NCBI GenBank assembly: GCA_029261295.1
Contig: JAJDBP010000017.1
Coordinates: 372,001-436,000 of the forward strand
Source: Nitrospirales bacterium
GTDB lineage: Bacteria > Nitrospirota > Nitrospiria > Nitrospirales > UBA8639
Direction of reading: 5' to 3'
DNA length: 64,000 bases
The position numbers and the translations under genes are program-made. Positions within the stretch are counted from its first letter, which is position 1. Each line of letters starts with the position of its first letter. The notes beneath the pieces are model-generated. The model was given only the letters and a program-made list of their open reading frames with translations. It ran no database searches and was not told the DNA's origin. Positions 1-64,000 of the stretch are shown here, one piece after another.

Positions 1-1
1 G

Positions 2-850
2 TTCTTCGACAAACGCCTTTCAAAAAATAACACAATTGCGTGCGGCAGTTGCCATCTCCCGAGTCTCGCATTTACCGATGGGCAACCGGTCTCAACAGGG
101 ATTCATCGCTTACAGGGAGGTCGTAGTGCACCTGCTTCCATCAATCGTCTGTTTAGTTCAGCTCAATTCTGGGACGGTCGCGCGGCCACCCTGGAAGAGC
201 AATCGACTGGCCCATTTGTGAGCCCTGTGGAACATGGCTTTGCCAATCACGACGAATTAGTTGCCAAACTCAATACCATCGAAGGATACAAAACTCTTTT
301 CCAGGAAGTATTTCAAGGCCCCATTACCAAGACCCGAATAGGGCAAGCCATTGCCAGTTTTCAGCGAACAATTATTTCCGGCAATAGCCCCTATGATCGC
401 TTTGACTACGGAGGAGAGGAAGAGGCGATTTCGCCAGCCGCCCAACGCGGCTTGAAATTGTTCTTAAAAAAGGCTCGCTGCACCCGATGCCACTCTGGGT
501 TTAATTTTACCGACGAAAAATTCCATAACTTAGGAATCGATTGGGATACGGATCATATTGATTTGGGACGATTCACCGTCACCAAAAACCCTGAGGACAT
601 TGGCGCATTCAAAACTCCCACGTTGCGAGAAATCCCTCGTACCGCGCCCTACATGCACGATGGCCGATTCGCCACATTACGACAGGTCGTGGATTTCTAT
701 AATGAGGGAGGCATTAATAATCCCCATCAAGACAACACCATCATTCCCCTGAATTTAACTAATCCAGAAAAAGAGGATTTAGTCGAATTTTTACAATCAT
801 TAAGCGGCGAAGGCTGGCAAATGGAACCTCCAAGTAAATTCCCTAAGTAA
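2..850 (+). CDS. Di-haem cytochrome c peroxidase / MauG family protein, 5'-truncated by the window edge
   Basis: Frame 2 is open from the first bases, so the true start lies left of the window and 282 residues are visible. The first visible residues, FFDKRLSKNNTIACGSCH, are the typical opening of the bacterial CCP/MauG domain and contain the first haem c site, CGSCH (visible C14, C17, H18). A second site, CTRCH, is at visible residues 160-164, followed by the family's C-terminal PYMHDGRF block with a candidate axial Met and then VVDFYNEGG. Known members are periplasmic and either reduce H2O2 with electrons from small cytochromes or carry out MauG-like oxidations. The signal peptide cannot be seen. 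A GTG at 218 is only an internal valine: starting there would drop the first haem site. The family is clear; whether it is a peroxidase or a MauG-type enzyme is not decided. Confidence 0.9.
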   Translation, partial: FFDKRLSKNNTIACGSCHLPSLAFTDGQPVSTGIHRLQGGRSAPASINRLFSSAQFWDGRAATLEEQSTGPFVSPVEHGFANHDELVAKLNTIEGYKTLFQEVFQGPITKTRIGQAIASFQRTIISGNSPYDRFDYGGEEEAISPAAQRGLKLFLKKARCTRCHSGFNFTDEKFHNLGIDWDTDHIDLGRFTVTKNPEDIGAFKTPTLREIPRTAPYMHDGRFATLRQVVDFYNEGGINNPHQDNTIIPLNLTNPEKEDLVEFLQSLSGEGWQMEPPSKFPK

Positions 851-888
851 TGAGGTCCACCCTCTAGACGGATCAAGAACCAACCGCA

Positions 889-924
889 TGATGGCTTCAG
901 CTTTCTCATAAGCTGAAGCCATCA
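889..924. terminator. Strong stem-loop after the peroxidase gene
   Basis: Positions 889-903 and 910-924 are a perfect 15-bp inverted repeat around a 6-base loop (TCTCAT). It begins 39 bases after the peroxidase stop codon. No T-tract follows on either strand, so it is not a textbook intrinsic terminator. It may act as a terminator, a 3'-end RNA stabiliser or a protein-binding palindrome. Confidence 0.5.
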
Positions 925-1197
925 ACTACAGACGCGCTCCCTCATCTTGTGAAAAAAATTAATTCCTAAGCTGGCCGATGGCATTCATACGATCCATTTG
1001 CAAAGGCCTGCCTATTGTCTTACCTTAAGTAAATGTTGAACAGGCCTCGCATTCATGACCTGAATCTCGACAAGGCGATTTATGGACTTTTGAAATGGAA
1101 TATTCAACAGGCCCCTTAAAGACTTCGAATTACCTCTCATCTTCAAGGGCTTCTGACTTGAAACATTTTTTGTAGACATAGAGCTCTCCACCAAATC
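925..1197. other. Intergenic stretch with no supported gene
   Basis: With 851-924 this makes 347 bases between two plus-strand genes. Apart from the stem-loop at 889-924 I see no coding signal, RNA gene or repeat. A short minus-strand frame here has no recognisable protein and no ribosome binding site. It probably holds the promoter of the FAD oxidoreductase gene, but no clear -35/-10 pair stood out. Confidence 0.5.
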
Positions 1198-2772
1198 ATG
1201 CAAAGAACATTACGCCTTCAGGTATCCCCACAGATTGCTTCTCAGGGGCCTTTGCTTGCGGAAGAAATCAGAGCACATCTTTCCCTCAAAAAGGATTCCC
1301 CTCTTCAGTACAAAATCCTAAAACGTAGTATCGATGCTCGTGGAAGAGCCATTCGGATTAATCTCAACGTCCTTGTCGCCATTGATGAAGAGCTTCCTCG
1401 TGAAAACTTTTCATTGGATTACCAGAACGTGTCTTCTTCAAAAAAAACCTGTCACATCATCGGAGCCGGACCAGGTGGGTTATTCGCTGCTCTGCGTTGT
1501 TTGGAATTAGGCATCAAACCCATTGTCATTGAAAGAGGGAAAGATGTGAGAGCACGCCGGCGTGATCTCACGGCCATCCATAAGGAGCACCGAGTCAATC
1601 CCGAAAGCAATTATTGTTTTGGCGAAGGGGGCGCAGGCACTTACAGCGACGGCAAACTGTACACCCGGTCCAACAAACGAGGAGATATCAAAAAGATTCT
1701 AAAAACGCTGGCCGCTCACGGTGCCAGCCAAGACATCATGGTCGATGCTCATCCACATATCGGCACGAATAAATTACCCCAACTGATTCAAAATATCCGA
1801 GAAACGATTCTCAACCATGGTGGGGATATTCTTTTCAACACAAAATTCATCGATTTTCAATTTCGCGATCAGACCATCAATACCATTTTGACCGAAAACG
1901 AAATGGGCACAAAAGAGATGTCTATTACACATCTCATTTTGGCCACGGGCCATTCCGCCAGAGATATTTATGAACTACTAAACAGCAAACACATTCTAGT
2001 AGAAGCGAAGCCCTTTGCGGTTGGCGTAAGAGTGGAACATCCTCAAGAACTCATCGATCATATCCAATATCATTGCCGCACTCCAGCAGACGTGCGAAAC
2101 ACACGCCAATACCTTCCTGCGGCCAGTTACAGTCTGACTCAACAGATATCTGGAAGAGGCATCTATTCATTTTGTATGTGTCCAGGTGGGATCATTGCCC
2201 CTTGCGCAACGGCAAAACAGGAAGTGGTCACCAATGGCTGGAGCCCCAGCAAACGGAACAATCCCTATGCCAACAGCGGCATCGTCGTTGGGCTTGAACT
2301 CCGGGACTTTGAACCGTTCAAAGAACATGGTCCGTTGGCTGGGCTAGAATTTCAGAAGAGACTCGAACACCAAGCTTGGGTTCTTGGTGGTCAATCTCAA
2401 GTAGCCCCTGCCCAACGGTTAACTGATTTCATGACCGGCAAACTCAGTTCTTCACTTCCCAATTGCAGCTACCAACCCGGTATTAGATCCGTTGATATGC
2501 GCCAGGTGCTGACTCCTATGATCAGTGATGCCCTACAAAAGGCCTTTCAAGCATTTGGCGAGAAAATGCATGGCTATCTGAGCAATGAGGCAGTACTTGT
2601 TGGGATAGAATCTCGCACCTCTACCCCTGTGCGCATTCCCCGTGACAAAGATCATCTACATCATCCACAGTTAGTAAACCTATTCCCTTGTGGAGAGGGT
2701 GCTGGGTACGCAGGTGGAATTATGAGCGCAGCCATGGATGGAGAACGTTGCGCCAACAGCATGCAATATTAA
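1198..2772 (+). CDS. NAD(P)/FAD-dependent oxidoreductase (uncharacterised FAD dehydrogenase family)
   Basis: The 524-residue protein has the layout of the uncharacterised FAD-dependent dehydrogenase group (COG2509 type). An N-terminal alpha/beta segment (about 1-75) is followed by a dinucleotide-binding GAGPGG at 89-94 with the beta2 acidic residue in VIERG. Next comes the FGEGGAGTYSDGKLYTR block near residue 148 and an ATGHSA FAD-contact segment near 250. The C-terminal CGEGAGYAGGI segment closes the FAD site. The substrate is unknown for the family. I recall the plant and cyanobacterial relatives as oxidoreductases without a settled reaction. ATG at 1198 gives the usual family length, but no good Shine-Dalgarno sequence precedes it. 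The gene seems to stand alone. Confidence 0.85.
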   Translation: MQRTLRLQVSPQIASQGPLLAEEIRAHLSLKKDSPLQYKILKRSIDARGRAIRINLNVLVAIDEELPRENFSLDYQNVSSSKKTCHIIGAGPGGLFAALRCLELGIKPIVIERGKDVRARRRDLTAIHKEHRVNPESNYCFGEGGAGTYSDGKLYTRSNKRGDIKKILKTLAAHGASQDIMVDAHPHIGTNKLPQLIQNIRETILNHGGDILFNTKFIDFQFRDQTINTILTENEMGTKEMSITHLILATGHSARDIYELLNSKHILVEAKPFAVGVRVEHPQELIDHIQYHCRTPADVRNTRQYLPAASYSLTQQISGRGIYSFCMCPGGIIAPCATAKQEVVTNGWSPSKRNNPYANSGIVVGLELRDFEPFKEHGPLAGLEFQKRLEHQAWVLGGQSQVAPAQRLTDFMTGKLSSSLPNCSYQPGIRSVDMRQVLTPMISDALQKAFQAFGEKMHGYLSNEAVLVGIESRTSTPVRIPRDKDHLHHPQLVNLFPCGEGAGYAGGIMSAAMDGERCANSMQY

Positions 2773-2850
2773 ATACATTCTTATTAGTTATGAACAAGAA
2801 ACTGCATTGAGTGAAGATGGAGAACAAACAAATCTTCTCATTCATTAATG

Positions 2851-3975
2851 TTAATTTTCTGGGCATTTTCCAAAACCACGAACGATCTTCCCGGTTTGAA
2901 CAGCCCAAAGAGGAAGGGGGCCATAAGTAACACCAGAAACAATATAGTCTCCATTTGGGCTGTAGGATAATGAGCGAATTTGTCTTAGATTCGGATCTCT
3001 AAATGTCTGAACTGATTTCCCAGAAGACAAATCCCAGATAAGAATCTTTCCATCCAAGAAACCACCTGAAGCTAAAAAACCTCCATTAGGATTGAAGCTA
3101 ATACTCCAACTGCCTTCAGGATGATGAAGTCGTCTTTCCTCCACTCCCGTTTTCGCATCCCATAGGTAAATAATGTTTTCCTCTCCAGAATAAGAGGATC
3201 CTGCTATTAGTTTATTATCAGGGCTAAATTTTACTGAATAGATCTCATAATTAACATCAAAGGTTTTCAAAAGGTTTCCTGTACTGGTGTCCCATACCTT
3301 AACTGTTCCATCTGAACTTCCAGACACCAGAAGCTTTCCATCTGAGCTAAAATCTAGAGCATTCACTCCAAACCTTCTCGTTCCAGGGTTGTGGCAACAA
3401 AAACGGCGTGCACTTGATCCCTTTGTTTCTGAATCCCAGAGGAAAATATGGGAACCATGTCCACCCGATGCGATAAAACGTCCATCAGGGCTATAAGCCA
3501 CAGCACGAACCGTTAGCTGGTAATCATCTCGAAAAACAACATGTTCATCAAAAAGCAAATTGTCGTCGGGCTTAGGATTAATAGAATACAAGCGAACCGA
3601 CTGGTCTCGCATTCCAATAACGAACTTCTTCCCATCCGGACTCCAAGCAAGGGAAAGAATTCCTCTTTCCAAACTGAGGTAGGCTGGAAACTCATATTGC
3701 AATTCGGGAGGAATGTGCGGATCATGAATGAGTGCAATTCCTTGCATCTCGCAACTGTCTTTCCTCCATAATCGAATTTCACCGTCAAATCCCGCTGAAA
3801 GAATATAATCCCCATTTGGGCTGAAGGCCACCGTGGTAGTATCGAATTCTTCATGTGGAGAATAGTAAATTTGTCCAAAAGATTCTTGGGATATAGCAAA
3901 GAAGAACAGGAACCCGATGCGAAGAGCTTGTTTGGAAACGACCCTTAACCAGTTTTTTCTTGTTTTGAAATTCAC
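2851..3975 (-). CDS. Secreted seven-repeat WD40 beta-propeller protein
   Basis: Seven WD40-type repeats can be counted. Each has a hydrophobic-F/Y-S-P-(N/D)-G turn followed about 15 residues later by an (L/I)W-type end, for example VAFSPNGDYILSAG, LAWSPDGKKFVIG, VAYSPDGRFIASGG and LSYSPNGDYIVSG. Seven repeats make one closed propeller. Before them is a basic n-region and a hydrophobic core (FLFFFAIS) ending in ESFGQ, as in a Sec signal peptide, and there is no lipobox cysteine. I chose GTG at 3975. The longer ATG start at 4101 would overlap the fumarase gene by 83 bases and spoil the signal peptide. Propellers of this kind are scaffolds, so no enzymatic role is implied. It lies directly downstream of fumarase on the same strand; a functional link is not evident. 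Confidence 0.82.
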   Translation of the reverse strand: MNFKTRKNWLRVVSKQALRIGFLFFFAISQESFGQIYYSPHEEFDTTTVAFSPNGDYILSAGFDGEIRLWRKDSCEMQGIALIHDPHIPPELQYEFPAYLSLERGILSLAWSPDGKKFVIGMRDQSVRLYSINPKPDDNLLFDEHVVFRDDYQLTVRAVAYSPDGRFIASGGHGSHIFLWDSETKGSSARRFCCHNPGTRRFGVNALDFSSDGKLLVSGSSDGTVKVWDTSTGNLLKTFDVNYEIYSVKFSPDNKLIAGSSYSGEENIIYLWDAKTGVEERRLHHPEGSWSISFNPNGGFLASGGFLDGKILIWDLSSGKSVQTFRDPNLRQIRSLSYSPNGDYIVSGVTYGPLPLWAVQTGKIVRGFGKCPEN

Positions 3976-4018
3976 CGTATCAGGTCCAGAAATTATAAAG
4001 CTACCGTTTGAAAACTGG

Positions 4019-5680
4019 TCACTTTTTAGCTGAATCACTAACCTGAATAAGATTTGCGGCCTTTTGAGTGTCCAGGTCAGCGTAAAAATCTTTGCCTTCA
4101 TGGTTGATGACGGTGAAGGCGGGAAAGTCTTCGACTTCGATTTTCCACACGGCTTCCATGCCGAGGTCTTCGTATTCGAGAACTTCGACTTTTTTGATAC
4201 TGTGTTCCGCTAATCGTGCGGCTGGGCCACCAATGGAGCCTAGATAAAACCCACCATATTTCCCGCAGGCCTCTCGTACCTGCTTAGATCGGTTGCCTTT
4301 AGCCAGCATGACCATGCTCCCGCCTTCAGCTTGAAATTGATCCACATAGGAGTCCATACGCCCTGCTGTGGTTGGGCCAAACGATCCTGAGGCATGCCCT
4401 TCGGGTTTCTTGGCAGGCCCAGCGTAATACACCACATGATCTTTCAGGTATTGAGGTAAACCTTTTCCCGCATCCAGTCGTTCTTTGAGTCGAGCATGGG
4501 CAATATCTCGTGCAACAACAATAGGACCAGTGAGTGAGAGTCTCGTGGCTACAGGATGTTTACACAGTTCAGCTAAGATCTCCGGCATAGGTTGATTCAA
4601 ATCGATCTTAACCACTTCTCCCTCTAAATCGTTCTCCAGCACCTCAGGAAGATACTGTGCGGGATTAGTCTCGAGCTGTTCGAGAAAGACCCCATGCTTG
4701 GTGATCTTACCTAAAATTTGTCGATCCGCTGAACATGAGACGCCTAACCCCACAGGGCACGAAGCCCCATGTCGCGGCAAACGAATGACACGCACATCGT
4801 GAGCAAAGTATTTCCCACCGAACTGCGCACCTATGCCGGTTTCGGCACAAAGTTGGAAAATTTGTTTTTCTAGATCCAGGTCTCGAAAGGCTCGGCCCTG
4901 TGCATTGCCTGACGTGGGCAAGTCATCCAGGTAATGACAACTGGCTAGCTTGACTGTTTTCAACGTGAACTCTGCTGACATCCCCCCAACGACTAACGCC
5001 AAATGATAGGGCGGGCAAGCCGAAGTACCCAATGTACGAATTTTTTCCGCCACAAACTTCATCAACGACGTAGGATTTAGTAAAGCTTTGGTTTCTTGAT
5101 AAAGAAACGTTTTGTTGGCCGAACCTCCACCTTTCGCAATAAACAAAAACCGATATTCCGAGCCCTTCTTCGCATAGAGATCGATCTGCGCGGGAAGATT
5201 ATTGCCGGTATTTTTTTCGGTATACATATCAAGAGGCGCCATTTGCGAGTAGCGCAAATTACGCTGATCGTAGGCTTCAAAGATCCCCCGCGAGAGCGTT
5301 TCTACATCGTGCCCGCTGGTAAACACCTGTTGACCTTTATAGCCTAAGGCAATGGCCGTCCCCGTATCCTGGCACCCCGGCAGCACCCGACCAGCTGCAA
5401 TATTGGCATTCTTCAAGAGTTCTACTGCAACAAACCGGTCATTGGCAGAGGCTTCAGGATCTTCAAGGATTTTGGCCAATTGCTTGAGATGACTTGTCCG
5501 CAACAAATGAGTGACATCATCCATGGCCTCCTTCGCAAGGAGCGTGAGCGCTTCAGGTTGGACTTTGAGAATTTCCTGACCATCAAACGTGCTCGTGGAA
5601 ACAAAGTCTGATGTGAGCTTGCGATAGGTGGTCGTATCTGCAGCATGTTCAAATAATTCCTGATACTGAAACTCCCCCAT
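4019..5680 (-). CDS. fumA: Class I fumarate hydratase (4Fe-4S, single chain)
   Basis: The enzyme interconverts fumarate and (S)-malate in the TCA cycle. The 553-residue length matches single-chain class I fumarases (about 548 in E. coli FumA). The three cluster cysteines are in the expected places: C103 in [11 protein letters not shown]222 in [10 protein letters not shown] and C316 in [10 protein letters not shown]. The alpha part (to about 330) and beta part ([22 protein letters not shown] block, [11 protein letters not shown]) are fused. The start is secure: AGAGGAG precedes ATG by seven bases. Class I enzymes are oxygen-sensitive, so an organism with peroxidase and quinone-stress genes nearby must protect or rebuild the cluster. 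A tartrate dehydratase role is less likely because that family has separate subunits. Confidence 0.95.
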
Positions 5681-5781
5681 GAACCTACTCCTCTTAATGT
5701 CAGGTAAAAATAAATTTCCTGAAGAACCCCCTACACTACTTCTTACCCCCTATTTTTTGCAAGACACCAAGGTTCTGACAT

Positions 5782-6129
5782 TCAACCGTGATAGAAATCT
5801 TCTCGGATAATTTTCCCGTCTTTCCAGGTTTGTACAGCTACTTGTTGCATCTTCACTCGATTACTGTCTTTAAACGTGATATCAAAGGACCATTCCATTG
5901 CAGCGTGATCGCCATCGACTATCACCCTTCCAACTTTTGCCCCATGAAACTCTTGCACATTGTCGAGAAACTGGATTTCATATTCTCGATTCACAACTTT
6001 GCCAATCCGCTCATCTAATCCATTTTCGCTCATCACCACATCATCCGCATAATAGGCATCAAAGGTTTCTAGAATTTTTCCAGCTAAGATCCCATCAATG
6101 ACGGCTTGGACCTGCGTTTTGATACTCAT
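5782..6129 (-). CDS. SnoaL-like / NTF2-fold protein
   Basis: This 115-residue protein has the pattern of the NTF2/SnoaL alpha+beta cone: an N-terminal helix (VQAVIDGILAGKILETF), then YYADDVVMSENG, then strands ending in VQTWKDGKIIREDFYH. The family includes ketosteroid-isomerase-like enzymes and many ligand-binding proteins of unknown role, so the substrate cannot be named. AGGAG sits eight bases before ATG. It is the last gene of the leftward pirin / hydroquinone-reductase set, 56 bases after the preceding gene, which suggests co-expression with that detoxification group. Confidence 0.75.
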   Translation of the reverse strand: MSIKTQVQAVIDGILAGKILETFDAYYADDVVMSENGLDERIGKVVNREYEIQFLDNVQEFHGAKVGRVIVDGDHAAMEWSFDITFKDSNRVKMQQVAVQTWKDGKIIREDFYHG

Positions 6130-6185
6130 CGTTCATTCTCCTTTGCATTCAGTACATGATTAAAATAAAAATGCTCAGCTCATTA

Positions 6186-7121
6186 TTATCGTTCTCGGCC
6201 ATGAGGAGCGAGAAGCTCTTGCTCGGGCCCCAACGGGACAATTCTTGTGGGATTAATGTCATCATGCGTAATATAGTAGTGGCGTTTAATATGGTCAAAA
6301 TTTACGGTGTCAGCAATTCCTTCTTGCTGATACAAATCCTTAAGATATCCAAAAAGATTGGGATAATCCACAATACGCCGAAGGTTGCATTTAAAGTGTC
6401 CATGATACACCGCATCGAATCTGATTAACGTCACAAATAATCGCCAGTCAGTTTCGACGATTCGCTCACCGAACAGATAGCGCTGGCCGGAGAGACGACG
6501 TTCTAGGTGGGCTAAAGAATCGAACAACGTACTCACGGCGTCTTCATATGCAGCTTGGGTCGTCGCAAACCCAGCACGATACACCCCATTATTGATATTT
6601 TCATATATGAACCCGTTCAGCTCATTGATCTCTTGCCTCAAATCCAGTGGATACAAATCGATTGTGCCGTTCGTGAATTGATGGAATGCTTGATTCAGCA
6701 TGCGCATAATGTCGTCATCGGAGTTACTCACAATTCTTTTCGTTTCTCTATCCCACAAGATTGGGACGGTCACACGTGCTTGGTAGTCAGGATCGGTTGC
6801 TCTGTATGCCTCACTCAGAAACTGAAATCCATTGACAGAATCGACTGTATGACCCGGTCCATTTCTGAACACCCATCCTCGCTCATCCCGAATAGGATCC
6901 ACGACCGTCATACCCACAACCTGCTCCAATCCCCGAATCCTCCGAACAATAATCGTGCGATGCGCCCACGGGCAGGCTAAAGAAACATATAGGTGATAAC
7001 GTCCTTTGGCTGTTGGATACCCAGAGTTACCATCATCTGTTACCCAATCCTGAAAAGCATCTTCTTGTCGATCGTAATGACCATCCGCCTTTTGTTCATT
7101 GGGAAATTGCGCTTGTATCAT
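6186..7121 (-). CDS. Glutathionyl-hydroquinone reductase (GST omega-like, YqjG family)
   Basis: Enzymes of this family use glutathione to reduce glutathionyl-hydroquinones, recycling quinones that have reacted with GSH. The diagnostic catalytic motif CPWAH is present (C50 with the start used here). It is preceded by GRYHLYVSLA and followed by the family blocks VVDPIRDERGW and VPILWDRETKRIVSN. The C-terminal all-helical GST domain covers about residues 140-312. I start at ATG 7121, which overlaps the pirin stop as ATGA and implies translational coupling. A TTG seven codons upstream is the alternative. The family pairing with pirin, VOC proteins and a MarR regulator supports quinone detoxification as the role. 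Confidence 0.9.
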   Translation of the reverse strand: MIQAQFPNEQKADGHYDRQEDAFQDWVTDDGNSGYPTAKGRYHLYVSLACPWAHRTIIVRRIRGLEQVVGMTVVDPIRDERGWVFRNGPGHTVDSVNGFQFLSEAYRATDPDYQARVTVPILWDRETKRIVSNSDDDIMRMLNQAFHQFTNGTIDLYPLDLRQEINELNGFIYENINNGVYRAGFATTQAAYEDAVSTLFDSLAHLERRLSGQRYLFGERIVETDWRLFVTLIRFDAVYHGHFKCNLRRIVDYPNLFGYLKDLYQQEGIADTVNFDHIKRHYYITHDDINPTRIVPLGPEQELLAPHGRER

Positions 7122-7996
7122 CTTCCTACCCGTTCTTGCCAAATGAAAGTCCCTTGTTTGAGATCCAATAATGCCTGTTCAATTTCGTCTTTCGTATTCA
7201 TGACGAAGGGACCGTATCGGGCAATCTGTTCGCCCAACGGTTTGGCGGAAATCATTAACAACCGAATCGGTTCTTCACCAGTTAGTATTTTCACGATATC
7301 CCCATCCTCCCACACAACCAAGTTGGGTTGAGGCACCAATTTTTGCGTTCCTTCAGGATCTTCAACAAATGAGGCCTTTCCTTCAAACACATATGCAAAT
7401 GCCGTGTGGCCTTGAGGAATGGTTTGAGTGAAGGAACGGCCAGGAGGAATAAACACATCTAAATAAGTCGGACCGGCCGCTATACCAGTGACCGCTCCCT
7501 CAGTCCCTCCCACATTTCCTGCAATAACTCGGATATTCACCCCGTCTTTAGTCTTGACGACAGGGATCTCTTCTGACGAAATATCTTGATAACGTGGTTG
7601 GCTCATTTTCAGCTTAGCCGGAAGATTCACCCAAAGCTGAAACCCTTCATTCCCTTCTGGCCGCACCTTAGGCATTTCCTCATGTAAGATGCCCCCTCCT
7701 GCCGTCATCCATTGCACGTCGCCTGCTCCAATCCTCCCCGCATTGCCTAAAGTATCTCGGTGCTCCACTTCCCCGGCCAGCATATACGTTACGGTTTCAA
7801 TTCCACGATGTGGATGCATGGGAAACCCTGCCTGATAATCCGCGGCATTAGGCGATCCAAAATGATCGAAAAGTAGAAATGGATCAAGATAATTTAATTT
7901 TTCTCCACCTAAACTTCGTTTCAGCCGAACACCAGCCCCCTCAACAACAGGAGTCGGTTCGATAATCGTTTTTACTTTTCTCAGTTGCGTGTTCAT
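7118..7996 (-). CDS. Pirin family protein (bicupin, possible quercetinase)
   Basis: The 292-residue bicupin has the four metal ligands of pirins in the first cupin: H61 and H63 (MHPHRG), H105 and E107 (GILHEE). The second cupin ends in the typical family C-terminus (RYGPFVMNTKDEI). Bacterial pirins can show quercetin 2,3-dioxygenase activity, and some regulate metabolism by binding partner proteins, so the reaction is uncertain. GAGGTGG lies six bases before ATG 7996, which selects this start over the GTG at 8005 that overlaps the SD. The gene is translationally coupled to the hydroquinone reductase downstream. Confidence 0.9.
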   Translation of the reverse strand: MNTQLRKVKTIIEPTPVVEGAGVRLKRSLGGEKLNYLDPFLLFDHFGSPNAADYQAGFPMHPHRGIETVTYMLAGEVEHRDTLGNAGRIGAGDVQWMTAGGGILHEEMPKVRPEGNEGFQLWVNLPAKLKMSQPRYQDISSEEIPVVKTKDGVNIRVIAGNVGGTEGAVTGIAAGPTYLDVFIPPGRSFTQTIPQGHTAFAYVFEGKASFVEDPEGTQKLVPQPNLVVWEDGDIVKILTGEEPIRLLMISAKPLGEQIARYGPFVMNTKDEIEQALLDLKQGTFIWQERVGR

Positions 7997-8072
7997 TATT
8001 GCCACCTCAGTCCTTTTTCTTTGAACTCCCTACCATCTTCTGCTTGAGTGCTATTCTTGCCCTTCACCCTAG

Positions 8073-8095
8073 CCCTCTCCCTGATAGGGAGAGGG
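8073..8095. repeat. REP-like intergenic palindrome
   Basis: A perfect 10-bp stem (8073-8082 with 8086-8095) encloses GAT. With the lead-in CCTTCACCCTAG it matches the general form of the CCCTCACCCTAACCCTCTCCC palindromes scattered between genes in many bacterial genomes. Only one copy is visible here. It lies between the VOC gene and pirin gene of one leftward gene set, and has no T-tract on either side. Confidence 0.6.
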
Positions 8096-8124
8096 AACAT
8101 TACGCAATACCGCAAACTTCCCCG

Positions 8125-8544
8125 TTAAGAATTTTTAGAACCAAATGTTATTCCTAGATCCTGAATCTCTCGGTATGGGAGCAACCAAACGAGCGATTCA
8201 TCGTGGAGATCTACCACTTGAATACGATTACCCCACGGGTCTCGAAAATCACATCCACCTTCTGGTTCGAGAGAAAGCCCATATTTCGTCTTGAGTTTTT
8301 GCCGAATTTCCTCAACCTGCTCTTGATCACGAACCATGATGCCAAAATGTTTCATCCGGTCTGGTTGTATTTCTTTTACCTCAAAAATTGCCAGAAATTG
8401 GTGTTCCCCTAATTGACACCAGGCAGCACCTTCTCCGCCTCTCAGCATTTTCAAATTGAAGACATCGGCGTAAAACTCGACAGCCTTTTGCGCATTATCA
8501 ACCTCAATGACTACATGATTCACGCCATACACTTGAACGGCCAT
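8125..8544 (-). CDS. VOC superfamily protein (glyoxalase/dioxygenase fold)
   Basis: At 139 residues this is a single VOC module pair (two beta-alpha-beta3 units): NHVVIEVDNAQKAVEFYADVF at the start, KHFGIMVRD in the middle and FRDPWGNRIQVVD at the end. Possible metal ligands are H10 and H66. The usual glutamate in the last strand is Gln109, so metal binding or catalysis may differ from classical glyoxalase I or extradiol dioxygenases. GGAAAGGA lies upstream of ATG. It sits in the MarR-led set and could bind or open an aromatic ring, but this is inferred from context. Confidence 0.8.
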   Translation of the reverse strand: MAVQVYGVNHVVIEVDNAQKAVEFYADVFNLKMLRGGEGAAWCQLGEHQFLAIFEVKEIQPDRMKHFGIMVRDQEQVEEIRQKLKTKYGLSLEPEGGCDFRDPWGNRIQVVDLHDESLVWLLPYREIQDLGITFGSKNS

Positions 8545-8638
8545 TTTTCATTTTCCTTTCCTAGATTCTTCAATATTGTTGTGAAAATTATTTTTGCAGA
8601 GCTCACGCGCCATTGTGATAGACCTTGTTCACCTCCTG

Positions 8639-9085
8639 CTACAGAATCAGAGGCTTAATTGGAGCCAATACGGCCTGAGGATCTTGTCTCCAATCAATTC
8701 CCTGCACGTCGACATACAGCTCAACTTCATTCCCATCAGGATCATGAAGATACAAACTTTGCGTAACGGTATGGTCACTCATGCCGGAAATCGGGATATT
8801 TCTCTGGTCAAGCTCCTCCTTGGCTTCGCGGAGTTCATGAAGGCTATTACCGATGTTGATGCCAATGTGATACAACCCTAATCTGGCCCCTGTTAGTGGG
8901 GCAGGCGCCTCTCCTACTTCAATGAGAAGGATTTCATGGTGCGTCCTTCCTGTGGTTAACGCCACAGCCTTTCCTCCAAAAGTTTTTCCAATCTCTTGAA
9001 AGCCCACCACATCTCGGTAGAAAATTAACGACTGTTCTAGATCTTTCACGTAAAACACAACATGGCCTAAATGTTTGGCTTTCAT
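8639..9085 (-). CDS. VOC family dioxygenase-like protein (catechol 2,3-dioxygenase type)
   Basis: The 148-residue protein starts LGHVVFYVKDLEQSLIFYRDVVG and has all three expected metal ligands of a single-domain extradiol-dioxygenase-like VOC protein: H8, H73 (LYHIGI) and E122 (DPDGNEVELYV). Relatives near MarR-type quinone sensors (for example MhqA in Bacillus) are annotated as ring-cleavage dioxygenases. A strong AGGAGG precedes ATG. It is the first structural gene after the MarR gene, 109 bases downstream, and faces the same way. The exact substrate is unknown. Confidence 0.83.
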   Translation of the reverse strand: MKAKHLGHVVFYVKDLEQSLIFYRDVVGFQEIGKTFGGKAVALTTGRTHHEILLIEVGEAPAPLTGARLGLYHIGINIGNSLHELREAKEELDQRNIPISGMSDHTVTQSLYLHDPDGNEVELYVDVQGIDWRQDPQAVLAPIKPLIL

Positions 9086-9194
9086 GACCTTCCCTCCTTT
9101 CCTATTCTTTATTTTTCTTCGACGTCCTTACCCATTGCAGTCCCCAGACAGGGAGCTTCTATCATAGTGGCCAATTTTTCTGGACTTTAGTGCT

Positions 9195-9746
9195 TCAGGT
9201 TACCCTTAGTTTCCGGCCAGGATTTTTGGATTTCTTTGAAGTCCGTAATTTAGTTGCTGACTTTTCCATTCGAGGTGACCCTATCTTTGGCACACTCACG
9301 GAACCATTGAAGCTATCTCGAATACGACGGAGCAACCGTTTTGCTACCTGAACTTCAGACGCATTCAAGGCTTGTGCAAAAAAAGGACGCATGAATTCCG
9401 CATGAATTGGGAAAACTTCTTGGAACAGATCGATCCCTTTAGAAGTGAGCCTCACCCTGGTCGCTCGACGATCACCACCCACATTCCCACGTTCAATTAA
9501 CCCTTGCTGCTCTAACCGGTCTAACACACCGGTCAAAGTTCCCTTCGTGGTCAATGTCCGTTCAGACAACTGTGCACATGTGAACCCTTCAGTTCCTTCG
9601 AGTTCAGCAATCACATCAAATTGCGACGGAGTTAATCCCAATGATTGAATATGTCTGTTTCCCACTCGGTAAAAAGCCAAATAGGCCTCCACTAAAGGAC
9701 GCAAAAGACTCAAATAGGGGTCATCTTTGTAATCTCGAATGGTCAT
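9195..9746 (-). CDS. MarR family transcriptional regulator
   Basis: The 183-residue protein carries the MarR winged-helix core: an N-terminal dimerisation helix, LTPSQFDVIAELEG, the recognition region CAQLSERTLTTKGTLTGVLD, and the wing GDRRATRVRLTSKG. A lysine/arginine-rich tail of about 30 residues (145-183) is longer than usual and might add nonspecific DNA contact. GAGGAG stands five bases before ATG. The promoter contains a palindrome that is probably its own operator. Position at the head of the VOC-pirin-hydroquinone reductase set makes it the likely repressor of that set, relieved by electrophiles or phenolics. No cysteine-based sensing was established. Confidence 0.9.
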   Translation of the reverse strand: MTIRDYKDDPYLSLLRPLVEAYLAFYRVGNRHIQSLGLTPSQFDVIAELEGTEGFTCAQLSERTLTTKGTLTGVLDRLEQQGLIERGNVGGDRRATRVRLTSKGIDLFQEVFPIHAEFMRPFFAQALNASEVQVAKRLLRRIRDSFNGSVSVPKIGSPRMEKSATKLRTSKKSKNPGRKLRVT

Positions 9747-9790
9747 GAATTCTCCTCTAGCGTTTTTGGTCTTCGGCTTTATTACTAGCC

Positions 9791-9819
9791 AGTATAGTCC
9801 TAACTAGGACTATTTGCAA
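9791..9819 (-). promoter_or_regulatory. Promoter of the MarR gene with embedded operator palindrome
   Basis: Read on the minus strand, TTGCAA (9819-9814) and TATACT (9796-9791) are separated by exactly 17 bases and lie about 45 bases before the start codon, a good sigma70-type promoter. The sequence 9794-9813 is a perfect palindrome (8-bp arms ATAGTCCT/AGGACTAT, 4-base centre), so it fills the spacer and overlaps the -10 box. That is the usual place for a MarR operator that blocks RNA polymerase. A related imperfect sequence, AAGTCCTTACTAG, lies near 9888-9900. Confidence 0.7.
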
Positions 9820-10290
9820 GGCCAACTCCAGTTTTCCTCTTAATTTTGGCAGTGATATGTTAGATACCCATTTTCATATCTCCATAAAAGTCCTTACTAG
9901 CCAAAGAGTGCACGCTGAAGGCCTCTCCCTTTGCCTGTAGGGTTTCTCCTCCATGCCAATAAGAGAATTTTTCGATAAAGTTTTCATAAGCAACGAGAAT
10001 AAAAGGATTTTTTGTGTTTTGTTTTTTAGGAATACCCTTTGCATTTTAACTCTGGATAAGGAGATTGCTCTCAATTTTGAGGTACTTGTGTATAAGAAGG
10101 CTTTTTTACTCTATCCCCAACACACCATGGCTATACTGATTTTAATAACTTTGTCTCTTTATCATCCACGGCGGAGGGACTGGTTTACAGGAAATTGTGA
10201 TTCCGACCGCACCCGGAGCACTGTTTCCTCATCAGCCACCTTCCCATTGGTCCCTCCGCCACCATTTATTGAAAACGGGCGCCCGAGTAT
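9820..10290. other. Long intergenic stretch upstream of the response regulator
   Basis: This is most of the 544 bases between the divergent MarR and receiver genes. It is AT-rich at first and then holds an 11-bp inverted repeat (10170-10180 with 10250-10260) close to the start of the receiver gene. Short frames on both strands show no protein I recognise and no ribosome binding site. I found no tRNA or riboswitch structure by eye. Confidence 0.5.
10170..10260. repeat. Inverted repeat upstream of the response regulator gene
   Basis: GGCGGAGGGAC (10170-10180) is exactly complementary to GTCCCTCCGCC (10250-10260), with a 69-base interval. G-U pairs could extend the stem inward by three in RNA. 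It ends 30 bases before the ATG of the receiver gene, so it would be in the leader if transcription starts further upstream. It may be a leader structure or the ends of a degenerate element. Confidence 0.35.
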
Positions 10291-10761
10291 ATGAATATGG
10301 ATATTTTTAGTCATTTGCGACATTCATCAGAGTCGGCCCAAGCAACAGCAGCCACTCCCGAACAAATCTTACTGGTTGATGACGATGATCTCCACAGATC
10401 TTGTCTAAGAGAATTCTTTGAACGGCGAGGTTATGTCTGTGTTGAAGCGGAAAATGGCGTAAGAGGCTTAGAGGTATTACGGCAGGAATCCATCTCCATC
10501 ATTATCACCGATAACAATATGCCTGAAATGGATGGTTTAACGTTCATTGAGCAAGTGAAACTGAACTATCCAAATGAAATCCTTCCTATTTTTCTTATGA
10601 CCGCTGAAGCCTCCAAGCCTGTTCGTCTTCGTGCGTTCAAAAACGGAGTGTACCGGGTTTTTGAAAAACCGCTTGATTTTCAGGAACTTTGTTATGCCGT
10701 AGATTGGGTAGCAAAATTTGACCTCCATCCCCCTTTGGCTACAAAACTTTCTGCCTCATAA
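10291..10761 (+). CDS. Single-domain response regulator (CheY-like receiver)
   Basis: The 156-residue protein is one receiver domain with no output domain. It has the acidic pair in ILLVDDDD (residues 27-34), phosphoacceptor D74 in ITDNNMPEMDG, the T/S switch residue in FLMTAEA and the conserved lysine in VFEKPLD. A 25-residue N-terminal extension precedes the domain. Such proteins relay phosphate or act by protein contact. The convergent hybrid histidine kinase immediately downstream is a plausible partner, but they are on opposite strands. Confidence 0.88.
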   Translation: MNMDIFSHLRHSSESAQATAATPEQILLVDDDDLHRSCLREFFERRGYVCVEAENGVRGLEVLRQESISIIITDNNMPEMDGLTFIEQVKLNYPNEILPIFLMTAEASKPVRLRAFKNGVYRVFEKPLDFQELCYAVDWVAKFDLHPPLATKLSAS

Positions 10762-10798
10762 ATCCTGACCTCCCAAATACCCACCGCCTACAGAAATC

Positions 10799-10819
10799 AT
10801 CCTTCATCCCTTGAAGGAT
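10799..10819. terminator. Weak stem-loop between convergent genes
   Basis: An 8-bp inverted repeat (ATCCTTCA / TGAAGGAT, loop TCCCT) lies 37 bases after the receiver stop codon and 84 bases from the end of the convergent kinase gene. There is no T-tract. A terminator role rests on location only. Confidence 0.3.
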
Positions 10820-10902
10820 GAGGAAAGCACTTGAGAGGAACAGAGAAATTAGACCTAATAAAGCAATAGAAGGAAGACTCTTATTGTGGAAGGCGAAGGG
10901 GT

Positions 10903-13900
10903 TTAATCAATGGTCTGGGAGAGATCTGTTAAGACCATCTTTAAAGTTTTTGCCAGCACAGCACCATTGACCGGTTTCATTAGAAACCCTTTGAGGCCAA
11001 GTTGATTCGCCTTTTCTTCAGACATGGTGTGGCTGAAACCCGTGCAAAGAATAATCGGGATATCCCCACGAATCTCTAGTAATACTTTTGCCAGAGTTTC
11101 ACCGCTCATTGTCGGCATCGTTTGATCGGTCACGACCACATCAAATTTATGGGGTTGATTTCGAAAGCACTCAACAGCCTCATGAGGGTTAGTTTTTGCT
11201 TCAACGTCGTAGCCTAAATGAGTCAACACTTGCTCACCCCACCGAGCTAAGATTTCCTCATCATCAATAAATAGCACTCGACCTGTTCCATGGGGCCACT
11301 CCTGAATAGTTGTGTTCTGTGCAGGAAGAACAACATCCAACCGAGGGAGTAAAACTTTAAATATCGTGCCTTGACCAACTATACTAGAAACGCCGATATG
11401 CCCTCCATGCCCCACAATAATTCCATGAACGACGGCTAAACCCAAACCCGTCCCTTCGCCTAAACCTTTGGTGGTGAAAAATGGCTCGAAAATCCTCTCT
11501 AACTGATCATTAGGCATGCCCTGCCCTGAATCCTGAATCGTCAATTGTACAAATGTTCCAGGGTTCAACTCCGGAAATTCTTGGCTTGAGTTCTCCATTA
11601 CCTGAACGAAGGAAATCGACAATCTTAAGACTCCGCCATCTGCCCGCATTGCATATTCCGCATTGGCACACAAATTCATAATAACCTGGTGCAGTTGCGT
11701 GGAATCAGCAAAAACCACCGCCAAATTCATATCCCCAACAAACTGTATTTCAATAGTGGTTGGAAGTGTTGCCCGAACCATTCGCAAAGCTTCTTGCACA
11801 ATGACGGTTAAATCAATAGCCTCGCGTTCATGCTCAGATCGTCGACTAAACGCTAAAATTTGCTTCACGAGTTCCTTAGCTCGAGTCCCTGCTGTGAGGA
11901 CTTCCTGTAGATATGAGATGAGTTTTGGCTCTTTTTGGGCCTGGGCTATTGCCAACTCGGAATAACCTAAGATGGCGCCTAAAATATTATTAAAGTCATG
12001 AGCAATCCCCCCCGCCAGCGTTCCAATTGCCTCCATTTTTTGAGTATGCCTAAGATGTTTTTCGCTATGCTCCAACGCCTCTTCCGCACGTTTACGGTCT
12101 GAAATATCTTCACAAGACAGAAGCAACATCTGCTCTTGATTTGGCCCGATGATGGTCCGACAAGTTTCCTTTACCCAAAGGCCTGTCCCATCCTTTTTCA
12201 CTTTTCGTAATTCTTTTTTTGAAATCTGATTCACGGCTGCAAAACTCTTTTGAATTTCCCCTGAAAAAACTTCATGGTCTTCTGGATCAAGTACTAAAAA
12301 GATTGATTGTCCCACTAATTCTGAAACGGTATACCCCAACAGATCCGCACCGAATTGGTTCACAGATAAAATAGTCAGATTGGAGTCGACGGTAAAATAA
12401 GTAAGCGGCGACTGATCATATAATGCACGATAACGCTCCTGACTTTCTTGCAAAGCCTCTAGTGCTCGTTTCCGTTCAAGTTCGGCCCCAGCACGAGCCG
12501 CAAAAATTTGTAATAATGACCGGTCTTGGGCATTCAATTCCAGAGGCTGGCGACTCATAATTGCCAAATTTCCTACCACCTCTCCTTCCGAATTGAAAAG
12601 AGGCGTTCCACAATAGCTTTCAAGGTTTAAGGCTTTCACCGTGGGATTGTTAGGAAATAAATTCTTGACGCCCTGGGGAAAATACACTGGCTGCCCTTCG
12701 AACACTTTTTCGCAAGGTCCCGCTAGACAATTATATTCAAATTTTGATTCAAAGCGATCCTCATTCCAAAAAACCAAACCATGTACAGTCGGAAAGGTCT
12801 CTTCTACTCGTTCTGCCAAAAAGACCATTGGAACTTGAATAGCGTGAGCCAACTGACGAACCAGATTCTGGAAAAAATTTTGACTCCCTGGAGTCACAGT
12901 TCCTTTGAGAATAGCTTCGAAAGCTTCTTCGGCCTTTTTCCGTTCAGTAATATCACGAGAGACTATGACGCCTCGATTTTCTCCCAAAGCCGTTTGAAAG
13001 ACCCGCCCAGTACTCTCAAACCAACGATACGCTCCATTTTGGTGCCGGTAACGATAGGTGGAACGCCCTTTTCCCAATTTGTTCATACCATCAGTAAATT
13101 CTTTTACCACATTTGGTTGATCTTCAGGGTGTACCAAGGAAAAGATATTCGTTCCCAATAAAGTTTGGGGGACATACCCTAACACTTCTTCAAAATTTGA
13201 ACTCGCATATAAGAATGTTGCCGATCCATCGACCTCCGCGATTAAATCATAGGCATTTTCCATTATGGCTCGATAGCGTTTTTCTCGTTCTTGAATGGTA
13301 AGTTCCGCTGCCTTGCGGAATGTAATATCACGAGCAATACAAAACAATCCTTCCAACCCCTTCTCCGTTTGTTCAAAAATCTCTTTGGTCACCAAAAAGG
13401 TGCGAGAAACCACCCCAGCATTTTCTACATCAATTTCAAATGACTGTGTCGCTTTCTTCCCCAACACCTCATGATCGTACTGAGTAAAAAGAGGGTGGGT
13501 CCCCTCGAAAAACAAATCCGAATCGGCTCGCCCAATAATGTCTTCTATTTGGAGACCAAGTAACTCCGCACCTGGCGAATTGACCAACAAATACCGGCCG
13601 TTGTGGTCTTTCACAAAAATAATATCGCTGGTCCCCTCTACCACAGTCGTTAAGAGGGCATGCTCTTTTTTTAGCGCGTCCTCGGCTTCTTTCTGTTCGG
13701 TAATATCTCGAATCGTTCCTCCACCCGCAATAAAAGTACCTTGATCATCAAAAAGCGCCTGGCCTTTTCCTTTAAACCATCTATATCCTCCATGCTTGGT
13801 CTTCAATCTCGATTCCACTTCATACGGCACTTGTTTTTCAATATGATCTTTCATGGCCTGAAAAACTCTGTCTCGATCTTCGGGATGGATTCGTGATGAC

Positions 13901-14700
13901 CAAGAACCCGATACAGGGAGAAATTCGGATTCTTCAAAACCTAAAAGGGCGATAAACTGGGATGAATACCAGGCAGGAGTCTCAGGTGAATCCCAAGGAA
14001 TCCCCGGCAAGGGGTGGGCCTCCCACAACCCTTCTTGAGAACCCTGAGCGGCAATATGAAACCGATCAAGCTGTTCTCGCATGGAAGCAATCGTCTGTTG
14101 TGCCTCCGTCAGCTCTTGACGGAGCTGTTCGTTCATTTGTTCATTGGCCGGTGTCATACCATTGCTAATATTTCTCGTTTTTTCCGTGCCAGTTTGAGGT
14201 AAACGGTCCTGGATATAGTGAGCTGTCACATCAAGTATGACGCCTTCATATCCTAGACTACCCCCCTGACCATCCCGGATCGCATGGGCGTATTCCTCAA
14301 GCCATAACATTTTATGAGGACCTCCATTCCCGCGCCAGACTACAGGGCCAATCCAATGCTGATTATCAAACAGTTGGCACCAGGCCTTCCTCTGCGCCGA
14401 ATCAACATATAGCTGCTCACCAATATTCGTCACATTCTCAATCATATCTTCCTGAGAAGAATAGCCAAAAAATTTTGCCAGAGCCGCATTTACCATGACA
14501 AATTTCCCATCATGGGTACTACGGTAGATTCCAAGGACTGTATGGTCCACAAATTGCTGTAAACCTTGCAGCTCTTGATACAGAGGAGTCGCAACCTGTT
14601 CGCTGGACAATCGAAGCGACAAATGAAGATCCCCGATTTGTTTTCGAAGAATTTCAAGCGACTTTAAGGAAGATCTGTTTGGGGAGGTGTAAGAATCCAT
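10903..14700 (-). CDS. Multi-PAS/GAF hybrid sensor histidine kinase with C-terminal receiver
   Basis: The product (1265 residues from ATG 14700; a TTG eight codons upstream is possible) has no obvious transmembrane segment and is probably cytoplasmic. Approximate domain order: PAS (50-160), a Gln/Glu-rich linker helix (180-215), PAS/PAC (215-335), PAS (345-460), PAS/PAC (468-590), GAF (600-755), PAS (760-885), HisKA with phosphorylatable H901 in GGIAHDFNNILGA, HATPase_c with the N-box NLCANAEYAM and G-boxes DSGQGMP and GEGTGLGLAVVHG, and receiver with D1192 in VTDQTMPTMSG. The kinase core is of the class that passes phosphate to its own receiver, so an Hpt protein or the nearby receiver protein may be downstream. 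The signal sensed cannot be read from the sequence. Confidence 0.9.
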   Translation of the reverse strand: MDSYTSPNRSSLKSLEILRKQIGDLHLSLRLSSEQVATPLYQELQGLQQFVDHTVLGIYRSTHDGKFVMVNAALAKFFGYSSQEDMIENVTNIGEQLYVDSAQRKAWCQLFDNQHWIGPVVWRGNGGPHKMLWLEEYAHAIRDGQGGSLGYEGVILDVTAHYIQDRLPQTGTEKTRNISNGMTPANEQMNEQLRQELTEAQQTIASMREQLDRFHIAAQGSQEGLWEAHPLPGIPWDSPETPAWYSSQFIALLGFEESEFLPVSGSWSSRIHPEDRDRVFQAMKDHIEKQVPYEVESRLKTKHGGYRWFKGKGQALFDDQGTFIAGGGTIRDITEQKEAEDALKKEHALLTTVVEGTSDIIFVKDHNGRYLLVNSPGAELLGLQIEDIIGRADSDLFFEGTHPLFTQYDHEVLGKKATQSFEIDVENAGVVSRTFLVTKEIFEQTEKGLEGLFCIARDITFRKAAELTIQEREKRYRAIMENAYDLIAEVDGSATFLYASSNFEEVLGYVPQTLLGTNIFSLVHPEDQPNVVKEFTDGMNKLGKGRSTYRYRHQNGAYRWFESTGRVFQTALGENRGVIVSRDITERKKAEEAFEAILKGTVTPGSQNFFQNLVRQLAHAIQVPMVFLAERVEETFPTVHGLVFWNEDRFESKFEYNCLAGPCEKVFEGQPVYFPQGVKNLFPNNPTVKALNLESYCGTPLFNSEGEVVGNLAIMSRQPLELNAQDRSLLQIFAARAGAELERKRALEALQESQERYRALYDQSPLTYFTVDSNLTILSVNQFGADLLGYTVSELVGQSIFLVLDPEDHEVFSGEIQKSFAAVNQISKKELRKVKKDGTGLWVKETCRTIIGPNQEQMLLLSCEDISDRKRAEEALEHSEKHLRHTQKMEAIGTLAGGIAHDFNNILGAILGYSELAIAQAQKEPKLISYLQEVLTAGTRAKELVKQILAFSRRSEHEREAIDLTVIVQEALRMVRATLPTTIEIQFVGDMNLAVVFADSTQLHQVIMNLCANAEYAMRADGGVLRLSISFVQVMENSSQEFPELNPGTFVQLTIQDSGQGMPNDQLERIFEPFFTTKGLGEGTGLGLAVVHGIIVGHGGHIGVSSIVGQGTIFKVLLPRLDVVLPAQNTTIQEWPHGTGRVLFIDDEEILARWGEQVLTHLGYDVEAKTNPHEAVECFRNQPHKFDVVVTDQTMPTMSGETLAKVLLEIRGDIPIILCTGFSHTMSEEKANQLGLKGFLMKPVNGAVLAKTLKMVLTDLSQTID

Positions 14701-14953
14701 GAAAGAGGCGATGGGGTTAAACAAACAAAACCCAGAAACCTTCTCGAAACATGCAACCCTACTTAAAACTCACAATGAAAGATCTGCCAACTAATGTCAA
14801 GCGAAATTTTGCCTATCTCAATATCATTCTCCAAATGACATGATCTCTGTCACAAAAGAATTTCTTGGGTATCAGGCATTCCCAATTTTGATACGACAGA
14901 AACAGCATGGTAGACTTCAATCTCAATTTCCAATGACGGCCTCAGTTCAACTC

Positions 14954-15739
14954 ATGAAGATACCTGTCCTCTCCATCGCAGGCTCCGACCCAAGTGGAGG
15001 CGCTGGCATCCAAGCAGACCTTAAAGCCATGTCGGCCAACGGGACTTTTGGGATGTCAGTCCTGACCTCAATTACCGCACAAAATTCCTGCGGTGTTTCT
15101 TCGGTCTTTCACCTGCCTTCTTCTATTATTGATGCTCAGCTAGATGCTATTTTCTCTGACATTCCGGTGAAAACAGTCAAAACTGGCATGTTGGCCACAC
15201 CAGAAATCATCACCACCGTGAGTAATAAACTGTCATCCCAAAACATTGAGCACCTTGTGGTCGATCCAGTTATGGTCGCCAAAGGTGGCCATGCACTTCT
15301 CGACAACAATGCGATCTCTATCTTCAAGGCGGAGCTCTGCCCTCAAGCATTTTTACTGACTCCCAATATTTATGAAGCCCAAGTTTTAGCCAATATGGCC
15401 ATCAACACCATTGCTGATGTTCGAGCTGCGGCCAAAACTATTTATCAATTAGGGTGTCGCCATGTATTGATTAAAGGTGGGCACCTTCAGGAACAACCGG
15501 GGACAGATCTTCTCTACGACGGTCGTTTTTTTCGAATGTATAAAGGTGAATATATTCAGACCAAAAATACGCATGGCACTGGCTGCACCTTAGCCTCGTC
15601 CATTGCCTCCTTATTGGCAAAAGGAAAGCCTATCGCCGATGCGATAGAAGGCGCAAAAACCTATACAACTGAAGCTATTCGCCATGGTTTTACTCTGGGC
15701 AAAGGACATGGTCCAACTGACCATTTTTACTTTCTTTAG
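14954..15739 (+). CDS. thiD: Hydroxymethylpyrimidine / phosphomethylpyrimidine kinase
   Basis: ThiD phosphorylates HMP and HMP-P to HMP-PP for thiamine synthesis. The sequence has the family opening [20 protein letters not shown], the TSITAQNS segment, a [15 protein letters not shown] block and the C-terminal anion-hole motif [15 protein letters not shown] containing the catalytic Cys. Family alignment favours ATG 14954 (262 residues, the usual length). ATGs at 14840 and 14933 would add N-terminal residues without homology, and none of the three has a clear SD. Only 12 bases separate it from the next gene, so the two are probably co-transcribed. No other thiamine gene is visible. Confidence 0.92.
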
Positions 15740-15751
15740 GCCCCTTCGTTC

Positions 15752-16558
15752 GTGAACCCCATTTCGCCACAAGCAAATGATACTCTGATAGAGACCCCGA
15801 TTAATTTCTTGAGTGCCTCTGGTCTCTCAACAGCTGCCATCCTTGCAGAACCTTCCACACCCACAGACCTGTGCGTCATTCTCTGCCATGGATTTCTCTC
15901 TGACAAACAGAGTCGCAGCAATCGTCGCCTAACCGAGCTTCTTATTCCTCAGGGAATCGCCACATTTCGATTTGATTGGCATGGCATGGGAGAAACTCAG
16001 GAGCATTTTCCCCACATGACACTCAAGCAATGTGAAGAACAACTCGATGCGGCATTTCACTTGTTGCGCAAACAAGGGCTCAATCGCTTGGGCTTGATTG
16101 GATCAAGCTTCGGTGGGCTACTCGCAATTCTTGCAGCTCCAAGACAATCTACTCTCCTGGCTCTCGGCCTCAAGTGTCCAGTTATTGACTTTCCTGAAAC
16201 CCTCCGTCAGGAATTTGGGCCTGAGGCAATGGAACGCTGGAAATCATCTAATCATATTCCTAACATTGTGGGTGATGGCTCACTCGTTCCCTTGCACTAT
16301 GTTTTCTATGAAGAATGTCTCACCTACAATGCTTACGCGGTTCTTCCCCATATACAGGTTCCAACCTTGGTGGTTCATGGTGAACAGGATCAACTCATTC
16401 CACGAACTCAAATTGATCGCTTATTGAAAACACTGACTACCAAGAAACAATTAATATTGATTGAAGGGGCAGGCCATCAATTTGGTCGACCTGAGGAATT
16501 TCGACTCATGACCAATCATTTGGCAAATTGGATGACTCAACATTTGAAATGTCCATGA
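15752..16558 (+). CDS. Alpha/beta hydrolase
   Basis: The 268-residue protein has an alpha/beta-hydrolase fold with a complete triad: nucleophile S119 in GSSFGG, D213 in HGEQDQLIP and H242 in GAGHQF. The oxyanion region is CHGFLSDK near residue 45. The sequence resembles the cytosolic serine aminopeptidase / BAAT-like group used for esters or small amides, but the substrate is not predictable. The start is GTG, 12 bases after the thiD stop codon, without a strong SD. Confidence 0.85.
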   Translation: MNPISPQANDTLIETPINFLSASGLSTAAILAEPSTPTDLCVILCHGFLSDKQSRSNRRLTELLIPQGIATFRFDWHGMGETQEHFPHMTLKQCEEQLDAAFHLLRKQGLNRLGLIGSSFGGLLAILAAPRQSTLLALGLKCPVIDFPETLRQEFGPEAMERWKSSNHIPNIVGDGSLVPLHYVFYEECLTYNAYAVLPHIQVPTLVVHGEQDQLIPRTQIDRLLKTLTTKKQLILIEGAGHQFGRPEEFRLMTNHLANWMTQHLKCP

Positions 16559-16599
16559 TTTGAAAGCGAAGACCTCTACCGCATCCCCGTGTGGACACC

Positions 16600-17049
16600 A
16601 TGGAACTAACTAATACGCAATTAGAAATCTTCCGATTGATGTATCCTCTTTTCAAAGATGAAGTTTTTAGACGGCGCGATCAAATGATGCGCCTGACAGC
16701 ATGGGCTAGCACTTTATTAGTCGTCATCCTTGCCATGCAGTTCGCATTTTTCCATGGACTCACACCTCCCGTACCCATTCAATTGTTGACTATCTCAGGC
16801 ATCTTGGCATTTTCAGGGTTATTCGCCTTTTTAATACTCCAACATGCCAACCGACATCGCATGGCTAAGCAACAATTAATAGCCTTGGAGCAAACAGTCG
16901 GCCTCTATCAAGATGGATGGCAAAAGAATGGAGAGCCCCTCTTTCCACAGAGTTGGCAGTCCGACTGGACGGGGGATCGAAGTGTCACGATCTATCTTGT
17001 TATTCTTTCAACACTTACCGCTTTAGTCATATGCGCGATACTTGTTTGA
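16600..17049 (+). CDS. Small hypothetical membrane protein
   Basis: I do not recognise this protein of about 149 residues. It has three hydrophobic segments: about 29-51 (ASTLLVVILAMQFAFF), 60-82 (LLTISGILAFSGLFAFLIL) and the last 20 residues (VTIYLVILSTLTALVICAIL). A basic, helical N-terminus and a soluble loop at 83-127 complete it. ATG at 16600 and GTG at 16591 are both possible. It lies between the hydrolase and carbonic anhydrase genes on the same strand, which argues that it is real. Confidence 0.65.
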   Translation: MELTNTQLEIFRLMYPLFKDEVFRRRDQMMRLTAWASTLLVVILAMQFAFFHGLTPPVPIQLLTISGILAFSGLFAFLILQHANRHRMAKQQLIALEQTVGLYQDGWQKNGEPLFPQSWQSDWTGDRSVTIYLVILSTLTALVICAILV

Positions 17050-17107
17050 AGATGAATAACTGGCTCATGACCATCAATTTTCATTGTTCGGCTAACCCAT
17101 TTTCAGC

Positions 17108-17626
17108 ATGTTGAAACCCTACCGAGGAGTGGAGCCAATTGTCGCGCCTAATGCGTTTATTGAGGACACGGCAATGGTCATTGGTGATGTGGTCATTGGC
17201 TCTGACTCGAGCGTATGGTTTTATGCAGTTATCCGTGGCGATGTTCATTTCATTCGCATTGGCCATCGCACAAATATTCAAGATCTTTCCGTATTACATG
17301 TGACCCACGATACCCATCCGTTAACACTAGGAGATGACATTACGATTGGACATCGAGTCCTTTTGCATGGATGTACTATTCGTGATCGAGTCCTCGTCGG
17401 CATGGGCTCCATCATCATGGACGGAGTCGTGATTGAAGAAGATTGCATTATTGGTGCAGGGAGCTTGATCACTGAACGCACACAGATCCCCCCCAAAAGC
17501 CTGGTTCTCGGATCTCCGGCAAAAGTAAAACGGATTCTGACTGATGACGAAATTTCATGGATTAGAGAATCGGCAACCAACTATTCTCGCTACGCACAAT
17601 ATTATATTGCTGACCAACAGGTATGA
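17108..17626 (+). CDS. Gamma-class carbonic anhydrase family protein (left-handed beta-helix)
   Basis: The 172-residue protein is built of hexapeptide repeats (for example IGDVVIGSDSSVW, LTLGDDITIGHRVLLHGC) forming a left-handed beta-helix, with a C-terminal helix packing along it. Candidate Zn/Fe ligands are H64 (VLHVTH), H82 and H87 (GHRVLLHGC), which sit across a trimer interface in this family. Members include YrdA, PaaY and CaiE, several of which lack measurable carbonic anhydrase activity, so the reaction is not assured. Confidence 0.88.
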   Translation: MLKPYRGVEPIVAPNAFIEDTAMVIGDVVIGSDSSVWFYAVIRGDVHFIRIGHRTNIQDLSVLHVTHDTHPLTLGDDITIGHRVLLHGCTIRDRVLVGMGSIIMDGVVIEEDCIIGAGSLITERTQIPPKSLVLGSPAKVKRILTDDEISWIRESATNYSRYAQYYIADQQV

Positions 17627-17694
17627 ATGACCGTCACGATCTTAATTTCCCCTCACTTTTCCACTAAGGCCAACAGACCTATCTGCTAACACCC

Positions 17695-18504
17695 TTGACC
17701 GTTCATTCCTCACAACACATATCATCGCCACAACTCCCATTGATCATCATCGGTGCTGGCTATACTGGCCTTCGAATGTATCAGCAGGCCATAGATAGAG
17801 GATGGCTTGTTTTCGCAACCAGTCGCCAACCGCACATTCATTTGAGCCACATTCCTCCCAATCATCGCTTACGGTTTGATCTGGCCCAGTCTGAAACCTG
17901 GACAAATATACCCAAAGAGGCACATCTCGTCTGGTGTTTCCCCGCTATTCCACTAGACCAAGTTAAAGATTTCTTTTTGACACGCGCAAAACAATCCGGC
18001 CGAATACTGGTCATGGGAAGTACTTCAGCATACCAACCTGAGAGCCTAACCGTCTCCGAAGTCACTTCTCTTAAAATGGATCTGCCTCGTGTTCAGGCAG
18101 AGGAATATCTTCGGGCAAACTATGGAGCCATCATTATCCGTCTGGCTGGCCTATACGGACCCGGACGCAATGTGTGTGATTGGATAAGAAAAGGCAAGGT
18201 TAAGAATACGAAAAAATGGGTCAACCTCTTGCACGTTGAAGACGCTGCAGCTATTTGTTTGAATACCCTCGAAAAAGCCCCTGATGGAAGCACGTATCTT
18301 GCCAGTGATGGTCACCCACGCACCTGGAATGAAATTTGTTTAGTCGCTGCCACAAGATGGCAAGTCCCCATTCCTGCTCTCACACTCTCTCAACTATCAG
18401 GGAAGCAGGTGTCCATTCGTAAACTTCAGACAGAGTTACAATATATTTTTCGTTTCCCTGATCTTTTTCAGGCCCTAGATCTCATTGAAAATTCTCCCGT
18501 TTAG
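17695..18504 (+). CDS. NAD(P)-binding Rossmann protein, atypical SDR (YeeZ-like)
   Basis: This 269-residue protein starts with a Rossmann fingerprint, IIIGAGYTGLRMY, then the ATSRQP and RFDLAQ segments, MGSTSAYQP in place of the SDR Ser strand, and LAGLYGPGRN. The usual YxxxK is not clear; the equivalent segment reads RVQAEEYL. This matches the atypical extended-SDR group that includes YeeZ, whose function is unknown. No ATG precedes the fold, so a TTG at 17695 is the probable start. It ends 11 bases from the convergent CPBP gene. Confidence 0.75.
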   Translation: MTVHSSQHISSPQLPLIIIGAGYTGLRMYQQAIDRGWLVFATSRQPHIHLSHIPPNHRLRFDLAQSETWTNIPKEAHLVWCFPAIPLDQVKDFFLTRAKQSGRILVMGSTSAYQPESLTVSEVTSLKMDLPRVQAEEYLRANYGAIIIRLAGLYGPGRNVCDWIRKGKVKNTKKWVNLLHVEDAAAICLNTLEKAPDGSTYLASDGHPRTWNEICLVAATRWQVPIPALTLSQLSGKQVSIRKLQTELQYIFRFPDLFQALDLIENSPV

Positions 18505-18515
18505 CCTTCGAGAAC

Positions 18516-19976
18516 TTACCGAAAAAGAGCAACCAGAAAATAGGCAACTAACCCATTATTGATAGCATGAGCGCACATGCCAGGAACAACGCTGCCTGTC
18601 CGTTCATACAGCCATGCCCACAGCAGTCCACTCCAGAATACAGTAAGAAAAGCAATGAGCCCATATCCATGAGCCACGGCAAATATTAACGCGCTTCCGA
18701 TCATGGAGAGAGGAAAATTAAATTTCGCTCGTAAGGCCGAAAAGACTAGACCCCGAAAGATTATTTCTTCAAAAATTGGTGCCAGAATCACAACATCCAA
18801 AGCTATCCGCAGCAACTCGGATTGGTTACCCCAAACGAATTGTGGAATAAACCATTCGGTCCAATGCACCGACATTTCCCAGGTATCAGCCCAAAGCAAA
18901 ATCATACAATCACCAATGAGTCCTAAAGCAATGGCACTTAACATCGTTGGGAAAGATGATCTGATGACTTGCGGAATCTTCTTACAACCGATGATCTCAA
19001 AGAAAGATTGGTCTTTTGAACGACACTCCACCACCGCCATGAGCACGGTTGGTAAATACAACAAAAGGGATCCATAGTCCTCCAACATGTTCGCCCCATA
19101 GGGAACGACTGCCAGAATGCTCATGAGGGCAATTGATACTGCTCCACCACGAACCAATACAGCTACTCCCTCTTCAAAAGTCCAAAGAAATTTCCTGTGG
19201 CGTCCCTTTTCGAAGCCCGGAGCCTCTCGCTCCTTTGACCATTTCCTGACCACTGATACGAAACACATCAGACCAATGCCTACTAATGTCATTTCTATGA
19301 AAACCAGTATTCGCCATTTCAATAAAAGGGGATCAGTTTGGAGATCAAATTGGAGATGCAAGTTTTCTTGTAAGACATGATTCCCCGATTGCCTAGCTAA
19401 ACGTCCAGCCAGTTGATAATAGAACCAATTCCCAGGGATCTCTTCAGCTAATTGCGCTTGGAACTTCTCATAATCAAGACTTTGCCTAGGTCCTCGTAAA
19501 TAACCTGCATCAAGAAGTTGCTGAAACATTGGCAATACATGCCGATCCAAGCCCCCTTTCCCCCTGGACTCGACATGCTCTCCCCTCAATTCTGCTTCGC
19601 CCTCTAAGATACCTGCATATAATTCATCTTGAGGAATGCGACTCTCATGGGGAAACTCCCCATACCACTGGCGAAGTTGCTTCTGAGAATTACCATCTTC
19701 TCCCCATACATAAAACATCCCTTGCTCCAAGACAGATAAATCCGAAAGCCTAGACTCAAAACTCAAGATTCGACTAGCCAGACGTTCTAAATCACGACCC
19801 ATGGTTTCTGAATCAGAAAACCTCTCCGACGAAGAGGCAACCCATAGAAGCAAAGCAAACCCACTCCCACAGACCAGCAAACACAGTGCAGTCAGTACAC
19901 GAGAAAAATGAATCTCTTTATACGAATCTTCGTTTCGAACAGGAGTAAATTGGGCAGGTTGGGGTTGTTCAATCAT
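18516..19976 (-). CDS. CPBP family intramembrane metalloprotease
   Basis: The C-terminal third is the CPBP/CAAX-protease domain: EEIIFRG (E403, E404), ALIFAVAHGYG, and HAINNGLVAYF, the three motifs that bind the catalytic metal inside the membrane. The 486-residue chain is longer than most. An N-terminal transmembrane segment (LCLLVCGSGFALLLW) precedes a soluble domain of about 180 residues, which is followed by about eight more membrane segments. The soluble part is probably periplasmic. Family members process prenylated proteins in eukaryotes and peptides or partner proteins in bacteria; the substrate here is unknown. Confidence 0.85.
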   Translation of the reverse strand: MIEQPQPAQFTPVRNEDSYKEIHFSRVLTALCLLVCGSGFALLLWVASSSERFSDSETMGRDLERLASRILSFESRLSDLSVLEQGMFYVWGEDGNSQKQLRQWYGEFPHESRIPQDELYAGILEGEAELRGEHVESRGKGGLDRHVLPMFQQLLDAGYLRGPRQSLDYEKFQAQLAEEIPGNWFYYQLAGRLARQSGNHVLQENLHLQFDLQTDPLLLKWRILVFIEMTLVGIGLMCFVSVVRKWSKEREAPGFEKGRHRKFLWTFEEGVAVLVRGGAVSIALMSILAVVPYGANMLEDYGSLLLYLPTVLMAVVECRSKDQSFFEIIGCKKIPQVIRSSFPTMLSAIALGLIGDCMILLWADTWEMSVHWTEWFIPQFVWGNQSELLRIALDVVILAPIFEEIIFRGLVFSALRAKFNFPLSMIGSALIFAVAHGYGLIAFLTVFWSGLLWAWLYERTGSVVPGMCAHAINNGLVAYFLVALFR

Positions 19977-20166
19977 GGCACAAACGATCCGCTAGCTTTC
20001 AATGAATCTCTCATACTGTGAGGAATACAAGAACACGACTAAATTTGCTAGAGGCATGAATAAAGAAAAAACTGGGATTTCAGAAAGATCGATGGAGAAC
20101 TACGCACGCTCAGACAAAAAAAGAAGGAGGATATGTACCCAAAATCGGGTAACTAAAAGACAAAGG

Positions 20167-20979
20167 CTAGGATTTGAAAACTCCCCAAAAAATGATACTG
20201 ATTCCTAGCGGCCAAAGATAATAGGAAAAGAGGTAAAAATGATTGTGCCGGACTAAGCGGAGAATGACACCAATCGACCAATACCCAACAAGCGCCGCCA
20301 CTGCCATCCCCAACACATAGGTGCTGATTGATTCATGAGCTTGACCAAAGACCTTCATAACCTCTAACAATGTTGCACCCACTATAGCCGGGATTGAAAT
20401 TAACAAAGAAAACCGAGCTGAAAGCTCACGATCTAAACCCAAGAATAAACCGCCTGCAATGGTAGAACCTGATCGAGAAATTCCTGGAAGAACCGCAACA
20501 CCCTGAATAAGCCCAATGACAATGGCGTCCCAAGGTCTCATTTCTTTGGCACGACGCGCAGAAGTCCCACCTCGAATCATCCATAGAATGCCACCGGTCA
20601 CGAGGAACATGGCTCCAACAAACAAGGGTTGGGCCAAGGTGGAAAATCCGATAGATTGTATGCCTAAACCCATTATGGCTGTAGGAATCGAAGCTAAAAG
20701 AATAAAATGAATCGTTTGGCGTTCACACCCTTGAAACATACTTCCCTGCTCTGTCGGTAAACCGAAATAGCCTTTTCCCAGCGTCAACAAATCTTGCCAA
20801 AAATAGAGAAGAATGGCGGTAACGGTCGCCATATGCAACATGACATCATACAGTAAATTTTTCTCACTGAATTGCCCAAACCAATGTTGAGCCATGACCA
20901 AATGACCTGAAGAAGAGACTGGGAGAAACTCGGTGAGTCCTTGAATAACAGCTAAAACAATCGCTTCGACAATTTCCAT
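20167..20979 (-). CDS. uppP: Undecaprenyl-diphosphate phosphatase
   Basis: UppP dephosphorylates undecaprenyl pyrophosphate to recycle the lipid carrier for peptidoglycan and O-polysaccharide synthesis. The 270-residue polytopic protein has both family signatures: GLTEFLPVSSSGHLV near the N-terminus (catalytic Glu and Ser) and LPGISRSGSTIAGGL in the middle (catalytic Arg). Multiple hydrophobic helices follow. It is 50 bases from the rfbD end of the rhamnose operon and on the same strand, so it may be the operon's last gene, which makes sense for glycan assembly. Confidence 0.95.
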   Translation of the reverse strand: MEIVEAIVLAVIQGLTEFLPVSSSGHLVMAQHWFGQFSEKNLLYDVMLHMATVTAILLYFWQDLLTLGKGYFGLPTEQGSMFQGCERQTIHFILLASIPTAIMGLGIQSIGFSTLAQPLFVGAMFLVTGGILWMIRGGTSARRAKEMRPWDAIVIGLIQGVAVLPGISRSGSTIAGGLFLGLDRELSARFSLLISIPAIVGATLLEVMKVFGQAHESISTYVLGMAVAALVGYWSIGVILRLVRHNHFYLFSYYLWPLGISIIFWGVFKS

Positions 20980-21029
20980 ACGTTAAAGATATATCCATTC
21001 CATACACATGGGTAGACTCGTGGAAATCA

Positions 21030-21872
21030 TCAATTAGTTCCTTTCCAGTGAGTTGAAAAATCACGAACACCCTCTTCCCAAGGAGGCAATTGGAGGGAGG
21101 GATCATGCAGTGAGGTCAACACTCCATACGCAGGGCGTGGAGCCGGCAAGGGATAATCTGTAGTTGAAATAGGCAATATTTCGGTTTGGACTCCGCGAGC
21201 TTGATAGAGGGCTTTAGTAAAATCATACCAGCTCGTTCCGCCGGACCCGGCAAGGTGATAGGTTCCAAAAACATCAGTTTCCAGCAAATGAGAAATTGCC
21301 TGTGCTAAATGAGGGCAATAGGTTGGAGAGCCGAATTGATCGTTTACGACTCGAACTTGTTTCTGATTAGCTAACTTCAATATGGTCTGCGGAAAATTTT
21401 TTCCAACAACGTGATAGAGCCATGCTGTTCGAACAATAAAATGTCGTGGATTCCACTTTTGGACTTCTCGTTCTCCCGCTAATTTGCTCCGTCCATAAAC
21501 CGACAAAGGATTCGGTTCATCAAATTCATGATACGGTCGAGATTGCTGCCCATCAAAGACATAGTCAGTCGAGAAATGTACGAGAGGAATACCAATTTCC
21601 TGAGTGGTGAGAGCAAGGTTTTTGGGGCCTAAAGCATTACTCCGATAAGCCGCCTCCTGATGAGTCTCGGCTTGATCTACCTGAGTATAAGCCGCGGCAT
21701 TAACCACTATATCCGGTTGAATGTGATGAATAGCCTTTCGAACCTGCTCAAATTGGCAAATGTCGAGATCCTGAATATCCCAAGAAATGACCTCGCACTT
21801 GGCAAACTGAACTTGTAACGCCTGGCCCAATTGTCCCTGCGCGCCGGTAATGACCACTTTATGATATTTCAT
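21030..21872 (-). CDS. rfbD: dTDP-4-dehydrorhamnose reductase
   Basis: This SDR reduces dTDP-4-keto-L-rhamnose to dTDP-L-rhamnose, the last step of the pathway. Visible are the Rossmann motif VVITGAQGQLGQAL, NAAAYTQVDQAE, FSTDYVFDG, the YGRSKLAGE active-site YxxxK, and VRTAWLYH. ATG 21872 overlaps the rfbC stop as ATGA, so translation is coupled; the GTG nine codons upstream is disfavoured. The length of 280 residues is normal. Confidence 0.96.
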   Translation of the reverse strand: MKYHKVVITGAQGQLGQALQVQFAKCEVISWDIQDLDICQFEQVRKAIHHIQPDIVVNAAAYTQVDQAETHQEAAYRSNALGPKNLALTTQEIGIPLVHFSTDYVFDGQQSRPYHEFDEPNPLSVYGRSKLAGEREVQKWNPRHFIVRTAWLYHVVGKNFPQTILKLANQKQVRVVNDQFGSPTYCPHLAQAISHLLETDVFGTYHLAGSGGTSWYDFTKALYQARGVQTEILPISTTDYPLPAPRPAYGVLTSLHDPSLQLPPWEEGVRDFSTHWKGTN

Positions 21873-22423
21873 ATCAAAAAACTTGGAAGGGTTTCCCACA
21901 AGACTTCCAAGGACTGTCCAGCAGCGTCTTTGGGAGACAGAATTGGAGAATTATGAGGCCATTGAATACCGATTTGAGCATCATTCCATGCAATGGTGAG
22001 CTCGTCCCCAGGTGTATACACATCAGTACATTTATACTCGACCTCCGCGATATCTGAAAGTACACAAAATCCATGAGCATACCCTGGCGGGACATACAGT
22101 TGTTTGAAGTTTTCTGCGGATAAGATGACACCTTCCCAGGCGGCAAAGGTAGGTGAACCTCGACGAATATCGACGGCCACATCAAAAATTTCTCCCCTGG
22201 ATACACGTACTAATTTGCCTTGGGGCCGCCTAAGTTGAGCATGGAGACCTCGAAGGGTGTTACGGACCGAGGAGGAGCAATTGTCTTGTACGAATGAAAA
22301 CGAAAGCCCTGCCTCTTCATATTTATCACAATGGTATGTTTCCAAAAACCATCCACGCTCATCACGATAGACATCCGGTTCAATGATAAGAACCCCTGGC
22401 AAAGTCATTGGCAATATCTTCAT
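21869..22423 (-). CDS. rfbC: dTDP-4-dehydrorhamnose 3,5-epimerase
   Basis: RfbC epimerises carbons 3 and 5 of dTDP-4-keto-6-deoxyglucose. This 184-residue cupin has the canonical features: DERGWFLETY near the start, NTLRGLHAQ with the catalytic His, FDVAVDIRRGSPTF with the Asp partner, and YVPPGYAHGFCVLS. It starts 6 bases after the rfbA stop codon and overlaps rfbD. It is the intact copy; a frameshifted relative is at 46757-47366. Confidence 0.96.
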   Translation of the reverse strand: MKILPMTLPGVLIIEPDVYRDERGWFLETYHCDKYEEAGLSFSFVQDNCSSSVRNTLRGLHAQLRRPQGKLVRVSRGEIFDVAVDIRRGSPTFAAWEGVILSAENFKQLYVPPGYAHGFCVLSDIAEVEYKCTDVYTPGDELTIAWNDAQIGIQWPHNSPILSPKDAAGQSLEVLWETLPSFLI

Positions 22424-22429
22424 AAAAGG

Positions 22430-23314
22430 TTAATGCGCTTGATTATTTATTAAATTCATTAAATATTCACCATAACTATTATCTTTCATCCCGGTCGCCA
22501 ACCGGGTGACATCATCGGCCTGAATATATCCCATGGTATAGGCTATCTCTTCTGGACAAGCCACCATTAACCCTTGGCGTTCTTGCAAAACCTGAATATA
22601 TTGTGCGGCTTGCATAAGAGATTCATGAGTTCCCGTATCCAACCAGGCAATGCCTCTGCTCAGTACTCGAACATGAAGGGAATGGGTATCTAAATAGATT
22701 TTGTTGACATCCGTTATTTCTAGCTCACCTCTAGGCGAAGGCTTCAGTGCTTCAGCAATAGACACCACCTGGTTGTCGTAGAAATATAGGCCAGTCACAG
22801 CAAAGCCTGATTGAGGATGAAGAGGTTTTTCTTCCAAACTGGTGGCTTGCCCTCGCTCATTAAATGTCACGACCCCATACCGTTCAGGATCGCGCACTTG
22901 ATACGCAAATACTTGAGCGCCCTCACCTTGTGCAGCGGCTTGGAGTAGGTATCCGGACAGGCCATGTCCATAAAAAATATTATCCCCAAGAATAAGAGCT
23001 ACCCGGGCCTGCCCTATAAACTCTCGCCCAATAATAAATGCCTGCGCAATGCCTTCAGGACGAGGTTGGGCCTTGTAGGTAATATTCAAACCTAGATGGC
23101 TTCCATCGCCGAGTAACCGTCTAAAACCATCTTGCTCGTGTGGAGTAGTAATGACCAGAATATCTTGTATCCCCGCCAGCATAAGGGTTGTTAAGGGATA
23201 GTAAATCATCGGTTTATCAAAAACCGGCATGAGCTGTTTACTGACTGCATGAGTCAGTGGATAGAGCCGGGTCCCTGACCCACCTGCCAAAATAATGCCT
23301 TTTAAATCTGCCAT
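22430..23314 (-). CDS. rfbA: Glucose-1-phosphate thymidylyltransferase
   Basis: This enzyme makes dTDP-glucose from dTTP and glucose 1-phosphate. The nucleotidyltransferase signature [11 protein letters not shown] is at residues 12-22, [16 protein letters not shown] follows, and the catalytic/metal-binding region [10 protein letters not shown] is near residue 110. EEKPLHP and [10 protein letters not shown] are further family blocks. The length of 294 residues is typical. It is the second gene of the rfbBACD operon. Confidence 0.97.
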
Positions 23315-23372
23315 GTACTGATTTCTCTCATCACCACAACACTCATTTGACTATGGAGCAATCCCACTAGAC

Positions 23373-24470
23373 TTAATGAATTTTTGAATCTGATAATCCA
23401 AGTCGTTCCCCTATATAGGATTGCTTGGTCACAACCTCGCACCATTCGCGATTATCGACATACCACTGAATGGTTTTTTTCAAACCTGTTTCAAAGGAAT
23501 GGTCCGGTTGCCATCCCAACTGTGTTTGAATTTTGCTCGGATCAATTCCATAACGAAAATCATGGCCTGGCCGATCAATGACAAATGTCTTGAGGTCCAC
23601 ATACTTAGTGATATCTCTTTCAACAAGGGCAGGATTCAATTTACAGGGAAAGAGTTGATCAAGAATGTGGCAAATGGCCTCTACGACCTCAAGATTGGAA
23701 CGTTCGCACTGCCCGCCTAAATTATACTTTTCACCGGGCACTCCTTCTTGAAGTACTTGTAATAACCCCTTGCAATGATCTTCCACGAACAACCAATCTC
23801 GAATATTCTTCCCGTTTCCATATATAGGAAGTGGCTTACCTTCCAAAGCATTCAACACCATAAGGGGAATGAGTTTTTCTGGAAATTGATAGGGACCATA
23901 ATTATTTGAACAATTCGTAATGATCGTAGGAATCCCATACGTATGAAAGTACGCCCGAACTAAATGATCCGCCCCTGCCTTTGACGCCGCATAGGGAGAA
24001 TTTGGCGCATAAGACGTCTCTTCCGTAAACAGCCCTGTCGCGCCTAACGTTCCATACACTTCATCCGTAGAAACATGAAGAAAGCGAAAATTGTGTGGCG
24101 AATTTCCCTCTTCCTGCCTCAGAAATTTCCGAACCGTTTCCAGCAATACTAGAGTCCCAGTTACATTAGTCTGAATGAAGGGATAGGGATTATCGATGGA
24201 ACGATCAACATGCGATTCAGCAGCCAAATTGACAACAAATCGCGGACAATTCGTTTTAAAGACCTTGTCCATTTCAGCCTCATCAGCAATATCAGCCTGA
24301 ATGAACTGCAATCGGGGGTTAGGAAAGAGATCCTCTAAATTTTCTCGGTGACCGGCATAGGTTAATTTATCGACCACGACAATATGTGCATCCGTCTTGG
24401 CTAAGGCCTTTCGGACAAAATTGGCCCCAATAAACCCAGCACCTCCAGTCACAATCATCCTGTCGATCAT
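23373..24470 (-). CDS. rfbB: dTDP-glucose 4,6-dehydratase
   Basis: RfbB converts dTDP-glucose to dTDP-4-keto-6-deoxyglucose. Motifs visible: [12 protein letters not shown] (NAD binding), [17 protein letters not shown] with the catalytic Thr/Asp/Glu set, and [12 protein letters not shown] (YxxxK). The C-terminal [15 protein letters not shown]-like block is also normal. TAGGA lies seven bases before ATG. As first gene it heads the order rfbB-rfbA-rfbC-rfbD. The product feeds rhamnose into the surface glycan, presumably including the one encoded at 33-64 kb. Confidence 0.97.
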
Positions 24471-24563
24471 GAAGTTATCCTACGGATGAGGAAAAGAGAA
24501 TCAAGAGAAGACGTCATCAAAGGAAGAAGGGGAAAAAGTCGTCCTGGACCGATAACACGATGA

Positions 24564-26393
24564 TTATTCCACCGTCACACTTTTAGCGAGATTTCTAGGT
24601 CGATCAACATCCAAGCCTCGGCTATTCGCAATATGATAGGCCAGAAGTTGTAACCCAACAGTAAACAGAATGGGAGTGAGGAGAGGATGCACATCTGGAA
24701 TGTGGAATACATGATCAGCCACTTTGTCCAAAGCATGGTCTCCTTCCGAAACAAAGGCAATCACAGGGGCACTTCTTGCCCGAACTTCCATTAGATTACT
24801 TACGGATTTCTCATACAGACGATCTTTTGGCGAAAGCACAACCACAGGCATTTCACTATCAATTAAAGCAATGGGGCCATGCTTCATTTCACCGGCAGGA
24901 TATCCTTCCGCATGTATATAGGAAATCTCTTTGAGTTTCAGCGCACCCTCTAAGGCAATGGGATAATTTATCCCACGACCTAAATACAAAAAATTTCGCT
25001 TTTGCGCATATTGGTGGGCAATTAATTCAATAGACTTTTCTTGCTTCAATATATGTTCCACATGGCCAGGAAGCGTTAGGAAACGATCCAACCACCACCG
25101 TCCTTCTTCTGGGGTCAATACTTCGTGAACGCGCCCAACGTGTAGAGCTAACAAATACAAAGCAATAACCTGCCCTGTAAATGCCTTGGTAGACGCCACG
25201 CTAATTTCCGGCCCGCAGCGGGTATAAATAATTCCGTCAGCTTCACGCGATAAGGTGCTCCCTACAGCATTCACAATGGCTAAAACGCGTGCACCTCGTC
25301 GCTTGGCTTCTCGTGCCGCCGCCAACGTATCCGCCGTTTCCCCAGACTGTGAAATAGCGATGAAGACATCTCCTTGTTGAATCATCGGCTCGCGATAACG
25401 AAATTCCGACCCAATATCGACTTGAATGGGTCGTCGAACCATTTCTTCAAAAAGATACTTTCCAACCAATCCCGCATGCCAAGATGTTCCACAGGCCACA
25501 ATCCAAAATCGTTTCGCGTTGAGGAGTTCTTCTTTCGTCATAGCCAAATCCGGCAAATCGGCTTCTCCTGTTTCGTAATCAAATCGCCCACGGAGTGTAT
25601 CCATAATGACTTGAGGCTGTTCATGAATTTCTTTCATCATGAAATCTGAATACCCGCCTTTTTCTGCAGCTTCGGCATCCCAATGAATGGTTTCGGGTTG
25701 AAAAGATTTCGGCCGTCCTTCGGGATCAAAAACTTGAATCTCTGATTCTTGTAAGATCCCGACTTCCCCGTCTTCCAAAAACACTACCTCTCTTGTATGG
25801 GATAAAAGCGGAGTAACATCTGAGGCTAAAAACGCCCCTGTTCCATTGAGTCCAATAACCAGAGGACATCCTGAACGACTCACCACAATCCGACCTGGCT
25901 CCGCAAGAGACATCACCGCAATCGCATAACTACCCTGTAAATCATGAGCTACCTGCCTCACTGCCACATCCAAAGTCCTCCCCCTTTTAATGGCGGAAGA
26001 CAAGAGATGGGCAATGACCTCTGTATCGGTTTCTGACTCAAAACGAAAACCTTCCGACTCCAAACGATGGCGTAAGGTCAGAAAGTTTTCAATGATACCG
26101 TTATGAACAAGAACCACATCTCCTGAACGATGAGGGTGGGCATTTTGTTCAGATGGCCGACCATGTGTTGCCCACCGTGTATGTCCAATTCCCGTTGTTC
26201 CTTCAATCGAACCATTTTGAAGATTCGCCTCTAAATTATTAAGTTTGCCCACACTTCGGCGAATATCAAAACTTCCATTATGTTGAATGGCAATCCCAGC
26301 TGAGTCATAACCGCGATATTCAAGACGTCGCAGACCAGATATCAATATGGATGTGGCCGAATCCCGCCCGACATATCCAATAATTCCACACAT
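24564..26393 (-). CDS. glmS: Glutamine-fructose-6-phosphate aminotransferase (isomerising)
   Basis: GlmS makes glucosamine 6-phosphate, the entry to UDP-GlcNAc. The 609-residue chain has the N-terminal glutamine amidotransferase domain with catalytic C2 (MCGIIGYVG), GHTRWATHG and NGIIEN. Two SIS domains follow (WIVACGTSWHAGL, ISQSGETADT, LYLGRGINYP), and the C-terminus ends in DVDRPRNLAKSVTVE as the family does. GGAAAT precedes ATG. It lies downstream of glmU on the same strand with a 135-base interval that could hold its own promoter. I looked there for a glmS ribozyme-like structure and did not find one. Confidence 0.97.
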   Translation of the reverse strand: MCGIIGYVGRDSATSILISGLRRLEYRGYDSAGIAIQHNGSFDIRRSVGKLNNLEANLQNGSIEGTTGIGHTRWATHGRPSEQNAHPHRSGDVVLVHNGIIENFLTLRHRLESEGFRFESETDTEVIAHLLSSAIKRGRTLDVAVRQVAHDLQGSYAIAVMSLAEPGRIVVSRSGCPLVIGLNGTGAFLASDVTPLLSHTREVVFLEDGEVGILQESEIQVFDPEGRPKSFQPETIHWDAEAAEKGGYSDFMMKEIHEQPQVIMDTLRGRFDYETGEADLPDLAMTKEELLNAKRFWIVACGTSWHAGLVGKYLFEEMVRRPIQVDIGSEFRYREPMIQQGDVFIAISQSGETADTLAAAREAKRRGARVLAIVNAVGSTLSREADGIIYTRCGPEISVASTKAFTGQVIALYLLALHVGRVHEVLTPEEGRWWLDRFLTLPGHVEHILKQEKSIELIAHQYAQKRNFLYLGRGINYPIALEGALKLKEISYIHAEGYPAGEMKHGPIALIDSEMPVVVLSPKDRLYEKSVSNLMEVRARSAPVIAFVSEGDHALDKVADHVFHIPDVHPLLTPILFTVGLQLLAYHIANSRGLDVDRPRNLAKSVTVE

Positions 26394-26528
26394 GAATGAT
26401 ATTTCCTTATCTTTTCAACTAATCTTGGAGGTTTTATGAAGATAGATGATTTTTCGGTAAGTTCTTGAAAAAACTTAAGACCGGCTTATGCCTATTATAT
26501 CGATTTTACTGGAAAAAGGGGGAAACGG

Positions 26529-28037
26529 TTATGATGATTGTGGTTGTTTTTGAGAAACTACTGATGATGGTCGCTTCTCTTCAGCTTGTCCGCCCTGACC
26601 ATTGGTGGGAGCCTTAGAGGGATCTAGCAGCGCACGACGGCGTGCGGCCGTCCCTTCTTTGTTTATTTGGGCCACTCGAGATATTCCGAGTGAATTGGCT
26701 GGAACATCTTCGGTAACCGTCGTCCCTGCGGCAATCAAAGCACCTTCTCCAATTTTGACCGGAGCAATAAGTTGAACATCGCTTCCAATAAATACATTAT
26801 CTTCAATGATGGTTTGTGCTTTTCGATAGCCATCATAATTACACGTAATCGTTCCCGCCCCGACATTCACATTCCGACCAATTGTGGTATCTCCTAGATA
26901 GCTAAGGTGATTCACCTTAGAACCTTCCCCAACTTCCGTTTTTTTAAGTTCAACAAAATTCCCCACCTTGGCCCTTCGATGAATGACACTCCCCGGCCGT
27001 ACATGAGCCATAGGACCGATTATCGCTTCTTCGTCAACCGTCGCCTCTTGGAGCACACAAGCATCTTGAATTATTACCCCGCGACCGAGTACGGAGGAAG
27101 TTACTCGTGAATTAGCACGAATGATACAATGCTCCCCGATCTTGGTTTGGCCCTCAAGTACAACCCCTGGATGTAGGACCGTATCTTGACCAACCGTTAC
27201 CTGATGATCAACCACTACCCGCTCAGGGTCAACAATGGTGACTCCAGCAAGCATCAACTGCTCACTAATCCTGCGTCGCATTTCTTTTTCTACTAAGGCT
27301 AAATGCACTTTTGTATTCACTCCAGTTGTCTCTAAGAAATCTTCGGTACTCCATGCTGCAACTTTCTTCCCTGCTTGAACCGCCATCTCAATAATGTCGG
27401 TAAAGTAATATTCGCCCTGAGCATTTTGTGGCTTCAATTGCCCTAAGGCTTTTTCAAGAAAAGGGGATTCGACAACATACGTCCCAACATTAATTTCGGA
27501 TACTTCTTTCTCTTGTGCTGAAGCATCACGATCTTCAACCACACGAGAAACCGTCCCTGCTTTTTCTCGAATAACTCGACCATACCCGCTAGGGTTTTCC
27601 AGGATAGTCGTTAATAAAGTCAGCGTTGCGCCTTCAGATTGATGATAGTTCACCAAAGCTGAGATAGTTTCCTTCGATAATAATGGCGTATCTCCACACA
27701 TAATTACATATTGATTCGCCACCGACGAAGAATCCGCATTCAGGACAGGAAAGGCCTGCTGAACTGCATGCCCAGTGCCTAGTTGCTGGGTTTGTTCCAC
27801 TAGACGATAGGGTTCAAATTGTAACTGTTCCTCATCTAAATAGCCTTGCACCTGATCAGCACCATGACCAACCACAACGCCTATCGGATTGGTCGTGATC
27901 GTCCGAGCCAAAAGCATGGCATGGCCCAACATGGGTCGTCCGGCTACACAATGCAAAACTTTGGGCAACGAAGATTTCATTCTCGTCCCCTGCCCTGCAG
28001 CAAGAATGATGACCGATGTCGAGTTAGGAGTACTCAT
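26529..28037 (-). CDS. glmU: Bifunctional UDP-GlcNAc pyrophosphorylase / glucosamine-1-P acetyltransferase
   Basis: GlmU acetylates GlcN-1-P and uridylates it to UDP-GlcNAc. The N-terminal domain begins ILAAGQGTRMKSSLPKVLH, with LGTGHAV and MCGDTPLL. A long left-handed beta-helix (about 255-450) carries the acetyltransferase site, including NHLSYLGD and GAGTITCNYDG. The chain is 502 residues, longer than the usual 455 or so, because of a Gln/Ser/Pro-rich tail of about 35 residues that looks disordered. It lies upstream of glmS. Confidence 0.96.
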   Translation of the reverse strand: MSTPNSTSVIILAAGQGTRMKSSLPKVLHCVAGRPMLGHAMLLARTITTNPIGVVVGHGADQVQGYLDEEQLQFEPYRLVEQTQQLGTGHAVQQAFPVLNADSSSVANQYVIMCGDTPLLSKETISALVNYHQSEGATLTLLTTILENPSGYGRVIREKAGTVSRVVEDRDASAQEKEVSEINVGTYVVESPFLEKALGQLKPQNAQGEYYFTDIIEMAVQAGKKVAAWSTEDFLETTGVNTKVHLALVEKEMRRRISEQLMLAGVTIVDPERVVVDHQVTVGQDTVLHPGVVLEGQTKIGEHCIIRANSRVTSSVLGRGVIIQDACVLQEATVDEEAIIGPMAHVRPGSVIHRRAKVGNFVELKKTEVGEGSKVNHLSYLGDTTIGRNVNVGAGTITCNYDGYRKAQTIIEDNVFIGSDVQLIAPVKIGEGALIAAGTTVTEDVPANSLGISRVAQINKEGTAARRRALLDPSKAPTNGQGGQAEEKRPSSVVSQKQPQSS

Positions 28038-28099
28038 GGGTGTACAGAATTAAAGAAGGAAACAATAATCTATTGAGAATACGTCACTTTTAAGGCTAC

Positions 28100-28750
28100 T
28101 TATAGAGTCATTGTACTCGTTTTTTCAGGAAGTTCAATGTCAGAAGTCTTCTCCTGAGGGGAATAGAAACCTCCAGATACAATAAGTTTCATTGCCTCTT
28201 CCACACTCATTTCAACAGGGACAACTTCTGTTTCTGGCACAAGTAAAAAATACCCCGATGTCGGATTTGGTGAAGTAGGCACAAACACATGAACCAAAGG
28301 CTCGGGGGCTAAACTCTGAATTTCCTCACGGGTTTCTCCCGTAACAAAGGCTAGGCAATAATTCCCATTCTTGGGAAATTGAATCATGACCACTTTGTCG
28401 TATTTTTCACGCTGTTTAAAAGATAAAATATCCATCATGGACTTCAATGTGGCATAAATACCACGTACAATAGGTACTCGGTCTAAAAATTCCTCCCACC
28501 GGCTCACCAACCTTCTTCCGAAAAAGTTCGTTGCCAGTATCCCAGTCATCAATATGAGGAGCACCAATGCCATGATCCCAAGGCCAGGGAAATAGTAATC
28601 TGGAAGGACCAAATCAGCTAATGCCGTCCCTAGAATGCTATCCACTGTCACAAATAGCGTTTTTAAAATGAGAATGGTTCCCCAAATGGGGGTTATGACT
28701 AGTAGCCCTGTGAGGAAATATCGTTTGAGTGAAGCGCGTAGCGAATTCAT
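28100..28750 (-). CDS. DUF502 family membrane protein
   Basis: The protein (216 residues from ATG 28750) has the DUF502 pattern: a short basic N-terminus, two transmembrane segments (YFLTGLLVITPIWGTILIL and GLGIMALVLLILMTGILA), then RVPIVRGIYATLKSMMD. A soluble beta-rich tail follows with VMIQFPKNG and VFVPTSPNPTSGY. The function is unknown in this family. A TTG 18 codons upstream would add residues with no family match. It is divergent from tmk and 62 bases upstream of glmU on the same strand. Confidence 0.82.
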   Translation of the reverse strand: MNSLRASLKRYFLTGLLVITPIWGTILILKTLFVTVDSILGTALADLVLPDYYFPGLGIMALVLLILMTGILATNFFGRRLVSRWEEFLDRVPIVRGIYATLKSMMDILSFKQREKYDKVVMIQFPKNGNYCLAFVTGETREEIQSLAPEPLVHVFVPTSPNPTSGYFLLVPETEVVPVEMSVEEAMKLIVSGGFYSPQEKTSDIELPEKTSTMTL

Positions 28751-28902
28751 GCGAAATGGCAAGCCTTTATCAGGGATAAAAAGGTTCCCCTGGGAAATGG
28801 GCAAAGAATGCCTATAGCATCTTACAATTCCAACAGAGTACCGGCAAGACTTTTCTTTAAAATTTCAATGACTTAGACTAGGGGTGAGGTAAACAATTTT
28901 TC

Positions 28903-29628
28903 ATGGAATTAAAATTACCACGCACCAGAAAATCACGTGTCTTAAGAGGTGCTTTCATAACATTCGAAGGTACGGAAGGTTCTGGCAAATCAACTCAATG
29001 TCGGCAACTCGCTCGATTCTTTAGGAACCAGGGGTACCAGGTGCTTGAAACCCGTGAGCCTGGAGGAACTCCTCTAGCTGAAGGTATCCGAAAGTTGTTT
29101 CTCACCTCGTCCAAAGCCAAACAGCCAAGAGAACTTATTACTCCGGCTTGTGAATCCATGCTCATTTTCGCTGCTCGCTCTCAACATATCACCCATGCCA
29201 TTCAACCAGCATTAGATAAAGGGATGATTGTCCTCTGTGATCGATTTTTTGACTCAACGTTAGCCTATCAAGGCTATGCTCGGAATCTTAATCGAACTTT
29301 TCTCAACAAAGCCCAACAATTTATCGCAGATGAGTTTCAGCCCCATCTGACCTTTTTCCTGGACATCCCGATTCAGATTGGGTTAGCTAGACGGCGACAG
29401 TCAAAAAAACAAGATCGGCTCGATCAGGAATCACTCGGGTTTCATCAACGGGTTCATCGTGGGTTTCTCGCTCTGGCTAAACAATACCCAAAACGGATCA
29501 AGAAGGTTGATGCACGGCAGTCGCCGCAGGCCTTAGCCTCACACATTGCAGCCATTGCTGAGGATATGATTCACCATTCAACAACCCTACGCCTAACCCG
29601 TTCTGTCCAAAAGCCATCGATTCGTTAA
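28903..29628 (+). CDS. tmk: Thymidylate kinase
   Basis: Tmk phosphorylates dTMP to dTDP. The P-loop FEGTEGSGKST is at residues 21-31, followed by the DR(E/Y)-type motif in TREPGGTPLAE and VLCDRFFDSTLAYQG. The LID region is short and rich in Arg/Lys (ARRRQSKKQDR). The 241-residue length includes 15 extra N-terminal and about 20 extra C-terminal residues. GGTGAGGT lies upstream of ATG. holB follows after 19 bases, a pairing common in bacteria. Confidence 0.96.
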   Translation: MELKLPRTRKSRVLRGAFITFEGTEGSGKSTQCRQLARFFRNQGYQVLETREPGGTPLAEGIRKLFLTSSKAKQPRELITPACESMLIFAARSQHITHAIQPALDKGMIVLCDRFFDSTLAYQGYARNLNRTFLNKAQQFIADEFQPHLTFFLDIPIQIGLARRRQSKKQDRLDQESLGFHQRVHRGFLALAKQYPKRIKKVDARQSPQALASHIAAIAEDMIHHSTTLRLTRSVQKPSIR

Positions 29629-29647
29629 TCTGTCGTCATTCTCAAAC

Positions 29648-30661
29648 ATGCCATTTCGCTCAATCATTGGACATCAACGCCCAATTAAGTGGCTTCAGAC
29701 TGCGGTGAAGACTAACCACCTTGGGCATGCTTACCTTTTTCATGGCGAGCCGGAAATTGGGAAACGGCACACCGCCAAAGCTCTCACCCAATTACTCCAT
29801 TGTGAACATCCACCTACAGATTCCACACCCGATGCATGTGGGACGTGCAGATCGTGTCACCAAGTTGAACAAGCCATCCATCCTGATTGTTTACTTATTG
29901 AACCAGAAGACAGCCAAAAGCAGAATCCCAAAATTAAAATCGATCAAATTCGTGCCATCGAACACCTCGTCATTTATCGCCCACTCGTTGGATCTCACAA
30001 AGTCTGCCTCATCGATCAAGCTGATACCATGACCACAGAGGCCGCAAACGCCTTACTAAAAACTCTTGAAGATCCACCAGATCATTGCCTCTTTCTCCTC
30101 ATTTCCAGTCGTCCTGAACATCTTTTGCCAACGATTCGATCACGATGTATTTCCCTGAGGTTTTCTCCTCTGCCAACCAAGGACATTCATGAATTTCTTA
30201 TACACCATTCTGCAATGGAATCCAACGACGCCAAGTTCATCGCCTCAATTTCGGAAGGAAGACTAGGACAAGCTCTTCACCTCGACCCTAAGGATTTAAA
30301 AATCAAACTCCGCCAATACTGGACCCTGTTATTTGGAGAACACCAAACCTCCGAGGCACAAATATTTGACATTAGTGAAAGCCTGGTCAAATCCAACCAA
30401 GCATCAGAAGCCATTCAGTGGTTTCAGCAAGGCCTTCGTGATCTGCTCTTGCTTTCTTTAGAGGAAGAAAATTCTCCAATGCTCTTTCGTGAGTATGAAC
30501 CGGCCCTTCGCCAACTGGCCAAACGAATTCCTCCCTTAGCTATCTTAGAACTCTCACAGGAATTACATCAGCTGGATCGTGGGCAACAACGCAACCTGAA
30601 CATGCAAATCGGCCTGGAACAATTTTTCTTCCACCTCCATGACCAACTAGATCCGGCTTAG
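29648..30661 (+). CDS. holB: DNA polymerase III delta' subunit (clamp-loader)
   Basis: HolB is the delta' subunit of the clamp-loader complex. The N-terminal AAA+ domain has a P-loop-like FHGEPEIGKRHTA, a four-cysteine zinc module (C47, then CGTC and SCH region, then C at HPDC), VCLIDQADTMTTEAANALLK and the SRC motif in TIRSRCISL. The C-terminal collar helices follow. The Walker A has GK but Arg for the usual Thr/Ser, as is common in delta' subunits, which need not bind ATP. The 337-residue length is normal. Confidence 0.93.
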   Translation: MPFRSIIGHQRPIKWLQTAVKTNHLGHAYLFHGEPEIGKRHTAKALTQLLHCEHPPTDSTPDACGTCRSCHQVEQAIHPDCLLIEPEDSQKQNPKIKIDQIRAIEHLVIYRPLVGSHKVCLIDQADTMTTEAANALLKTLEDPPDHCLFLLISSRPEHLLPTIRSRCISLRFSPLPTKDIHEFLIHHSAMESNDAKFIASISEGRLGQALHLDPKDLKIKLRQYWTLLFGEHQTSEAQIFDISESLVKSNQASEAIQWFQQGLRDLLLLSLEEENSPMLFREYEPALRQLAKRIPPLAILELSQELHQLDRGQQRNLNMQIGLEQFFFHLHDQLDPA

Positions 30662-30763
30662 GGCTAGGACTGCCTTGTATAAAGGGAACAAGTAGCTTTA
30701 CCTTATTACCCAAAACGCGCCTAGTGAGTCCTTCATTTTCAGAAAAAAAGGAACGACAAGGTT

Positions 30764-32743
30764 ATGCCTAACAAGTTTTACGTCACCACACCTATTTATT
30801 ACGTGAACGACGTGCCGCATATCGGCCATGCTTATACGACGATCGCCGCAGATGTCTTGGCTCGTTTTTATCGATTACGAGGTTATGAGGTATTTTTCCT
30901 CACCGGGGTGGATGAACATGGGCAAAAAGTTCAACAAGCAGCTGCGAAAGCTGGCATTGACCCACAAGCCCACTGTGATCAGCTCATGCCAAAATTCAAG
31001 GATTTATGGGAAAAATTAGATATTTCACAAGATGGTTTTATCCGCACTACCGATGCCCAACACCAAACCGTCGTACAGAACTGTCTGCAAGCCCTCTATG
31101 ACAAGGGATTGATTTATCAGGCGGAGTATACTGGGTGGTACTGCATGTTTGACGAACGATTTTGGACTGAAAAAGATGTGGAACAAGGCCTTTGTCCGGA
31201 TTGCCAACGTCCAGTGGAACAGGTAAGCGAGCGAAATTATTTTTTCAAAATGAGTCAATTCCAAGATCGACTCAAAGAGCATATTCACACGCATCCTGCA
31301 TATATCCAGCCGGCCTCTCGACGAAATGAAGTCCTCGGATTTTTACAAAAACCCCTTGAAGATCTCTCCATTTCTCGGCCGAAGTCCAGACTTTCTTGGG
31401 GGATCGAGCTACCATTTGATAAAGCTTGTGTGACGTATGTCTGGTTCGATGCGTTAGTCAACTACTTCTCGGCCTTGGAATATCTCGGGACTGATTCAAA
31501 GACGCCAGAGTTTTGGCCAGCGTCCATACATTTAGTGGGTAAGGACATTCTCACGACTCACGCCGTCTATTGGTCTACCATGCTCATGGGAATGGAACGT
31601 CCCCTTCCTCAATCAATTTTCGCCCACGGTTGGTGGACAGTAGAAGGCGAAAAAATGTCAAAAAGCCGTGGGAACGTTGTTGATCCACATGCTATGGTAG
31701 AACAATTTGGCACAGATGCCTTTCGATATTTCTTGCTACGTGAAGTACCGTTTGGCCAAGATGGAGATTTTTCGCTAAACACCTTTCATAATCGATATCA
31801 GGCAGAATTAGCCAATGATCTGGGAAATTTAGTTTCTCGAACATTAGCGATGATCGGAAATTTTTCCGCAGGTTTGATCCCTGCCCCAGATCCCCAAACA
31901 GAAACGGAATTGGACCACCAACTTCGACAGCATGCCTCAACCCTATTTGAGAGAATTGAACAACACCTCCAGGCTTTGGAATTTCATCGTGCCCTAGAAG
32001 CCATTTTGGGATTGGTGCAAAGTGCTAATCAATATATCGATAAAACGGCACCCTGGGTGTTAGCCAAGGATCCTGAAAAAGGCCCTAGGCTAAGGACCGT
32101 GTTGTTCAATTTAGCAGAAGGTTTACGATTCCTGACTTTCGCCATTGCTCCCTTTATGCCCCATACCGCAGATGCGATTAAAACCCGATTGGGTTTGACG
32201 ATCAATTTTTTGGGTTCCTCGCTATTACAATTTCCCACTTGGGGCGAATACACATACATTAATCCAGTCACCAAAGGAGCGTCCTTGTTTCCCAAAAAAG
32301 ATCCACCAACAACAGATAATTCTCAACCTACTTCATTAGCAACCTCTTCGCCCCCACAAGAGGAAAAGACTGCGATATCGCCTCCACCATCACAACCTCC
32401 TTTGGCTTCAAGCGATACCCCACTAATCGGAATCGACGAGTTCCAGAAAGTTCAATTGAAAATCGCAAAAATTCTAGAAGCCGAGCGTGTACCTAAATCT
32501 TCAAAACTTTTGAAGTTACAGGTTGATATCGGGACAGAACAGCGCCAAATTGTGGCAGGTATCGGAAAGAAGTATGCCCCAGAAGAATTGGTGGGGAAAA
32601 CCATTGTGGTGGTGGCTAACCTCAAGCCAGCGAAACTGATGGGAGTGGAATCCCAAGGAATGGTCCTGGCAGCGGGAGAGAATGAGATGCTCGGATTACT
32701 CGGAGTATCAGAAAATATCCCGGCTGGCACCAAAATCAAATAA
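30764..32743 (+). CDS. metG: Methionyl-tRNA synthetase with C-terminal tRNA-binding domain
   Basis: MetG charges tRNA-Met. The class I signatures are HIGH (H19-H22 in PHIGHAYT) and KMSKS at about 297-301. The connective zinc knuckle has C127, D130, C144 and C147, so one of the usual four ligands is Asp. The anticodon domain follows, then a Pro/Ser/Thr-rich linker (about 510-550), then the dimerising tRNA-binding (Trbp111-like) domain from about 555: KVQLKIAKILEAERVPKSSK, ESQGMVLAA. The length of 659 residues is typical of the two-module form. Confidence 0.96.
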   Translation: MPNKFYVTTPIYYVNDVPHIGHAYTTIAADVLARFYRLRGYEVFFLTGVDEHGQKVQQAAAKAGIDPQAHCDQLMPKFKDLWEKLDISQDGFIRTTDAQHQTVVQNCLQALYDKGLIYQAEYTGWYCMFDERFWTEKDVEQGLCPDCQRPVEQVSERNYFFKMSQFQDRLKEHIHTHPAYIQPASRRNEVLGFLQKPLEDLSISRPKSRLSWGIELPFDKACVTYVWFDALVNYFSALEYLGTDSKTPEFWPASIHLVGKDILTTHAVYWSTMLMGMERPLPQSIFAHGWWTVEGEKMSKSRGNVVDPHAMVEQFGTDAFRYFLLREVPFGQDGDFSLNTFHNRYQAELANDLGNLVSRTLAMIGNFSAGLIPAPDPQTETELDHQLRQHASTLFERIEQHLQALEFHRALEAILGLVQSANQYIDKTAPWVLAKDPEKGPRLRTVLFNLAEGLRFLTFAIAPFMPHTADAIKTRLGLTINFLGSSLLQFPTWGEYTYINPVTKGASLFPKKDPPTTDNSQPTSLATSSPPQEEKTAISPPPSQPPLASSDTPLIGIDEFQKVQLKIAKILEAERVPKSSKLLKLQVDIGTEQRQIVAGIGKKYAPEELVGKTIVVVANLKPAKLMGVESQGMVLAAGENEMLGLLGVSENIPAGTKIK

Positions 32744-32769
32744 CCATGTTTCCCCTAAGGTTACATGGT
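32743..32769. terminator. Possible stem-loop between convergent metG and asnB
   Basis: ACCATGT (32743-32749) pairs with ACATGGT (32763-32769) around a 13-base loop. It overlaps the metG stop codon by one base and sits between convergent genes. There is no T-tract, so the terminator role rests on position alone. Confidence 0.3.
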
Positions 32770-32777
32770 GTGGCACT

Positions 32778-34688
32778 CTAGCTAGGAATTGGAAAATTCG
32801 GATCTCCATCAATAAATGTCCTGTGCCAAAGTTCTAGCATGAGCAAATTCCACAACCGGTATTGCGAATTTTTTTTTCCAGAGACATGTTCATCAAGCAG
32901 AGTCTCCACGACTGGTCGATGAAAATATCCCCTTTGAACTGCACGAGTTGACAATAAAAGGTCATAGGCCATCTCACGAAGGTCATGCCTAAACCAATGA
33001 TCAAGGGGAACCCCAAATCCCATTTTCGGACGGTTAAGAATTTCGGCAGGCAACAGCGATTGAACAGCCTGCTTCAAAACATACTTTTTATTCCTTCCTT
33101 TGAGTTTCATGGAAGATGGCAATGTGGCACAAAATTCCATCACATGATGGTCAAGAAACGGTGAACGAGCCTCAAGACCATGCGCCATACTCGCAATATC
33201 GACTTTAACTAATAGGTCGTCGGGAAGATACATCGCCACATCAACATCCAGAAGACGGTTCAAAAATTCCTTGGCATCTGATTTTTGAAACGCATCAACC
33301 AACAAGGAAAATGAATCATTTTCTCCACTCTTCCGTAAAAATTCCTCAGTACAAAGGTGTTGCTTCATGAGGGGATCAAAATGACTCATCCAATAGCCAT
33401 AGCGTCGCTCAGGCGTCTCGGATAGCACCATCACAAATCGCTTCAAGCGGCTCAATAGGGTTTTTGACTTCGAAGCATCGGGAAGGAACTGAGTTCCCCA
33501 TTCCAAAATGTGGCGAATGGGTTTCGGTAAACGGTCATACCAACTTCCATACAGACTCGCGACATAGCGATCATACCCTAAGAGATTTTCATCCCCACCA
33601 TCACCATTGAGTGCCACGGTCACATGCCGCTTGGTCATTTCGGACAAATATAATGTTGGAATGGCAGATGAATCGGCAAACGGCTCATTATAGAACCACA
33701 CGAGTTTTTGGAAAATTTCTGTGGCCTTCGGAGTAACGGTCAGTTCATGATGGTCTGTTTCATATTGGCTAGCCACCATCCTCGCAAAGGGCAATTCATT
33801 GTACGCCTTCTCTTTGAACCCAATAGAAAACGTTTTAATCTGCGGGACACCCAATTCTGCCATCAGCGCCACAACCACACTCGAATCTATTCCACCACTC
33901 AAAAAAGCCCCTAACGGCACATCACTTATCAAGCGCAATTCCGTGGCTTCCTTAAGTTTAGCAAGAAGCTCGTGTTGTGCATCTTCAAACGAACCCGAAA
34001 ATATCGGGTTATACGAAAGCTTCCAGTACCGCTCTATTGTGATTTGCTCGTTTTGCACAATGAGCACATGCCCTGGAGGAAGTTTTTGAATTTTCTGGAA
34101 GGCTGACCAAGGGGAAGGAATATATTGATAGGTCAGATAATGCGATATCGCTTCTAAGTTAACTTCGGGTTTGAATTGAGGATCAGCCAAAAAAGCCTTC
34201 GGCTCTGAGGCAAAAGAAATTCCATCTTGATCCATCCAATAAAAGAGGGGTTTTTTTCCAACCCGATCTCGTGCCAGAAAGAGCCGCTTCGCACGTTCAT
34301 CCCAAATCGCAAAAGCGAACATTCCCCGTAAGTACTGCACACACTTCGTGCCATATTCTTGATAGGAGGCCAACACAACCTCCGTATCACTCTGCGAATA
34401 GAAACGATGGCCTAATTTTTCAAGATTCTGTCTGAGCTCTTGAAAGTTATAGATCTCACCATTGTACGTAATCACAAACCGCCCATTCTCACGCACCATG
34501 GGTTGCCCTGCGGCTTCAGTTAGGTCAATAACCGCTAACCGACGATGACCCAATCCCAAATTATTTTTGTTGTAAATTCCCTCTCCATCAGGCCCCCGAT
34601 GTGCGAGAAAATCGCACATCCCACTAAGAAGCTCAGCTTGAACGGGGGAACCAGACAAAAAATTATAGCGCCCAGCTATTCCACACAT
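32778..34688 (-). CDS. asnB: Glutamine-hydrolysing asparagine synthetase family amidotransferase
   Basis: The 636-residue protein has an N-terminal class II glutaminase domain with catalytic C2 (MCGIAGRY), HRGPDGEG and YNGEIYNF. The synthetase domain has the PP-loop motif SGGIDSSVV, TFSIGFKEKAYNE and GDGGDENLLGYDRY. It may make asparagine. Paralogues of this class are also frequent in O-antigen and exopolysaccharide loci, where they amidate sugar acids or have unproven roles. It is the last gene of the leftward glycan locus, and the context favours the second possibility. Confidence 0.9.
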   Translation of the reverse strand: MCGIAGRYNFLSGSPVQAELLSGMCDFLAHRGPDGEGIYNKNNLGLGHRRLAVIDLTEAAGQPMVRENGRFVITYNGEIYNFQELRQNLEKLGHRFYSQSDTEVVLASYQEYGTKCVQYLRGMFAFAIWDERAKRLFLARDRVGKKPLFYWMDQDGISFASEPKAFLADPQFKPEVNLEAISHYLTYQYIPSPWSAFQKIQKLPPGHVLIVQNEQITIERYWKLSYNPIFSGSFEDAQHELLAKLKEATELRLISDVPLGAFLSGGIDSSVVVALMAELGVPQIKTFSIGFKEKAYNELPFARMVASQYETDHHELTVTPKATEIFQKLVWFYNEPFADSSAIPTLYLSEMTKRHVTVALNGDGGDENLLGYDRYVASLYGSWYDRLPKPIRHILEWGTQFLPDASKSKTLLSRLKRFVMVLSETPERRYGYWMSHFDPLMKQHLCTEEFLRKSGENDSFSLLVDAFQKSDAKEFLNRLLDVDVAMYLPDDLLVKVDIASMAHGLEARSPFLDHHVMEFCATLPSSMKLKGRNKKYVLKQAVQSLLPAEILNRPKMGFGVPLDHWFRHDLREMAYDLLLSTRAVQRGYFHRPVVETLLDEHVSGKKNSQYRLWNLLMLELWHRTFIDGDPNFPIPS

Positions 34689-34863
34689 ATAAGGCGATAG
34701 AAACAGTTAAAAGCAAATAATACGGGTAGCAAGACCCTGAAAGCACTTTTGCCCGTGAGGAAATCCAATTCTTCATGAAAGTAGTAGGTATGCCATCTAC
34801 TCCTCTTTCCTTCTATACAAAAATTTCATATCCTAAAGTCATTGAGTTCAGATTTTGGTTCTT

Positions 34864-36072
34864 CTATTTCCAAGCAACACTTTTTCCCAAAAGCAACTTC
34901 TTCAAAAATCCAGGAATCCATTTTATGACACTAGGCCGCCGCGCAATCCAGAACCCTATATGGAGGAGAATCCCCTCATTCAAAATTCTGAGCCAATACA
35001 GGGCACGTAGTTGCATGTTGTTCGGTGGAACCAAACACTTAGAGAGTATTCGCTTTGCCTCCGATTGAACCTGGAGGACGTTTTTTTCGTCAGGACGTCT
35101 CCCCATAAAGATTGGGGAATGGAAAAGTTTTCTTTTCAGTTGATCAATCGTTGGAGAAGAAAAATACGCCCGAAGACATAGACGACGATACCATTCACCA
35201 AGGACCGGGAGGCCGACAAGATTCCCTCGTTTAAGAGGAAAAAAGGTTAACTGTGATTCCGGGGTAAAACTCATAAGAGTCATCACCTCACTATTTGTTT
35301 CAGCATAGATTTCCTCAGACTGGCCAAAATTTCGAAAAATATAGTCCCCATCTATCGTCCATTCATCAAGAGTCTGAGTGTCATGTTTCTTTAGTGCCCC
35401 ATAATCCACCACCAGAGGCGCCCAAGTTTGAGTATGAACTAACAAGCTACCCTCGTCGACCTTCCACCAAACAAGAGATGGCGCCTCTGCATAAAAATAC
35501 GGTGCTTCCCACTCATTGCGTCTCATCTCAGAATGCATATGAGGGATGCCCAGTTCAATTAATTTTGCTCCTGGTAAGGCAATAGGAATGCCTGGTTTCA
35601 CGAGGCCCAATTTCATTAATTCATTCAAGAGCCCTTCATTGGCAAAACGCGGACAATGAGCAAGCACCACTTTTTTCTCTTCTTTTATGAGTCGCTGACA
35701 TTCCGCCACTACCCCATCTCCAAAAATAGTGTCCGGATAAATAAAGCTTCCGTAGACATTCTGCTCAAACATCTTACTAGCAATGGCTTTGTGCCCCTGA
35801 GACATGACATGCATTTTTGATTCACCAGGTTCCGGCTGTTGGATTTCAAGAAAAACTGGCTCAATATATTTTTTAAGCACATGAAAGATAGGGTGTTTTT
35901 GTATCTGAGCCCAATCTTCACAGGTTGTACAGATCAGAAAAGCATTCCCAGATCGCTTTTCCAAAGAAGGAATGTTATGAGGGGACAATAAGGAAGGAAG
36001 ACAAAAGTCAGTAAAAAACCCCCGAAACTCTTTTCCCCAAAACACTACTCCGAAATATATTGGGTTCGCCAT
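34864..36072 (-). CDS. FWG/SDG-family paralogue 1, unknown function, glycosyltransferase candidate
   Basis: I do not recognise a named family. The 402-residue protein shares collinear blocks with four other proteins in this window: IYFGVVFWG near the N-terminus, LPSLLSPHNIPSL, LICTTCEDW, MSQGHKA, YPDTIFGDGVV, APLVVDYGALKKHDT and TIDGDYIFRNF. The acidic positions in PDxxxxDG and DGDY are candidate metal- or nucleotide-binding residues. This copy is the shortest and has Gly for the Ser of SDG and a changed TNSEV for DSDEI, so it may be diverged in activity. GGGAGG four to five bases before ATG 36072 selects this start over ATG 36093. No signal peptide is seen, so it is probably cytoplasmic or membrane-peripheral. 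Confidence 0.75.
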   Translation of the reverse strand: MANPIYFGVVFWGKEFRGFFTDFCLPSLLSPHNIPSLEKRSGNAFLICTTCEDWAQIQKHPIFHVLKKYIEPVFLEIQQPEPGESKMHVMSQGHKAIASKMFEQNVYGSFIYPDTIFGDGVVAECQRLIKEEKKVVLAHCPRFANEGLLNELMKLGLVKPGIPIALPGAKLIELGIPHMHSEMRRNEWEAPYFYAEAPSLVWWKVDEGSLLVHTQTWAPLVVDYGALKKHDTQTLDEWTIDGDYIFRNFGQSEEIYAETNSEVMTLMSFTPESQLTFFPLKRGNLVGLPVLGEWYRRLCLRAYFSSPTIDQLKRKLFHSPIFMGRRPDEKNVLQVQSEAKRILSKCLVPPNNMQLRALYWLRILNEGILLHIGFWIARRPSVIKWIPGFLKKLLLGKSVAWK

Positions 36073-36120
36073 ACACCCTCCCGCATGGGCCATGAAAGAA
36101 ATATAAAGCGTTAATTTGAC

Positions 36121-37842
36121 TTAAAAAGGAGTTGCGAGGGCTAGAGGTTGAAAACCAATAGGCGGAGAATACACCAATCTGTCCTCAGAAACACACGACT
36201 CCATGGTCGCAGTTCCCTGACCTCCATGCTTGGACGATATAGCAGGGAACAAAGTGGCATTCAATCTTTGGAATGCAGAATTTTTTCCTATGGCCGGGTC
36301 CCCAGACTCAAACCATTCACCATTACGGCCAAACCATAACTCTCTTTTCTGCATATCCAAGGCAACCATAATGATTTCTGGAACTTTATTGGGAACACTC
36401 CCAAAGGCCATCTGTTTACCAGCGTGAACTTTTTTCCCATCACCACGCCACCCCCAACCATGTTTTTGGGATCCCAACTCTCGGACCAGGGAATGCTTTT
36501 CCCCAACAACTCCAATGCTTGCAGTCTCTCCTAATTTCCCTTTCCCTTCGGAAATATTTCGGAATGACACTTCCCAATACCACCTTCCGTTTTTAATCTT
36601 AGGCCCAAGTAACAATACCCGAATTGAATTTACTCCCGCTTGATTAGTAAATTCCATATTCTGCGGTTTTGAAAACATTTCCCCCTCTCTGGCCAATTGA
36701 AACAAAGAAAGAACCCTAAAAAACATTTTTTGAATTACTTTTAACAATAAAACCAAAATTTTTTCTTGGACTGAAGGTGGAGCACTGACTTTTTCCAGAA
36801 TTTTATTTGCTTGAGATTCAATTTCAATCCAATCACCGTCAGTCATCTTTTGGGAATGTATACGTACTCCACAGGATAAGATCGAACGCTTCAATGGGTC
36901 CATATCATGGGCATCTCTCACAGAACGTATAACATGGATTTTCCAATAGTCTTTTAAAATTGGCAGACAAAGAAACCATTGTGAGAGAAAAAGGTTTGAG
37001 CTGAGATACCCAAGAAAATCACCTTGTGGCGTAACACTCAACAAAAATATTTCATCGGAGTCCTCCACGACATAAATATCTTCACGGTTAGGGAAATTCC
37101 TGAAAATGTAATCTCCATCCATCGTCCAGTTTTTAAAAGTTTCCTCACAATGCTTGGACAACCCATGATAATTTACAAGGAGAGGCGCCCAACTAAAACT
37201 ATGGACTAGAATTGCTTTTTGGTCAGGAGTCCGAAAGAAAAAACTGATCGGGCGTTCAGCAAAAAACGGGGAATAGTAGTCATATCGCCTGGTCTCAACA
37301 TGCATATGACGAATCGCCATATCTGCTAATACTCTTGCAGGAAAAGAAAACCCTCCTTCAGGATTATTTTCACGAAGCATTTTGATTTTCGACAAAATTG
37401 GCTCTTGGGAAAAACGCATTGCCGCACAGAGCACAACCTTTTTCCCTTGAGACGCTAACTGGTATAACCTACTCACAGATCCATCCGACAAAACCAAATC
37501 AGGTGTGAGGAAAATTCCACACGCGCCCTCCGAAAATATTTTCTTGGTGGCCTTGAGATGCCCTTGAGACATAATTAAATATTTATTGTCCTGAGAGGCA
37601 GGAGCATTCATTGTAAGATGAGTCATTTTTATCAGGTTCTGGCAATGTAAAAATCCAGGGTGCCGCTTGAGATAGTCCCAATCATCATCTGTCGTAGAAA
37701 TCAGGAAACAATGGGACTGATGTCTGGGCAGTGCCGGAATATTATTCATCGACAGAAGAGAGGGGAGTAAGAATTCAAGAAATAATTCACGGTGCTGACG
37801 ACCCCAAAAAACGACCACGAAATAAAGACTCAGGTTTCCCAT
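36121..37842 (-). CDS. FWG/SDG-family paralogue 2 with C-terminal SPRY domain
   Basis: Residues 1 to about 380 align with the other paralogues (LYFVVVFWG, LPSLLSMNNIPAL, LISTTDDDW, IMSQGHLKA, TPDLVLSDGSV, HVETRRYDYYSPFF, APLLVNYHGL, TMDGDYIFRNF, VEDSDEIFLLS). From about 400 to 560 is a SPRY domain: NGRWYWEVSF, WGWRGDGKKVHAG, then IMVALDMQKRELWFGRNG and ATLFPAISS. SPRY domains bind protein or glycan-like ligands and are unusual in bacterial glycan loci. AGGAAG from the end of the preceding gene is 11 bases from ATG 37842 and 5 bases from a TTG at 37848, so TTG is a serious alternative. Only 2-8 bases separate it from paralogue 3. Confidence 0.78.
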   Translation of the reverse strand: MGNLSLYFVVVFWGRQHRELFLEFLLPSLLSMNNIPALPRHQSHCFLISTTDDDWDYLKRHPGFLHCQNLIKMTHLTMNAPASQDNKYLIMSQGHLKATKKIFSEGACGIFLTPDLVLSDGSVSRLYQLASQGKKVVLCAAMRFSQEPILSKIKMLRENNPEGGFSFPARVLADMAIRHMHVETRRYDYYSPFFAERPISFFFRTPDQKAILVHSFSWAPLLVNYHGLSKHCEETFKNWTMDGDYIFRNFPNREDIYVVEDSDEIFLLSVTPQGDFLGYLSSNLFLSQWFLCLPILKDYWKIHVIRSVRDAHDMDPLKRSILSCGVRIHSQKMTDGDWIEIESQANKILEKVSAPPSVQEKILVLLLKVIQKMFFRVLSLFQLAREGEMFSKPQNMEFTNQAGVNSIRVLLLGPKIKNGRWYWEVSFRNISEGKGKLGETASIGVVGEKHSLVRELGSQKHGWGWRGDGKKVHAGKQMAFGSVPNKVPEIIMVALDMQKRELWFGRNGEWFESGDPAIGKNSAFQRLNATLFPAISSKHGGQGTATMESCVSEDRLVYSPPIGFQPLALATPF

Positions 37843-37850
37843 TTCCAAAT

Positions 37851-39263
37851 CTACTTCCTAATCCGCAGTTCGCTCAAGGCGTTCTTAATTTGCTGACGAA
37901 TTTTCCGTGGCATTTTCCCCACAAAATAGAACGCCACATTTTGCAATCGTTCGAGCAAAGTTCGACCGGAAAAAAGATCCTTCACCCAAAGTGCTCTGAT
38001 AGCGGTTCGGCAAAAAATCCCCGGAGGCTTCAAAGCTCTCAGTACAATTTGCTCTGCAACCCACTCTGGTTTTCCCCAGGACTTGGTTAAAGGTTGGCTA
38101 TGCAATCTGATCGAACAACGATACAATTTCCTTTTAATTTGATCCCCCATGGGACCATATAGACTCCGCCGAATAAGAAAAATTTTATACAATGTACCTA
38201 GACCAGGAAGTTGCTTTAGAAAACCTTTGGAGATCGCATAGAAATATTCCTTATCTGGTGTAAAGCTAGCCAAGAATATCTCATCCGAATCCATAACTGC
38301 AGTGATATCTCTGTCCTTATCAAAATGTAAAGAAATATATTCTCCATCGGTCGTTCCACCCCGATCAAAATACTCTGAATGGTGTAGTTTCATACCCGAG
38401 TAACTCACCAAAAGGGGGGCCCAAAAAAAACTATGGAGCAAAGCACCAGTATCACCCGGTATCCGCCAAAACGATGAAGTGGCAGGATTGCAAAAAAACG
38501 GTGAGTCAAACTCAAAACAGGCTGTTTCTGTGTGTAGGTAGCCAAATACTAACTCCACAAGCTTGCGTGAATTTACAGTAAACGGTTGTCCAGGAACTAA
38601 CAATCCCTTTTTCTGAAATTCCCGAATGCAATTTTCAAGGGAAAATCGACATGCTGAAACCATAACAACTTTTTTCCCAAGGCTAGCCATTTCATCCAAA
38701 TATCCTAATCCCCCATCGGACAAGACCATATCTGGAGCGAGAAAAATCCCAAAAGCCTGATCTTGATACGCCTGGACAGCACAGGCTTTATGCCCTGCAC
38801 TCATGAAAAGGATTCGGGTCGCGTAATGATGGTGTTCTGTTAATTCAACCTTCATTTCCCTTCCTATGTCTTGCAATTCTGCAAACGCTTCCGGAGTCGC
38901 AATTTCCAACGGAGACACCAGTCCCTGATCTTTTTCCCGCAGCTCCACATTCGCGAGTGAATATCGCCGTTGCTTCTCTTGAAAGACATCTCTTAAAAAA
39001 ATCGGGACCTGACTCCGCAGTTCAAGAAAAACTGGGTCAGCATACCGTTTAAGAATAGCAAAGAGGGGGTCGACGGAAAGAACGTCCCAGTCATGCTGGG
39101 TAGTACAAATTAAAAATCGACAGGCGCGTTTGTTTAGAAGTGAAGGTATATTGCCGGGCGAAAGCAAAGATGGGAGGCATAGTTGAAGAAAATACTGGCG
39201 ATACGTTTGGCCCCAGAAGGCCACCACGAGGTAAAAAGGCCTAACCGACGCATTATCTTCCAC
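37851..39263 (-). CDS. FWG/SDG-family paralogue 3, unknown function, glycosyltransferase candidate
   Basis: The protein has the shared blocks: RPFYLVVAFWG, LPSLLSPGNIPSL, LICTTQHDW, MSAGHKA, APDMVLSDGGL, KKVVMVSACRFSLE, HTETACFEFDSPFF, APLLVSYSGM, TTDGEYISLHF and VMDSDEIFLASFTPD. Differences are an insertion of about 50 residues between the second and third blocks and Glu in DGEY for DGDY. I start at GTG 39263, where GGAAAGAAG is five bases upstream and the start lies just after the methyltransferase stop codon. Longer starts run into that gene. It is the third of three tandem copies, arranged head to tail without spacing. Confidence 0.75.
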   Translation of the reverse strand: MEDNASVRPFYLVVAFWGQTYRQYFLQLCLPSLLSPGNIPSLLNKRACRFLICTTQHDWDVLSVDPLFAILKRYADPVFLELRSQVPIFLRDVFQEKQRRYSLANVELREKDQGLVSPLEIATPEAFAELQDIGREMKVELTEHHHYATRILFMSAGHKACAVQAYQDQAFGIFLAPDMVLSDGGLGYLDEMASLGKKVVMVSACRFSLENCIREFQKKGLLVPGQPFTVNSRKLVELVFGYLHTETACFEFDSPFFCNPATSSFWRIPGDTGALLHSFFWAPLLVSYSGMKLHHSEYFDRGGTTDGEYISLHFDKDRDITAVMDSDEIFLASFTPDKEYFYAISKGFLKQLPGLGTLYKIFLIRRSLYGPMGDQIKRKLYRCSIRLHSQPLTKSWGKPEWVAEQIVLRALKPPGIFCRTAIRALWVKDLFSGRTLLERLQNVAFYFVGKMPRKIRQQIKNALSELRIRK

Positions 39264-39267
39264 ACAA

Positions 39268-39945
39268 TTACTTCTTTCCACAACATAAGCAAATATTATA
39301 ATGAGACATCGCGTGAAATCCTGTATGGACCACCTCATCATTCATGGAAAACATAAAGACATTTCGAAACCAACGTTCCATAAAGCGTTTTAGTTCCTTC
39401 TGGTCCTTACAGTTAACATGTCCAATTTGACTATGAGCCGAAGCATACGATTGTGACTGTAGGGAAGGAATGCCAATGATGACAATCCCATGGGCAGCCA
39501 ATGACCCTAAAATATTCTCAAGAAAGCGAGATTCTTGTTCTTCTGGAATATGTTCAAGAACATCTAATGAATACGCAGCATCAAATTCCCCTTCGACGGA
39601 TCCCTGCATGATATCATGCACCTTGCATTCGAAAGGCCACCGGTCTGACATAATGGATTTCGCAGAGTTGATAAGCTCAAAATCAAAATCTACTGCCGTG
39701 ATATGCCCAACAGCTTGGGCGACTACTCTTGTCCCAAACCCATCTCCACAACCTATCTCCAAAACCTGATCGAGACCCACCAACATTTTTGCGACAAATT
39801 TATATCTGGCCAATAAAAATCCCAGCCGTTTGGGATCATCATACCAAGACCAACCACTCATCAAACCAAGATGCTCAGGCTTACTTTTAATAAGTTCAAA
39901 GGCCTCCCTATATTGCTTCTCTCCAGAATCTGAATGAGCCGTCAT
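39268..39945 (-). CDS. Class I SAM-dependent methyltransferase
   Basis: The 225-residue protein has the SAM-binding motif VLEIGCGDGFGTRVV (motif I, about 59-73), motif II with ITAVDFDFELI, and AAYSLDVLEHIPEE (motif IV/post-II), the pattern of Methyltransf_11/23-type small-molecule methyltransferases. The C-terminus ends LCCGKK. Substrate residues cannot be read. Its stop codon lies 4 bases before the start of paralogue 3, and it follows the SDR gene by 23 bases. The operon context suggests sugar O- or C-methylation. Confidence 0.85.
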   Translation of the reverse strand: MTAHSDSGEKQYREAFELIKSKPEHLGLMSGWSWYDDPKRLGFLLARYKFVAKMLVGLDQVLEIGCGDGFGTRVVAQAVGHITAVDFDFELINSAKSIMSDRWPFECKVHDIMQGSVEGEFDAAYSLDVLEHIPEEQESRFLENILGSLAAHGIVIIGIPSLQSQSYASAHSQIGHVNCKDQKELKRFMERWFRNVFMFSMNDEVVHTGFHAMSHYNICLCCGKK

Positions 39946-39968
39946 TGACCTATTCCATTCCTCTCATC

Positions 39969-40868
39969 CTATCGATTTATTGCCATGAGTTGTGGGTTAT
40001 GATGAATATCTGCCTCATGAACGTGCAAAGGGGTAAACCTCATATTTGGGAAGGCGGCTTTTAAGAGCTTAGGGTCAAAAAATCGATGGGTTAACGGAAT
40101 TTCCCTGGGAACGTAAGTAATCTGAGGAAGAGGATTAATCAAAGGGGCAACAATCTCAGCTACTTCCGCAAAACTAAGTGAAACCCCTGTTGCAATATTA
40201 AGGATTCCCTGGCTGCGCTTGAATAAGCACTGGCTGATTATAGAAGCAACATCATTTACGGATATGTGATCTCGTTTATCTTCTCCTTTACCAAATAGAA
40301 CAATCTTCCCCTCTTTCTTCCCCATCCATCTGAATCGATTTGGGCCATAGGCATAATGAGTGTCTTCCAGTGATGAAACCTGTGTACACCGCAAAATAGA
40401 AACAGGGATGGCTGAATCACTAGAAAAAATTCGCTCCCGGCTCAGATGCATCGCGGCATAGGGATCAGATGGCTCCACAGGAGTTTCTTCATTAATCCTT
40501 TCTATATTTCGTGGATAGACGGCGTCTGAACTCAGATAAACGACATGGGACACTGGTTGACGAACAAAAGCCTCTACAATGCTCATACCAATTCCAATAT
40601 TATCGACAACTGCCTTTAATCCACGCCCTCGATTAGGAGCAATACCAGCAAGAACCACAACGGAATCTGTCGGCTCCAACAGTTTTGCTAGGCGGGTAGC
40701 GGCGTGAAAATCCAGTAGATTTATTTGTTGCGTGCTGAGTGAAAGTACTGGGATGGTTTTCTTGACAAGAACGTTAAGGAGAGTTCGCCCAATAACTCCC
40801 GTGCCTCCAATAATGACCACTCGAGAGGGGGGCTGATCTTCTAGGAAGGAATGGGAGAAAGTTGGCAT
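39969..40868 (-). CDS. Extended SDR with altered active site (YxxxH)
   Basis: The fold is an NAD-dependent epimerase/dehydratase: VVIIGGTGVIGRTL (19-32 region), VVVLAGIAPN, VYLSSDAVYP, ILRCTQV and RDHISVNDVAS. The catalytic YxxxK is replaced by Y137-A-A-M-H141. It is clearly paralogous to the SDR at 58151-59023, which is more altered. The change makes ordinary epimerase/dehydratase chemistry doubtful; histidine could still act in catalysis. The start is ATG 40868 (a TTG precedes it). Neighbours are paralogue 4 upstream and the methyltransferase downstream. Confidence 0.8.
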   Translation of the reverse strand: MPTFSHSFLEDQPPSRVVIIGGTGVIGRTLLNVLVKKTIPVLSLSTQQINLLDFHAATRLAKLLEPTDSVVVLAGIAPNRGRGLKAVVDNIGIGMSIVEAFVRQPVSHVVYLSSDAVYPRNIERINEETPVEPSDPYAAMHLSRERIFSSDSAIPVSILRCTQVSSLEDTHYAYGPNRFRWMGKKEGKIVLFGKGEDKRDHISVNDVASIISQCLFKRSQGILNIATGVSLSFAEVAEIVAPLINPLPQITYVPREIPLTHRFFDPKLLKAAFPNMRFTPLHVHEADIHHNPQLMAINR

Positions 40869-40910
40869 CAATCTTTAGTTCTACCCCAGAATGTATTTCA
40901 ATAATTTTCT

Positions 40911-42536
40911 TTAAGAAATTTTCTTGGTACGGATTTCTCGATGAAAATCTGAAGATGATTTACCAGTTTTTTTCTTTTTAAATTTATAAGCACCTTCCAA
41001 CCAAGAGCTGAAAAGATGGCGATCATGCCAAAGGGTAGAACGATTTTTCCAAGCCCATATCAAAGTAAAAATTGGATTCATTAGGCTGATACCTGGTGCA
41101 TTCCAATCGCCTTCATCCCAAATGTACCCACGTTCCTCAACCAATCCAAGCCTTTCTTTGAGTCGCCACCAAACAAATCGACGATATTTCCAACACCACC
41201 ATGTTCGAATAAAAAAATTCTTAATCGGCTTAAAGATCTCGCCAATGGCAAATAAAACCTTTAGCAGAATTCTCCGTGGTCGTACCACAAGGACCCACAT
41301 TAAGAAATACTTCCGAAGATCTTTCTGGGAAACGCCTTCTGCGTGGTGAGTCTGCAATTGGTGTAGAATATTTTTTGCAAATCGACTGGTAGTTGATTGC
41401 TCTATCACGTCAAAATGAAATTGCTCCCATAACGTAGTGGGCCGACAAGCGTCAGCAATCAACTTAGCTGACCTTTGTACTGTTTGATCCCAAGCTGGCG
41501 TTACATCTTCACTATGCAAAAAAACCCCTTTAGGGAAAATACACCGCTTCAAAGGGTCCATGACCAAACTATCTTTCAAAGAACGAATCAGGCCAGTTTT
41601 ATATACTTCTGAAAAGACTCCATACTGAACCTTTTTTGATTCAGGGATTAAATCAAAATGGAGTTCGGATTCTTTGGTGAAACTCACTAAAGAAATTTCA
41701 TCGCTATCTGTCACGACATGTACATCACCAGGATTAGGGAAATTCCGGTGAATATAATCCCCATCTAACGTCCACTTATCAAATGTCTTAGTATCGTGAC
41801 TTGTTAATGCTCCATAGTCCACAACAAGAGGTGCCCAGCTAAAACTATGAATAACCATCCCCTTACCAGGAGATACCCACCAGTACACGGATATAGGAGA
41901 GTCAGCAAAGTAGGCTGCTTCAAATTCATAGCGCACGGTTTCAGAATGAAGGTTCTTAAGAGCCAAATTCATTAATGCTCGTGCGGGAATGGCCAACGGT
42001 TTTCCATTCTTCAAAAATCCCTCTTTCGCCATTTCATGCAACATAGGATCTTGTTCAAATCGAATCGCTACACATAACACCACTTTTTTCCCTTGTTCCG
42101 CTAACCGCTCCATTGCGGATACGGACCCATCAGACAGGACAAGATCTGGAGTCACATAGACACCATAGGCTTCATCCTCATAGGCCTTCATCGACACTCG
42201 CTTGTGTCCTTGGGACATCACTAGCATTTTAGAAGATCGTTTATTGGGAAAGGCCATCTCCAAGAATACAGCTTCCACATGCTTGCAAAGTTCTTGAAAG
42301 AGAGCATTAGTCTGTAAGGCATCCCAATCCTGGAGAGTGGTCACAATTAGAAACTTATTGCGACGTTCCTTATTGAGAGCTGGGATATTATTCGGAGACA
42401 AAAGGGAAGCAACGAGCAAATTCGTGAAGTATCCACGATGTTCTTCTCCCCAGAAAACAACCGTAAAATAAAAGGGGCGCAAAAAGGGATCTTTTGGGGG
42501 GAGGCTACTATCGTAGTGCTGTGAAGTACTTGGCAT
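40911..42536 (-). CDS. FWG/SDG-family paralogue 4, unknown function, glycosyltransferase candidate
   Basis: The 541-residue protein shows the family blocks in their cleanest form: RPFYFTVVFWGEEHRGYF, LLSPNNIPAL, LIVTTLQDW, VMSQGHKR, TPDLVLSDGSVSAME, KKVVLCVAIRFEQD, HSETVRYEFEAAYF, HSFSWAPLVVDYGAL, DGDYIHRNF and VTDSDEISLVSFT. After about residue 300 comes a helical region with two amphipathic or hydrophobic stretches (LRKYFLMWVLVVRPRRILLKV) and a Trp/Arg-rich tail that could sit on the inner membrane face. AGGA precedes ATG by six bases. It lies directly downstream of wzt, so it is expected to act with the export module. Confidence 0.78.
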   Translation of the reverse strand: MPSTSQHYDSSLPPKDPFLRPFYFTVVFWGEEHRGYFTNLLVASLLSPNNIPALNKERRNKFLIVTTLQDWDALQTNALFQELCKHVEAVFLEMAFPNKRSSKMLVMSQGHKRVSMKAYEDEAYGVYVTPDLVLSDGSVSAMERLAEQGKKVVLCVAIRFEQDPMLHEMAKEGFLKNGKPLAIPARALMNLALKNLHSETVRYEFEAAYFADSPISVYWWVSPGKGMVIHSFSWAPLVVDYGALTSHDTKTFDKWTLDGDYIHRNFPNPGDVHVVTDSDEISLVSFTKESELHFDLIPESKKVQYGVFSEVYKTGLIRSLKDSLVMDPLKRCIFPKGVFLHSEDVTPAWDQTVQRSAKLIADACRPTTLWEQFHFDVIEQSTTSRFAKNILHQLQTHHAEGVSQKDLRKYFLMWVLVVRPRRILLKVLFAIGEIFKPIKNFFIRTWWCWKYRRFVWWRLKERLGLVEERGYIWDEGDWNAPGISLMNPIFTLIWAWKNRSTLWHDRHLFSSWLEGAYKFKKKKTGKSSSDFHREIRTKKIS

Positions 42537-42554
42537 AATTAGTCCTGGTAGGAT

Positions 42555-43316
42555 TTAAGCAACGGACTGATTCAACTGGTGATACTCCTTTATCACATCA
42601 TCCACACTGCCCTGAGCAATAATTCTCCCCCCTTGCAAAAGTATGGCTTTATTACACATGGCTTTTATGAGGGCATCCGAATGAGAGGCCAGCACCAAAA
42701 TACTCGCTCGCTCGACTAATGCATCCACTCGTTTATTCGCCCGTTCCGCAAATCGAGCATCTCCAGCTCCTAGGCCCTCATCTAACAATAAAATTTCAGG
42801 ATCAATACACGTGGCAATTCCAAATCCCAGTCGGACTAGCATACCCGTCGAATAGGTTCGCACTGGCAGAGACAAATAATCTCCGAGCTCTGAGAATTCC
42901 TCAATTTCCGGAGTTTTTTGAACGATTTCTTCTGGCGTCATGCCAAGAAACATGCCACACGTTTGAATATTTTCATAGCCACTATCATCACCATCCAAAC
43001 CAGGAGAGGTGCTAAACAGTGGGGAAACCTTTCCATCAATTTTGACTGTTCCTTGTGTTGGTTCATAGACCCCGGAACAAACACGCAGCAACGTCGATTT
43101 TCCAGCCCCATTATGACCAATCATCCCCAAGCGATCACCATGGGAAAGATTAAACGAAATATTTTCTAGCGCTCGAACCGAGACTCGTTCGTTATTGTCA
43201 CCTTCTCGACGAATAAATCCTCCAGTTGTTTTAGCAAAAAGGGCATGACGAAAGGTTTTCTGTGACCCATAAATTGGAAAATCAACGGTGACGTTATCCA
43301 CGACCAAAGATGCCAT
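42555..43316 (-). CDS. wzt: ABC transporter ATP-binding protein (polysaccharide export, Wzt-like)
   Basis: The 253-residue ATPase has Walker A GHNGAGKST (67-75), the ABC signature YSTGML (155-160), Walker B EILLLDEGLGAGD and the switch His in LASHS. It pairs with the permease 42 bases upstream. GGAG sits before ATG. The chain ends soon after the nucleotide-binding domain, so the C-terminal carbohydrate-recognition domain of long Wzt proteins is absent. In known short-Wzt systems, export does not depend on recognising a modified chain end. Confidence 0.92.
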   Translation of the reverse strand: MASLVVDNVTVDFPIYGSQKTFRHALFAKTTGGFIRREGDNNERVSVRALENISFNLSHGDRLGMIGHNGAGKSTLLRVCSGVYEPTQGTVKIDGKVSPLFSTSPGLDGDDSGYENIQTCGMFLGMTPEEIVQKTPEIEEFSELGDYLSLPVRTYSTGMLVRLGFGIATCIDPEILLLDEGLGAGDARFAERANKRVDALVERASILVLASHSDALIKAMCNKAILLQGGRIIAQGSVDDVIKEYHQLNQSVA

Positions 43317-43358
43317 CTTAATTATCTCCTGATTTGAATTTCGAATCGTACGCCATAT

Positions 43359-44153
43359 TTAAATCCAATAGGAAATGCGGCGCCGGAAACGGCTAAATAC
43401 CATCAAGGCTGCTATCCAGCCGAAAAATGTCACTACCCCTACAAAGACCCAGCTCCAAAGAGAAGGAGCTTTTCCAAGAAGCGGGGACCGAACAATATCG
43501 ACAACATGAAAAAGAAAATTGTAATCGACGAGAGAAATGAGTCGTTTTCCTAATTGATCCGTGGTCCAAAAAATTGGTGTAACAAACATGGACAGTTGAA
43601 GAATACTGGACATTACTTGTTGAATATCTCTGAAACGACAACAGATCAATCCCAAAAGAATAACCATCCACAAGCTATTGAGAATGAGTAGAAGAAGTCC
43701 AGGAACAACCAGCAAAGTCGACCAGGTCACAGACACTCCCGCATAGAGGCCAACTAAAAGAAAAACAATCAAGTTGTGAAAAAACACGATGACATTGCGC
43801 CAGACCACAGACCAGACTAGCATTGAATAAGGGAATCGAAGTTGCTTAATGAGCCCTTCCGCTGAAAAAAATACCGCACATCCCTCGATTAATGTTGTGG
43901 ATACCATCACCCAGACTAAAAATCCCGAGCATAAAAATGGTAAATATGTTGTGGCATCTTGTTTCCACAAATGAGCCCACATAATTCCTAACGTCAAAAT
44001 AAAAATTCCTAAGGATAACGTCGTCCAAAATGGACCAATCATCGTTCGACGATAACGGCGTTTGATATCCAGCCACCCTAAACGCCCCCACATACGCCAA
44101 CCTAACGTTCCTTCTATAAAATCTGCTAAAGCAGAGCCATATTGAGGCTGCAT
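43359..44153 (-). CDS. wzm: ABC-2 type permease (polysaccharide export, Wzm-like)
   Basis: The 264-residue membrane protein has about six hydrophobic segments and the ABC-2/Wzm N-terminal segment WGRLGWLDIKRRYRRTMIGPFW, quoted in part as the motif RYRRTMIGPFW. Together with Wzt it would move the lipid-linked glycan across the inner membrane. GGGAAG precedes ATG. The 227 bases upstream are non-coding and are a likely place for a promoter, although no good -35/-10 pair was found. Confidence 0.92.
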   Translation of the reverse strand: MQPQYGSALADFIEGTLGWRMWGRLGWLDIKRRYRRTMIGPFWTTLSLGIFILTLGIMWAHLWKQDATTYLPFLCSGFLVWVMVSTTLIEGCAVFFSAEGLIKQLRFPYSMLVWSVVWRNVIVFFHNLIVFLLVGLYAGVSVTWSTLLVVPGLLLLILNSLWMVILLGLICCRFRDIQQVMSSILQLSMFVTPIFWTTDQLGKRLISLVDYNFLFHVVDIVRSPLLGKAPSLWSWVFVGVVTFFGWIAALMVFSRFRRRISYWI

Positions 44154-44380
44154 TATGTCTTCCCTTTAATAAAATTGTCCGACAACTATTGATGTCGTTT
44201 AGAGCTGCGCTGCAAGTGCTTAGCAATCAATGAATGCGGCTGTTTTTAGAAAAATTCACCACAGCGGAAAGGCCTAAAGGATCTTTTACTTAGCCCAACG
44301 GAAACCCGAGTCTTATTTCAATGACTCCATAACAAAATATTCCACAATAATTTTCAGCAACTTGCCAAGCGTGTGACTAT

Positions 44381-45433
44381 TTAGGAAAGGACGGTTCCTA
44401 CTAATTCTTCAGCTGGCTTAGGATGCCCACCTAATAAATTACCTTGCCAGTTATTGAGACGAGCAATCTTATTATAGTACGTATATTGAGGTGATTTTCG
44501 AATTAGTAGGCCATCACGAATCTCTTCATCAAAGGAAAACTGCGCCCAGCCATTACAGGGCTTACAAAATGGGATTTGATCCCATTGCCCGGTTTCATGG
44601 AAATATCGAGCTTTCGCGAACTTTTCACCATTCCAAACAGCTCTGACACCTTCTTTAAAGACATTCCCCATATTGGTACTTTTAAAGCCGTCTAAACAAC
44701 AGACCGTCACGGTCCCATCATTGTGAACCGGTAGGGTGTTATACAAGGCGGGGCATGGCAATCGTTCTGGAGGAGTCTCCATGTCCGGAAATGTTCCATT
44801 TTCAAACAGCAGCCCCATTCTCACGACGTCCACAACTCCCACCCAACGAGCCACAAAATCATCGTATTCATGAGCATTATCATCTTGCGTCGTAAAAGAC
44901 ACTCCCACACGAGGGAAAGACGCATCACCCCTCATTTTCATAAGACGAAAGACAGCAGCCTCCAGATTTTCAAGTTTATCGATACCCCGAATTTTCCTTA
45001 AAGTTTTACGAGTCACCGCATCGATGCTAAACATGACGGAATCAACTTTTTGGTCGACAAAAAACTGAGCAAGATCTTCATTCAATGTCAGTCCATTCGT
45101 ATTCATGGCTACAGCCATTCCACGTGATTTCATTTCAACAATTTGTTCGCGCAGGTTTGGAGCGAGCAACGGTTCCCCATACATATTCGGTTGGATTAAA
45201 GGATTGGCCTTCATTATTTCATCAAGTAAATTCCGAGAAGCCTCCAAATCCATCGAACCTGTTACGGAATCAATGGCTTGATCGTCTTCTGAGCCCCAAA
45301 CAGGGCACATAGGACACCGCAAATTACAAGTCGTGGCCAAATCAAGGAGGACACGACCTGGCAACTCTGGAACGGGAAGAGGCTTCCAATTTAGTGTTGG
45401 ATCAACCCATTCCGACGATGACCAATTAGACAT
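44381..45433 (-). CDS. Radical SAM / SPASM domain protein
   Basis: The 350-residue protein carries the radical SAM cluster motif CNLRCPMC (C36, C40, C43) after a hydrophobic strand (LLDLATT), and GEPLL as the GGEP-like segment. A C-terminal SPASM-type cysteine region (GTVTVCCLDG, GNVFKEG, PFCKPCNGW) would bind auxiliary clusters. SPASM enzymes are known for peptide modification, but members of this subgroup are frequent in glycan loci with undefined roles. AGGGAGG before ATG is strong. It lies between fkbM and the wzm-wzt pair. Confidence 0.88.
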   Translation of the reverse strand: MSNWSSSEWVDPTLNWKPLPVPELPGRVLLDLATTCNLRCPMCPVWGSEDDQAIDSVTGSMDLEASRNLLDEIMKANPLIQPNMYGEPLLAPNLREQIVEMKSRGMAVAMNTNGLTLNEDLAQFFVDQKVDSVMFSIDAVTRKTLRKIRGIDKLENLEAAVFRLMKMRGDASFPRVGVSFTTQDDNAHEYDDFVARWVGVVDVVRMGLLFENGTFPDMETPPERLPCPALYNTLPVHNDGTVTVCCLDGFKSTNMGNVFKEGVRAVWNGEKFAKARYFHETGQWDQIPFCKPCNGWAQFSFDEEIRDGLLIRKSPQYTYYNKIARLNNWQGNLLGGHPKPAEELVGTVLS

Positions 45434-45493
45434 AGCAACCTCCCTTTATTACTACTTCAATTCAAGCATTCAAACTCAAGTAACCATACCTAG

Positions 45494-45514
45494 ATCTCCA
45501 ATCAACCTGGAGAT
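45494..45514. terminator. Stem-loop downstream of the fkbM gene
   Basis: ATCTCCA (45494-45500) and TGGAGAT (45508-45514) form a 7-bp stem with a 7-base loop. It lies about 17 bases after the fkbM stop codon in transcription order and before the radical SAM gene. A run of eight C (minus strand) precedes it; no T-run follows. It could be an attenuator or an RNA-stability element. Confidence 0.3.
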
Positions 45515-45530
45515 ATTTACGGGGGGGGAT

Positions 45531-46685
45531 TTACGTGAGAGCGTACAGAACGCTCTCAATAATTCCTCCATCATGTTGTCGAATATACAATTTATAGTCT
45601 GAACGTAATGCTCGAATTTCTTGGGGTATCATCCAAAGATCTGCCGGATTATGATAGAGAGAAATGCCTAATTTCGGCCCCCAAGTTCGAATAGCCTGTT
45701 CCCCTCCACGTAGGGCTTCAAGTTCTGCTCCTTCAATATTCATCTTAATAAACGTGACACGGTCTGATCCTAAAATTTCATCCAACCCAACAACAGGAAT
45801 TTCTACTTCTCCTGTATCAGTAAAAATAGATCCCCTGGTTCCCGCATTATCAAAACGTAACACCCCTTTTCGACGGTGTAACCCTGCATTGATCGCCTCA
45901 ATTTTAGGGTTGTCTGAAAAATTTTTGTTTAATCGTTTAAAGGTTTCTTGATCTGGCTCGAAAGCCAACACACGGGAGAATTCCCCCTGCACCCTATCGA
46001 TAAAAAGTCGGACTGAGTCCCCATCGAAGGCCCCACCATCGACATACACCTCATCTTTTCCATAATTAATAAGGTTTTTGGCTCCATACAAATCCCATTC
46101 TATAATCGGGGACAAAACCCGAGGATCGAAAGTCAGCCTGTATCCCAAAACTGCGTCGAGAACAAGCTGGGACATTTCATCAGCAACGTTTTCCATTAGC
46201 TCATCATATCGTTCCCGATTAGTGACTAAATCTTCTAATAAATTCGAATAAAACATATGAGGAGGAAACAGTTGTGGGCTTAAAACTTCCAGCAATCCAA
46301 ATGGTGCCACTCGGATAAAACCCATTGCCCAAATTCGTTCCATAACCTTTAAAACTCGATGCGAAGCGATAATGACTGGAATTTCTGGATCTACCTCCGA
46401 GAGGGACTTGAGGGGCTGAATGGTCCGCTCACCCACAACCAATCCCTGTTTTTCAGGGTGATCATCAACATGCGCCTCTACCCTGATTCCTTTTTCCGCG
46501 CAAATTTCCGAAAGTCTGACCCCTTCCTCGGCTGCCCCAACGATAACCATTCTCGTCAATCGATCAGGAGAAAAATCCGGGTAACGCTCAGCAAGCCATG
46601 TCCGAACAGTTTCGACTGAACCAAAAGACCCGATCTGGCTCAACCATTTCTTGTGTGACAAGGATGCGGTAGTTGTAGCTTTCAT
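45531..46685 (-). CDS. FkbM family methyltransferase with N-terminal Rossmann-like domain
   Basis: The C-terminal half (about 205-375) is the FkbM methyltransferase: VYVDGGAFDGDSV as SAM motif I, VLAFEPDQETFKRL, and FIKMNIEGAELEALRGG. The N-terminal half has MVIVGAAEEGVRL and VHAHVDD-like strands, resembling the nucleotide-sugar-binding Rossmann domain of PglD-type proteins, followed by a helical linker. Known FkbM proteins O-methylate polyketides or sugars. ATG 46685 has GGAAGTGA upstream; a TTG six codons earlier is less likely. It is divergent from the frameshifted rfbC-like gene. Confidence 0.87.
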   Translation of the reverse strand: MKATTTASLSHKKWLSQIGSFGSVETVRTWLAERYPDFSPDRLTRMVIVGAAEEGVRLSEICAEKGIRVEAHVDDHPEKQGLVVGERTIQPLKSLSEVDPEIPVIIASHRVLKVMERIWAMGFIRVAPFGLLEVLSPQLFPPHMFYSNLLEDLVTNRERYDELMENVADEMSQLVLDAVLGYRLTFDPRVLSPIIEWDLYGAKNLINYGKDEVYVDGGAFDGDSVRLFIDRVQGEFSRVLAFEPDQETFKRLNKNFSDNPKIEAINAGLHRRKGVLRFDNAGTRGSIFTDTGEVEIPVVGLDEILGSDRVTFIKMNIEGAELEALRGGEQAIRTWGPKLGISLYHNPADLWMIPQEIRALRSDYKLYIRQHDGGIIESVLYALT

Positions 46686-46756
46686 AGTAAAATTCACTTC
46701 CAATATGGTGACTAGGGAGACCCTACGTAAACACGTTTCCTTCTTTCAATAATTCC

Positions 46757-47366
46757 ATGCTTCATCAATCGAATTTCCAACCCTCATCTTCAGATATTGT
46801 CATTGAAGGCCTTCAGGTCAAAACTTTGAAAATCCCAGATATTAAAATTTTCCGTGCAGAAGCTAAGCAGGATATTCGGGGTAAATGTTGTGCCAACCTT
46901 TAATAGCCTGTTTTTTGAATCATTGGGCATTCATTTTCAGGTTCTCCATGAGAACCACTGTTCCTCTCCAGAAAGTGGTACGATTCGAGGATTTCATTAC
47001 CAACTCCCACCTCATGGACAAGCTAAGCTCATTCGAGTATGCCAAGGGAGAATTCTGGACGTAAGCATTGATCTTCGAAAAAGCTCTTCAACCTTTGGAC
47101 AACATGTCAAAGTGGAATTGGAGCCAAATGACTGGAACCAAGTTTTCGTTCCAGAAGGGTTTGCTCATTGCTATTGTACCTTAGAACCTCATACTGAAGT
47201 AAATTTTAAACTTGGATCTCCATTTGCCCCATCCTTTGCCCGAGGACTCACGTGGAACGACCCTGACCTTGGCATTTCCTGGCCCGTCTCAGAAGAAACG
47301 GCTATCGTCCTGAAACGCGACCTCGACAGACCAAAATTTTCTACCATCACGGAATGGTTTCCTTAA
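46757..47366 (+). pseudogene. dTDP-4-dehydrorhamnose 3,5-epimerase-like gene with a frameshift
   Basis: The frame from GTG 46854 (170 residues) encodes most of an RmlC-like cupin: TIRGFHYQLPPHGQAKLIRV, ILDVSIDLRKSSSTF, VFVPEGFAHCY and GLTWNDPDLGISWP. Its N-terminal strand is missing. ATG 46757 in another frame encodes IEGLQVKTLKIPDIKIFRAEA-like sequence ending QDIRG, the expected family D-x-R-G motif, and then goes off into a stop codon. Removing one base in the GTAAATG stretch (46881-46887) would join the two parts into about 202 residues with DIRGNVVPTF at the joint. So it is either a broken gene or a single-base sequencing error. It is one of the few plus-strand genes in the locus and overlaps the Nudix gene tail to tail by 20 bases. 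Confidence 0.7.
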
Positions 47367-47847
47367 GCCCCTCATCCCTCAGGCAAGTTTTATGATGATA
47401 GAGAAACAGAGCAAACGCATCGTAGGGGGTTACTCGTAATTTCTCAAAAATATCATTCCCCTCAAATACTTCCATTCCATCCCCTTCATGGAGAACTAAC
47501 GCTGCCTGTTCTTCTGGAGAAATGTTAATAAGATAATACGTTCGATAATAACTCCGAAGACCAATTGGGTCTAGGTCAAAATCAAAACGAGAAAAATATG
47601 TGACCTGCGAAGGTTGAAATTCAATTTCTTCATTTAATTCACGTGCGAGTGCCTCAAGAGGCTCTTCTCCCTCCTGCACACCTCCCCCAAAACACCCCCA
47701 ATGCCCCGGATACCAAATATGCGGAACATTATCACGATGTTGGAGTAAATAACGCCCAACTCCAACCGTGATAATAGCCGCAACGGCATCGCCAACTTGG
47801 AGTTGCCCCTGATCAATCCGGCCTATTGAGGTGTCGGGCAACTTCAT
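47347..47847 (-). CDS. Nudix hydrolase
   Basis: The 166-residue protein has a complete Nudix box from G55 to E74: G55 then E61, and R69-E70-L71-N72-E73-E74, giving the GX5EX7REUXEE pattern and Mg2+ site. The strands before it (AVAAIITVGVGRYLLQHRDN and WGCFGGG) are typical. In glycan loci Nudix proteins often hydrolyse nucleotide sugars such as GDP-mannose, but the final Gly of the box is not clear and substrate residues cannot be assigned. Its 3' end overlaps the convergent rfbC-like gene. Confidence 0.88.
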   Translation of the reverse strand: MKLPDTSIGRIDQGQLQVGDAVAAIITVGVGRYLLQHRDNVPHIWYPGHWGCFGGGVQEGEEPLEALARELNEEIEFQPSQVTYFSRFDFDLDPIGLRSYYRTYYLINISPEEQAALVLHEGDGMEVFEGNDIFEKLRVTPYDAFALFLYHHKTCLRDEGLKETIP

Positions 47848-48018
47848 AATGAAAAAACCCGGACGTCTGATCGACCCATCATGTCAATCTCATGCACTCA
47901 AACACAATCCAATTCAAAAATATTTCCCAAAAGCCTAACGCTCTTCCCCTCTCCCCAAAAGCTATCCTTTTAAGAAAGACGCAACCTACTGCGGTATTCA
48001 AACCTTCTAAGTATCAGC

Positions 48019-48786
48019 CTACATCATTCGATAACGTTCTCCGGGTTTGGCCAATATGGAATCTGGTGAAAAATCTAGCCGATTAGTCACAACCCGTACC
48101 ATATCTGCTGACTTGAATGCCCGACAAATCGTATTGTCTATCCTTGTAATTTTCAGCAATCCTTCTCTGGCTAATTCATCTTGGAATTGGAAATAATTCC
48201 GAGGAAGAAACTGATGCCGTCGAAGGCACACTTGCTTTTCTTCCCCTTTTCGGGTCCGACAGATATAGGTTTCTTTTTGGGAAGCTGGTCGAAGATACAC
48301 CTCAGGAGCCACCGTTTCTTCCACTGCATGAATAAGCGTACAGCAGTCGATAGAAATTCCCATCAGGAGAATCCAACCATTGCGGTTCGCATGTAAACCG
48401 AATGGACTTCTGGCAGAACATGGAGTTTCATCGAGATGGTGAGAGCTAAGAAGTTCTGATGCTAGTGCCCCTCTTCCAGCAACTGAATGGGTCGGATGAC
48501 AACTACGTGTATCCGCATATTTTTGACGAAAGATCTCAGTTAGAATCCCAGTATTGGATGGAGTATGAAGCTCCTCAAAAATTGGGTGCGCTTTATTCAC
48601 AAATCGCCAAGACATCGTGGGCATCAACAACGTCCCGGGCTCCATATAACCAACCAACTGATTTAAAATCCCAATAGGATCGTGTCCATCCTTGGATAAC
48701 TGCTTAAAGGCACTATGCACCATTAGGACCCCTTCGGGCTCAATACCCAGAAGCTCGAGAGCCTTTTTCACCGGGAAAGGGGCCAT
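48019..48786 (-). CDS. AAC(3)-family acetyltransferase, probably acting on a sugar
   Basis: The 255-residue protein has the aminoglycoside 3-N-acetyltransferase fold signatures: VHSAFKQL, LLMPTMSW and SCHPTHSVAG (H97, H100), the acetyl-CoA/catalytic segment, then LLMGISIDCCTLIHAVEE. Members of this family in O-antigen clusters acetylate amino sugars, and the position between a Nudix and a carbamoyltransferase gene favours that. It does not by itself suggest antibiotic resistance. The carbamoyltransferase gene ends 14 bases upstream, so the two are probably co-transcribed. No clear SD precedes ATG. Confidence 0.82.
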   Translation of the reverse strand: MAPFPVKKALELLGIEPEGVLMVHSAFKQLSKDGHDPIGILNQLVGYMEPGTLLMPTMSWRFVNKAHPIFEELHTPSNTGILTEIFRQKYADTRSCHPTHSVAGRGALASELLSSHHLDETPCSARSPFGLHANRNGWILLMGISIDCCTLIHAVEETVAPEVYLRPASQKETYICRTRKGEEKQVCLRRHQFLPRNYFQFQDELAREGLLKITRIDNTICRAFKSADMVRVVTNRLDFSPDSILAKPGERYRMM

Positions 48787-48800
48787 TTTATATTTCTATA

Positions 48801-50420
48801 TTATGGTTTTGTGACAACAAAATTTCCCATAATCAAAGCATCAAGGCCGCAACCATAAAACGTCATGAGAGCATCACGAGGCGTCTCCACAATCGGTTGA
48901 CCTTTTAAATTAAAACTGGTGTTCAAAATAATAGGCACTCCGCTCTTTTTGGAATAATTTTTTATTAGCTCATAATAGACTTCATTCGTTGAACTATTCA
49001 CCGTTTGCACTCTGGCCGTCCCATCAACATGCACGACAGCAGCCATTTGATCAGCCTGTTCTTCCACGGCATCCAAGGTGAAGGTCATATAGGGAAACTC
49101 TTTTCGGTCATGAGTATGAAACCATGTTCCCACATCCTCTTGAAGAATTGACGGGGCAAATGGACGAAATTCTTCACGATATTTGATACGGGCATTCACA
49201 AGATCCCGAATATCCGTCGTCCCACAATTTGCAAGAATTGAACGATTCCCAAGTGAACGAGCCCCAGACTCCGAACGCCCTTGATACCAACCAATTATCT
49301 TTCCATTGGCCAGTAATTCTGCTCCGGGCTCAACGGGGTCATCCACTTCCTCAAAACGACATCCATTAGCCTCAAGTTCCTGACGAATACTTTCATTTGA
49401 ATAATTAGAGCCAAGATAAGGATCCCAAAGCTGCCAAGGCGAATCACCCAACAATTTCGCACCATGGTAAGCACATCCCACCGCTAATCCACGATCTGAA
49501 GCTACAGGTGGCACATACACCTGATCTAAATATTCGGAATCAAGCAATCGCCTGGTCGCAGAACAATTCAACGCCACTCCACCGGCAAAACAGAGGTTTC
49601 GCACCCTAGGTAGTCGGGAATGGAGTTCTTCAACCGTACTCAACAAACATTCCTCCAACATCAGTTGAGTACTCCGAGCAACATCTCGATGGAAATCCTC
49701 AACCGGGGCACCCGGCAATCGATTCGGACGTCCGAGCAAATCAGCAAGTTTTTGAGAATACACCGGTTCAAAGGGTGATTTGGGTGCCGGATTATTTCTC
49801 ACAAATGACCAATCAAACTCCCACCCACCTTTGACAGGCCGCAGAATTGATGAAAGATCAATAGTCGGTTTCCCATAGGGGGCTAGTCCCATAACTTTGT
49901 ATTCATCGCCATCCTCAAAACCAAGATAATACGTCATTAAGGTATAAAAGAATCCTAGAGATGAGGAAGTAGGAATCGTTTCGAGAACCTTGATGCCTTC
50001 CCCCCTCGTCGCATGGGCAAACATTCCACAAGAACCATCACCTGCCGCATCCAGTGAGAGGCAAAGCGCCTCCTCTAAACCTGACCCATAAAAAGCAGTT
50101 GCCAGGTGTGCTTCCTGATGATGAACCTTTTCCAGCCGAGGGCATGACCCAAAGAGATGCCGAAGATAATCCCTCCACCGATCTCCAATATCGTCATAGG
50201 TCACTCCAGGAGTCACAATCAAATCGATATCTTTCCATTGAATATTCGCCTGCGCCAAACAGGCCTTTATCGCCCGATGTGGAAGATATCCATAACAGGA
50301 TTTAATTCGGAGATACCGTTCTTCCTCACAATGAGCGACAATTCGCCCATTCACAGAAAGAGCTGCCGCAGGTTCATGTTGTCCGATCGTGACACCTCCA
50401 TGTAAACCTAAAACAATCAT
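48801..50420 (-). CDS. NodU/CmcH-family carbamoyltransferase
   Basis: The 539-residue enzyme has the two-part carbamoyltransferase layout. The N-terminal Kae1-like domain has GGVTIGQHEPAAAL, VHHQEAHLATAF (metal-binding HxxxH), SLDAAGDGS and the nucleotide-binding FAGGVALNCSATRRL. The C-terminal YrdC-like domain has GRSESGARSLGNRSILA, KYREEFRPFAPSIL and LNTSFNLKGQPIVETP. The family transfers carbamoyl from carbamoyl phosphate through carbamoyl-AMP to a hydroxyl of a sugar or antibiotic. In this locus it would carbamoylate a glycan residue. ATG 50420 with GGGGA upstream is preferred to a TTG four codons earlier. Confidence 0.92.
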   Translation of the reverse strand: MIVLGLHGGVTIGQHEPAAALSVNGRIVAHCEEERYLRIKSCYGYLPHRAIKACLAQANIQWKDIDLIVTPGVTYDDIGDRWRDYLRHLFGSCPRLEKVHHQEAHLATAFYGSGLEEALCLSLDAAGDGSCGMFAHATRGEGIKVLETIPTSSSLGFFYTLMTYYLGFEDGDEYKVMGLAPYGKPTIDLSSILRPVKGGWEFDWSFVRNNPAPKSPFEPVYSQKLADLLGRPNRLPGAPVEDFHRDVARSTQLMLEECLLSTVEELHSRLPRVRNLCFAGGVALNCSATRRLLDSEYLDQVYVPPVASDRGLAVGCAYHGAKLLGDSPWQLWDPYLGSNYSNESIRQELEANGCRFEEVDDPVEPGAELLANGKIIGWYQGRSESGARSLGNRSILANCGTTDIRDLVNARIKYREEFRPFAPSILQEDVGTWFHTHDRKEFPYMTFTLDAVEEQADQMAAVVHVDGTARVQTVNSSTNEVYYELIKNYSKKSGVPIILNTSFNLKGQPIVETPRDALMTFYGCGLDALIMGNFVVTKP

Positions 50421-50520
50421 TGATTCCCCCAAAGCATTCGAAGAATGGTTTATAACCTAAGCTACTTTTAGCGATCGTATTTAACGTAAAACAGCTATTG
50501 TTAGAATTAATCCTTTTAAA

Positions 50521-51951
50521 TTAGAAATGTCTCATTGGCACTCCACGAAGAGTTTTCCATATCGTACCGAATCTCTGAAGAATTCTTTTTCGAGCATTTT
50601 CATCTCCGCCAAGAGCTTCTCTCATTCGACTTTTGAGCCGTTCACGTGAGTGGATAAGAGTCGAAGAGATCATCCATATTCTGCCTAACGTGACAATCGG
50701 AATAAAAAATATTCGACGGATCATTGCGTTGAGAGAAACCCCTTTCAAATCCTTGCCCAACTTGGAAGCTGCTCCCTCCTTCCCAATAGGGGCTAATTCC
50801 ATATCCGATAAATATCGTTCTAAAACCTTCTGCGATTCCGCTTCTCGCTTCTCCCAATTTTCCCCAAGGTTTTCGGCATGCCATTTCACAGAAAGGAAAA
50901 ATATTTGTAGCTTAAGTGAATCAAAAATTCCGCTTAATAAAGCTGCACGGAGAATTCCACCTTTGACCCACTCTCCTACTACCGGAAGTCGTTTGACAAA
51001 ATTGGGGGTAATACTCTGGGGACGATCAGCGAGAGGAGCCCAACTCACCAACATCACTTCATCTGAATCCCTCACGATATACATATCCTGAGGATCTTTA
51101 AAGTTTTGAAAGACATAGTCTCCATCCAAAGTCCACGTATCAAAGGTTGAGGTATCATGAGATTCGATCGCTGAATAATCACAAAGTAGGGGAGCCCAAC
51201 TGAGTGAATGTAGAATAATTCCTTCTTCACCCTGAACATTCCACCAACAGGCACAAGGAAAACTCGAAAAATAGGGAGCATCCCATTCATACCGTTGAGT
51301 CTGACTATGAAAACTTCGGAGGCCCGCTTTAACCAATTGGCGACCTGAAAGAGATAAGGGAAGACCGGTCTTTGAGTGAGCTTCCTCTGCTTTCAAAAAC
51401 CCAAGAGATCGAAGATTGGCAAAAAGTGGCTCTTCCCCAAATCTGAGTGCAGCAGTAAGCACGACTTTAAATCCGGCTTGTGCAGATTTTATTAATACTT
51501 GAACCGTCCCATCAGAAACCATTAAATCAGGAGTCAAAAAAACTCCATACGCTTTATCACGATAGGCCATTTGGGCAGCCAGCTTATGCCCTATCCCCAT
51601 ATGTTCACAGCCAGACTTATCTTGGGGTGGATCAGGAATTTCTACGAAATGGGGCTCGATACAGTGCTGAAGACTTTTGAAAATCTGAACTTGCCTTAGC
51701 GCTTCCCAATCGTTGGGAGTGGTACAGAAAAGAAATTTATTTCCCTCAATACCCTCAAGTAGAGGAATATTGTTGTGAGAAAGAAGACTTGGCAAGCAAT
51801 AATCACAAAGATAATTTCGAAAGATTTCGCCCCAAAAAACCACGATGAAATAAAATGGTCGAAGGACAGTAGTTCCAGAGCACGCTTCGTGTTCCTGTGA
51901 AATCACTTTTTCAGGTTTGGCCATATTTATTGAAGTTGGCAATGACTTCAT
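50521..51951 (-). CDS. FWG/SDG-family paralogue 5, unknown function, glycosyltransferase candidate
   Basis: The 476-residue protein has all shared blocks: RPFYFIVVFWGEIFRNYL, LPSLLSHNNIPLL, LFCTTPNDW, GIGHKLA, TPDLMVSDGTV, FKVVLTAALRFGEE, HSQTQRYEWDAPYF, HSLSWAPLLCDYSAI, TLDGDYVFQNF and VRDSDEVMLVSW. The C-terminal 150 residues are helical and basic, and differ from the other copies. ATG 51951 is used; the SD is weak (GCAGGAA very close to ATG). It is separated from paralogue 4 by about 8 kb of export and modification genes, and it lies opposite the divergent gene at 52182. Confidence 0.77.
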   Translation of the reverse strand: MKSLPTSINMAKPEKVISQEHEACSGTTVLRPFYFIVVFWGEIFRNYLCDYCLPSLLSHNNIPLLEGIEGNKFLFCTTPNDWEALRQVQIFKSLQHCIEPHFVEIPDPPQDKSGCEHMGIGHKLAAQMAYRDKAYGVFLTPDLMVSDGTVQVLIKSAQAGFKVVLTAALRFGEEPLFANLRSLGFLKAEEAHSKTGLPLSLSGRQLVKAGLRSFHSQTQRYEWDAPYFSSFPCACWWNVQGEEGIILHSLSWAPLLCDYSAIESHDTSTFDTWTLDGDYVFQNFKDPQDMYIVRDSDEVMLVSWAPLADRPQSITPNFVKRLPVVGEWVKGGILRAALLSGIFDSLKLQIFFLSVKWHAENLGENWEKREAESQKVLERYLSDMELAPIGKEGAASKLGKDLKGVSLNAMIRRIFFIPIVTLGRIWMISSTLIHSRERLKSRMREALGGDENARKRILQRFGTIWKTLRGVPMRHF

Positions 51952-52181
51952 TTCCTGCTTATTTCCTGGACTCTAGGATCAACCCTCACCTTAGGACACT
52001 TGATGGGCCAGCAAACAGAAAAAGTTCATTTTGCCTTTTTTAAAACTACTCAGAGAATCCTTCGATGATTTTGACAACCCTCTATTCAGTTGTTACGCTT
52101 CCTTCCGCTTCTAGAAGCCCTTATCAGACACGTAAATGGGCCTTCCCCATTCTCACCATTTACCAATATCCTTAAACAGGT

Positions 52182-53405
52182 ATGCTGAGACCTGAAGAAC
52201 CACCAAGCTCTTCCCCGCCTCCTCAGTTAACAAGCTTTACCGATACCATTCGAACCGAAGGTTTGGGTTGGATTCTAAGACGACTTTGCTATAGGACACC
52301 CCATACTGCAACCGGTCGAAAAATCCACTTGTGGACGAGAAGAATCCTTGGATGGATTTTAGGTCCACAAAGAACATTTCTTCGGTCATTTTTCCCTTCC
52401 GACATGATAGAAAAAGAAACCTTATATGCATTCTATGACCTTCAGGTAGCCCCCATCACGTTTGACGCAAGTTGGTTTGCAGTTGCTGCAGATCATCGCC
52501 GGATGCAACTTGGCTTTAAACACATCCATTTCATCATTGTCCCTGGAAATTTCCACGGTTTTCGTGAAGAACGGGCACAATATGAAGCATCGATTGATAC
52601 GGCCTCACGATTTTGGAGGCTTCATAATGTGGTTCTTCCTATCCTGACTTTACTCCCTTGTTTCTCAGGTTATTCTGTGCTCCCATCACGAAAAGTCGCC
52701 TATTCATTTTTACAAGGCAACATAGAAGGATCTGCTGTTTACCCCCTATCTTATGAGCCAGCACTACCAATCTCTCATCACCCTTCTGAATTACTTAAAC
52801 CAGACCACCCACCTAATTCAGAAACTGTCTATGGAACCTTACAAAGTCCCACTCAGGGGCTTCGATATGTGAAACATTGGACTGATTCGCGCTTAAGAAA
52901 TCGACGACTTATTACTATCACGTTGCGAGACTATGATTTCATGAAGGAGCGAAACAGTAATATTTCCGCATGGGTAGAGTTTGCACAACGGCTCGACGCC
53001 ACCAAATTCTTTCCAGTTTTTATTCTGGACACCGAACGAACCCTGGACCTAATTCCCGAAGAAATTGAAGGATTTGAAATATTCCGAGAAGCATCATGGA
53101 ATGTTCCATTGCGAATGTCTATATATGAAACGAGTTATTTAAACCTTGGAGTGAATAATGGCCCCATGTTTATGTGCGCATTAAACAGACACACTCGTCT
53201 CCTTATCTTTAAACTTATTACAGCTTCTGTCCCACAAGCCACTGAACAATTGATTGCTTCATTAGGATTTGAAATAGGGGGTCAATTACCCTTTAGCACA
53301 CCATTCCAAAAACTGGTTTGGGACAATGATTCACGTCCGATCATTGAACGAGAATTTCATGCCATGGTGGCGGCCATTGAAAAAGAACCCGACCCTCACC
53401 TGTAA
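52182..53405 (+). CDS. Hypothetical protein, possible GT-B-like glycosyltransferase
   Basis: I do not recognise this 407-residue protein. It has a Pro/Ser-rich start (1-20), a basic helix (30-65) and then alternating strands and helices. The second half has LITITLRDYDFM, FFPVFILDTER and SYLNLGVNNGPMFMCALN; the last resembles the NxGP(M) nucleotide-site strand of heptosyltransferase-type GT-B enzymes. That likeness is weak and I treat it as a guess. It is the only long intact plus-strand gene in the glycan locus, and is divergent from paralogue 5 and convergent with the aminotransferase. No strong SD is visible. Confidence 0.65.
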   Translation: MLRPEEPPSSSPPPQLTSFTDTIRTEGLGWILRRLCYRTPHTATGRKIHLWTRRILGWILGPQRTFLRSFFPSDMIEKETLYAFYDLQVAPITFDASWFAVAADHRRMQLGFKHIHFIIVPGNFHGFREERAQYEASIDTASRFWRLHNVVLPILTLLPCFSGYSVLPSRKVAYSFLQGNIEGSAVYPLSYEPALPISHHPSELLKPDHPPNSETVYGTLQSPTQGLRYVKHWTDSRLRNRRLITITLRDYDFMKERNSNISAWVEFAQRLDATKFFPVFILDTERTLDLIPEEIEGFEIFREASWNVPLRMSIYETSYLNLGVNNGPMFMCALNRHTRLLIFKLITASVPQATEQLIASLGFEIGGQLPFSTPFQKLVWDNDSRPIIEREFHAMVAAIEKEPDPHL

Positions 53406-53450
53406 CTTTGGCAATTCATCTTCTGCGGGTACAGGGGACAATTTATCGCT

Positions 53451-54689
53451 TCAGGATCTAAGATAAAACCTCTCCACTTTTAATATGGCACGGACCACAT
53501 CTTCAATTTCGGGTTCTCCGTAATTTTCATTCAAATACAAATTGAAAGTTTGATCCCGAATAGCTTTGGCATTCGTGCATGGGAAACTATCGGCCAAATA
53601 GGGTTGGACCCATGGCCACTCCGCTACCAAATACTGGTAATGAGGGTTAAGACCAATCCCTTCTTTTTCCATCGCGTGGGCAAATTCCATTTTTCCACAG
53701 GTAATTTTACTCTCATCCACAATAATGGGATAAATGAAAGGAGAATCAGAAGGGGAGTACCCATACGGTTCACAAGCCTTAGACTCCTCCCACACCCTTC
53801 CTGAGATTCCTGCCACGAAAGTTAAACGCCGGACTATGGTGTCGGTCAAACGACCCAATGAAGCCAGACCAATCCCACAAGAAATTTCATCTGTGTGTAA
53901 ATTTAGCGCAGGGAAGAGAAATTCATTAGGGTTCCTATCATCAAAACCCTTCTGCCAACTTGGTTTGCCTCTGTCAGCATGAGCCAAAGCAAGACGAAAT
54001 AGATCGAGGTCCCTAGAATAAACCACTCCGCCGGAAGCTCCTGTCATATGAGCTTTACGATACATTGTGGAAAAGGCTGCAATATCTCCAAAGTTGCCGA
54101 CAAGACGCCCCATCACTTTTGCCCCATGAGCCTGACTACAATCTTCGACAACTTTAAGTCCACGTGCATGGGCCTCATCAACGATGGCTTGAATAGCACA
54201 GGCCTGTCCAAGAGCATGCACCACAACAATCGCTTTGGTGTTAGAACTTATCCGTTCAAGAAGCTGCTCAAGACCAATATTGTAACTGCTGGGCATACTA
54301 TCCATGAGACGCGGAATATGCCCATTGAGAATAATGGCACTAATCGTTCCAGGATCCGTGACAGGAGAAACTAATATTTCACTTTTCTTGGGAAGCTCTA
54401 GGGCGGCAATGGCGACAAATAATGCTGCGGTTCCTGTCGCGACTGAATCCGCATATCCCCCACCCATAACCTCCACAAAGGCTTCGGTGTACATTTTTTC
54501 AAATGAGCCTTGATAGCCCGGATCATTCTTTTGTTCTCGATAAAAAGCCAAAACCTGTTCAATCATTTGGGTCTCGGCTTTTCCGAGCGCCTCACGAAAC
54601 GGCATGGGGGTCGATCGAACAGGCTTGCCACCATGAAGGGCAAGCTTCGTACTATGAAGCGAGATAGGTTGGGGATTAATCGCGGTCAC
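53451..54689 (-). CDS. DegT/DnrJ/EryC1/StrS-family PLP aminotransferase
   Basis: The 412-residue sequence follows the sugar aminotransferase pattern: a GGKPVRSTPMP opening, VATGTAALFVAI, VVEDCSQAHGA (D183 binding the pyridine nitrogen) and FSTMYRKAHMTGASGG with K212 as the Schiff-base lysine. Such enzymes transfer an amino group from Glu or Gln to a keto-sugar nucleotide; AHBA synthases belong to the same family. The GTG start overlaps the transketolase stop (GTGA), so it is coupled to the operon and is its last gene. The keto substrate is presumably made by the SDR or Gfo/Idh proteins upstream. Confidence 0.9.
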   Translation of the reverse strand: MTAINPQPISLHSTKLALHGGKPVRSTPMPFREALGKAETQMIEQVLAFYREQKNDPGYQGSFEKMYTEAFVEVMGGGYADSVATGTAALFVAIAALELPKKSEILVSPVTDPGTISAIILNGHIPRLMDSMPSSYNIGLEQLLERISSNTKAIVVVHALGQACAIQAIVDEAHARGLKVVEDCSQAHGAKVMGRLVGNFGDIAAFSTMYRKAHMTGASGGVVYSRDLDLFRLALAHADRGKPSWQKGFDDRNPNEFLFPALNLHTDEISCGIGLASLGRLTDTIVRRLTFVAGISGRVWEESKACEPYGYSPSDSPFIYPIIVDESKITCGKMEFAHAMEKEGIGLNPHYQYLVAEWPWVQPYLADSFPCTNAKAIRDQTFNLYLNENYGEPEIEDVVRAILKVERFYLRS

Positions 54690-55603
54690 ACCAATTCCAA
54701 TTTCATGGAAATGGCTTCAAGATTTAGCCCATGAGCGGATAGTAAGTCTGCATGACTCCCATAACAATGAATAAATTCATCACGAAGAGTAAACGCATCA
54801 ACTCGGCAGTCTGATCTCTCATCACAAGCTATTTCTTTGACCTGCCCAGCCAAACCTCCTCTTGGCACACATTCTTCGATTACGATGGCTCGCTTATGGT
54901 GAGCGAGCGCTTCAGCAATGCCTTCACGATCCAGGGGCTTCAAGGTATGGGTAGAAACGAGGGACACACTTTGCCCCTTCTGTTCACAAAAGGCCGCAAC
55001 CTGTAAGGCCAATTTCATGATCGGCCCATAACTAAAAATACACACATCATCGCCTTTTTGAAGATAACGGAGTTTCCCAAAAGACCAGGACTCCGCCTGT
55101 TCCGTCAGGTTGGGCTCTCCGGCTTTTCCTAATCGTAGGTATACTGGACCTCGAGTTTGCTCTACACACCAAAGCGTGGCAGCTTTGGTCTCAGCAGGAT
55201 CGCAGGGTGCAATAATGGAGAGATTGGGAATAGCGCTAGCCACCGCCACATCTTCCATTGCATGATGAGTCCCCCCAAGGGTGGAATACGTGACTCCCCC
55301 ACCAATACCAACAACCGTGACTGGAAGATTCTGATAACAGAGATCATCACGGACAAACTCAAATGGGCGAAACAGGGTAAAGGTTGCAATCGTATAGGCA
55401 AAGGGGCGAAGCCCTCGAAGGGCCATCCCCGCACACATTCCAATCATGATTTGTTCGGACACTCCAGTATTGACAAACCGTTCTGGGAAATCTTCACGAA
55501 ACTTTTGGATTGACCCAGCCGGTGAGATATCGGCGACGACAACAGCCAATCGATTCTCACGTGTCCCGGCCTCATAAAACGTATCTGCAAACATATTCCT
55601 CAC
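54686..55603 (-). CDS. Transketolase, C-terminal subunit (split form)
   Basis: At 305 residues this is the pyrimidine-binding plus C-terminal domain half of a transketolase. It has the family segments NTGVSEQIMIGMCAGMAL with the cofactor-activating Glu, ATFTLFRPFEFVRDDLCYQ, and GGTHHAMEDVAVASAIP. It overlaps the N-terminal half by four bases (GTGA), so both chains are made in step. AGAGG precedes the GTG start. Split transketolases of this kind occur in biosynthetic clusters separately from the housekeeping enzyme, and here supply or transfer a two-carbon unit for the locus sugar. Confidence 0.9.
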   Translation of the reverse strand: MRNMFADTFYEAGTRENRLAVVVADISPAGSIQKFREDFPERFVNTGVSEQIMIGMCAGMALRGLRPFAYTIATFTLFRPFEFVRDDLCYQNLPVTVVGIGGGVTYSTLGGTHHAMEDVAVASAIPNLSIIAPCDPAETKAATLWCVEQTRGPVYLRLGKAGEPNLTEQAESWSFGKLRYLQKGDDVCIFSYGPIMKLALQVAAFCEQKGQSVSLVSTHTLKPLDREGIAEALAHHKRAIVIEECVPRGGLAGQVKEIACDERSDCRVDAFTLRDEFIHCYGSHADLLSAHGLNLEAISMKLELV

Positions 55604-56442
55604 GATGAAACCTCTTTAAGCTCAGCAAGGGCTTGAGCATATTCTTCCTTATTTGGCGATCGATAGTGCCAAATAGGAACATGCTCCATATAGGACACTC
55701 CCTTTCCTTTCACCGTCTTTCCCACAATCATGAAAGGCCGTTTTCTCGATCGATTCTGCAAGCCTTCATACATGGCCCTGGCATCATGTCCATTCACTTC
55801 TATGGCTTCCCATCCAAACGCTCGAATTTTATCGAGGACAGGATAAAACGCGGGGTGCCCTTCACTCATTCTGGCTAAACCTCCAAAGTCATTTAAATCG
55901 ACAAAAGCGATAAGATTAGAAAGGTTTAAGTTAGCTGCCATCATGATCGCTTCCCACGTTGACCCTTCTTGTAACTCTCCGTCTGATAGCACCACAAAGA
56001 CATGACGGGCATCCCCTTTGATTCGGTCTCCATAGGCCATCCCCGTCGCGATGCCCATACCATGGCCAAGTGACCCAGTCGATGCTTCGATGCCTGGAAC
56101 GCCATAATCCGGATGGGCCCCTAACTTTCCAGCTGGCGTGCAGTAGTTTTGCAAATCTGCTTTTTCTAAAATCCCAAATTTTTCCAATATGACGTATTGG
56201 GATAAACAACCATGCCCTTTTGACATAAGAAAACTATCCAGAAACCTCGGAGACACACCTTCCTCTACCACTCTCATAAGACCATGGTAAATAAGATCCA
56301 CCATTTCTAAACAGGAAAAAGCCGGTGCGACATGCAATGCGGCCACTTGTTGAGAAATCGCCAAAATCCTTTGCCGATACTCAAGGCAGCGGCGCTGAGC
56401 CGCCAACACATCAAAACCTTTCTCCACAGATGTCATATTCAT
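55600..56442 (-). CDS. Transketolase, N-terminal thiamine-diphosphate-binding subunit (split form)
   Basis: The 280-residue chain is the ThDP-binding half. Visible are SKGHGCLSQYVIL, ASTGSLGHGMGIATGMA, and the ThDP/Mg motif SDGELQEGSTWEA (D154, E156) with N184 about 30 residues later (VDLNDFGG); the first Gly of GDG is Ser. GAGGG lies four bases before ATG. The gene is followed by its partner subunit with overlapping stop and start codons. Substrates are unknown; possibilities are formation of a seven-carbon ketose phosphate or a two-carbon graft onto a keto sugar. Confidence 0.9.
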   Translation of the reverse strand: MNMTSVEKGFDVLAAQRRCLEYRQRILAISQQVAALHVAPAFSCLEMVDLIYHGLMRVVEEGVSPRFLDSFLMSKGHGCLSQYVILEKFGILEKADLQNYCTPAGKLGAHPDYGVPGIEASTGSLGHGMGIATGMAYGDRIKGDARHVFVVLSDGELQEGSTWEAIMMAANLNLSNLIAFVDLNDFGGLARMSEGHPAFYPVLDKIRAFGWEAIEVNGHDARAMYEGLQNRSRKRPFMIVGKTVKGKGVSYMEHVPIWHYRSPNKEEYAQALAELKEVSS

Positions 56443-56467
56443 ATTGCCCTCGCAGTCGGATATGGCT

Positions 56468-57457
56468 TTACCCTCTTAGAACATAATCCATGGGCCACTT
56501 CTCTAGCTGTCCCAAATACTTGCGACCCCAAGTCACCATTTCGGTAAGCCCTTCTTCGAGACTAATCTGGGGCTCCCAACCTACAGCCTGTTTGATGGCA
56601 GAAGAATCCAGCCAATATCGTGAGTCTTGACCTAGTCGATCGCCCGTCATTTCACACAAATCTTCAAATTTCATCTCCAGAGCATCCGCCGTTTTCTCAA
56701 CAAGAGCCCGAATGCTTGTTGGTTGAGGAGGACCAGCATTATAGACCGTACCCAAGGGAGCATTTTCAGCAACCAAATGAATAGCACGCCCAAGATCACG
56801 GGCGTGGATGTATGATTTCTCAGCCCGTCCACCTCCATGCAACGGCAATTTTTTTCCAGATAAGCCGCTCACAACTGCTCGAGGAATAACCCGATGTAAC
56901 AACTGCCCAGGACAATAGGCATTGGAGGGACGGATGATGTTCATGGGAAATTTAAGAAACCGATGAACTGACATTAAATACATATCAAATGCGACCTTCG
57001 AGGCGGCATAGGGACTGGTTGGCTTGATCGGCTCATCTTCTTTGGTGGCATGCTCAACCGACCCATACATTTCTGAAGTGCCAATTTGAATGAATCGTTC
57101 TAGCCAAGGTCGCTCCATCAATGCCTCTACCAACCGGGCCAAACCCATGGAGTTCGTTTCGAAAAATCTCCAAGAGTGTTTCCAAGAGACAGCACCCTCC
57201 CCTTGAGCAGCATAGTTGATAATGACTTCAGGCTTCTCACGATCAAGCACCTCCAATAAAAGATCCAGCTCATATGTCAGATGATACGCATAATAATGAT
57301 ATTTAGGATGCTGATCGACATTCAGCGAAAACGGCTCAGGTCGCAAAGGATTCCGTCCTACCCCAATAACCTTTTTAGGATTCGCATGTTCCAACAAATA
57401 CAATGCAGTGTGAATCCCAAACGATCCACCTCCCCCAAGAACGGCATAGGTTTTCAT
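56468..57457 (-). CDS. NAD-dependent epimerase/dehydratase (GDP-mannose dehydratase-like SDR)
   Basis: The 329-residue extended SDR has AVLGGGGSFGIHTAL as the nucleotide fingerprint, [22 protein letters not shown] (catalytic Ser/Thr-Glu set as in 4,6-dehydratases) and YAASKVAFDMYL with an intact YxxxK. RPSNAYCPGQLLHRVIPR and KSYIHARDLGRAIHL complete the family pattern. GGAG stands eight bases before ATG. It could be a 4,6-dehydratase or a 4-epimerase acting on an NDP-sugar; the sequence alone does not choose. Confidence 0.88.
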   Translation of the reverse strand: MKTYAVLGGGGSFGIHTALYLLEHANPKKVIGVGRNPLRPEPFSLNVDQHPKYHYYAYHLTYELDLLLEVLDREKPEVIINYAAQGEGAVSWKHSWRFFETNSMGLARLVEALMERPWLERFIQIGTSEMYGSVEHATKEDEPIKPTSPYAASKVAFDMYLMSVHRFLKFPMNIIRPSNAYCPGQLLHRVIPRAVVSGLSGKKLPLHGGGRAEKSYIHARDLGRAIHLVAENAPLGTVYNAGPPQPTSIRALVEKTADALEMKFEDLCEMTGDRLGQDSRYWLDSSAIKQAVGWEPQISLEEGLTEMVTWGRKYLGQLEKWPMDYVLRG

Positions 57458-57496
57458 GACATGATCTCCAGTATGATAAACGTAAATCTTTCTATT

Positions 57497-58150
57497 CTAG
57501 ACAATGGTCCAGTACCAATCACCTGTGTATCCCACCTCTTTGAATAACGAAATCCATCCATCCGGGTAGTCATGAAATTTCGCGGTGAGAACCCAATCTT
57601 CAAAAATATCTTTCTCCTCTGGCGTATGATAGGAATCGACTTGAATAAAGCCTCTTCCAGGAGCCAAGCGCTCGATCTCATGAATACCAATAGCAGCATC
57701 ATCCCGTGTAAGATTATGAATAGTATTCAGAGAAATCACAGCTTGGAAGCTCTTGTCTGGGAACGGCAACTTCATGGCATTTCCCAGGTGAAGCCGCCCA
57801 ATAACTTCTGGTTCACAATGCATCAGAGCATACTCAGAAATATCAAGTCCAAAAACCTCTAGCCCTGGGCACACCTTCATAAGGTCCTTGACCAAAAATC
57901 CTTTCGCACATCCCACATCCAAAACCCGGTCTCCAGTCTTCAACTGAAAATGTTTAACCATATCTTCTGCGACAGGAATCCATCGTCCATCATAGCGATA
58001 GCCCCCATACCCAAAGTTTCGAGGGCCATCGAAATACAGTTCCCCGTATTCACGTGATTTCGCAATAACCTCGGCTGTCTTAGCCTCCGCTCGTGCCTGA
58101 ACTTTGCGCTTACCCCTTGGAAGCTTTTCTAATAAATTCACTTCGGACAC
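57497..58150 (-). CDS. Class I SAM-dependent methyltransferase
   Basis: The 217-residue protein has SAM motif I VLDVGCAKGFLVKDL, the adjacent acidic strand VFGLDISEYALMH, and FQAVISLNTIHNL. AGGAGAGA five bases upstream and TAA adjacent to the GTG start (58150) select this start. N-terminal RGKRKVQARAEAKT is basic. The operon position suggests methylation of the unusual sugar or its precursor, but no substrate can be read. Confidence 0.85.
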   Translation of the reverse strand: MSEVNLLEKLPRGKRKVQARAEAKTAEVIAKSREYGELYFDGPRNFGYGGYRYDGRWIPVAEDMVKHFQLKTGDRVLDVGCAKGFLVKDLMKVCPGLEVFGLDISEYALMHCEPEVIGRLHLGNAMKLPFPDKSFQAVISLNTIHNLTRDDAAIGIHEIERLAPGRGFIQVDSYHTPEEKDIFEDWVLTAKFHDYPDGWISLFKEVGYTGDWYWTIV

Positions 58151-59023
58151 TTATGTCTCTCCTTGTTTCGCCAACTCCAAACCTTTTTCAAGTGGAATAT
58201 AGCGAAAATTTGGAAAAGCTTTGTGGGTATTGGTGACATCAAAAAACCGGTGCACCAAATGCGGCCGTGGCCCTGGTCTCGGTTGACTCACAACCTTTCC
58301 TTCAAATTGCTTCGCAATCAATTCGGCGATTTGATTAAATGAGGTTGACACCCCAGTTACCACATTTAAGGCCCCTTCACTTCGATGTGCCAAAGCCAAT
58401 GTCGCAATCCGGGCGACATCATCAACCAACACATGGTCACGTTGCTCTTCTCCTTCACCGAAAATGTTGATAGGTTGTCCTTGTTTCGCCTGTCGACGAA
58501 ACCGGTTAGGGCCATATCCATTATGGGGGTCGGCCGCTCCATAAATGAGTGTCGGCCGCAAACAAACAACGGGTGCCGTGGTGGAAGACGTCAGCATAAG
58601 TTCTCGAGCGGCATGCATCATTCCATGAACAGTGGTCGGAGCTCGAGGGGAATCCTCTCTCACGGGATTCGCGTCGTCTGTGTACACGGCATCAGAACTG
58701 ATATAGACAAGATGATGAATGGGCGTAGTGGCCAATGCATCACAAAAAGCCTCAGCCATCCGTAAATTATCCATCAACATTGTAACGGTTTTTGCTGGGG
58801 CCATGGCTGACACGAACACCACACTATCCGAAGGTTGAAGAATCGCCTTGAGCTTACCAACGGCCTCAGGCTGTAATAGATCGATTTCTTTCCGTGTAAC
58901 AGCCAAAAAACCAATCTGCTCTTTTTCCAAATATCGAACAATCGCTCCCCCGACAAAACCACCTGCTCCAATAATAACTACCCGTGTAGGTGTCGCAGGT
59001 TTCGAATGATGATGAATAAGCAT
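58151..59023 (-). CDS. Extended SDR with both catalytic Tyr and Lys replaced
   Basis: The protein is paralogous to that at 39969-40868. Shared parts include RVVIIGAGGFVGGAI, DSVVFVSAMAP, LVYISSDAVY, YGPNRFRRQAK, RDHVLVDDVARIA and VHRFFDVTNTHKAFPNF. The expected YxxxK is H133-G-M-M-H137, so both active-site residues are histidine. It probably still binds NAD(P) but is unlikely to work by the standard SDR mechanism. Possible roles are a modified redox reaction or a scaffold. It lies between the UDP-glucose dehydrogenase relative and the methyltransferase in the operon. Confidence 0.82.
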   Translation of the reverse strand: MLIHHHSKPATPTRVVIIGAGGFVGGAIVRYLEKEQIGFLAVTRKEIDLLQPEAVGKLKAILQPSDSVVFVSAMAPAKTVTMLMDNLRMAEAFCDALATTPIHHLVYISSDAVYTDDANPVREDSPRAPTTVHGMMHAARELMLTSSTTAPVVCLRPTLIYGAADPHNGYGPNRFRRQAKQGQPINIFGEGEEQRDHVLVDDVARIATLALAHRSEGALNVVTGVSTSFNQIAELIAKQFEGKVVSQPRPGPRPHLVHRFFDVTNTHKAFPNFRYIPLEKGLELAKQGET

Positions 59024-59057
59024 GGGTAGTTCCTAATTGAGAAATTAACGGCAAAGT

Positions 59058-60332
59058 TTATTGATGGAAAGGCCTGCCTAATGAAAAATACTCGAATCCA
59101 ATTGAGGTACATTCCGAACCCGATAATACCTGAAAGGGATCCACAATCACGTTCCCTTTCATTGCCTGCCGCAAATCCGCTGGTTTCAGCTCTCGGAATT
59201 CGGCCCATGGAGTCATGATCACCAACACGTCTACGTCCCGCGCTGCTTCTAAAGAAGACCTCGCAGATCCCACCGAAGGATGTGCCAACACTGAAGAAGA
59301 CACAACCGGATCATAAACCTGAATGGGCCAATCTTTTAAATGAGCAATTAAAGCCAGAGAAGGCGAGTTCTTCGTGGAATGGGTATCTTCTTTATAGGCT
59401 AACCCCAGGATACCGAGCCGTAGATTCGAACCTTTTCCTAACACGGATGAATGTAAAACCCGCAAAGCCCAATCTTTTCGATATCGACTATTTTGAACCC
59501 ACGACTCAACCACACCAGCGTCAGTCCCGTGTTCTCCTGCCAATCGACAGACGGTGGCTAAATCTCGCTCTAAGTTTCCTCCTGCAAGCCCTAAACCTGG
59601 GGCGAGATAAGCAGAAGGACCAATCCGTTTATCCAATTTCAAAGCCGGAACAATCTCACCCCAATCTGCCCCAATGGCCTCACACATTTCAGCGAGAGTA
59701 TTAGCCACACTAATCATTCCGACCAAGCAACAATTGATTGAGATTTTTGCCAGTTCGGCACTCTCATACTGCATTGGTAAAAGGGGACAGTCAAATGCCT
59801 TTAAATATGTCTTATATGAAGAAGGTATTTCCCGCTCAGGATTATCACGGCCAATGATATAGCGCTCTGGAAACATGGCTCGCTCCACTGCTCGTCCAAA
59901 AATTAAGGTTTCGACCTGGTAAAAAAGACGATTCTTGGAAAAGGGAATTTTCCGCGTAAACCCAGGAGGAACCTGACAGAGAATAACAAGAACAGCAGTA
60001 GAAGAAAGATGAGGAAGTACAGTCTCAATTAATTCCTGAATTCCAGATAAATCGCTTTGCCCTTCATGGTCAGTGGCCACATCAGCCGAAATATAGACAA
60101 CATCACATCTTTTGAGAGACTCTACTTGAGAAGAGAACGTCAAGCGTTCTTTATGTTGTCCAAATAATTCTTGTAACCCCGGTTCGTTAACCCAAAAAAT
60201 TCCTTTGTTGAATTGAAGTATTCGATCAACATTCGAATCAAAACAGACGGTTTCAAACTCATGCGCGCTTGTCGCAACGGCGGAATTTAATCCCAAATGG
60301 GTCATTCCTGCGTAACCAATAATCGGGATCAT
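59058..60332 (-). CDS. UDP-glucose/GDP-mannose dehydrogenase relative lacking the catalytic Cys
   Basis: The 424-residue chain follows the UGDH three-part plan: an NAD-binding N-domain beginning PIIGYAGMTHLG, a central dimerisation helix with the conserved K196 and N200 (ESAELAKISIN), and a C-terminal UDP-binding domain (GILGLAYKEDTHSTKNSP, VYDPVV, VIMTPWAEF). The block that normally reads GFGGSCFPKD is here GLGLAGGNLERD (246-257), without cysteine. A covalent thioester and hence the full oxidation to uronic acid is not expected. It may catalyse a two-electron oxidation. ATG overlaps the Gfo/Idh stop (ATGA). Confidence 0.85.
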   Translation of the reverse strand: MIPIIGYAGMTHLGLNSAVATSAHEFETVCFDSNVDRILQFNKGIFWVNEPGLQELFGQHKERLTFSSQVESLKRCDVVYISADVATDHEGQSDLSGIQELIETVLPHLSSTAVLVILCQVPPGFTRKIPFSKNRLFYQVETLIFGRAVERAMFPERYIIGRDNPEREIPSSYKTYLKAFDCPLLPMQYESAELAKISINCCLVGMISVANTLAEMCEAIGADWGEIVPALKLDKRIGPSAYLAPGLGLAGGNLERDLATVCRLAGEHGTDAGVVESWVQNSRYRKDWALRVLHSSVLGKGSNLRLGILGLAYKEDTHSTKNSPSLALIAHLKDWPIQVYDPVVSSSVLAHPSVGSARSSLEAARDVDVLVIMTPWAEFRELKPADLRQAMKGNVIVDPFQVLSGSECTSIGFEYFSLGRPFHQ

Positions 60333-61264
60333 GATTTCGCGAGACTATCTACAGCCTCTTGTCCCAACGTTGTCAAAGAGCTCCTAAGCCACCGATCTGT
60401 CGATAAATCAGTCAGCACAGACCGAGTACACAAATCCGTAAAATACCGATATTCATGCTCCCAAGTGGGATCGTCCTGTACAAGAGTCACCGATTCTTCA
60501 GGAGGTCGCCCACTAGGCAACAAGCGCTTTCTTACGGTAAAGGTAGATGGCCCCCATTTACAGAGTGATTGAATATGCGCGGTGCCTTTTTCAGCAAAGA
60601 GGTCACAGGTGAAATGATTTCTCCAATTCAGAAGCGTCATCTCCAATTCAAGCTTAGGCGACGTGTGCGGTGATCCAATAATGACATGATCAGGAGCTCG
60701 ATTTTCGAAACAATTGACAGAGGTCACTTCAAACCGTTTCTCAACATCGCCAAACCAAAACTTGGCCGTATCTAAAAGATGACTTCCAAGATCAGGAAGG
60801 ACCCCTGCCCCTTGATCTCTCCACTCAGATTCTCGAACTAACTTCGCGGTACCATTTCCATAAAACATACGACAATGATAGAGAGCACCCAATTCACCCG
60901 AGGAAATTACGTTACGCATTCGCACGAAATGCGGTTCAAAACGATGATTGTAGGCGGTATAACACACAACCCCTTGTTTTCTTGCGAGGTTTTCTAAGGA
61001 GACAATGGATTGATCGTCTTTCGCCCATAAGGGTTTTTCAACAAGAACATGCTTTCCGTTGCTCAATAAGTACGTGAGAACTTCGACTTTTGGTTCATCA
61101 GGGGTGCAAACTAAGGCAGCATCAAAATTGTCTAAAGGAACTTCTTGAAGAGCTCGATACTCCGCTTCAGGGTTGACAAGGTCCACAGCACAGACGAAAT
61201 CTCCCCCGGCAAACCTTCGTCGTTTATACCCCTGGACCCCTAAGCCAACCACAATACAACGCAT
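60329..61264 (-). CDS. Gfo/Idh/MocA family oxidoreductase
   Basis: The 311-residue protein starts CIVVGLGVQGYKRRR (nucleotide fold), then ALVCTPDEPK and the family EKP motif in HVLVEKPLWAKD. Further on are GVLPDLGSHLLDTAKFWFG with the usual D-x-x-x-H pair and a C-terminal sheet domain. These enzymes oxidise or reduce sugar hydroxyls with NAD(P), commonly at C3 of UDP-sugars in such loci. It is 5 bases from the HldE-like gene and overlaps the UGDH relative. Confidence 0.88.
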   Translation of the reverse strand: MRCIVVGLGVQGYKRRRFAGGDFVCAVDLVNPEAEYRALQEVPLDNFDAALVCTPDEPKVEVLTYLLSNGKHVLVEKPLWAKDDQSIVSLENLARKQGVVCYTAYNHRFEPHFVRMRNVISSGELGALYHCRMFYGNGTAKLVRESEWRDQGAGVLPDLGSHLLDTAKFWFGDVEKRFEVTSVNCFENRAPDHVIIGSPHTSPKLELEMTLLNWRNHFTCDLFAEKGTAHIQSLCKWGPSTFTVRKRLLPSGRPPEESVTLVQDDPTWEHEYRYFTDLCTRSVLTDLSTDRWLRSSLTTLGQEAVDSLAKS

Positions 61265-61269
61265 AGAAC

Positions 61270-62829
61270 TTACTGGTACTTGGCGAGTCGTTCTGCCGAA
61301 TCAATTTTCTTGAGAACATCTTCAGGACAGATTGGAATATTGCCATCCCGCTCACATTCACAGGCTGCAGCGATAGAACCTAATATCGTTGCCATGACTT
61401 CAGAGTTCGTCGATACCATAATGAGAGTGGAATAGGCTAATAGAGCATCGCCTGCGCCAACGGCATCTACCAATCGCTCAACAAAACTATCCACCACAAA
61501 GTACGATTCAAGAGCCTCATGATCACCGCCCCTGCAGGTCAACACTCCACGGTCACCAAGCTTCAGGATTAACAAACGACACTTGGCTTCATCAAACAGC
61601 CGAGCCGCTAGCGGCCTGACTCCAGAGTCCTGGTCTGCAAGAGCAAACCGGGCTTCACGTTCATTGGGAGTCACCAAATCAAATCCTTGAAATTCAGTAA
61701 TATTTCCCCATCGAGTGGCTACCTGACTATCTGCAACCTTGTACGTATCAGGAGGAATCATTTCGATGAGTTGGGGAATCGTACGCCGATTAAAAATGCC
61801 GTGGCGAAAATCACTAAACACGACCGCGTCGCAAGAAGTACGCGAGATCGACTGAGATAATTCACGGACGATCTCATCTGAGATTGTCCGGTTATCAACC
61901 GTGTCAACTTTTAATAAGCGATATCCCTCTGCAACAATCGCATTTTTGTTCGTCGTAGGTCTGGTGGCATCAACAATTGGGCAACAATCGACATCTGCTT
62001 CTTTCAACCCAGAGACGACAAAGTCCTTGAGAGAGTCATCACCCAAAACGGTCGAAAAAACCACACGGGCCCCCGCAGCTCGTAGATGCTTCGCCACCAC
62101 CCCAGCGCCACCAATATAATCAGTCTTCCCCTCAAATAATACGCTCATGGTTGGAGTTTTAGTTTGCCCACCGATCATTGCCGTTTGGGTGTAACTATCA
62201 ACAATCGTGTCTCCCACCACATGAACCGTTTTGTCTTTCAGATTCATTAACGCGTCACGAAGATGCTTAAAGGTAATTCCCTCTGATTCCATGAGGGTCA
62301 GCAATTTCTCAACCTTGATACTAGGGGGAGCTAAATCAATTAACTTTGTCGAGGAGTAAACAATATCCCCTGGGGTAAAAATCATTTTCCCCCCATAAGA
62401 ATCAAGAGCAGTTAATTCCTCTTCCGTTTTAGGATGCATGCCATCAGCATTATATTCATAACCTTTGGCAAAAAAATCGGGTTGAATCAAGAGAAGATTG
62501 GAAATAGGAGTGGGCTCTGCATCAACAACAACAAAATCCACGACCTCAAAGGCTGCTAAATTCAAGGCTCGGAGATCCTGCGGGACATAAGGGCGATGCT
62601 GGCCTTTGGTAATATGGACATCAGCTGTCAAGCTGGCAACCAAAATTGAAGCTTTACTCTTAGCATAAATGAGATGCCGAAGGTGCCCGGGATGGACAAC
62701 ATCGAATACTCCATGGCACATGATCACTTTTTTCTTGCGTGGTCTTTCTCCAAGAATTTTCTTAAGTTCCCCTGCATTTTTTATTTTATGTCGATACTTT
62801 TTCATTAAGGAGGCCAACATATATTTCAC
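61270..62829 (-). CDS. Bifunctional HldE-like protein with reversed domain order (nucleotidyltransferase then PfkB kinase)
   Basis: Residues 33-165 form a cytidylyltransferase-like domain with the HxGH site (H46-H49 in FDVVHPGHLRH) and SLTADVHITKG. Residues 198-505 form a PfkB/ribokinase domain with VVGDTIVDSY, GGAGVVAKHLRAAGA (240-254) and DAVGAGDA (455-462, catalytic D461). E. coli HldE has kinase first and adenylyltransferase second, so this is a swapped fusion. It could phosphorylate a sugar phosphate at C1 and then activate it as an ADP or CDP sugar. The GTG start overlaps the preceding stop codon (GTGA). Confidence 0.88.
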   Translation of the reverse strand: MKYMLASLMKKYRHKIKNAGELKKILGERPRKKKVIMCHGVFDVVHPGHLRHLIYAKSKASILVASLTADVHITKGQHRPYVPQDLRALNLAAFEVVDFVVVDAEPTPISNLLLIQPDFFAKGYEYNADGMHPKTEEELTALDSYGGKMIFTPGDIVYSSTKLIDLAPPSIKVEKLLTLMESEGITFKHLRDALMNLKDKTVHVVGDTIVDSYTQTAMIGGQTKTPTMSVLFEGKTDYIGGAGVVAKHLRAAGARVVFSTVLGDDSLKDFVVSGLKEADVDCCPIVDATRPTTNKNAIVAEGYRLLKVDTVDNRTISDEIVRELSQSISRTSCDAVVFSDFRHGIFNRRTIPQLIEMIPPDTYKVADSQVATRWGNITEFQGFDLVTPNEREARFALADQDSGVRPLAARLFDEAKCRLLILKLGDRGVLTCRGGDHEALESYFVVDSFVERLVDAVGAGDALLAYSTLIMVSTNSEVMATILGSIAAACECERDGNIPICPEDVLKKIDSAERLAKYQ

Positions 62830-63824
62830 CGTGTCCCAAGATATTCAAACCAGGTTTTCGTAGCTTCCTCAATAGTTTCAGGAGACCAGAGTGGGGCATC
62901 TCGCCAATACTCGATATTATCGAAAATACGTCTCACCCCTTCTTCAAAAGGCACTTGGGGAGACCAACCTAAATCTTTTCTAATTTTCTCGATGTCCGCC
63001 CAAGTGCAATCAGGCTCTCCAGGGCGCTTTGGAATATGAACCACATCTCCATCTAATAATTCGACTAAACGATTCACGGTTTGAGGATTGCCACCACCAA
63101 GATTCCACACTTGCCCGGTTAATTCTGTGGTTCCAGCTAAGAAAAAGGCACGAGCGACATCAGTCACATAAAGAAAGTCACGTTTTTGCGTCCCATCCCC
63201 AACAACGGTAAATGGAAGATTAGCCAATTTTTGTCGCAAAAAAACTCCAAAGACGGCCCCATACGCTCCGGATGTTCTCGAACGGGTCCCATATGCATTA
63301 AATATTCGAATGACGTTAACAGGTAGACGGTACACCTTATGCCAATGAAAGGTAGCCACTTCACCAAGATATTTGCTCAGGGCATAGGGATATTGAGGAT
63401 TAATGGCGTGATCCTCTTTGGTGGGAACTGAAGCCAAACCGTAACAAGAAGAAGAGGCAGCGTAAACAAATTTACGCACTCCAGCATACCGGGCCGATTC
63501 CAAGACATGAACCGTTCCCTGAACATTGGCAGACATGTATTCTAAAGGTTGCTCAATGGAAGGAACAATATCTCCTATCCCAGCAAAATGAAAGACAGCG
63601 TCAGCTCCCTTCATCAATGAATCATCTGGAGTTAATTTTCGAATATCACGTCGATCAAGGACCAGATCTTGATCCTTATGATGATGACCGAGATTGGCCT
63701 CTCTGCCTCCAACAAGACTATCAATCACATGAACTCGATAGCCTTCCTCCAGAAGCCGGTCAACCATATGGCTCCCAATGAAACCTGCGCCCCCAGTGAC
63801 AACAGCAAGAGGCTTTTTAGACAT
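62826..63824 (-). CDS. NAD-dependent epimerase/dehydratase (UDP-glucose 4-epimerase-like SDR)
   Basis: The 332-residue extended SDR has [46 protein letters not shown] (intact YxxxK) and RIFNAYGTRSR, with VPFEEGVRRIFDNI near the end. It is closest in pattern to NDP-sugar 4-epimerases and decarboxylase-type SDRs. ATG 63824 shares its A with the preceding gene's stop codon (TGATG), and its own stop overlaps the HldE-like start, so it is coupled on both sides. Confidence 0.9.
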   Translation of the reverse strand: MSKKPLAVVTGGAGFIGSHMVDRLLEEGYRVHVIDSLVGGREANLGHHHKDQDLVLDRRDIRKLTPDDSLMKGADAVFHFAGIGDIVPSIEQPLEYMSANVQGTVHVLESARYAGVRKFVYAASSSCYGLASVPTKEDHAINPQYPYALSKYLGEVATFHWHKVYRLPVNVIRIFNAYGTRSRTSGAYGAVFGVFLRQKLANLPFTVVGDGTQKRDFLYVTDVARAFFLAGTTELTGQVWNLGGGNPQTVNRLVELLDGDVVHIPKRPGEPDCTWADIEKIRKDLGWSPQVPFEEGVRRIFDNIEYWRDAPLWSPETIEEATKTWFEYLGTR

Positions 63825-64000
63825 CACGCAACCTTTACCTGCTTCAACACCCTCACATTGTGATATCGGTCATCCGTCATACTATTGGGGATTTTCCCAT
63901 CCTTGAATGCCTGACAAAGATCTCGAACGGCATCTTCAATGGCACGACGAGGCTTGAATCCAATTTTCTCTGCAATCTTATCTGATGTGATTCGATAGGA
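63824..64000 (-). CDS. NAD-dependent epimerase/dehydratase family protein, C-terminal end only
   Basis: The minus strand is open from the right window edge to a TGA at 63826-63824, giving the last 58 residues of a protein. They include SYRITSDKIAEKIGF, KPRRAIEDAVRDL and NSMTDDRYHNVRVLKQ, which match the C-terminal end of extended SDR sugar epimerases (S/T-x-K-I-x-x-x-L/I-G-F, then the amphipathic helix, then N-x-M-T-D-x-R-Y). Its stop codon overlaps the next start as TGATG. The operon therefore continues to the right of the window. Confidence 0.75.
   Translation of the reverse strand, partial: SYRITSDKIAEKIGFKPRRAIEDAVRDLCQAFKDGKIPNSMTDDRYHNVRVLKQVKVA

Follow-up and report, generated by a model that had tools for sequence, protein, structure and literature searches.

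Polysaccharide loci that rely on an ABC transporter for export, such as those for O antigens and galactans, combine WecA-like initiation and Wzm/Wzt export with, as a rule, a set of GT2 and GT4 glycosyltransferases. Long Wzt proteins carry an extra C-terminal carbohydrate-binding domain. In GT-A enzymes, a DXD (or xED/EDD) motif that follows the fourth strand binds the metal and the nucleotide-sugar, and the catalytic base of GT2 enzymes lies directly before a helix; the sugar nucleotidyltransferase class is recognized instead by an N-terminal GGxGTRLxPxT signature. Polysaccharide loci with too few recognizable transferases are common in environmental bacteria.

Here we describe one such locus in a Nitrospirales genome, contained largely in a 64,000-nt stretch that we refer to, at its full length, as the window. 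Like the ABC-transporter-dependent loci (Wzm/Wzt, NF050108), it has WecA-like initiation, Wzm/Wzt export and a short Wzt, whereas the usual sets of GT2 and GT4 enzymes are replaced by a family of five related proteins and one GT4. On account of their homology, predicted fold and conserved residues, and of the locus and its conservation, these five are very probably paralogous GT-A glycosyltransferases, cytoplasmic or at the membrane surface, from a family without an assigned name.

Results

Five related proteins with an unassigned core

The five ORFs were confirmed, all on the minus strand between positions 34864 and 51951 of the window (Table 1), and the genome holds exactly five members. An initial annotation made from the sequence had described them as one family with collinear motifs, three in tandem and one abutting wzt, and this description holds in each respect: BLASTP matches 10 of 10 member pairs (E 1e-45 to 3e-91, identity 32-43%, aligned length 344-429 residues for pairs matching in one piece), a MAFFT alignment of the five contains approximately 56 invariant columns, the named motifs occur in the same order in all five, and a gap of 19 bp separates member 4 from wzt. 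Member 1 departs from the motifs in having YPDTIFGDG for PDxxxSDG and NSEV for DSDE, and member 3 in having DGEY as well as its insertion. ORF calling places the starts of members 1 to 3 at 36093, 37848 and 39341, as against 36072, 37842 and 39263 in the initial annotation; in the longer form of member 3 thus predicted, the first 74 bases overlap the preceding methyltransferase gene.

Table 1. Positions in the window of the family members, their motifs and domains, and neighboring genes.
Feature	Position	Strand	Description
Member 1	34864..36093	-	409 aa, group 1; acidic motifs most diverged (YPDTIFGDG, DGDY, NSEV)
Member 2	36121..37848	-	575 aa, group 2; predicted GT-A core and C-terminal SPRY domain
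SPRY domain of member 2	36214..36585	-	residues 422-545; PF00622, E 3e-13
Member 3	37851..39341	-	496 aa, group 3; ~60-aa insertion ahead of GHK motif
Member 4	40911..42536	-	541 aa, group 4; 19 bp from wzt; core modeled by AlphaFold2
TPDLVLSDG motif of member 4	42126..42152	-	residues 129-137; D131 at putative GT-A DXD position
DGDY motif of member 4	41754..41765	-	residues 258-261; D258 at start of helix, putative catalytic base
DSDE motif of member 4	41697..41708	-	residues 277-280; D277 kept 22/23, putative third acidic residue of the site
Trp/Arg-rich C-terminal module of member 4	41037..41201	-	residues 446-500, one copy
Member 5	50521..51951	-	476 aa, group 5; betaproteobacterial homologue (L009) in same group
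Nucleotidyltransferase with hexapeptide repeats	26529-28037		
Class I SAM methyltransferase	39268..39945	-	between members 3 and 4
NAD-dependent epimerase/dehydratase	39969..40871	-	
Wzt-like ABC ATPase	42555..43316	-	253 aa; closest to NF050108 galactan export Wzt, below cut-off
Wzm-like ABC-2 permease	43359..44153	-	
Radical SAM/SPASM protein	44381..45433	-	
FkbM-family methyltransferase	45531..46703	-	
NodU-like carbamoyltransferase	48801..50432	-	
Split transketolase, two genes	54686..56442	-	neighbor of most distant homologues too
HldE-like fusion, PfkB kinase and cytidylyltransferase-like domain	61270..62829	-	heptose or octose activation

The proteins had also been called unrecognized, which is accurate for the core and inaccurate for the C-terminus of member 2, where a SPRY domain had been missed. 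Searches of Pfam, NCBIfam, PHROGs and PDB sequences assign the core of the five to no known family; the PHROGs matches of member 2 fall on the SPRY region only. No member matches PF00535 (GT2) at E ≤ 10. One distant homologue (L011) does so weakly, with 14.4 bits (cut-off 23.3) and E 0.036, over the same strand as PDxxxSDG. PF00534 (GT4/GT-B) likewise finds no match in the five, and the structural model of the core consists of one GT-A domain rather than two Rossmann domains. In profile-profile comparison the family does not match whole GT2 proteins of its own genome; against domain-trimmed GT2 from that genome the match is confined to the strand of the DXD motif and is not significant (P 0.058). 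What speaks against a glycosyltransferase assignment, at the level of sequence, is that no significant link connects the family to any GT family. By the Pfam test the family is not GT2, though it probably works like GT2.

Searches of viral contigs found no family member, the one candidate match (L068) being a false positive, a restriction-enzyme-like helicase without a match to the family profile, and no homologue was found among INPHARED phages. In a limited literature search, neither the family nor SPRY-fused glycosyltransferases were found described. The family has no assigned name in Pfam or NCBIfam, an absence that does not prove absence from CAZy or InterPro.

A predicted GT-A fold

Residues 1-420 of member 4 were modeled with AlphaFold2 from an alignment of 12 members. 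The resulting model (mean pLDDT 87.7, pTM 0.85) predicts a single α/β/α domain with a GT-A sheet. A Foldseek search of the PDB yielded 120 matches (E ≤ 0.001). The best 50 of these 120 are all GT-A glycosyltransferases of several families, except RmlA; they include RmlT (E 9e-6), SpsA (E 2e-5), TarP, and cellulose and hyaluronan synthases. VIA-align, with transferases only among the matches listed, gave Z-scores of 14.8 for AvpGT, 14.0 for WrtF and 13.6 for SpsA over approximately 180-200 residues. TM-scores over the whole model are low (0.25-0.34), because only ~180-220 residues align. The GT-A prediction of the initial annotation, which had pointed to structure prediction as a check, is thus borne out at the level of the predicted fold by a confident model whose best PDB matches are overwhelmingly GT-A enzymes, and fold alone does not prove function.

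The exception among these matches, RmlA (E 3e-5), is a nucleotidyltransferase with the GT-A-type fold that is common to both classes, and its presence would agree with the five being sugar-1-phosphate nucleotidyltransferases that make the activated sugars of the locus instead of joining them. We consider this improbable: the members lack the N-terminal GGxGTRLxPxT loop of NTP_transferase enzymes, carry FWGxxxR in its place and give no corresponding Pfam match; the listed Foldseek matches are mostly, and those of VIA-align exclusively, transferases; five diverged paralogues beside an exporter suit transferases better; and the window already encodes an HldE-like cytidylyltransferase-type enzyme and a nucleotidyltransferase (26529-28037).

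A predicted structure in BFVD, A0A6J5PWU5 from an uncultured Caudovirales phage, matches the model along its full length (E 5e-28, TM 0.72/0.87, 23% identity) and is a probable member of the same family; it is phage-borne and uncharacterized.

A candidate active site

In member 4, TPDLVLSDG comes after a strand formed by residues 124-127, and three lines of evidence place PDxxxSDG at the DXD position: the order of secondary-structure elements, the weak local profile alignment and the weak PF00535 match of the distant homologue. The local alignment pairs TPD with D-S-D of GT2 enzymes from the same genome and sets D131 on the second Asp, at the non-significant P value given above. The initial annotation had suggested that the acidic motifs fit a metal-dependent GT-A site. 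The position would agree with this, but the motif is an incomplete DXD and truly deviates from the canonical form: the second Asp alone is kept and the first is replaced by Pro, Ala or other residues. Across 23 diverse members, W29, G30, N50, R159 and H197 are conserved in 23/23, and D131, D258 and D277 each in 22/23, D131 being replaced by Glu in one homologue (L028). D258 of DGDY directly precedes a helix (259-265) in the model. The conserved residues would cluster in one pocket.

The incomplete DXD, the loss of the DSDE acids in member 1 and the proximity of a GT4 and other candidates are what might be expected if some or all of the five were non-catalytic GT-A-fold scaffolds or acceptor-binding partners, with the chemistry performed by the GT4 and by unseen enzymes. 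A role of this kind is possible for single members; as an account of the family we find it unlikely, given that D131, R159, H197 and D258 are retained throughout the five members and in distant relatives, and given the conservation of the locus described below.

Accessory domains

The SPRY domain of member 2 scores 50.2 bits against a Pfam gathering score of 26.3, and the domain is also present, by sequence, in the orthologues from two other genomes (G254 and G137). The Trp/Arg-rich module of member 4, of approximately 50 residues (YRRFVWWRLKEKLGLV...), is duplicated in the G254 and G137 orthologues; the module-bearing orthologues lie at L007:3367-5160 and L010:1498-3327. The C-terminal segments of the members are hydrophobic or aromatic-basic, and their top hydropathy (1.1-1.9) is below that of the permease (2.7), which suggests, as far as sequence can, attachment to the membrane surface rather than spanning.

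Distant members have additions of their own. One (L012:1441-2940) has a C-terminal fasciclin domain (Pfam E 1e-8), two (L027, L028) show apparent C-terminal TPR-like repeats by eye, and those on a Solidesulfovibrio plasmid (L041) match TPR weakly in an N-terminal region and seem to include a Rossmann part.

The locus and its conservation

In addition to the genes in Table 1, the locus encodes an AAC(3)-like acetyltransferase and DegT. To the right of the window, polysaccharide genes continue with a transaldolase, GmhB-like and GmhA-like proteins, a WecA-like PNPT with CoA_binding_3, an epimerase, one GT4 (7 kb right of the window), an O-antigen ligase-like protein and KpsF. The initial annotation had reported no GT2 or GT4, which is correct within the window; for the locus it is correct for GT2 only. 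Its further proposal that the five are the transferases of the locus is favored by the predicted GT-A fold and the conserved locus, with the correction that they are not the sole ones: the search for ordinary glycosyltransferases right of the window brought in the GT4, the WecA-like initiator and the O-antigen ligase-like gene. The Wzt is too short to hold the C-terminal carbohydrate-binding domain, which makes control of chain length by such a domain improbable here.

The transaldolase (TIGR02134, above cut-off), the GmhB-like phosphatase and the GmhA-like isomerase are encoded just beyond the right edge of the window (L017:856-2843). Together with the HldE-like protein, this set resembles the heptose and also the lincosamide octose pathway, and a sugar of 7 or 8 carbons may be part of the exported polymer. 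The window also encodes, at 52182-53405 on the strand opposite to the family genes, an unrecognized 407-aa protein that is kept in all three syntenic loci. Considered as another transferase, it gave no family match and no link to TIGR04372; a single-sequence fold prediction reached a pLDDT of only 34, and visual inspection suggests a GT-B-like C-terminal half (LNLGVNNGP), a likeness that no search supports.

The many decorating enzymes of the locus, comprising the carbamoyltransferase, the AAC(3)-like acetyltransferase and methyltransferases, would be compatible with the five using a GT-A-like fold to transfer a non-sugar group (e.g., phospho-alditol, acyl or amino). No structural match of such a kind occurs among the best 50, and we regard this as highly improbable. 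No rival fits the context as well as the reading of the five as GT-A transferases.

Named homologues come from Nitrospira and Nitrospirales MAGs. Reciprocal best hits show that G254 and G137, which belong to two other genera, share synteny with the locus over approximately 40 kb and keep the five members in an unchanged order. In a tree, the members from the three genomes form five groups with one member per genome each (support 99-100, except for group 2, the lowest, at 87/83), indicating that the members were duplicated before the locus diverged or was transferred. The stability of the five orthologous groups suggests that each has kept a role of its own, which argues against scaffolds. In each of the three genomes the locus contains 0 GT2 and 1 GT4, and 14-17 GT2 matches lie elsewhere in the genome. 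This combination of zero GT2 and a single GT4 is the strongest context argument for the five as transferases; if the five were non-catalytic, the one GT4 in each locus would hardly suffice to build a polymer served by so many sugar-making genes.

The family is rare in the phylum, being present in 4 of 246 sampled genomes (first profile); within the taxonomic family, 6 of 49 genomes have members. Proximity to wzm/wzt, proposed earlier as a further check, is found elsewhere: the same ABC-transporter polysaccharide locus occurs in three genera, and members lie near wzm/wzt in a fourth (L046). In G127, a distant member adjoins Wzm/Wzt 58% and 74% identical to those of our locus, on a contig that ends near the family member, so that nothing can be concluded from the lack of a transketolase gene there. 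In a betaproteobacterial MAG (L009), a group-5 member has as neighbors homologues of the FkbM, AAC(3)-like, DegT, transketolase, methyltransferase and epimerase genes of our locus. Distant members occur beside split transketolase and methyltransferases in G252 and G256, with a fasciclin domain in G239, and twice on plasmid pDCAR1 of Solidesulfovibrio carbinolicus (L041), where the locus also holds pseB, pseC, parts of a transketolase and methyltransferases. A TIGR04372 glycosyltransferase lies between the two plasmid members; in our genome no TIGR04372 protein scores above cut-off. Far homologues thus reside in glycan loci (L009, L046-L049, L041), and split transketolase accompanies the family in most of the lineages surveyed (our window, L009, L041, L047, L048 and L049), even at ~25% member identity. 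The distant members have long branches in the tree, and their exact placement is unsure.

Discussion

The family resembles GT2/PF00535 enzymes (SpsA, RmlT, TarS/TarP, WrtF, AvpGT) in its predicted GT-A fold (residues ~19-325), in an acidic loop that follows the fourth strand of the sheet and would take the DXD position, and in an Asp at a helix start that would correspond to the catalytic base of GT2. It differs in the lack of a significant sequence match, in keeping only the second Asp of DXD, and in having conserved motifs (FWG, SLLSxxNIP, WAPLxxY, LHSE) and a lengthy C-terminal region that are foreign to GT2. Catalytic activity, donor and acceptor sugars, metal use and an inverting or retaining outcome are inferred.

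In the mechanism we propose, the WecA-like enzyme would start a lipid-linked chain, each member would most likely add one particular sugar to it from a nucleotide-sugar donor, and the Wzm/Wzt transporter would export the finished chain. The donor would bind at the C-terminal end of the first β sheet, where D131 of TPDLVLSDG would act as the metal-binding Asp of DXD; D258 of DGDY would be the catalytic base of an inverting enzyme or line the acceptor site, and R159, H197 and D277 would complete the site. The SPRY domain, the Trp/Arg-rich module and the hydrophobic helices may serve to position the enzymes on the membrane or to bind the acceptor. More tentatively, and with less than even confidence, we suggest that a GT-A family lacking from Pfam and NCBIfam supplies, via five-fold duplication, nearly all linkages of one exported polysaccharide; that it keeps half of DXD and recruited SPRY, fasciclin, TPR and Trp/Arg repeats as acceptor- or membrane-binding parts; and that it travels with a split transketolase making an unusual higher-carbon or branched sugar that the family uses.

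Elsewhere, SPRY has been described in eukaryotic TRIM proteins and in phage tails, and its presence here suggests new bacterial fusion partners for transferases. The family offers a new handle for profile searches (FWG...SLLSxxNIP...PDxxxDG...WAPL...DGDY...DSD), and the split transketolases that recur beside it open the sugar pathway to testing. As a candidate for a new CAZy family, it would fill the transferase gap in one of the many polysaccharide loci in which such a gap is seen.
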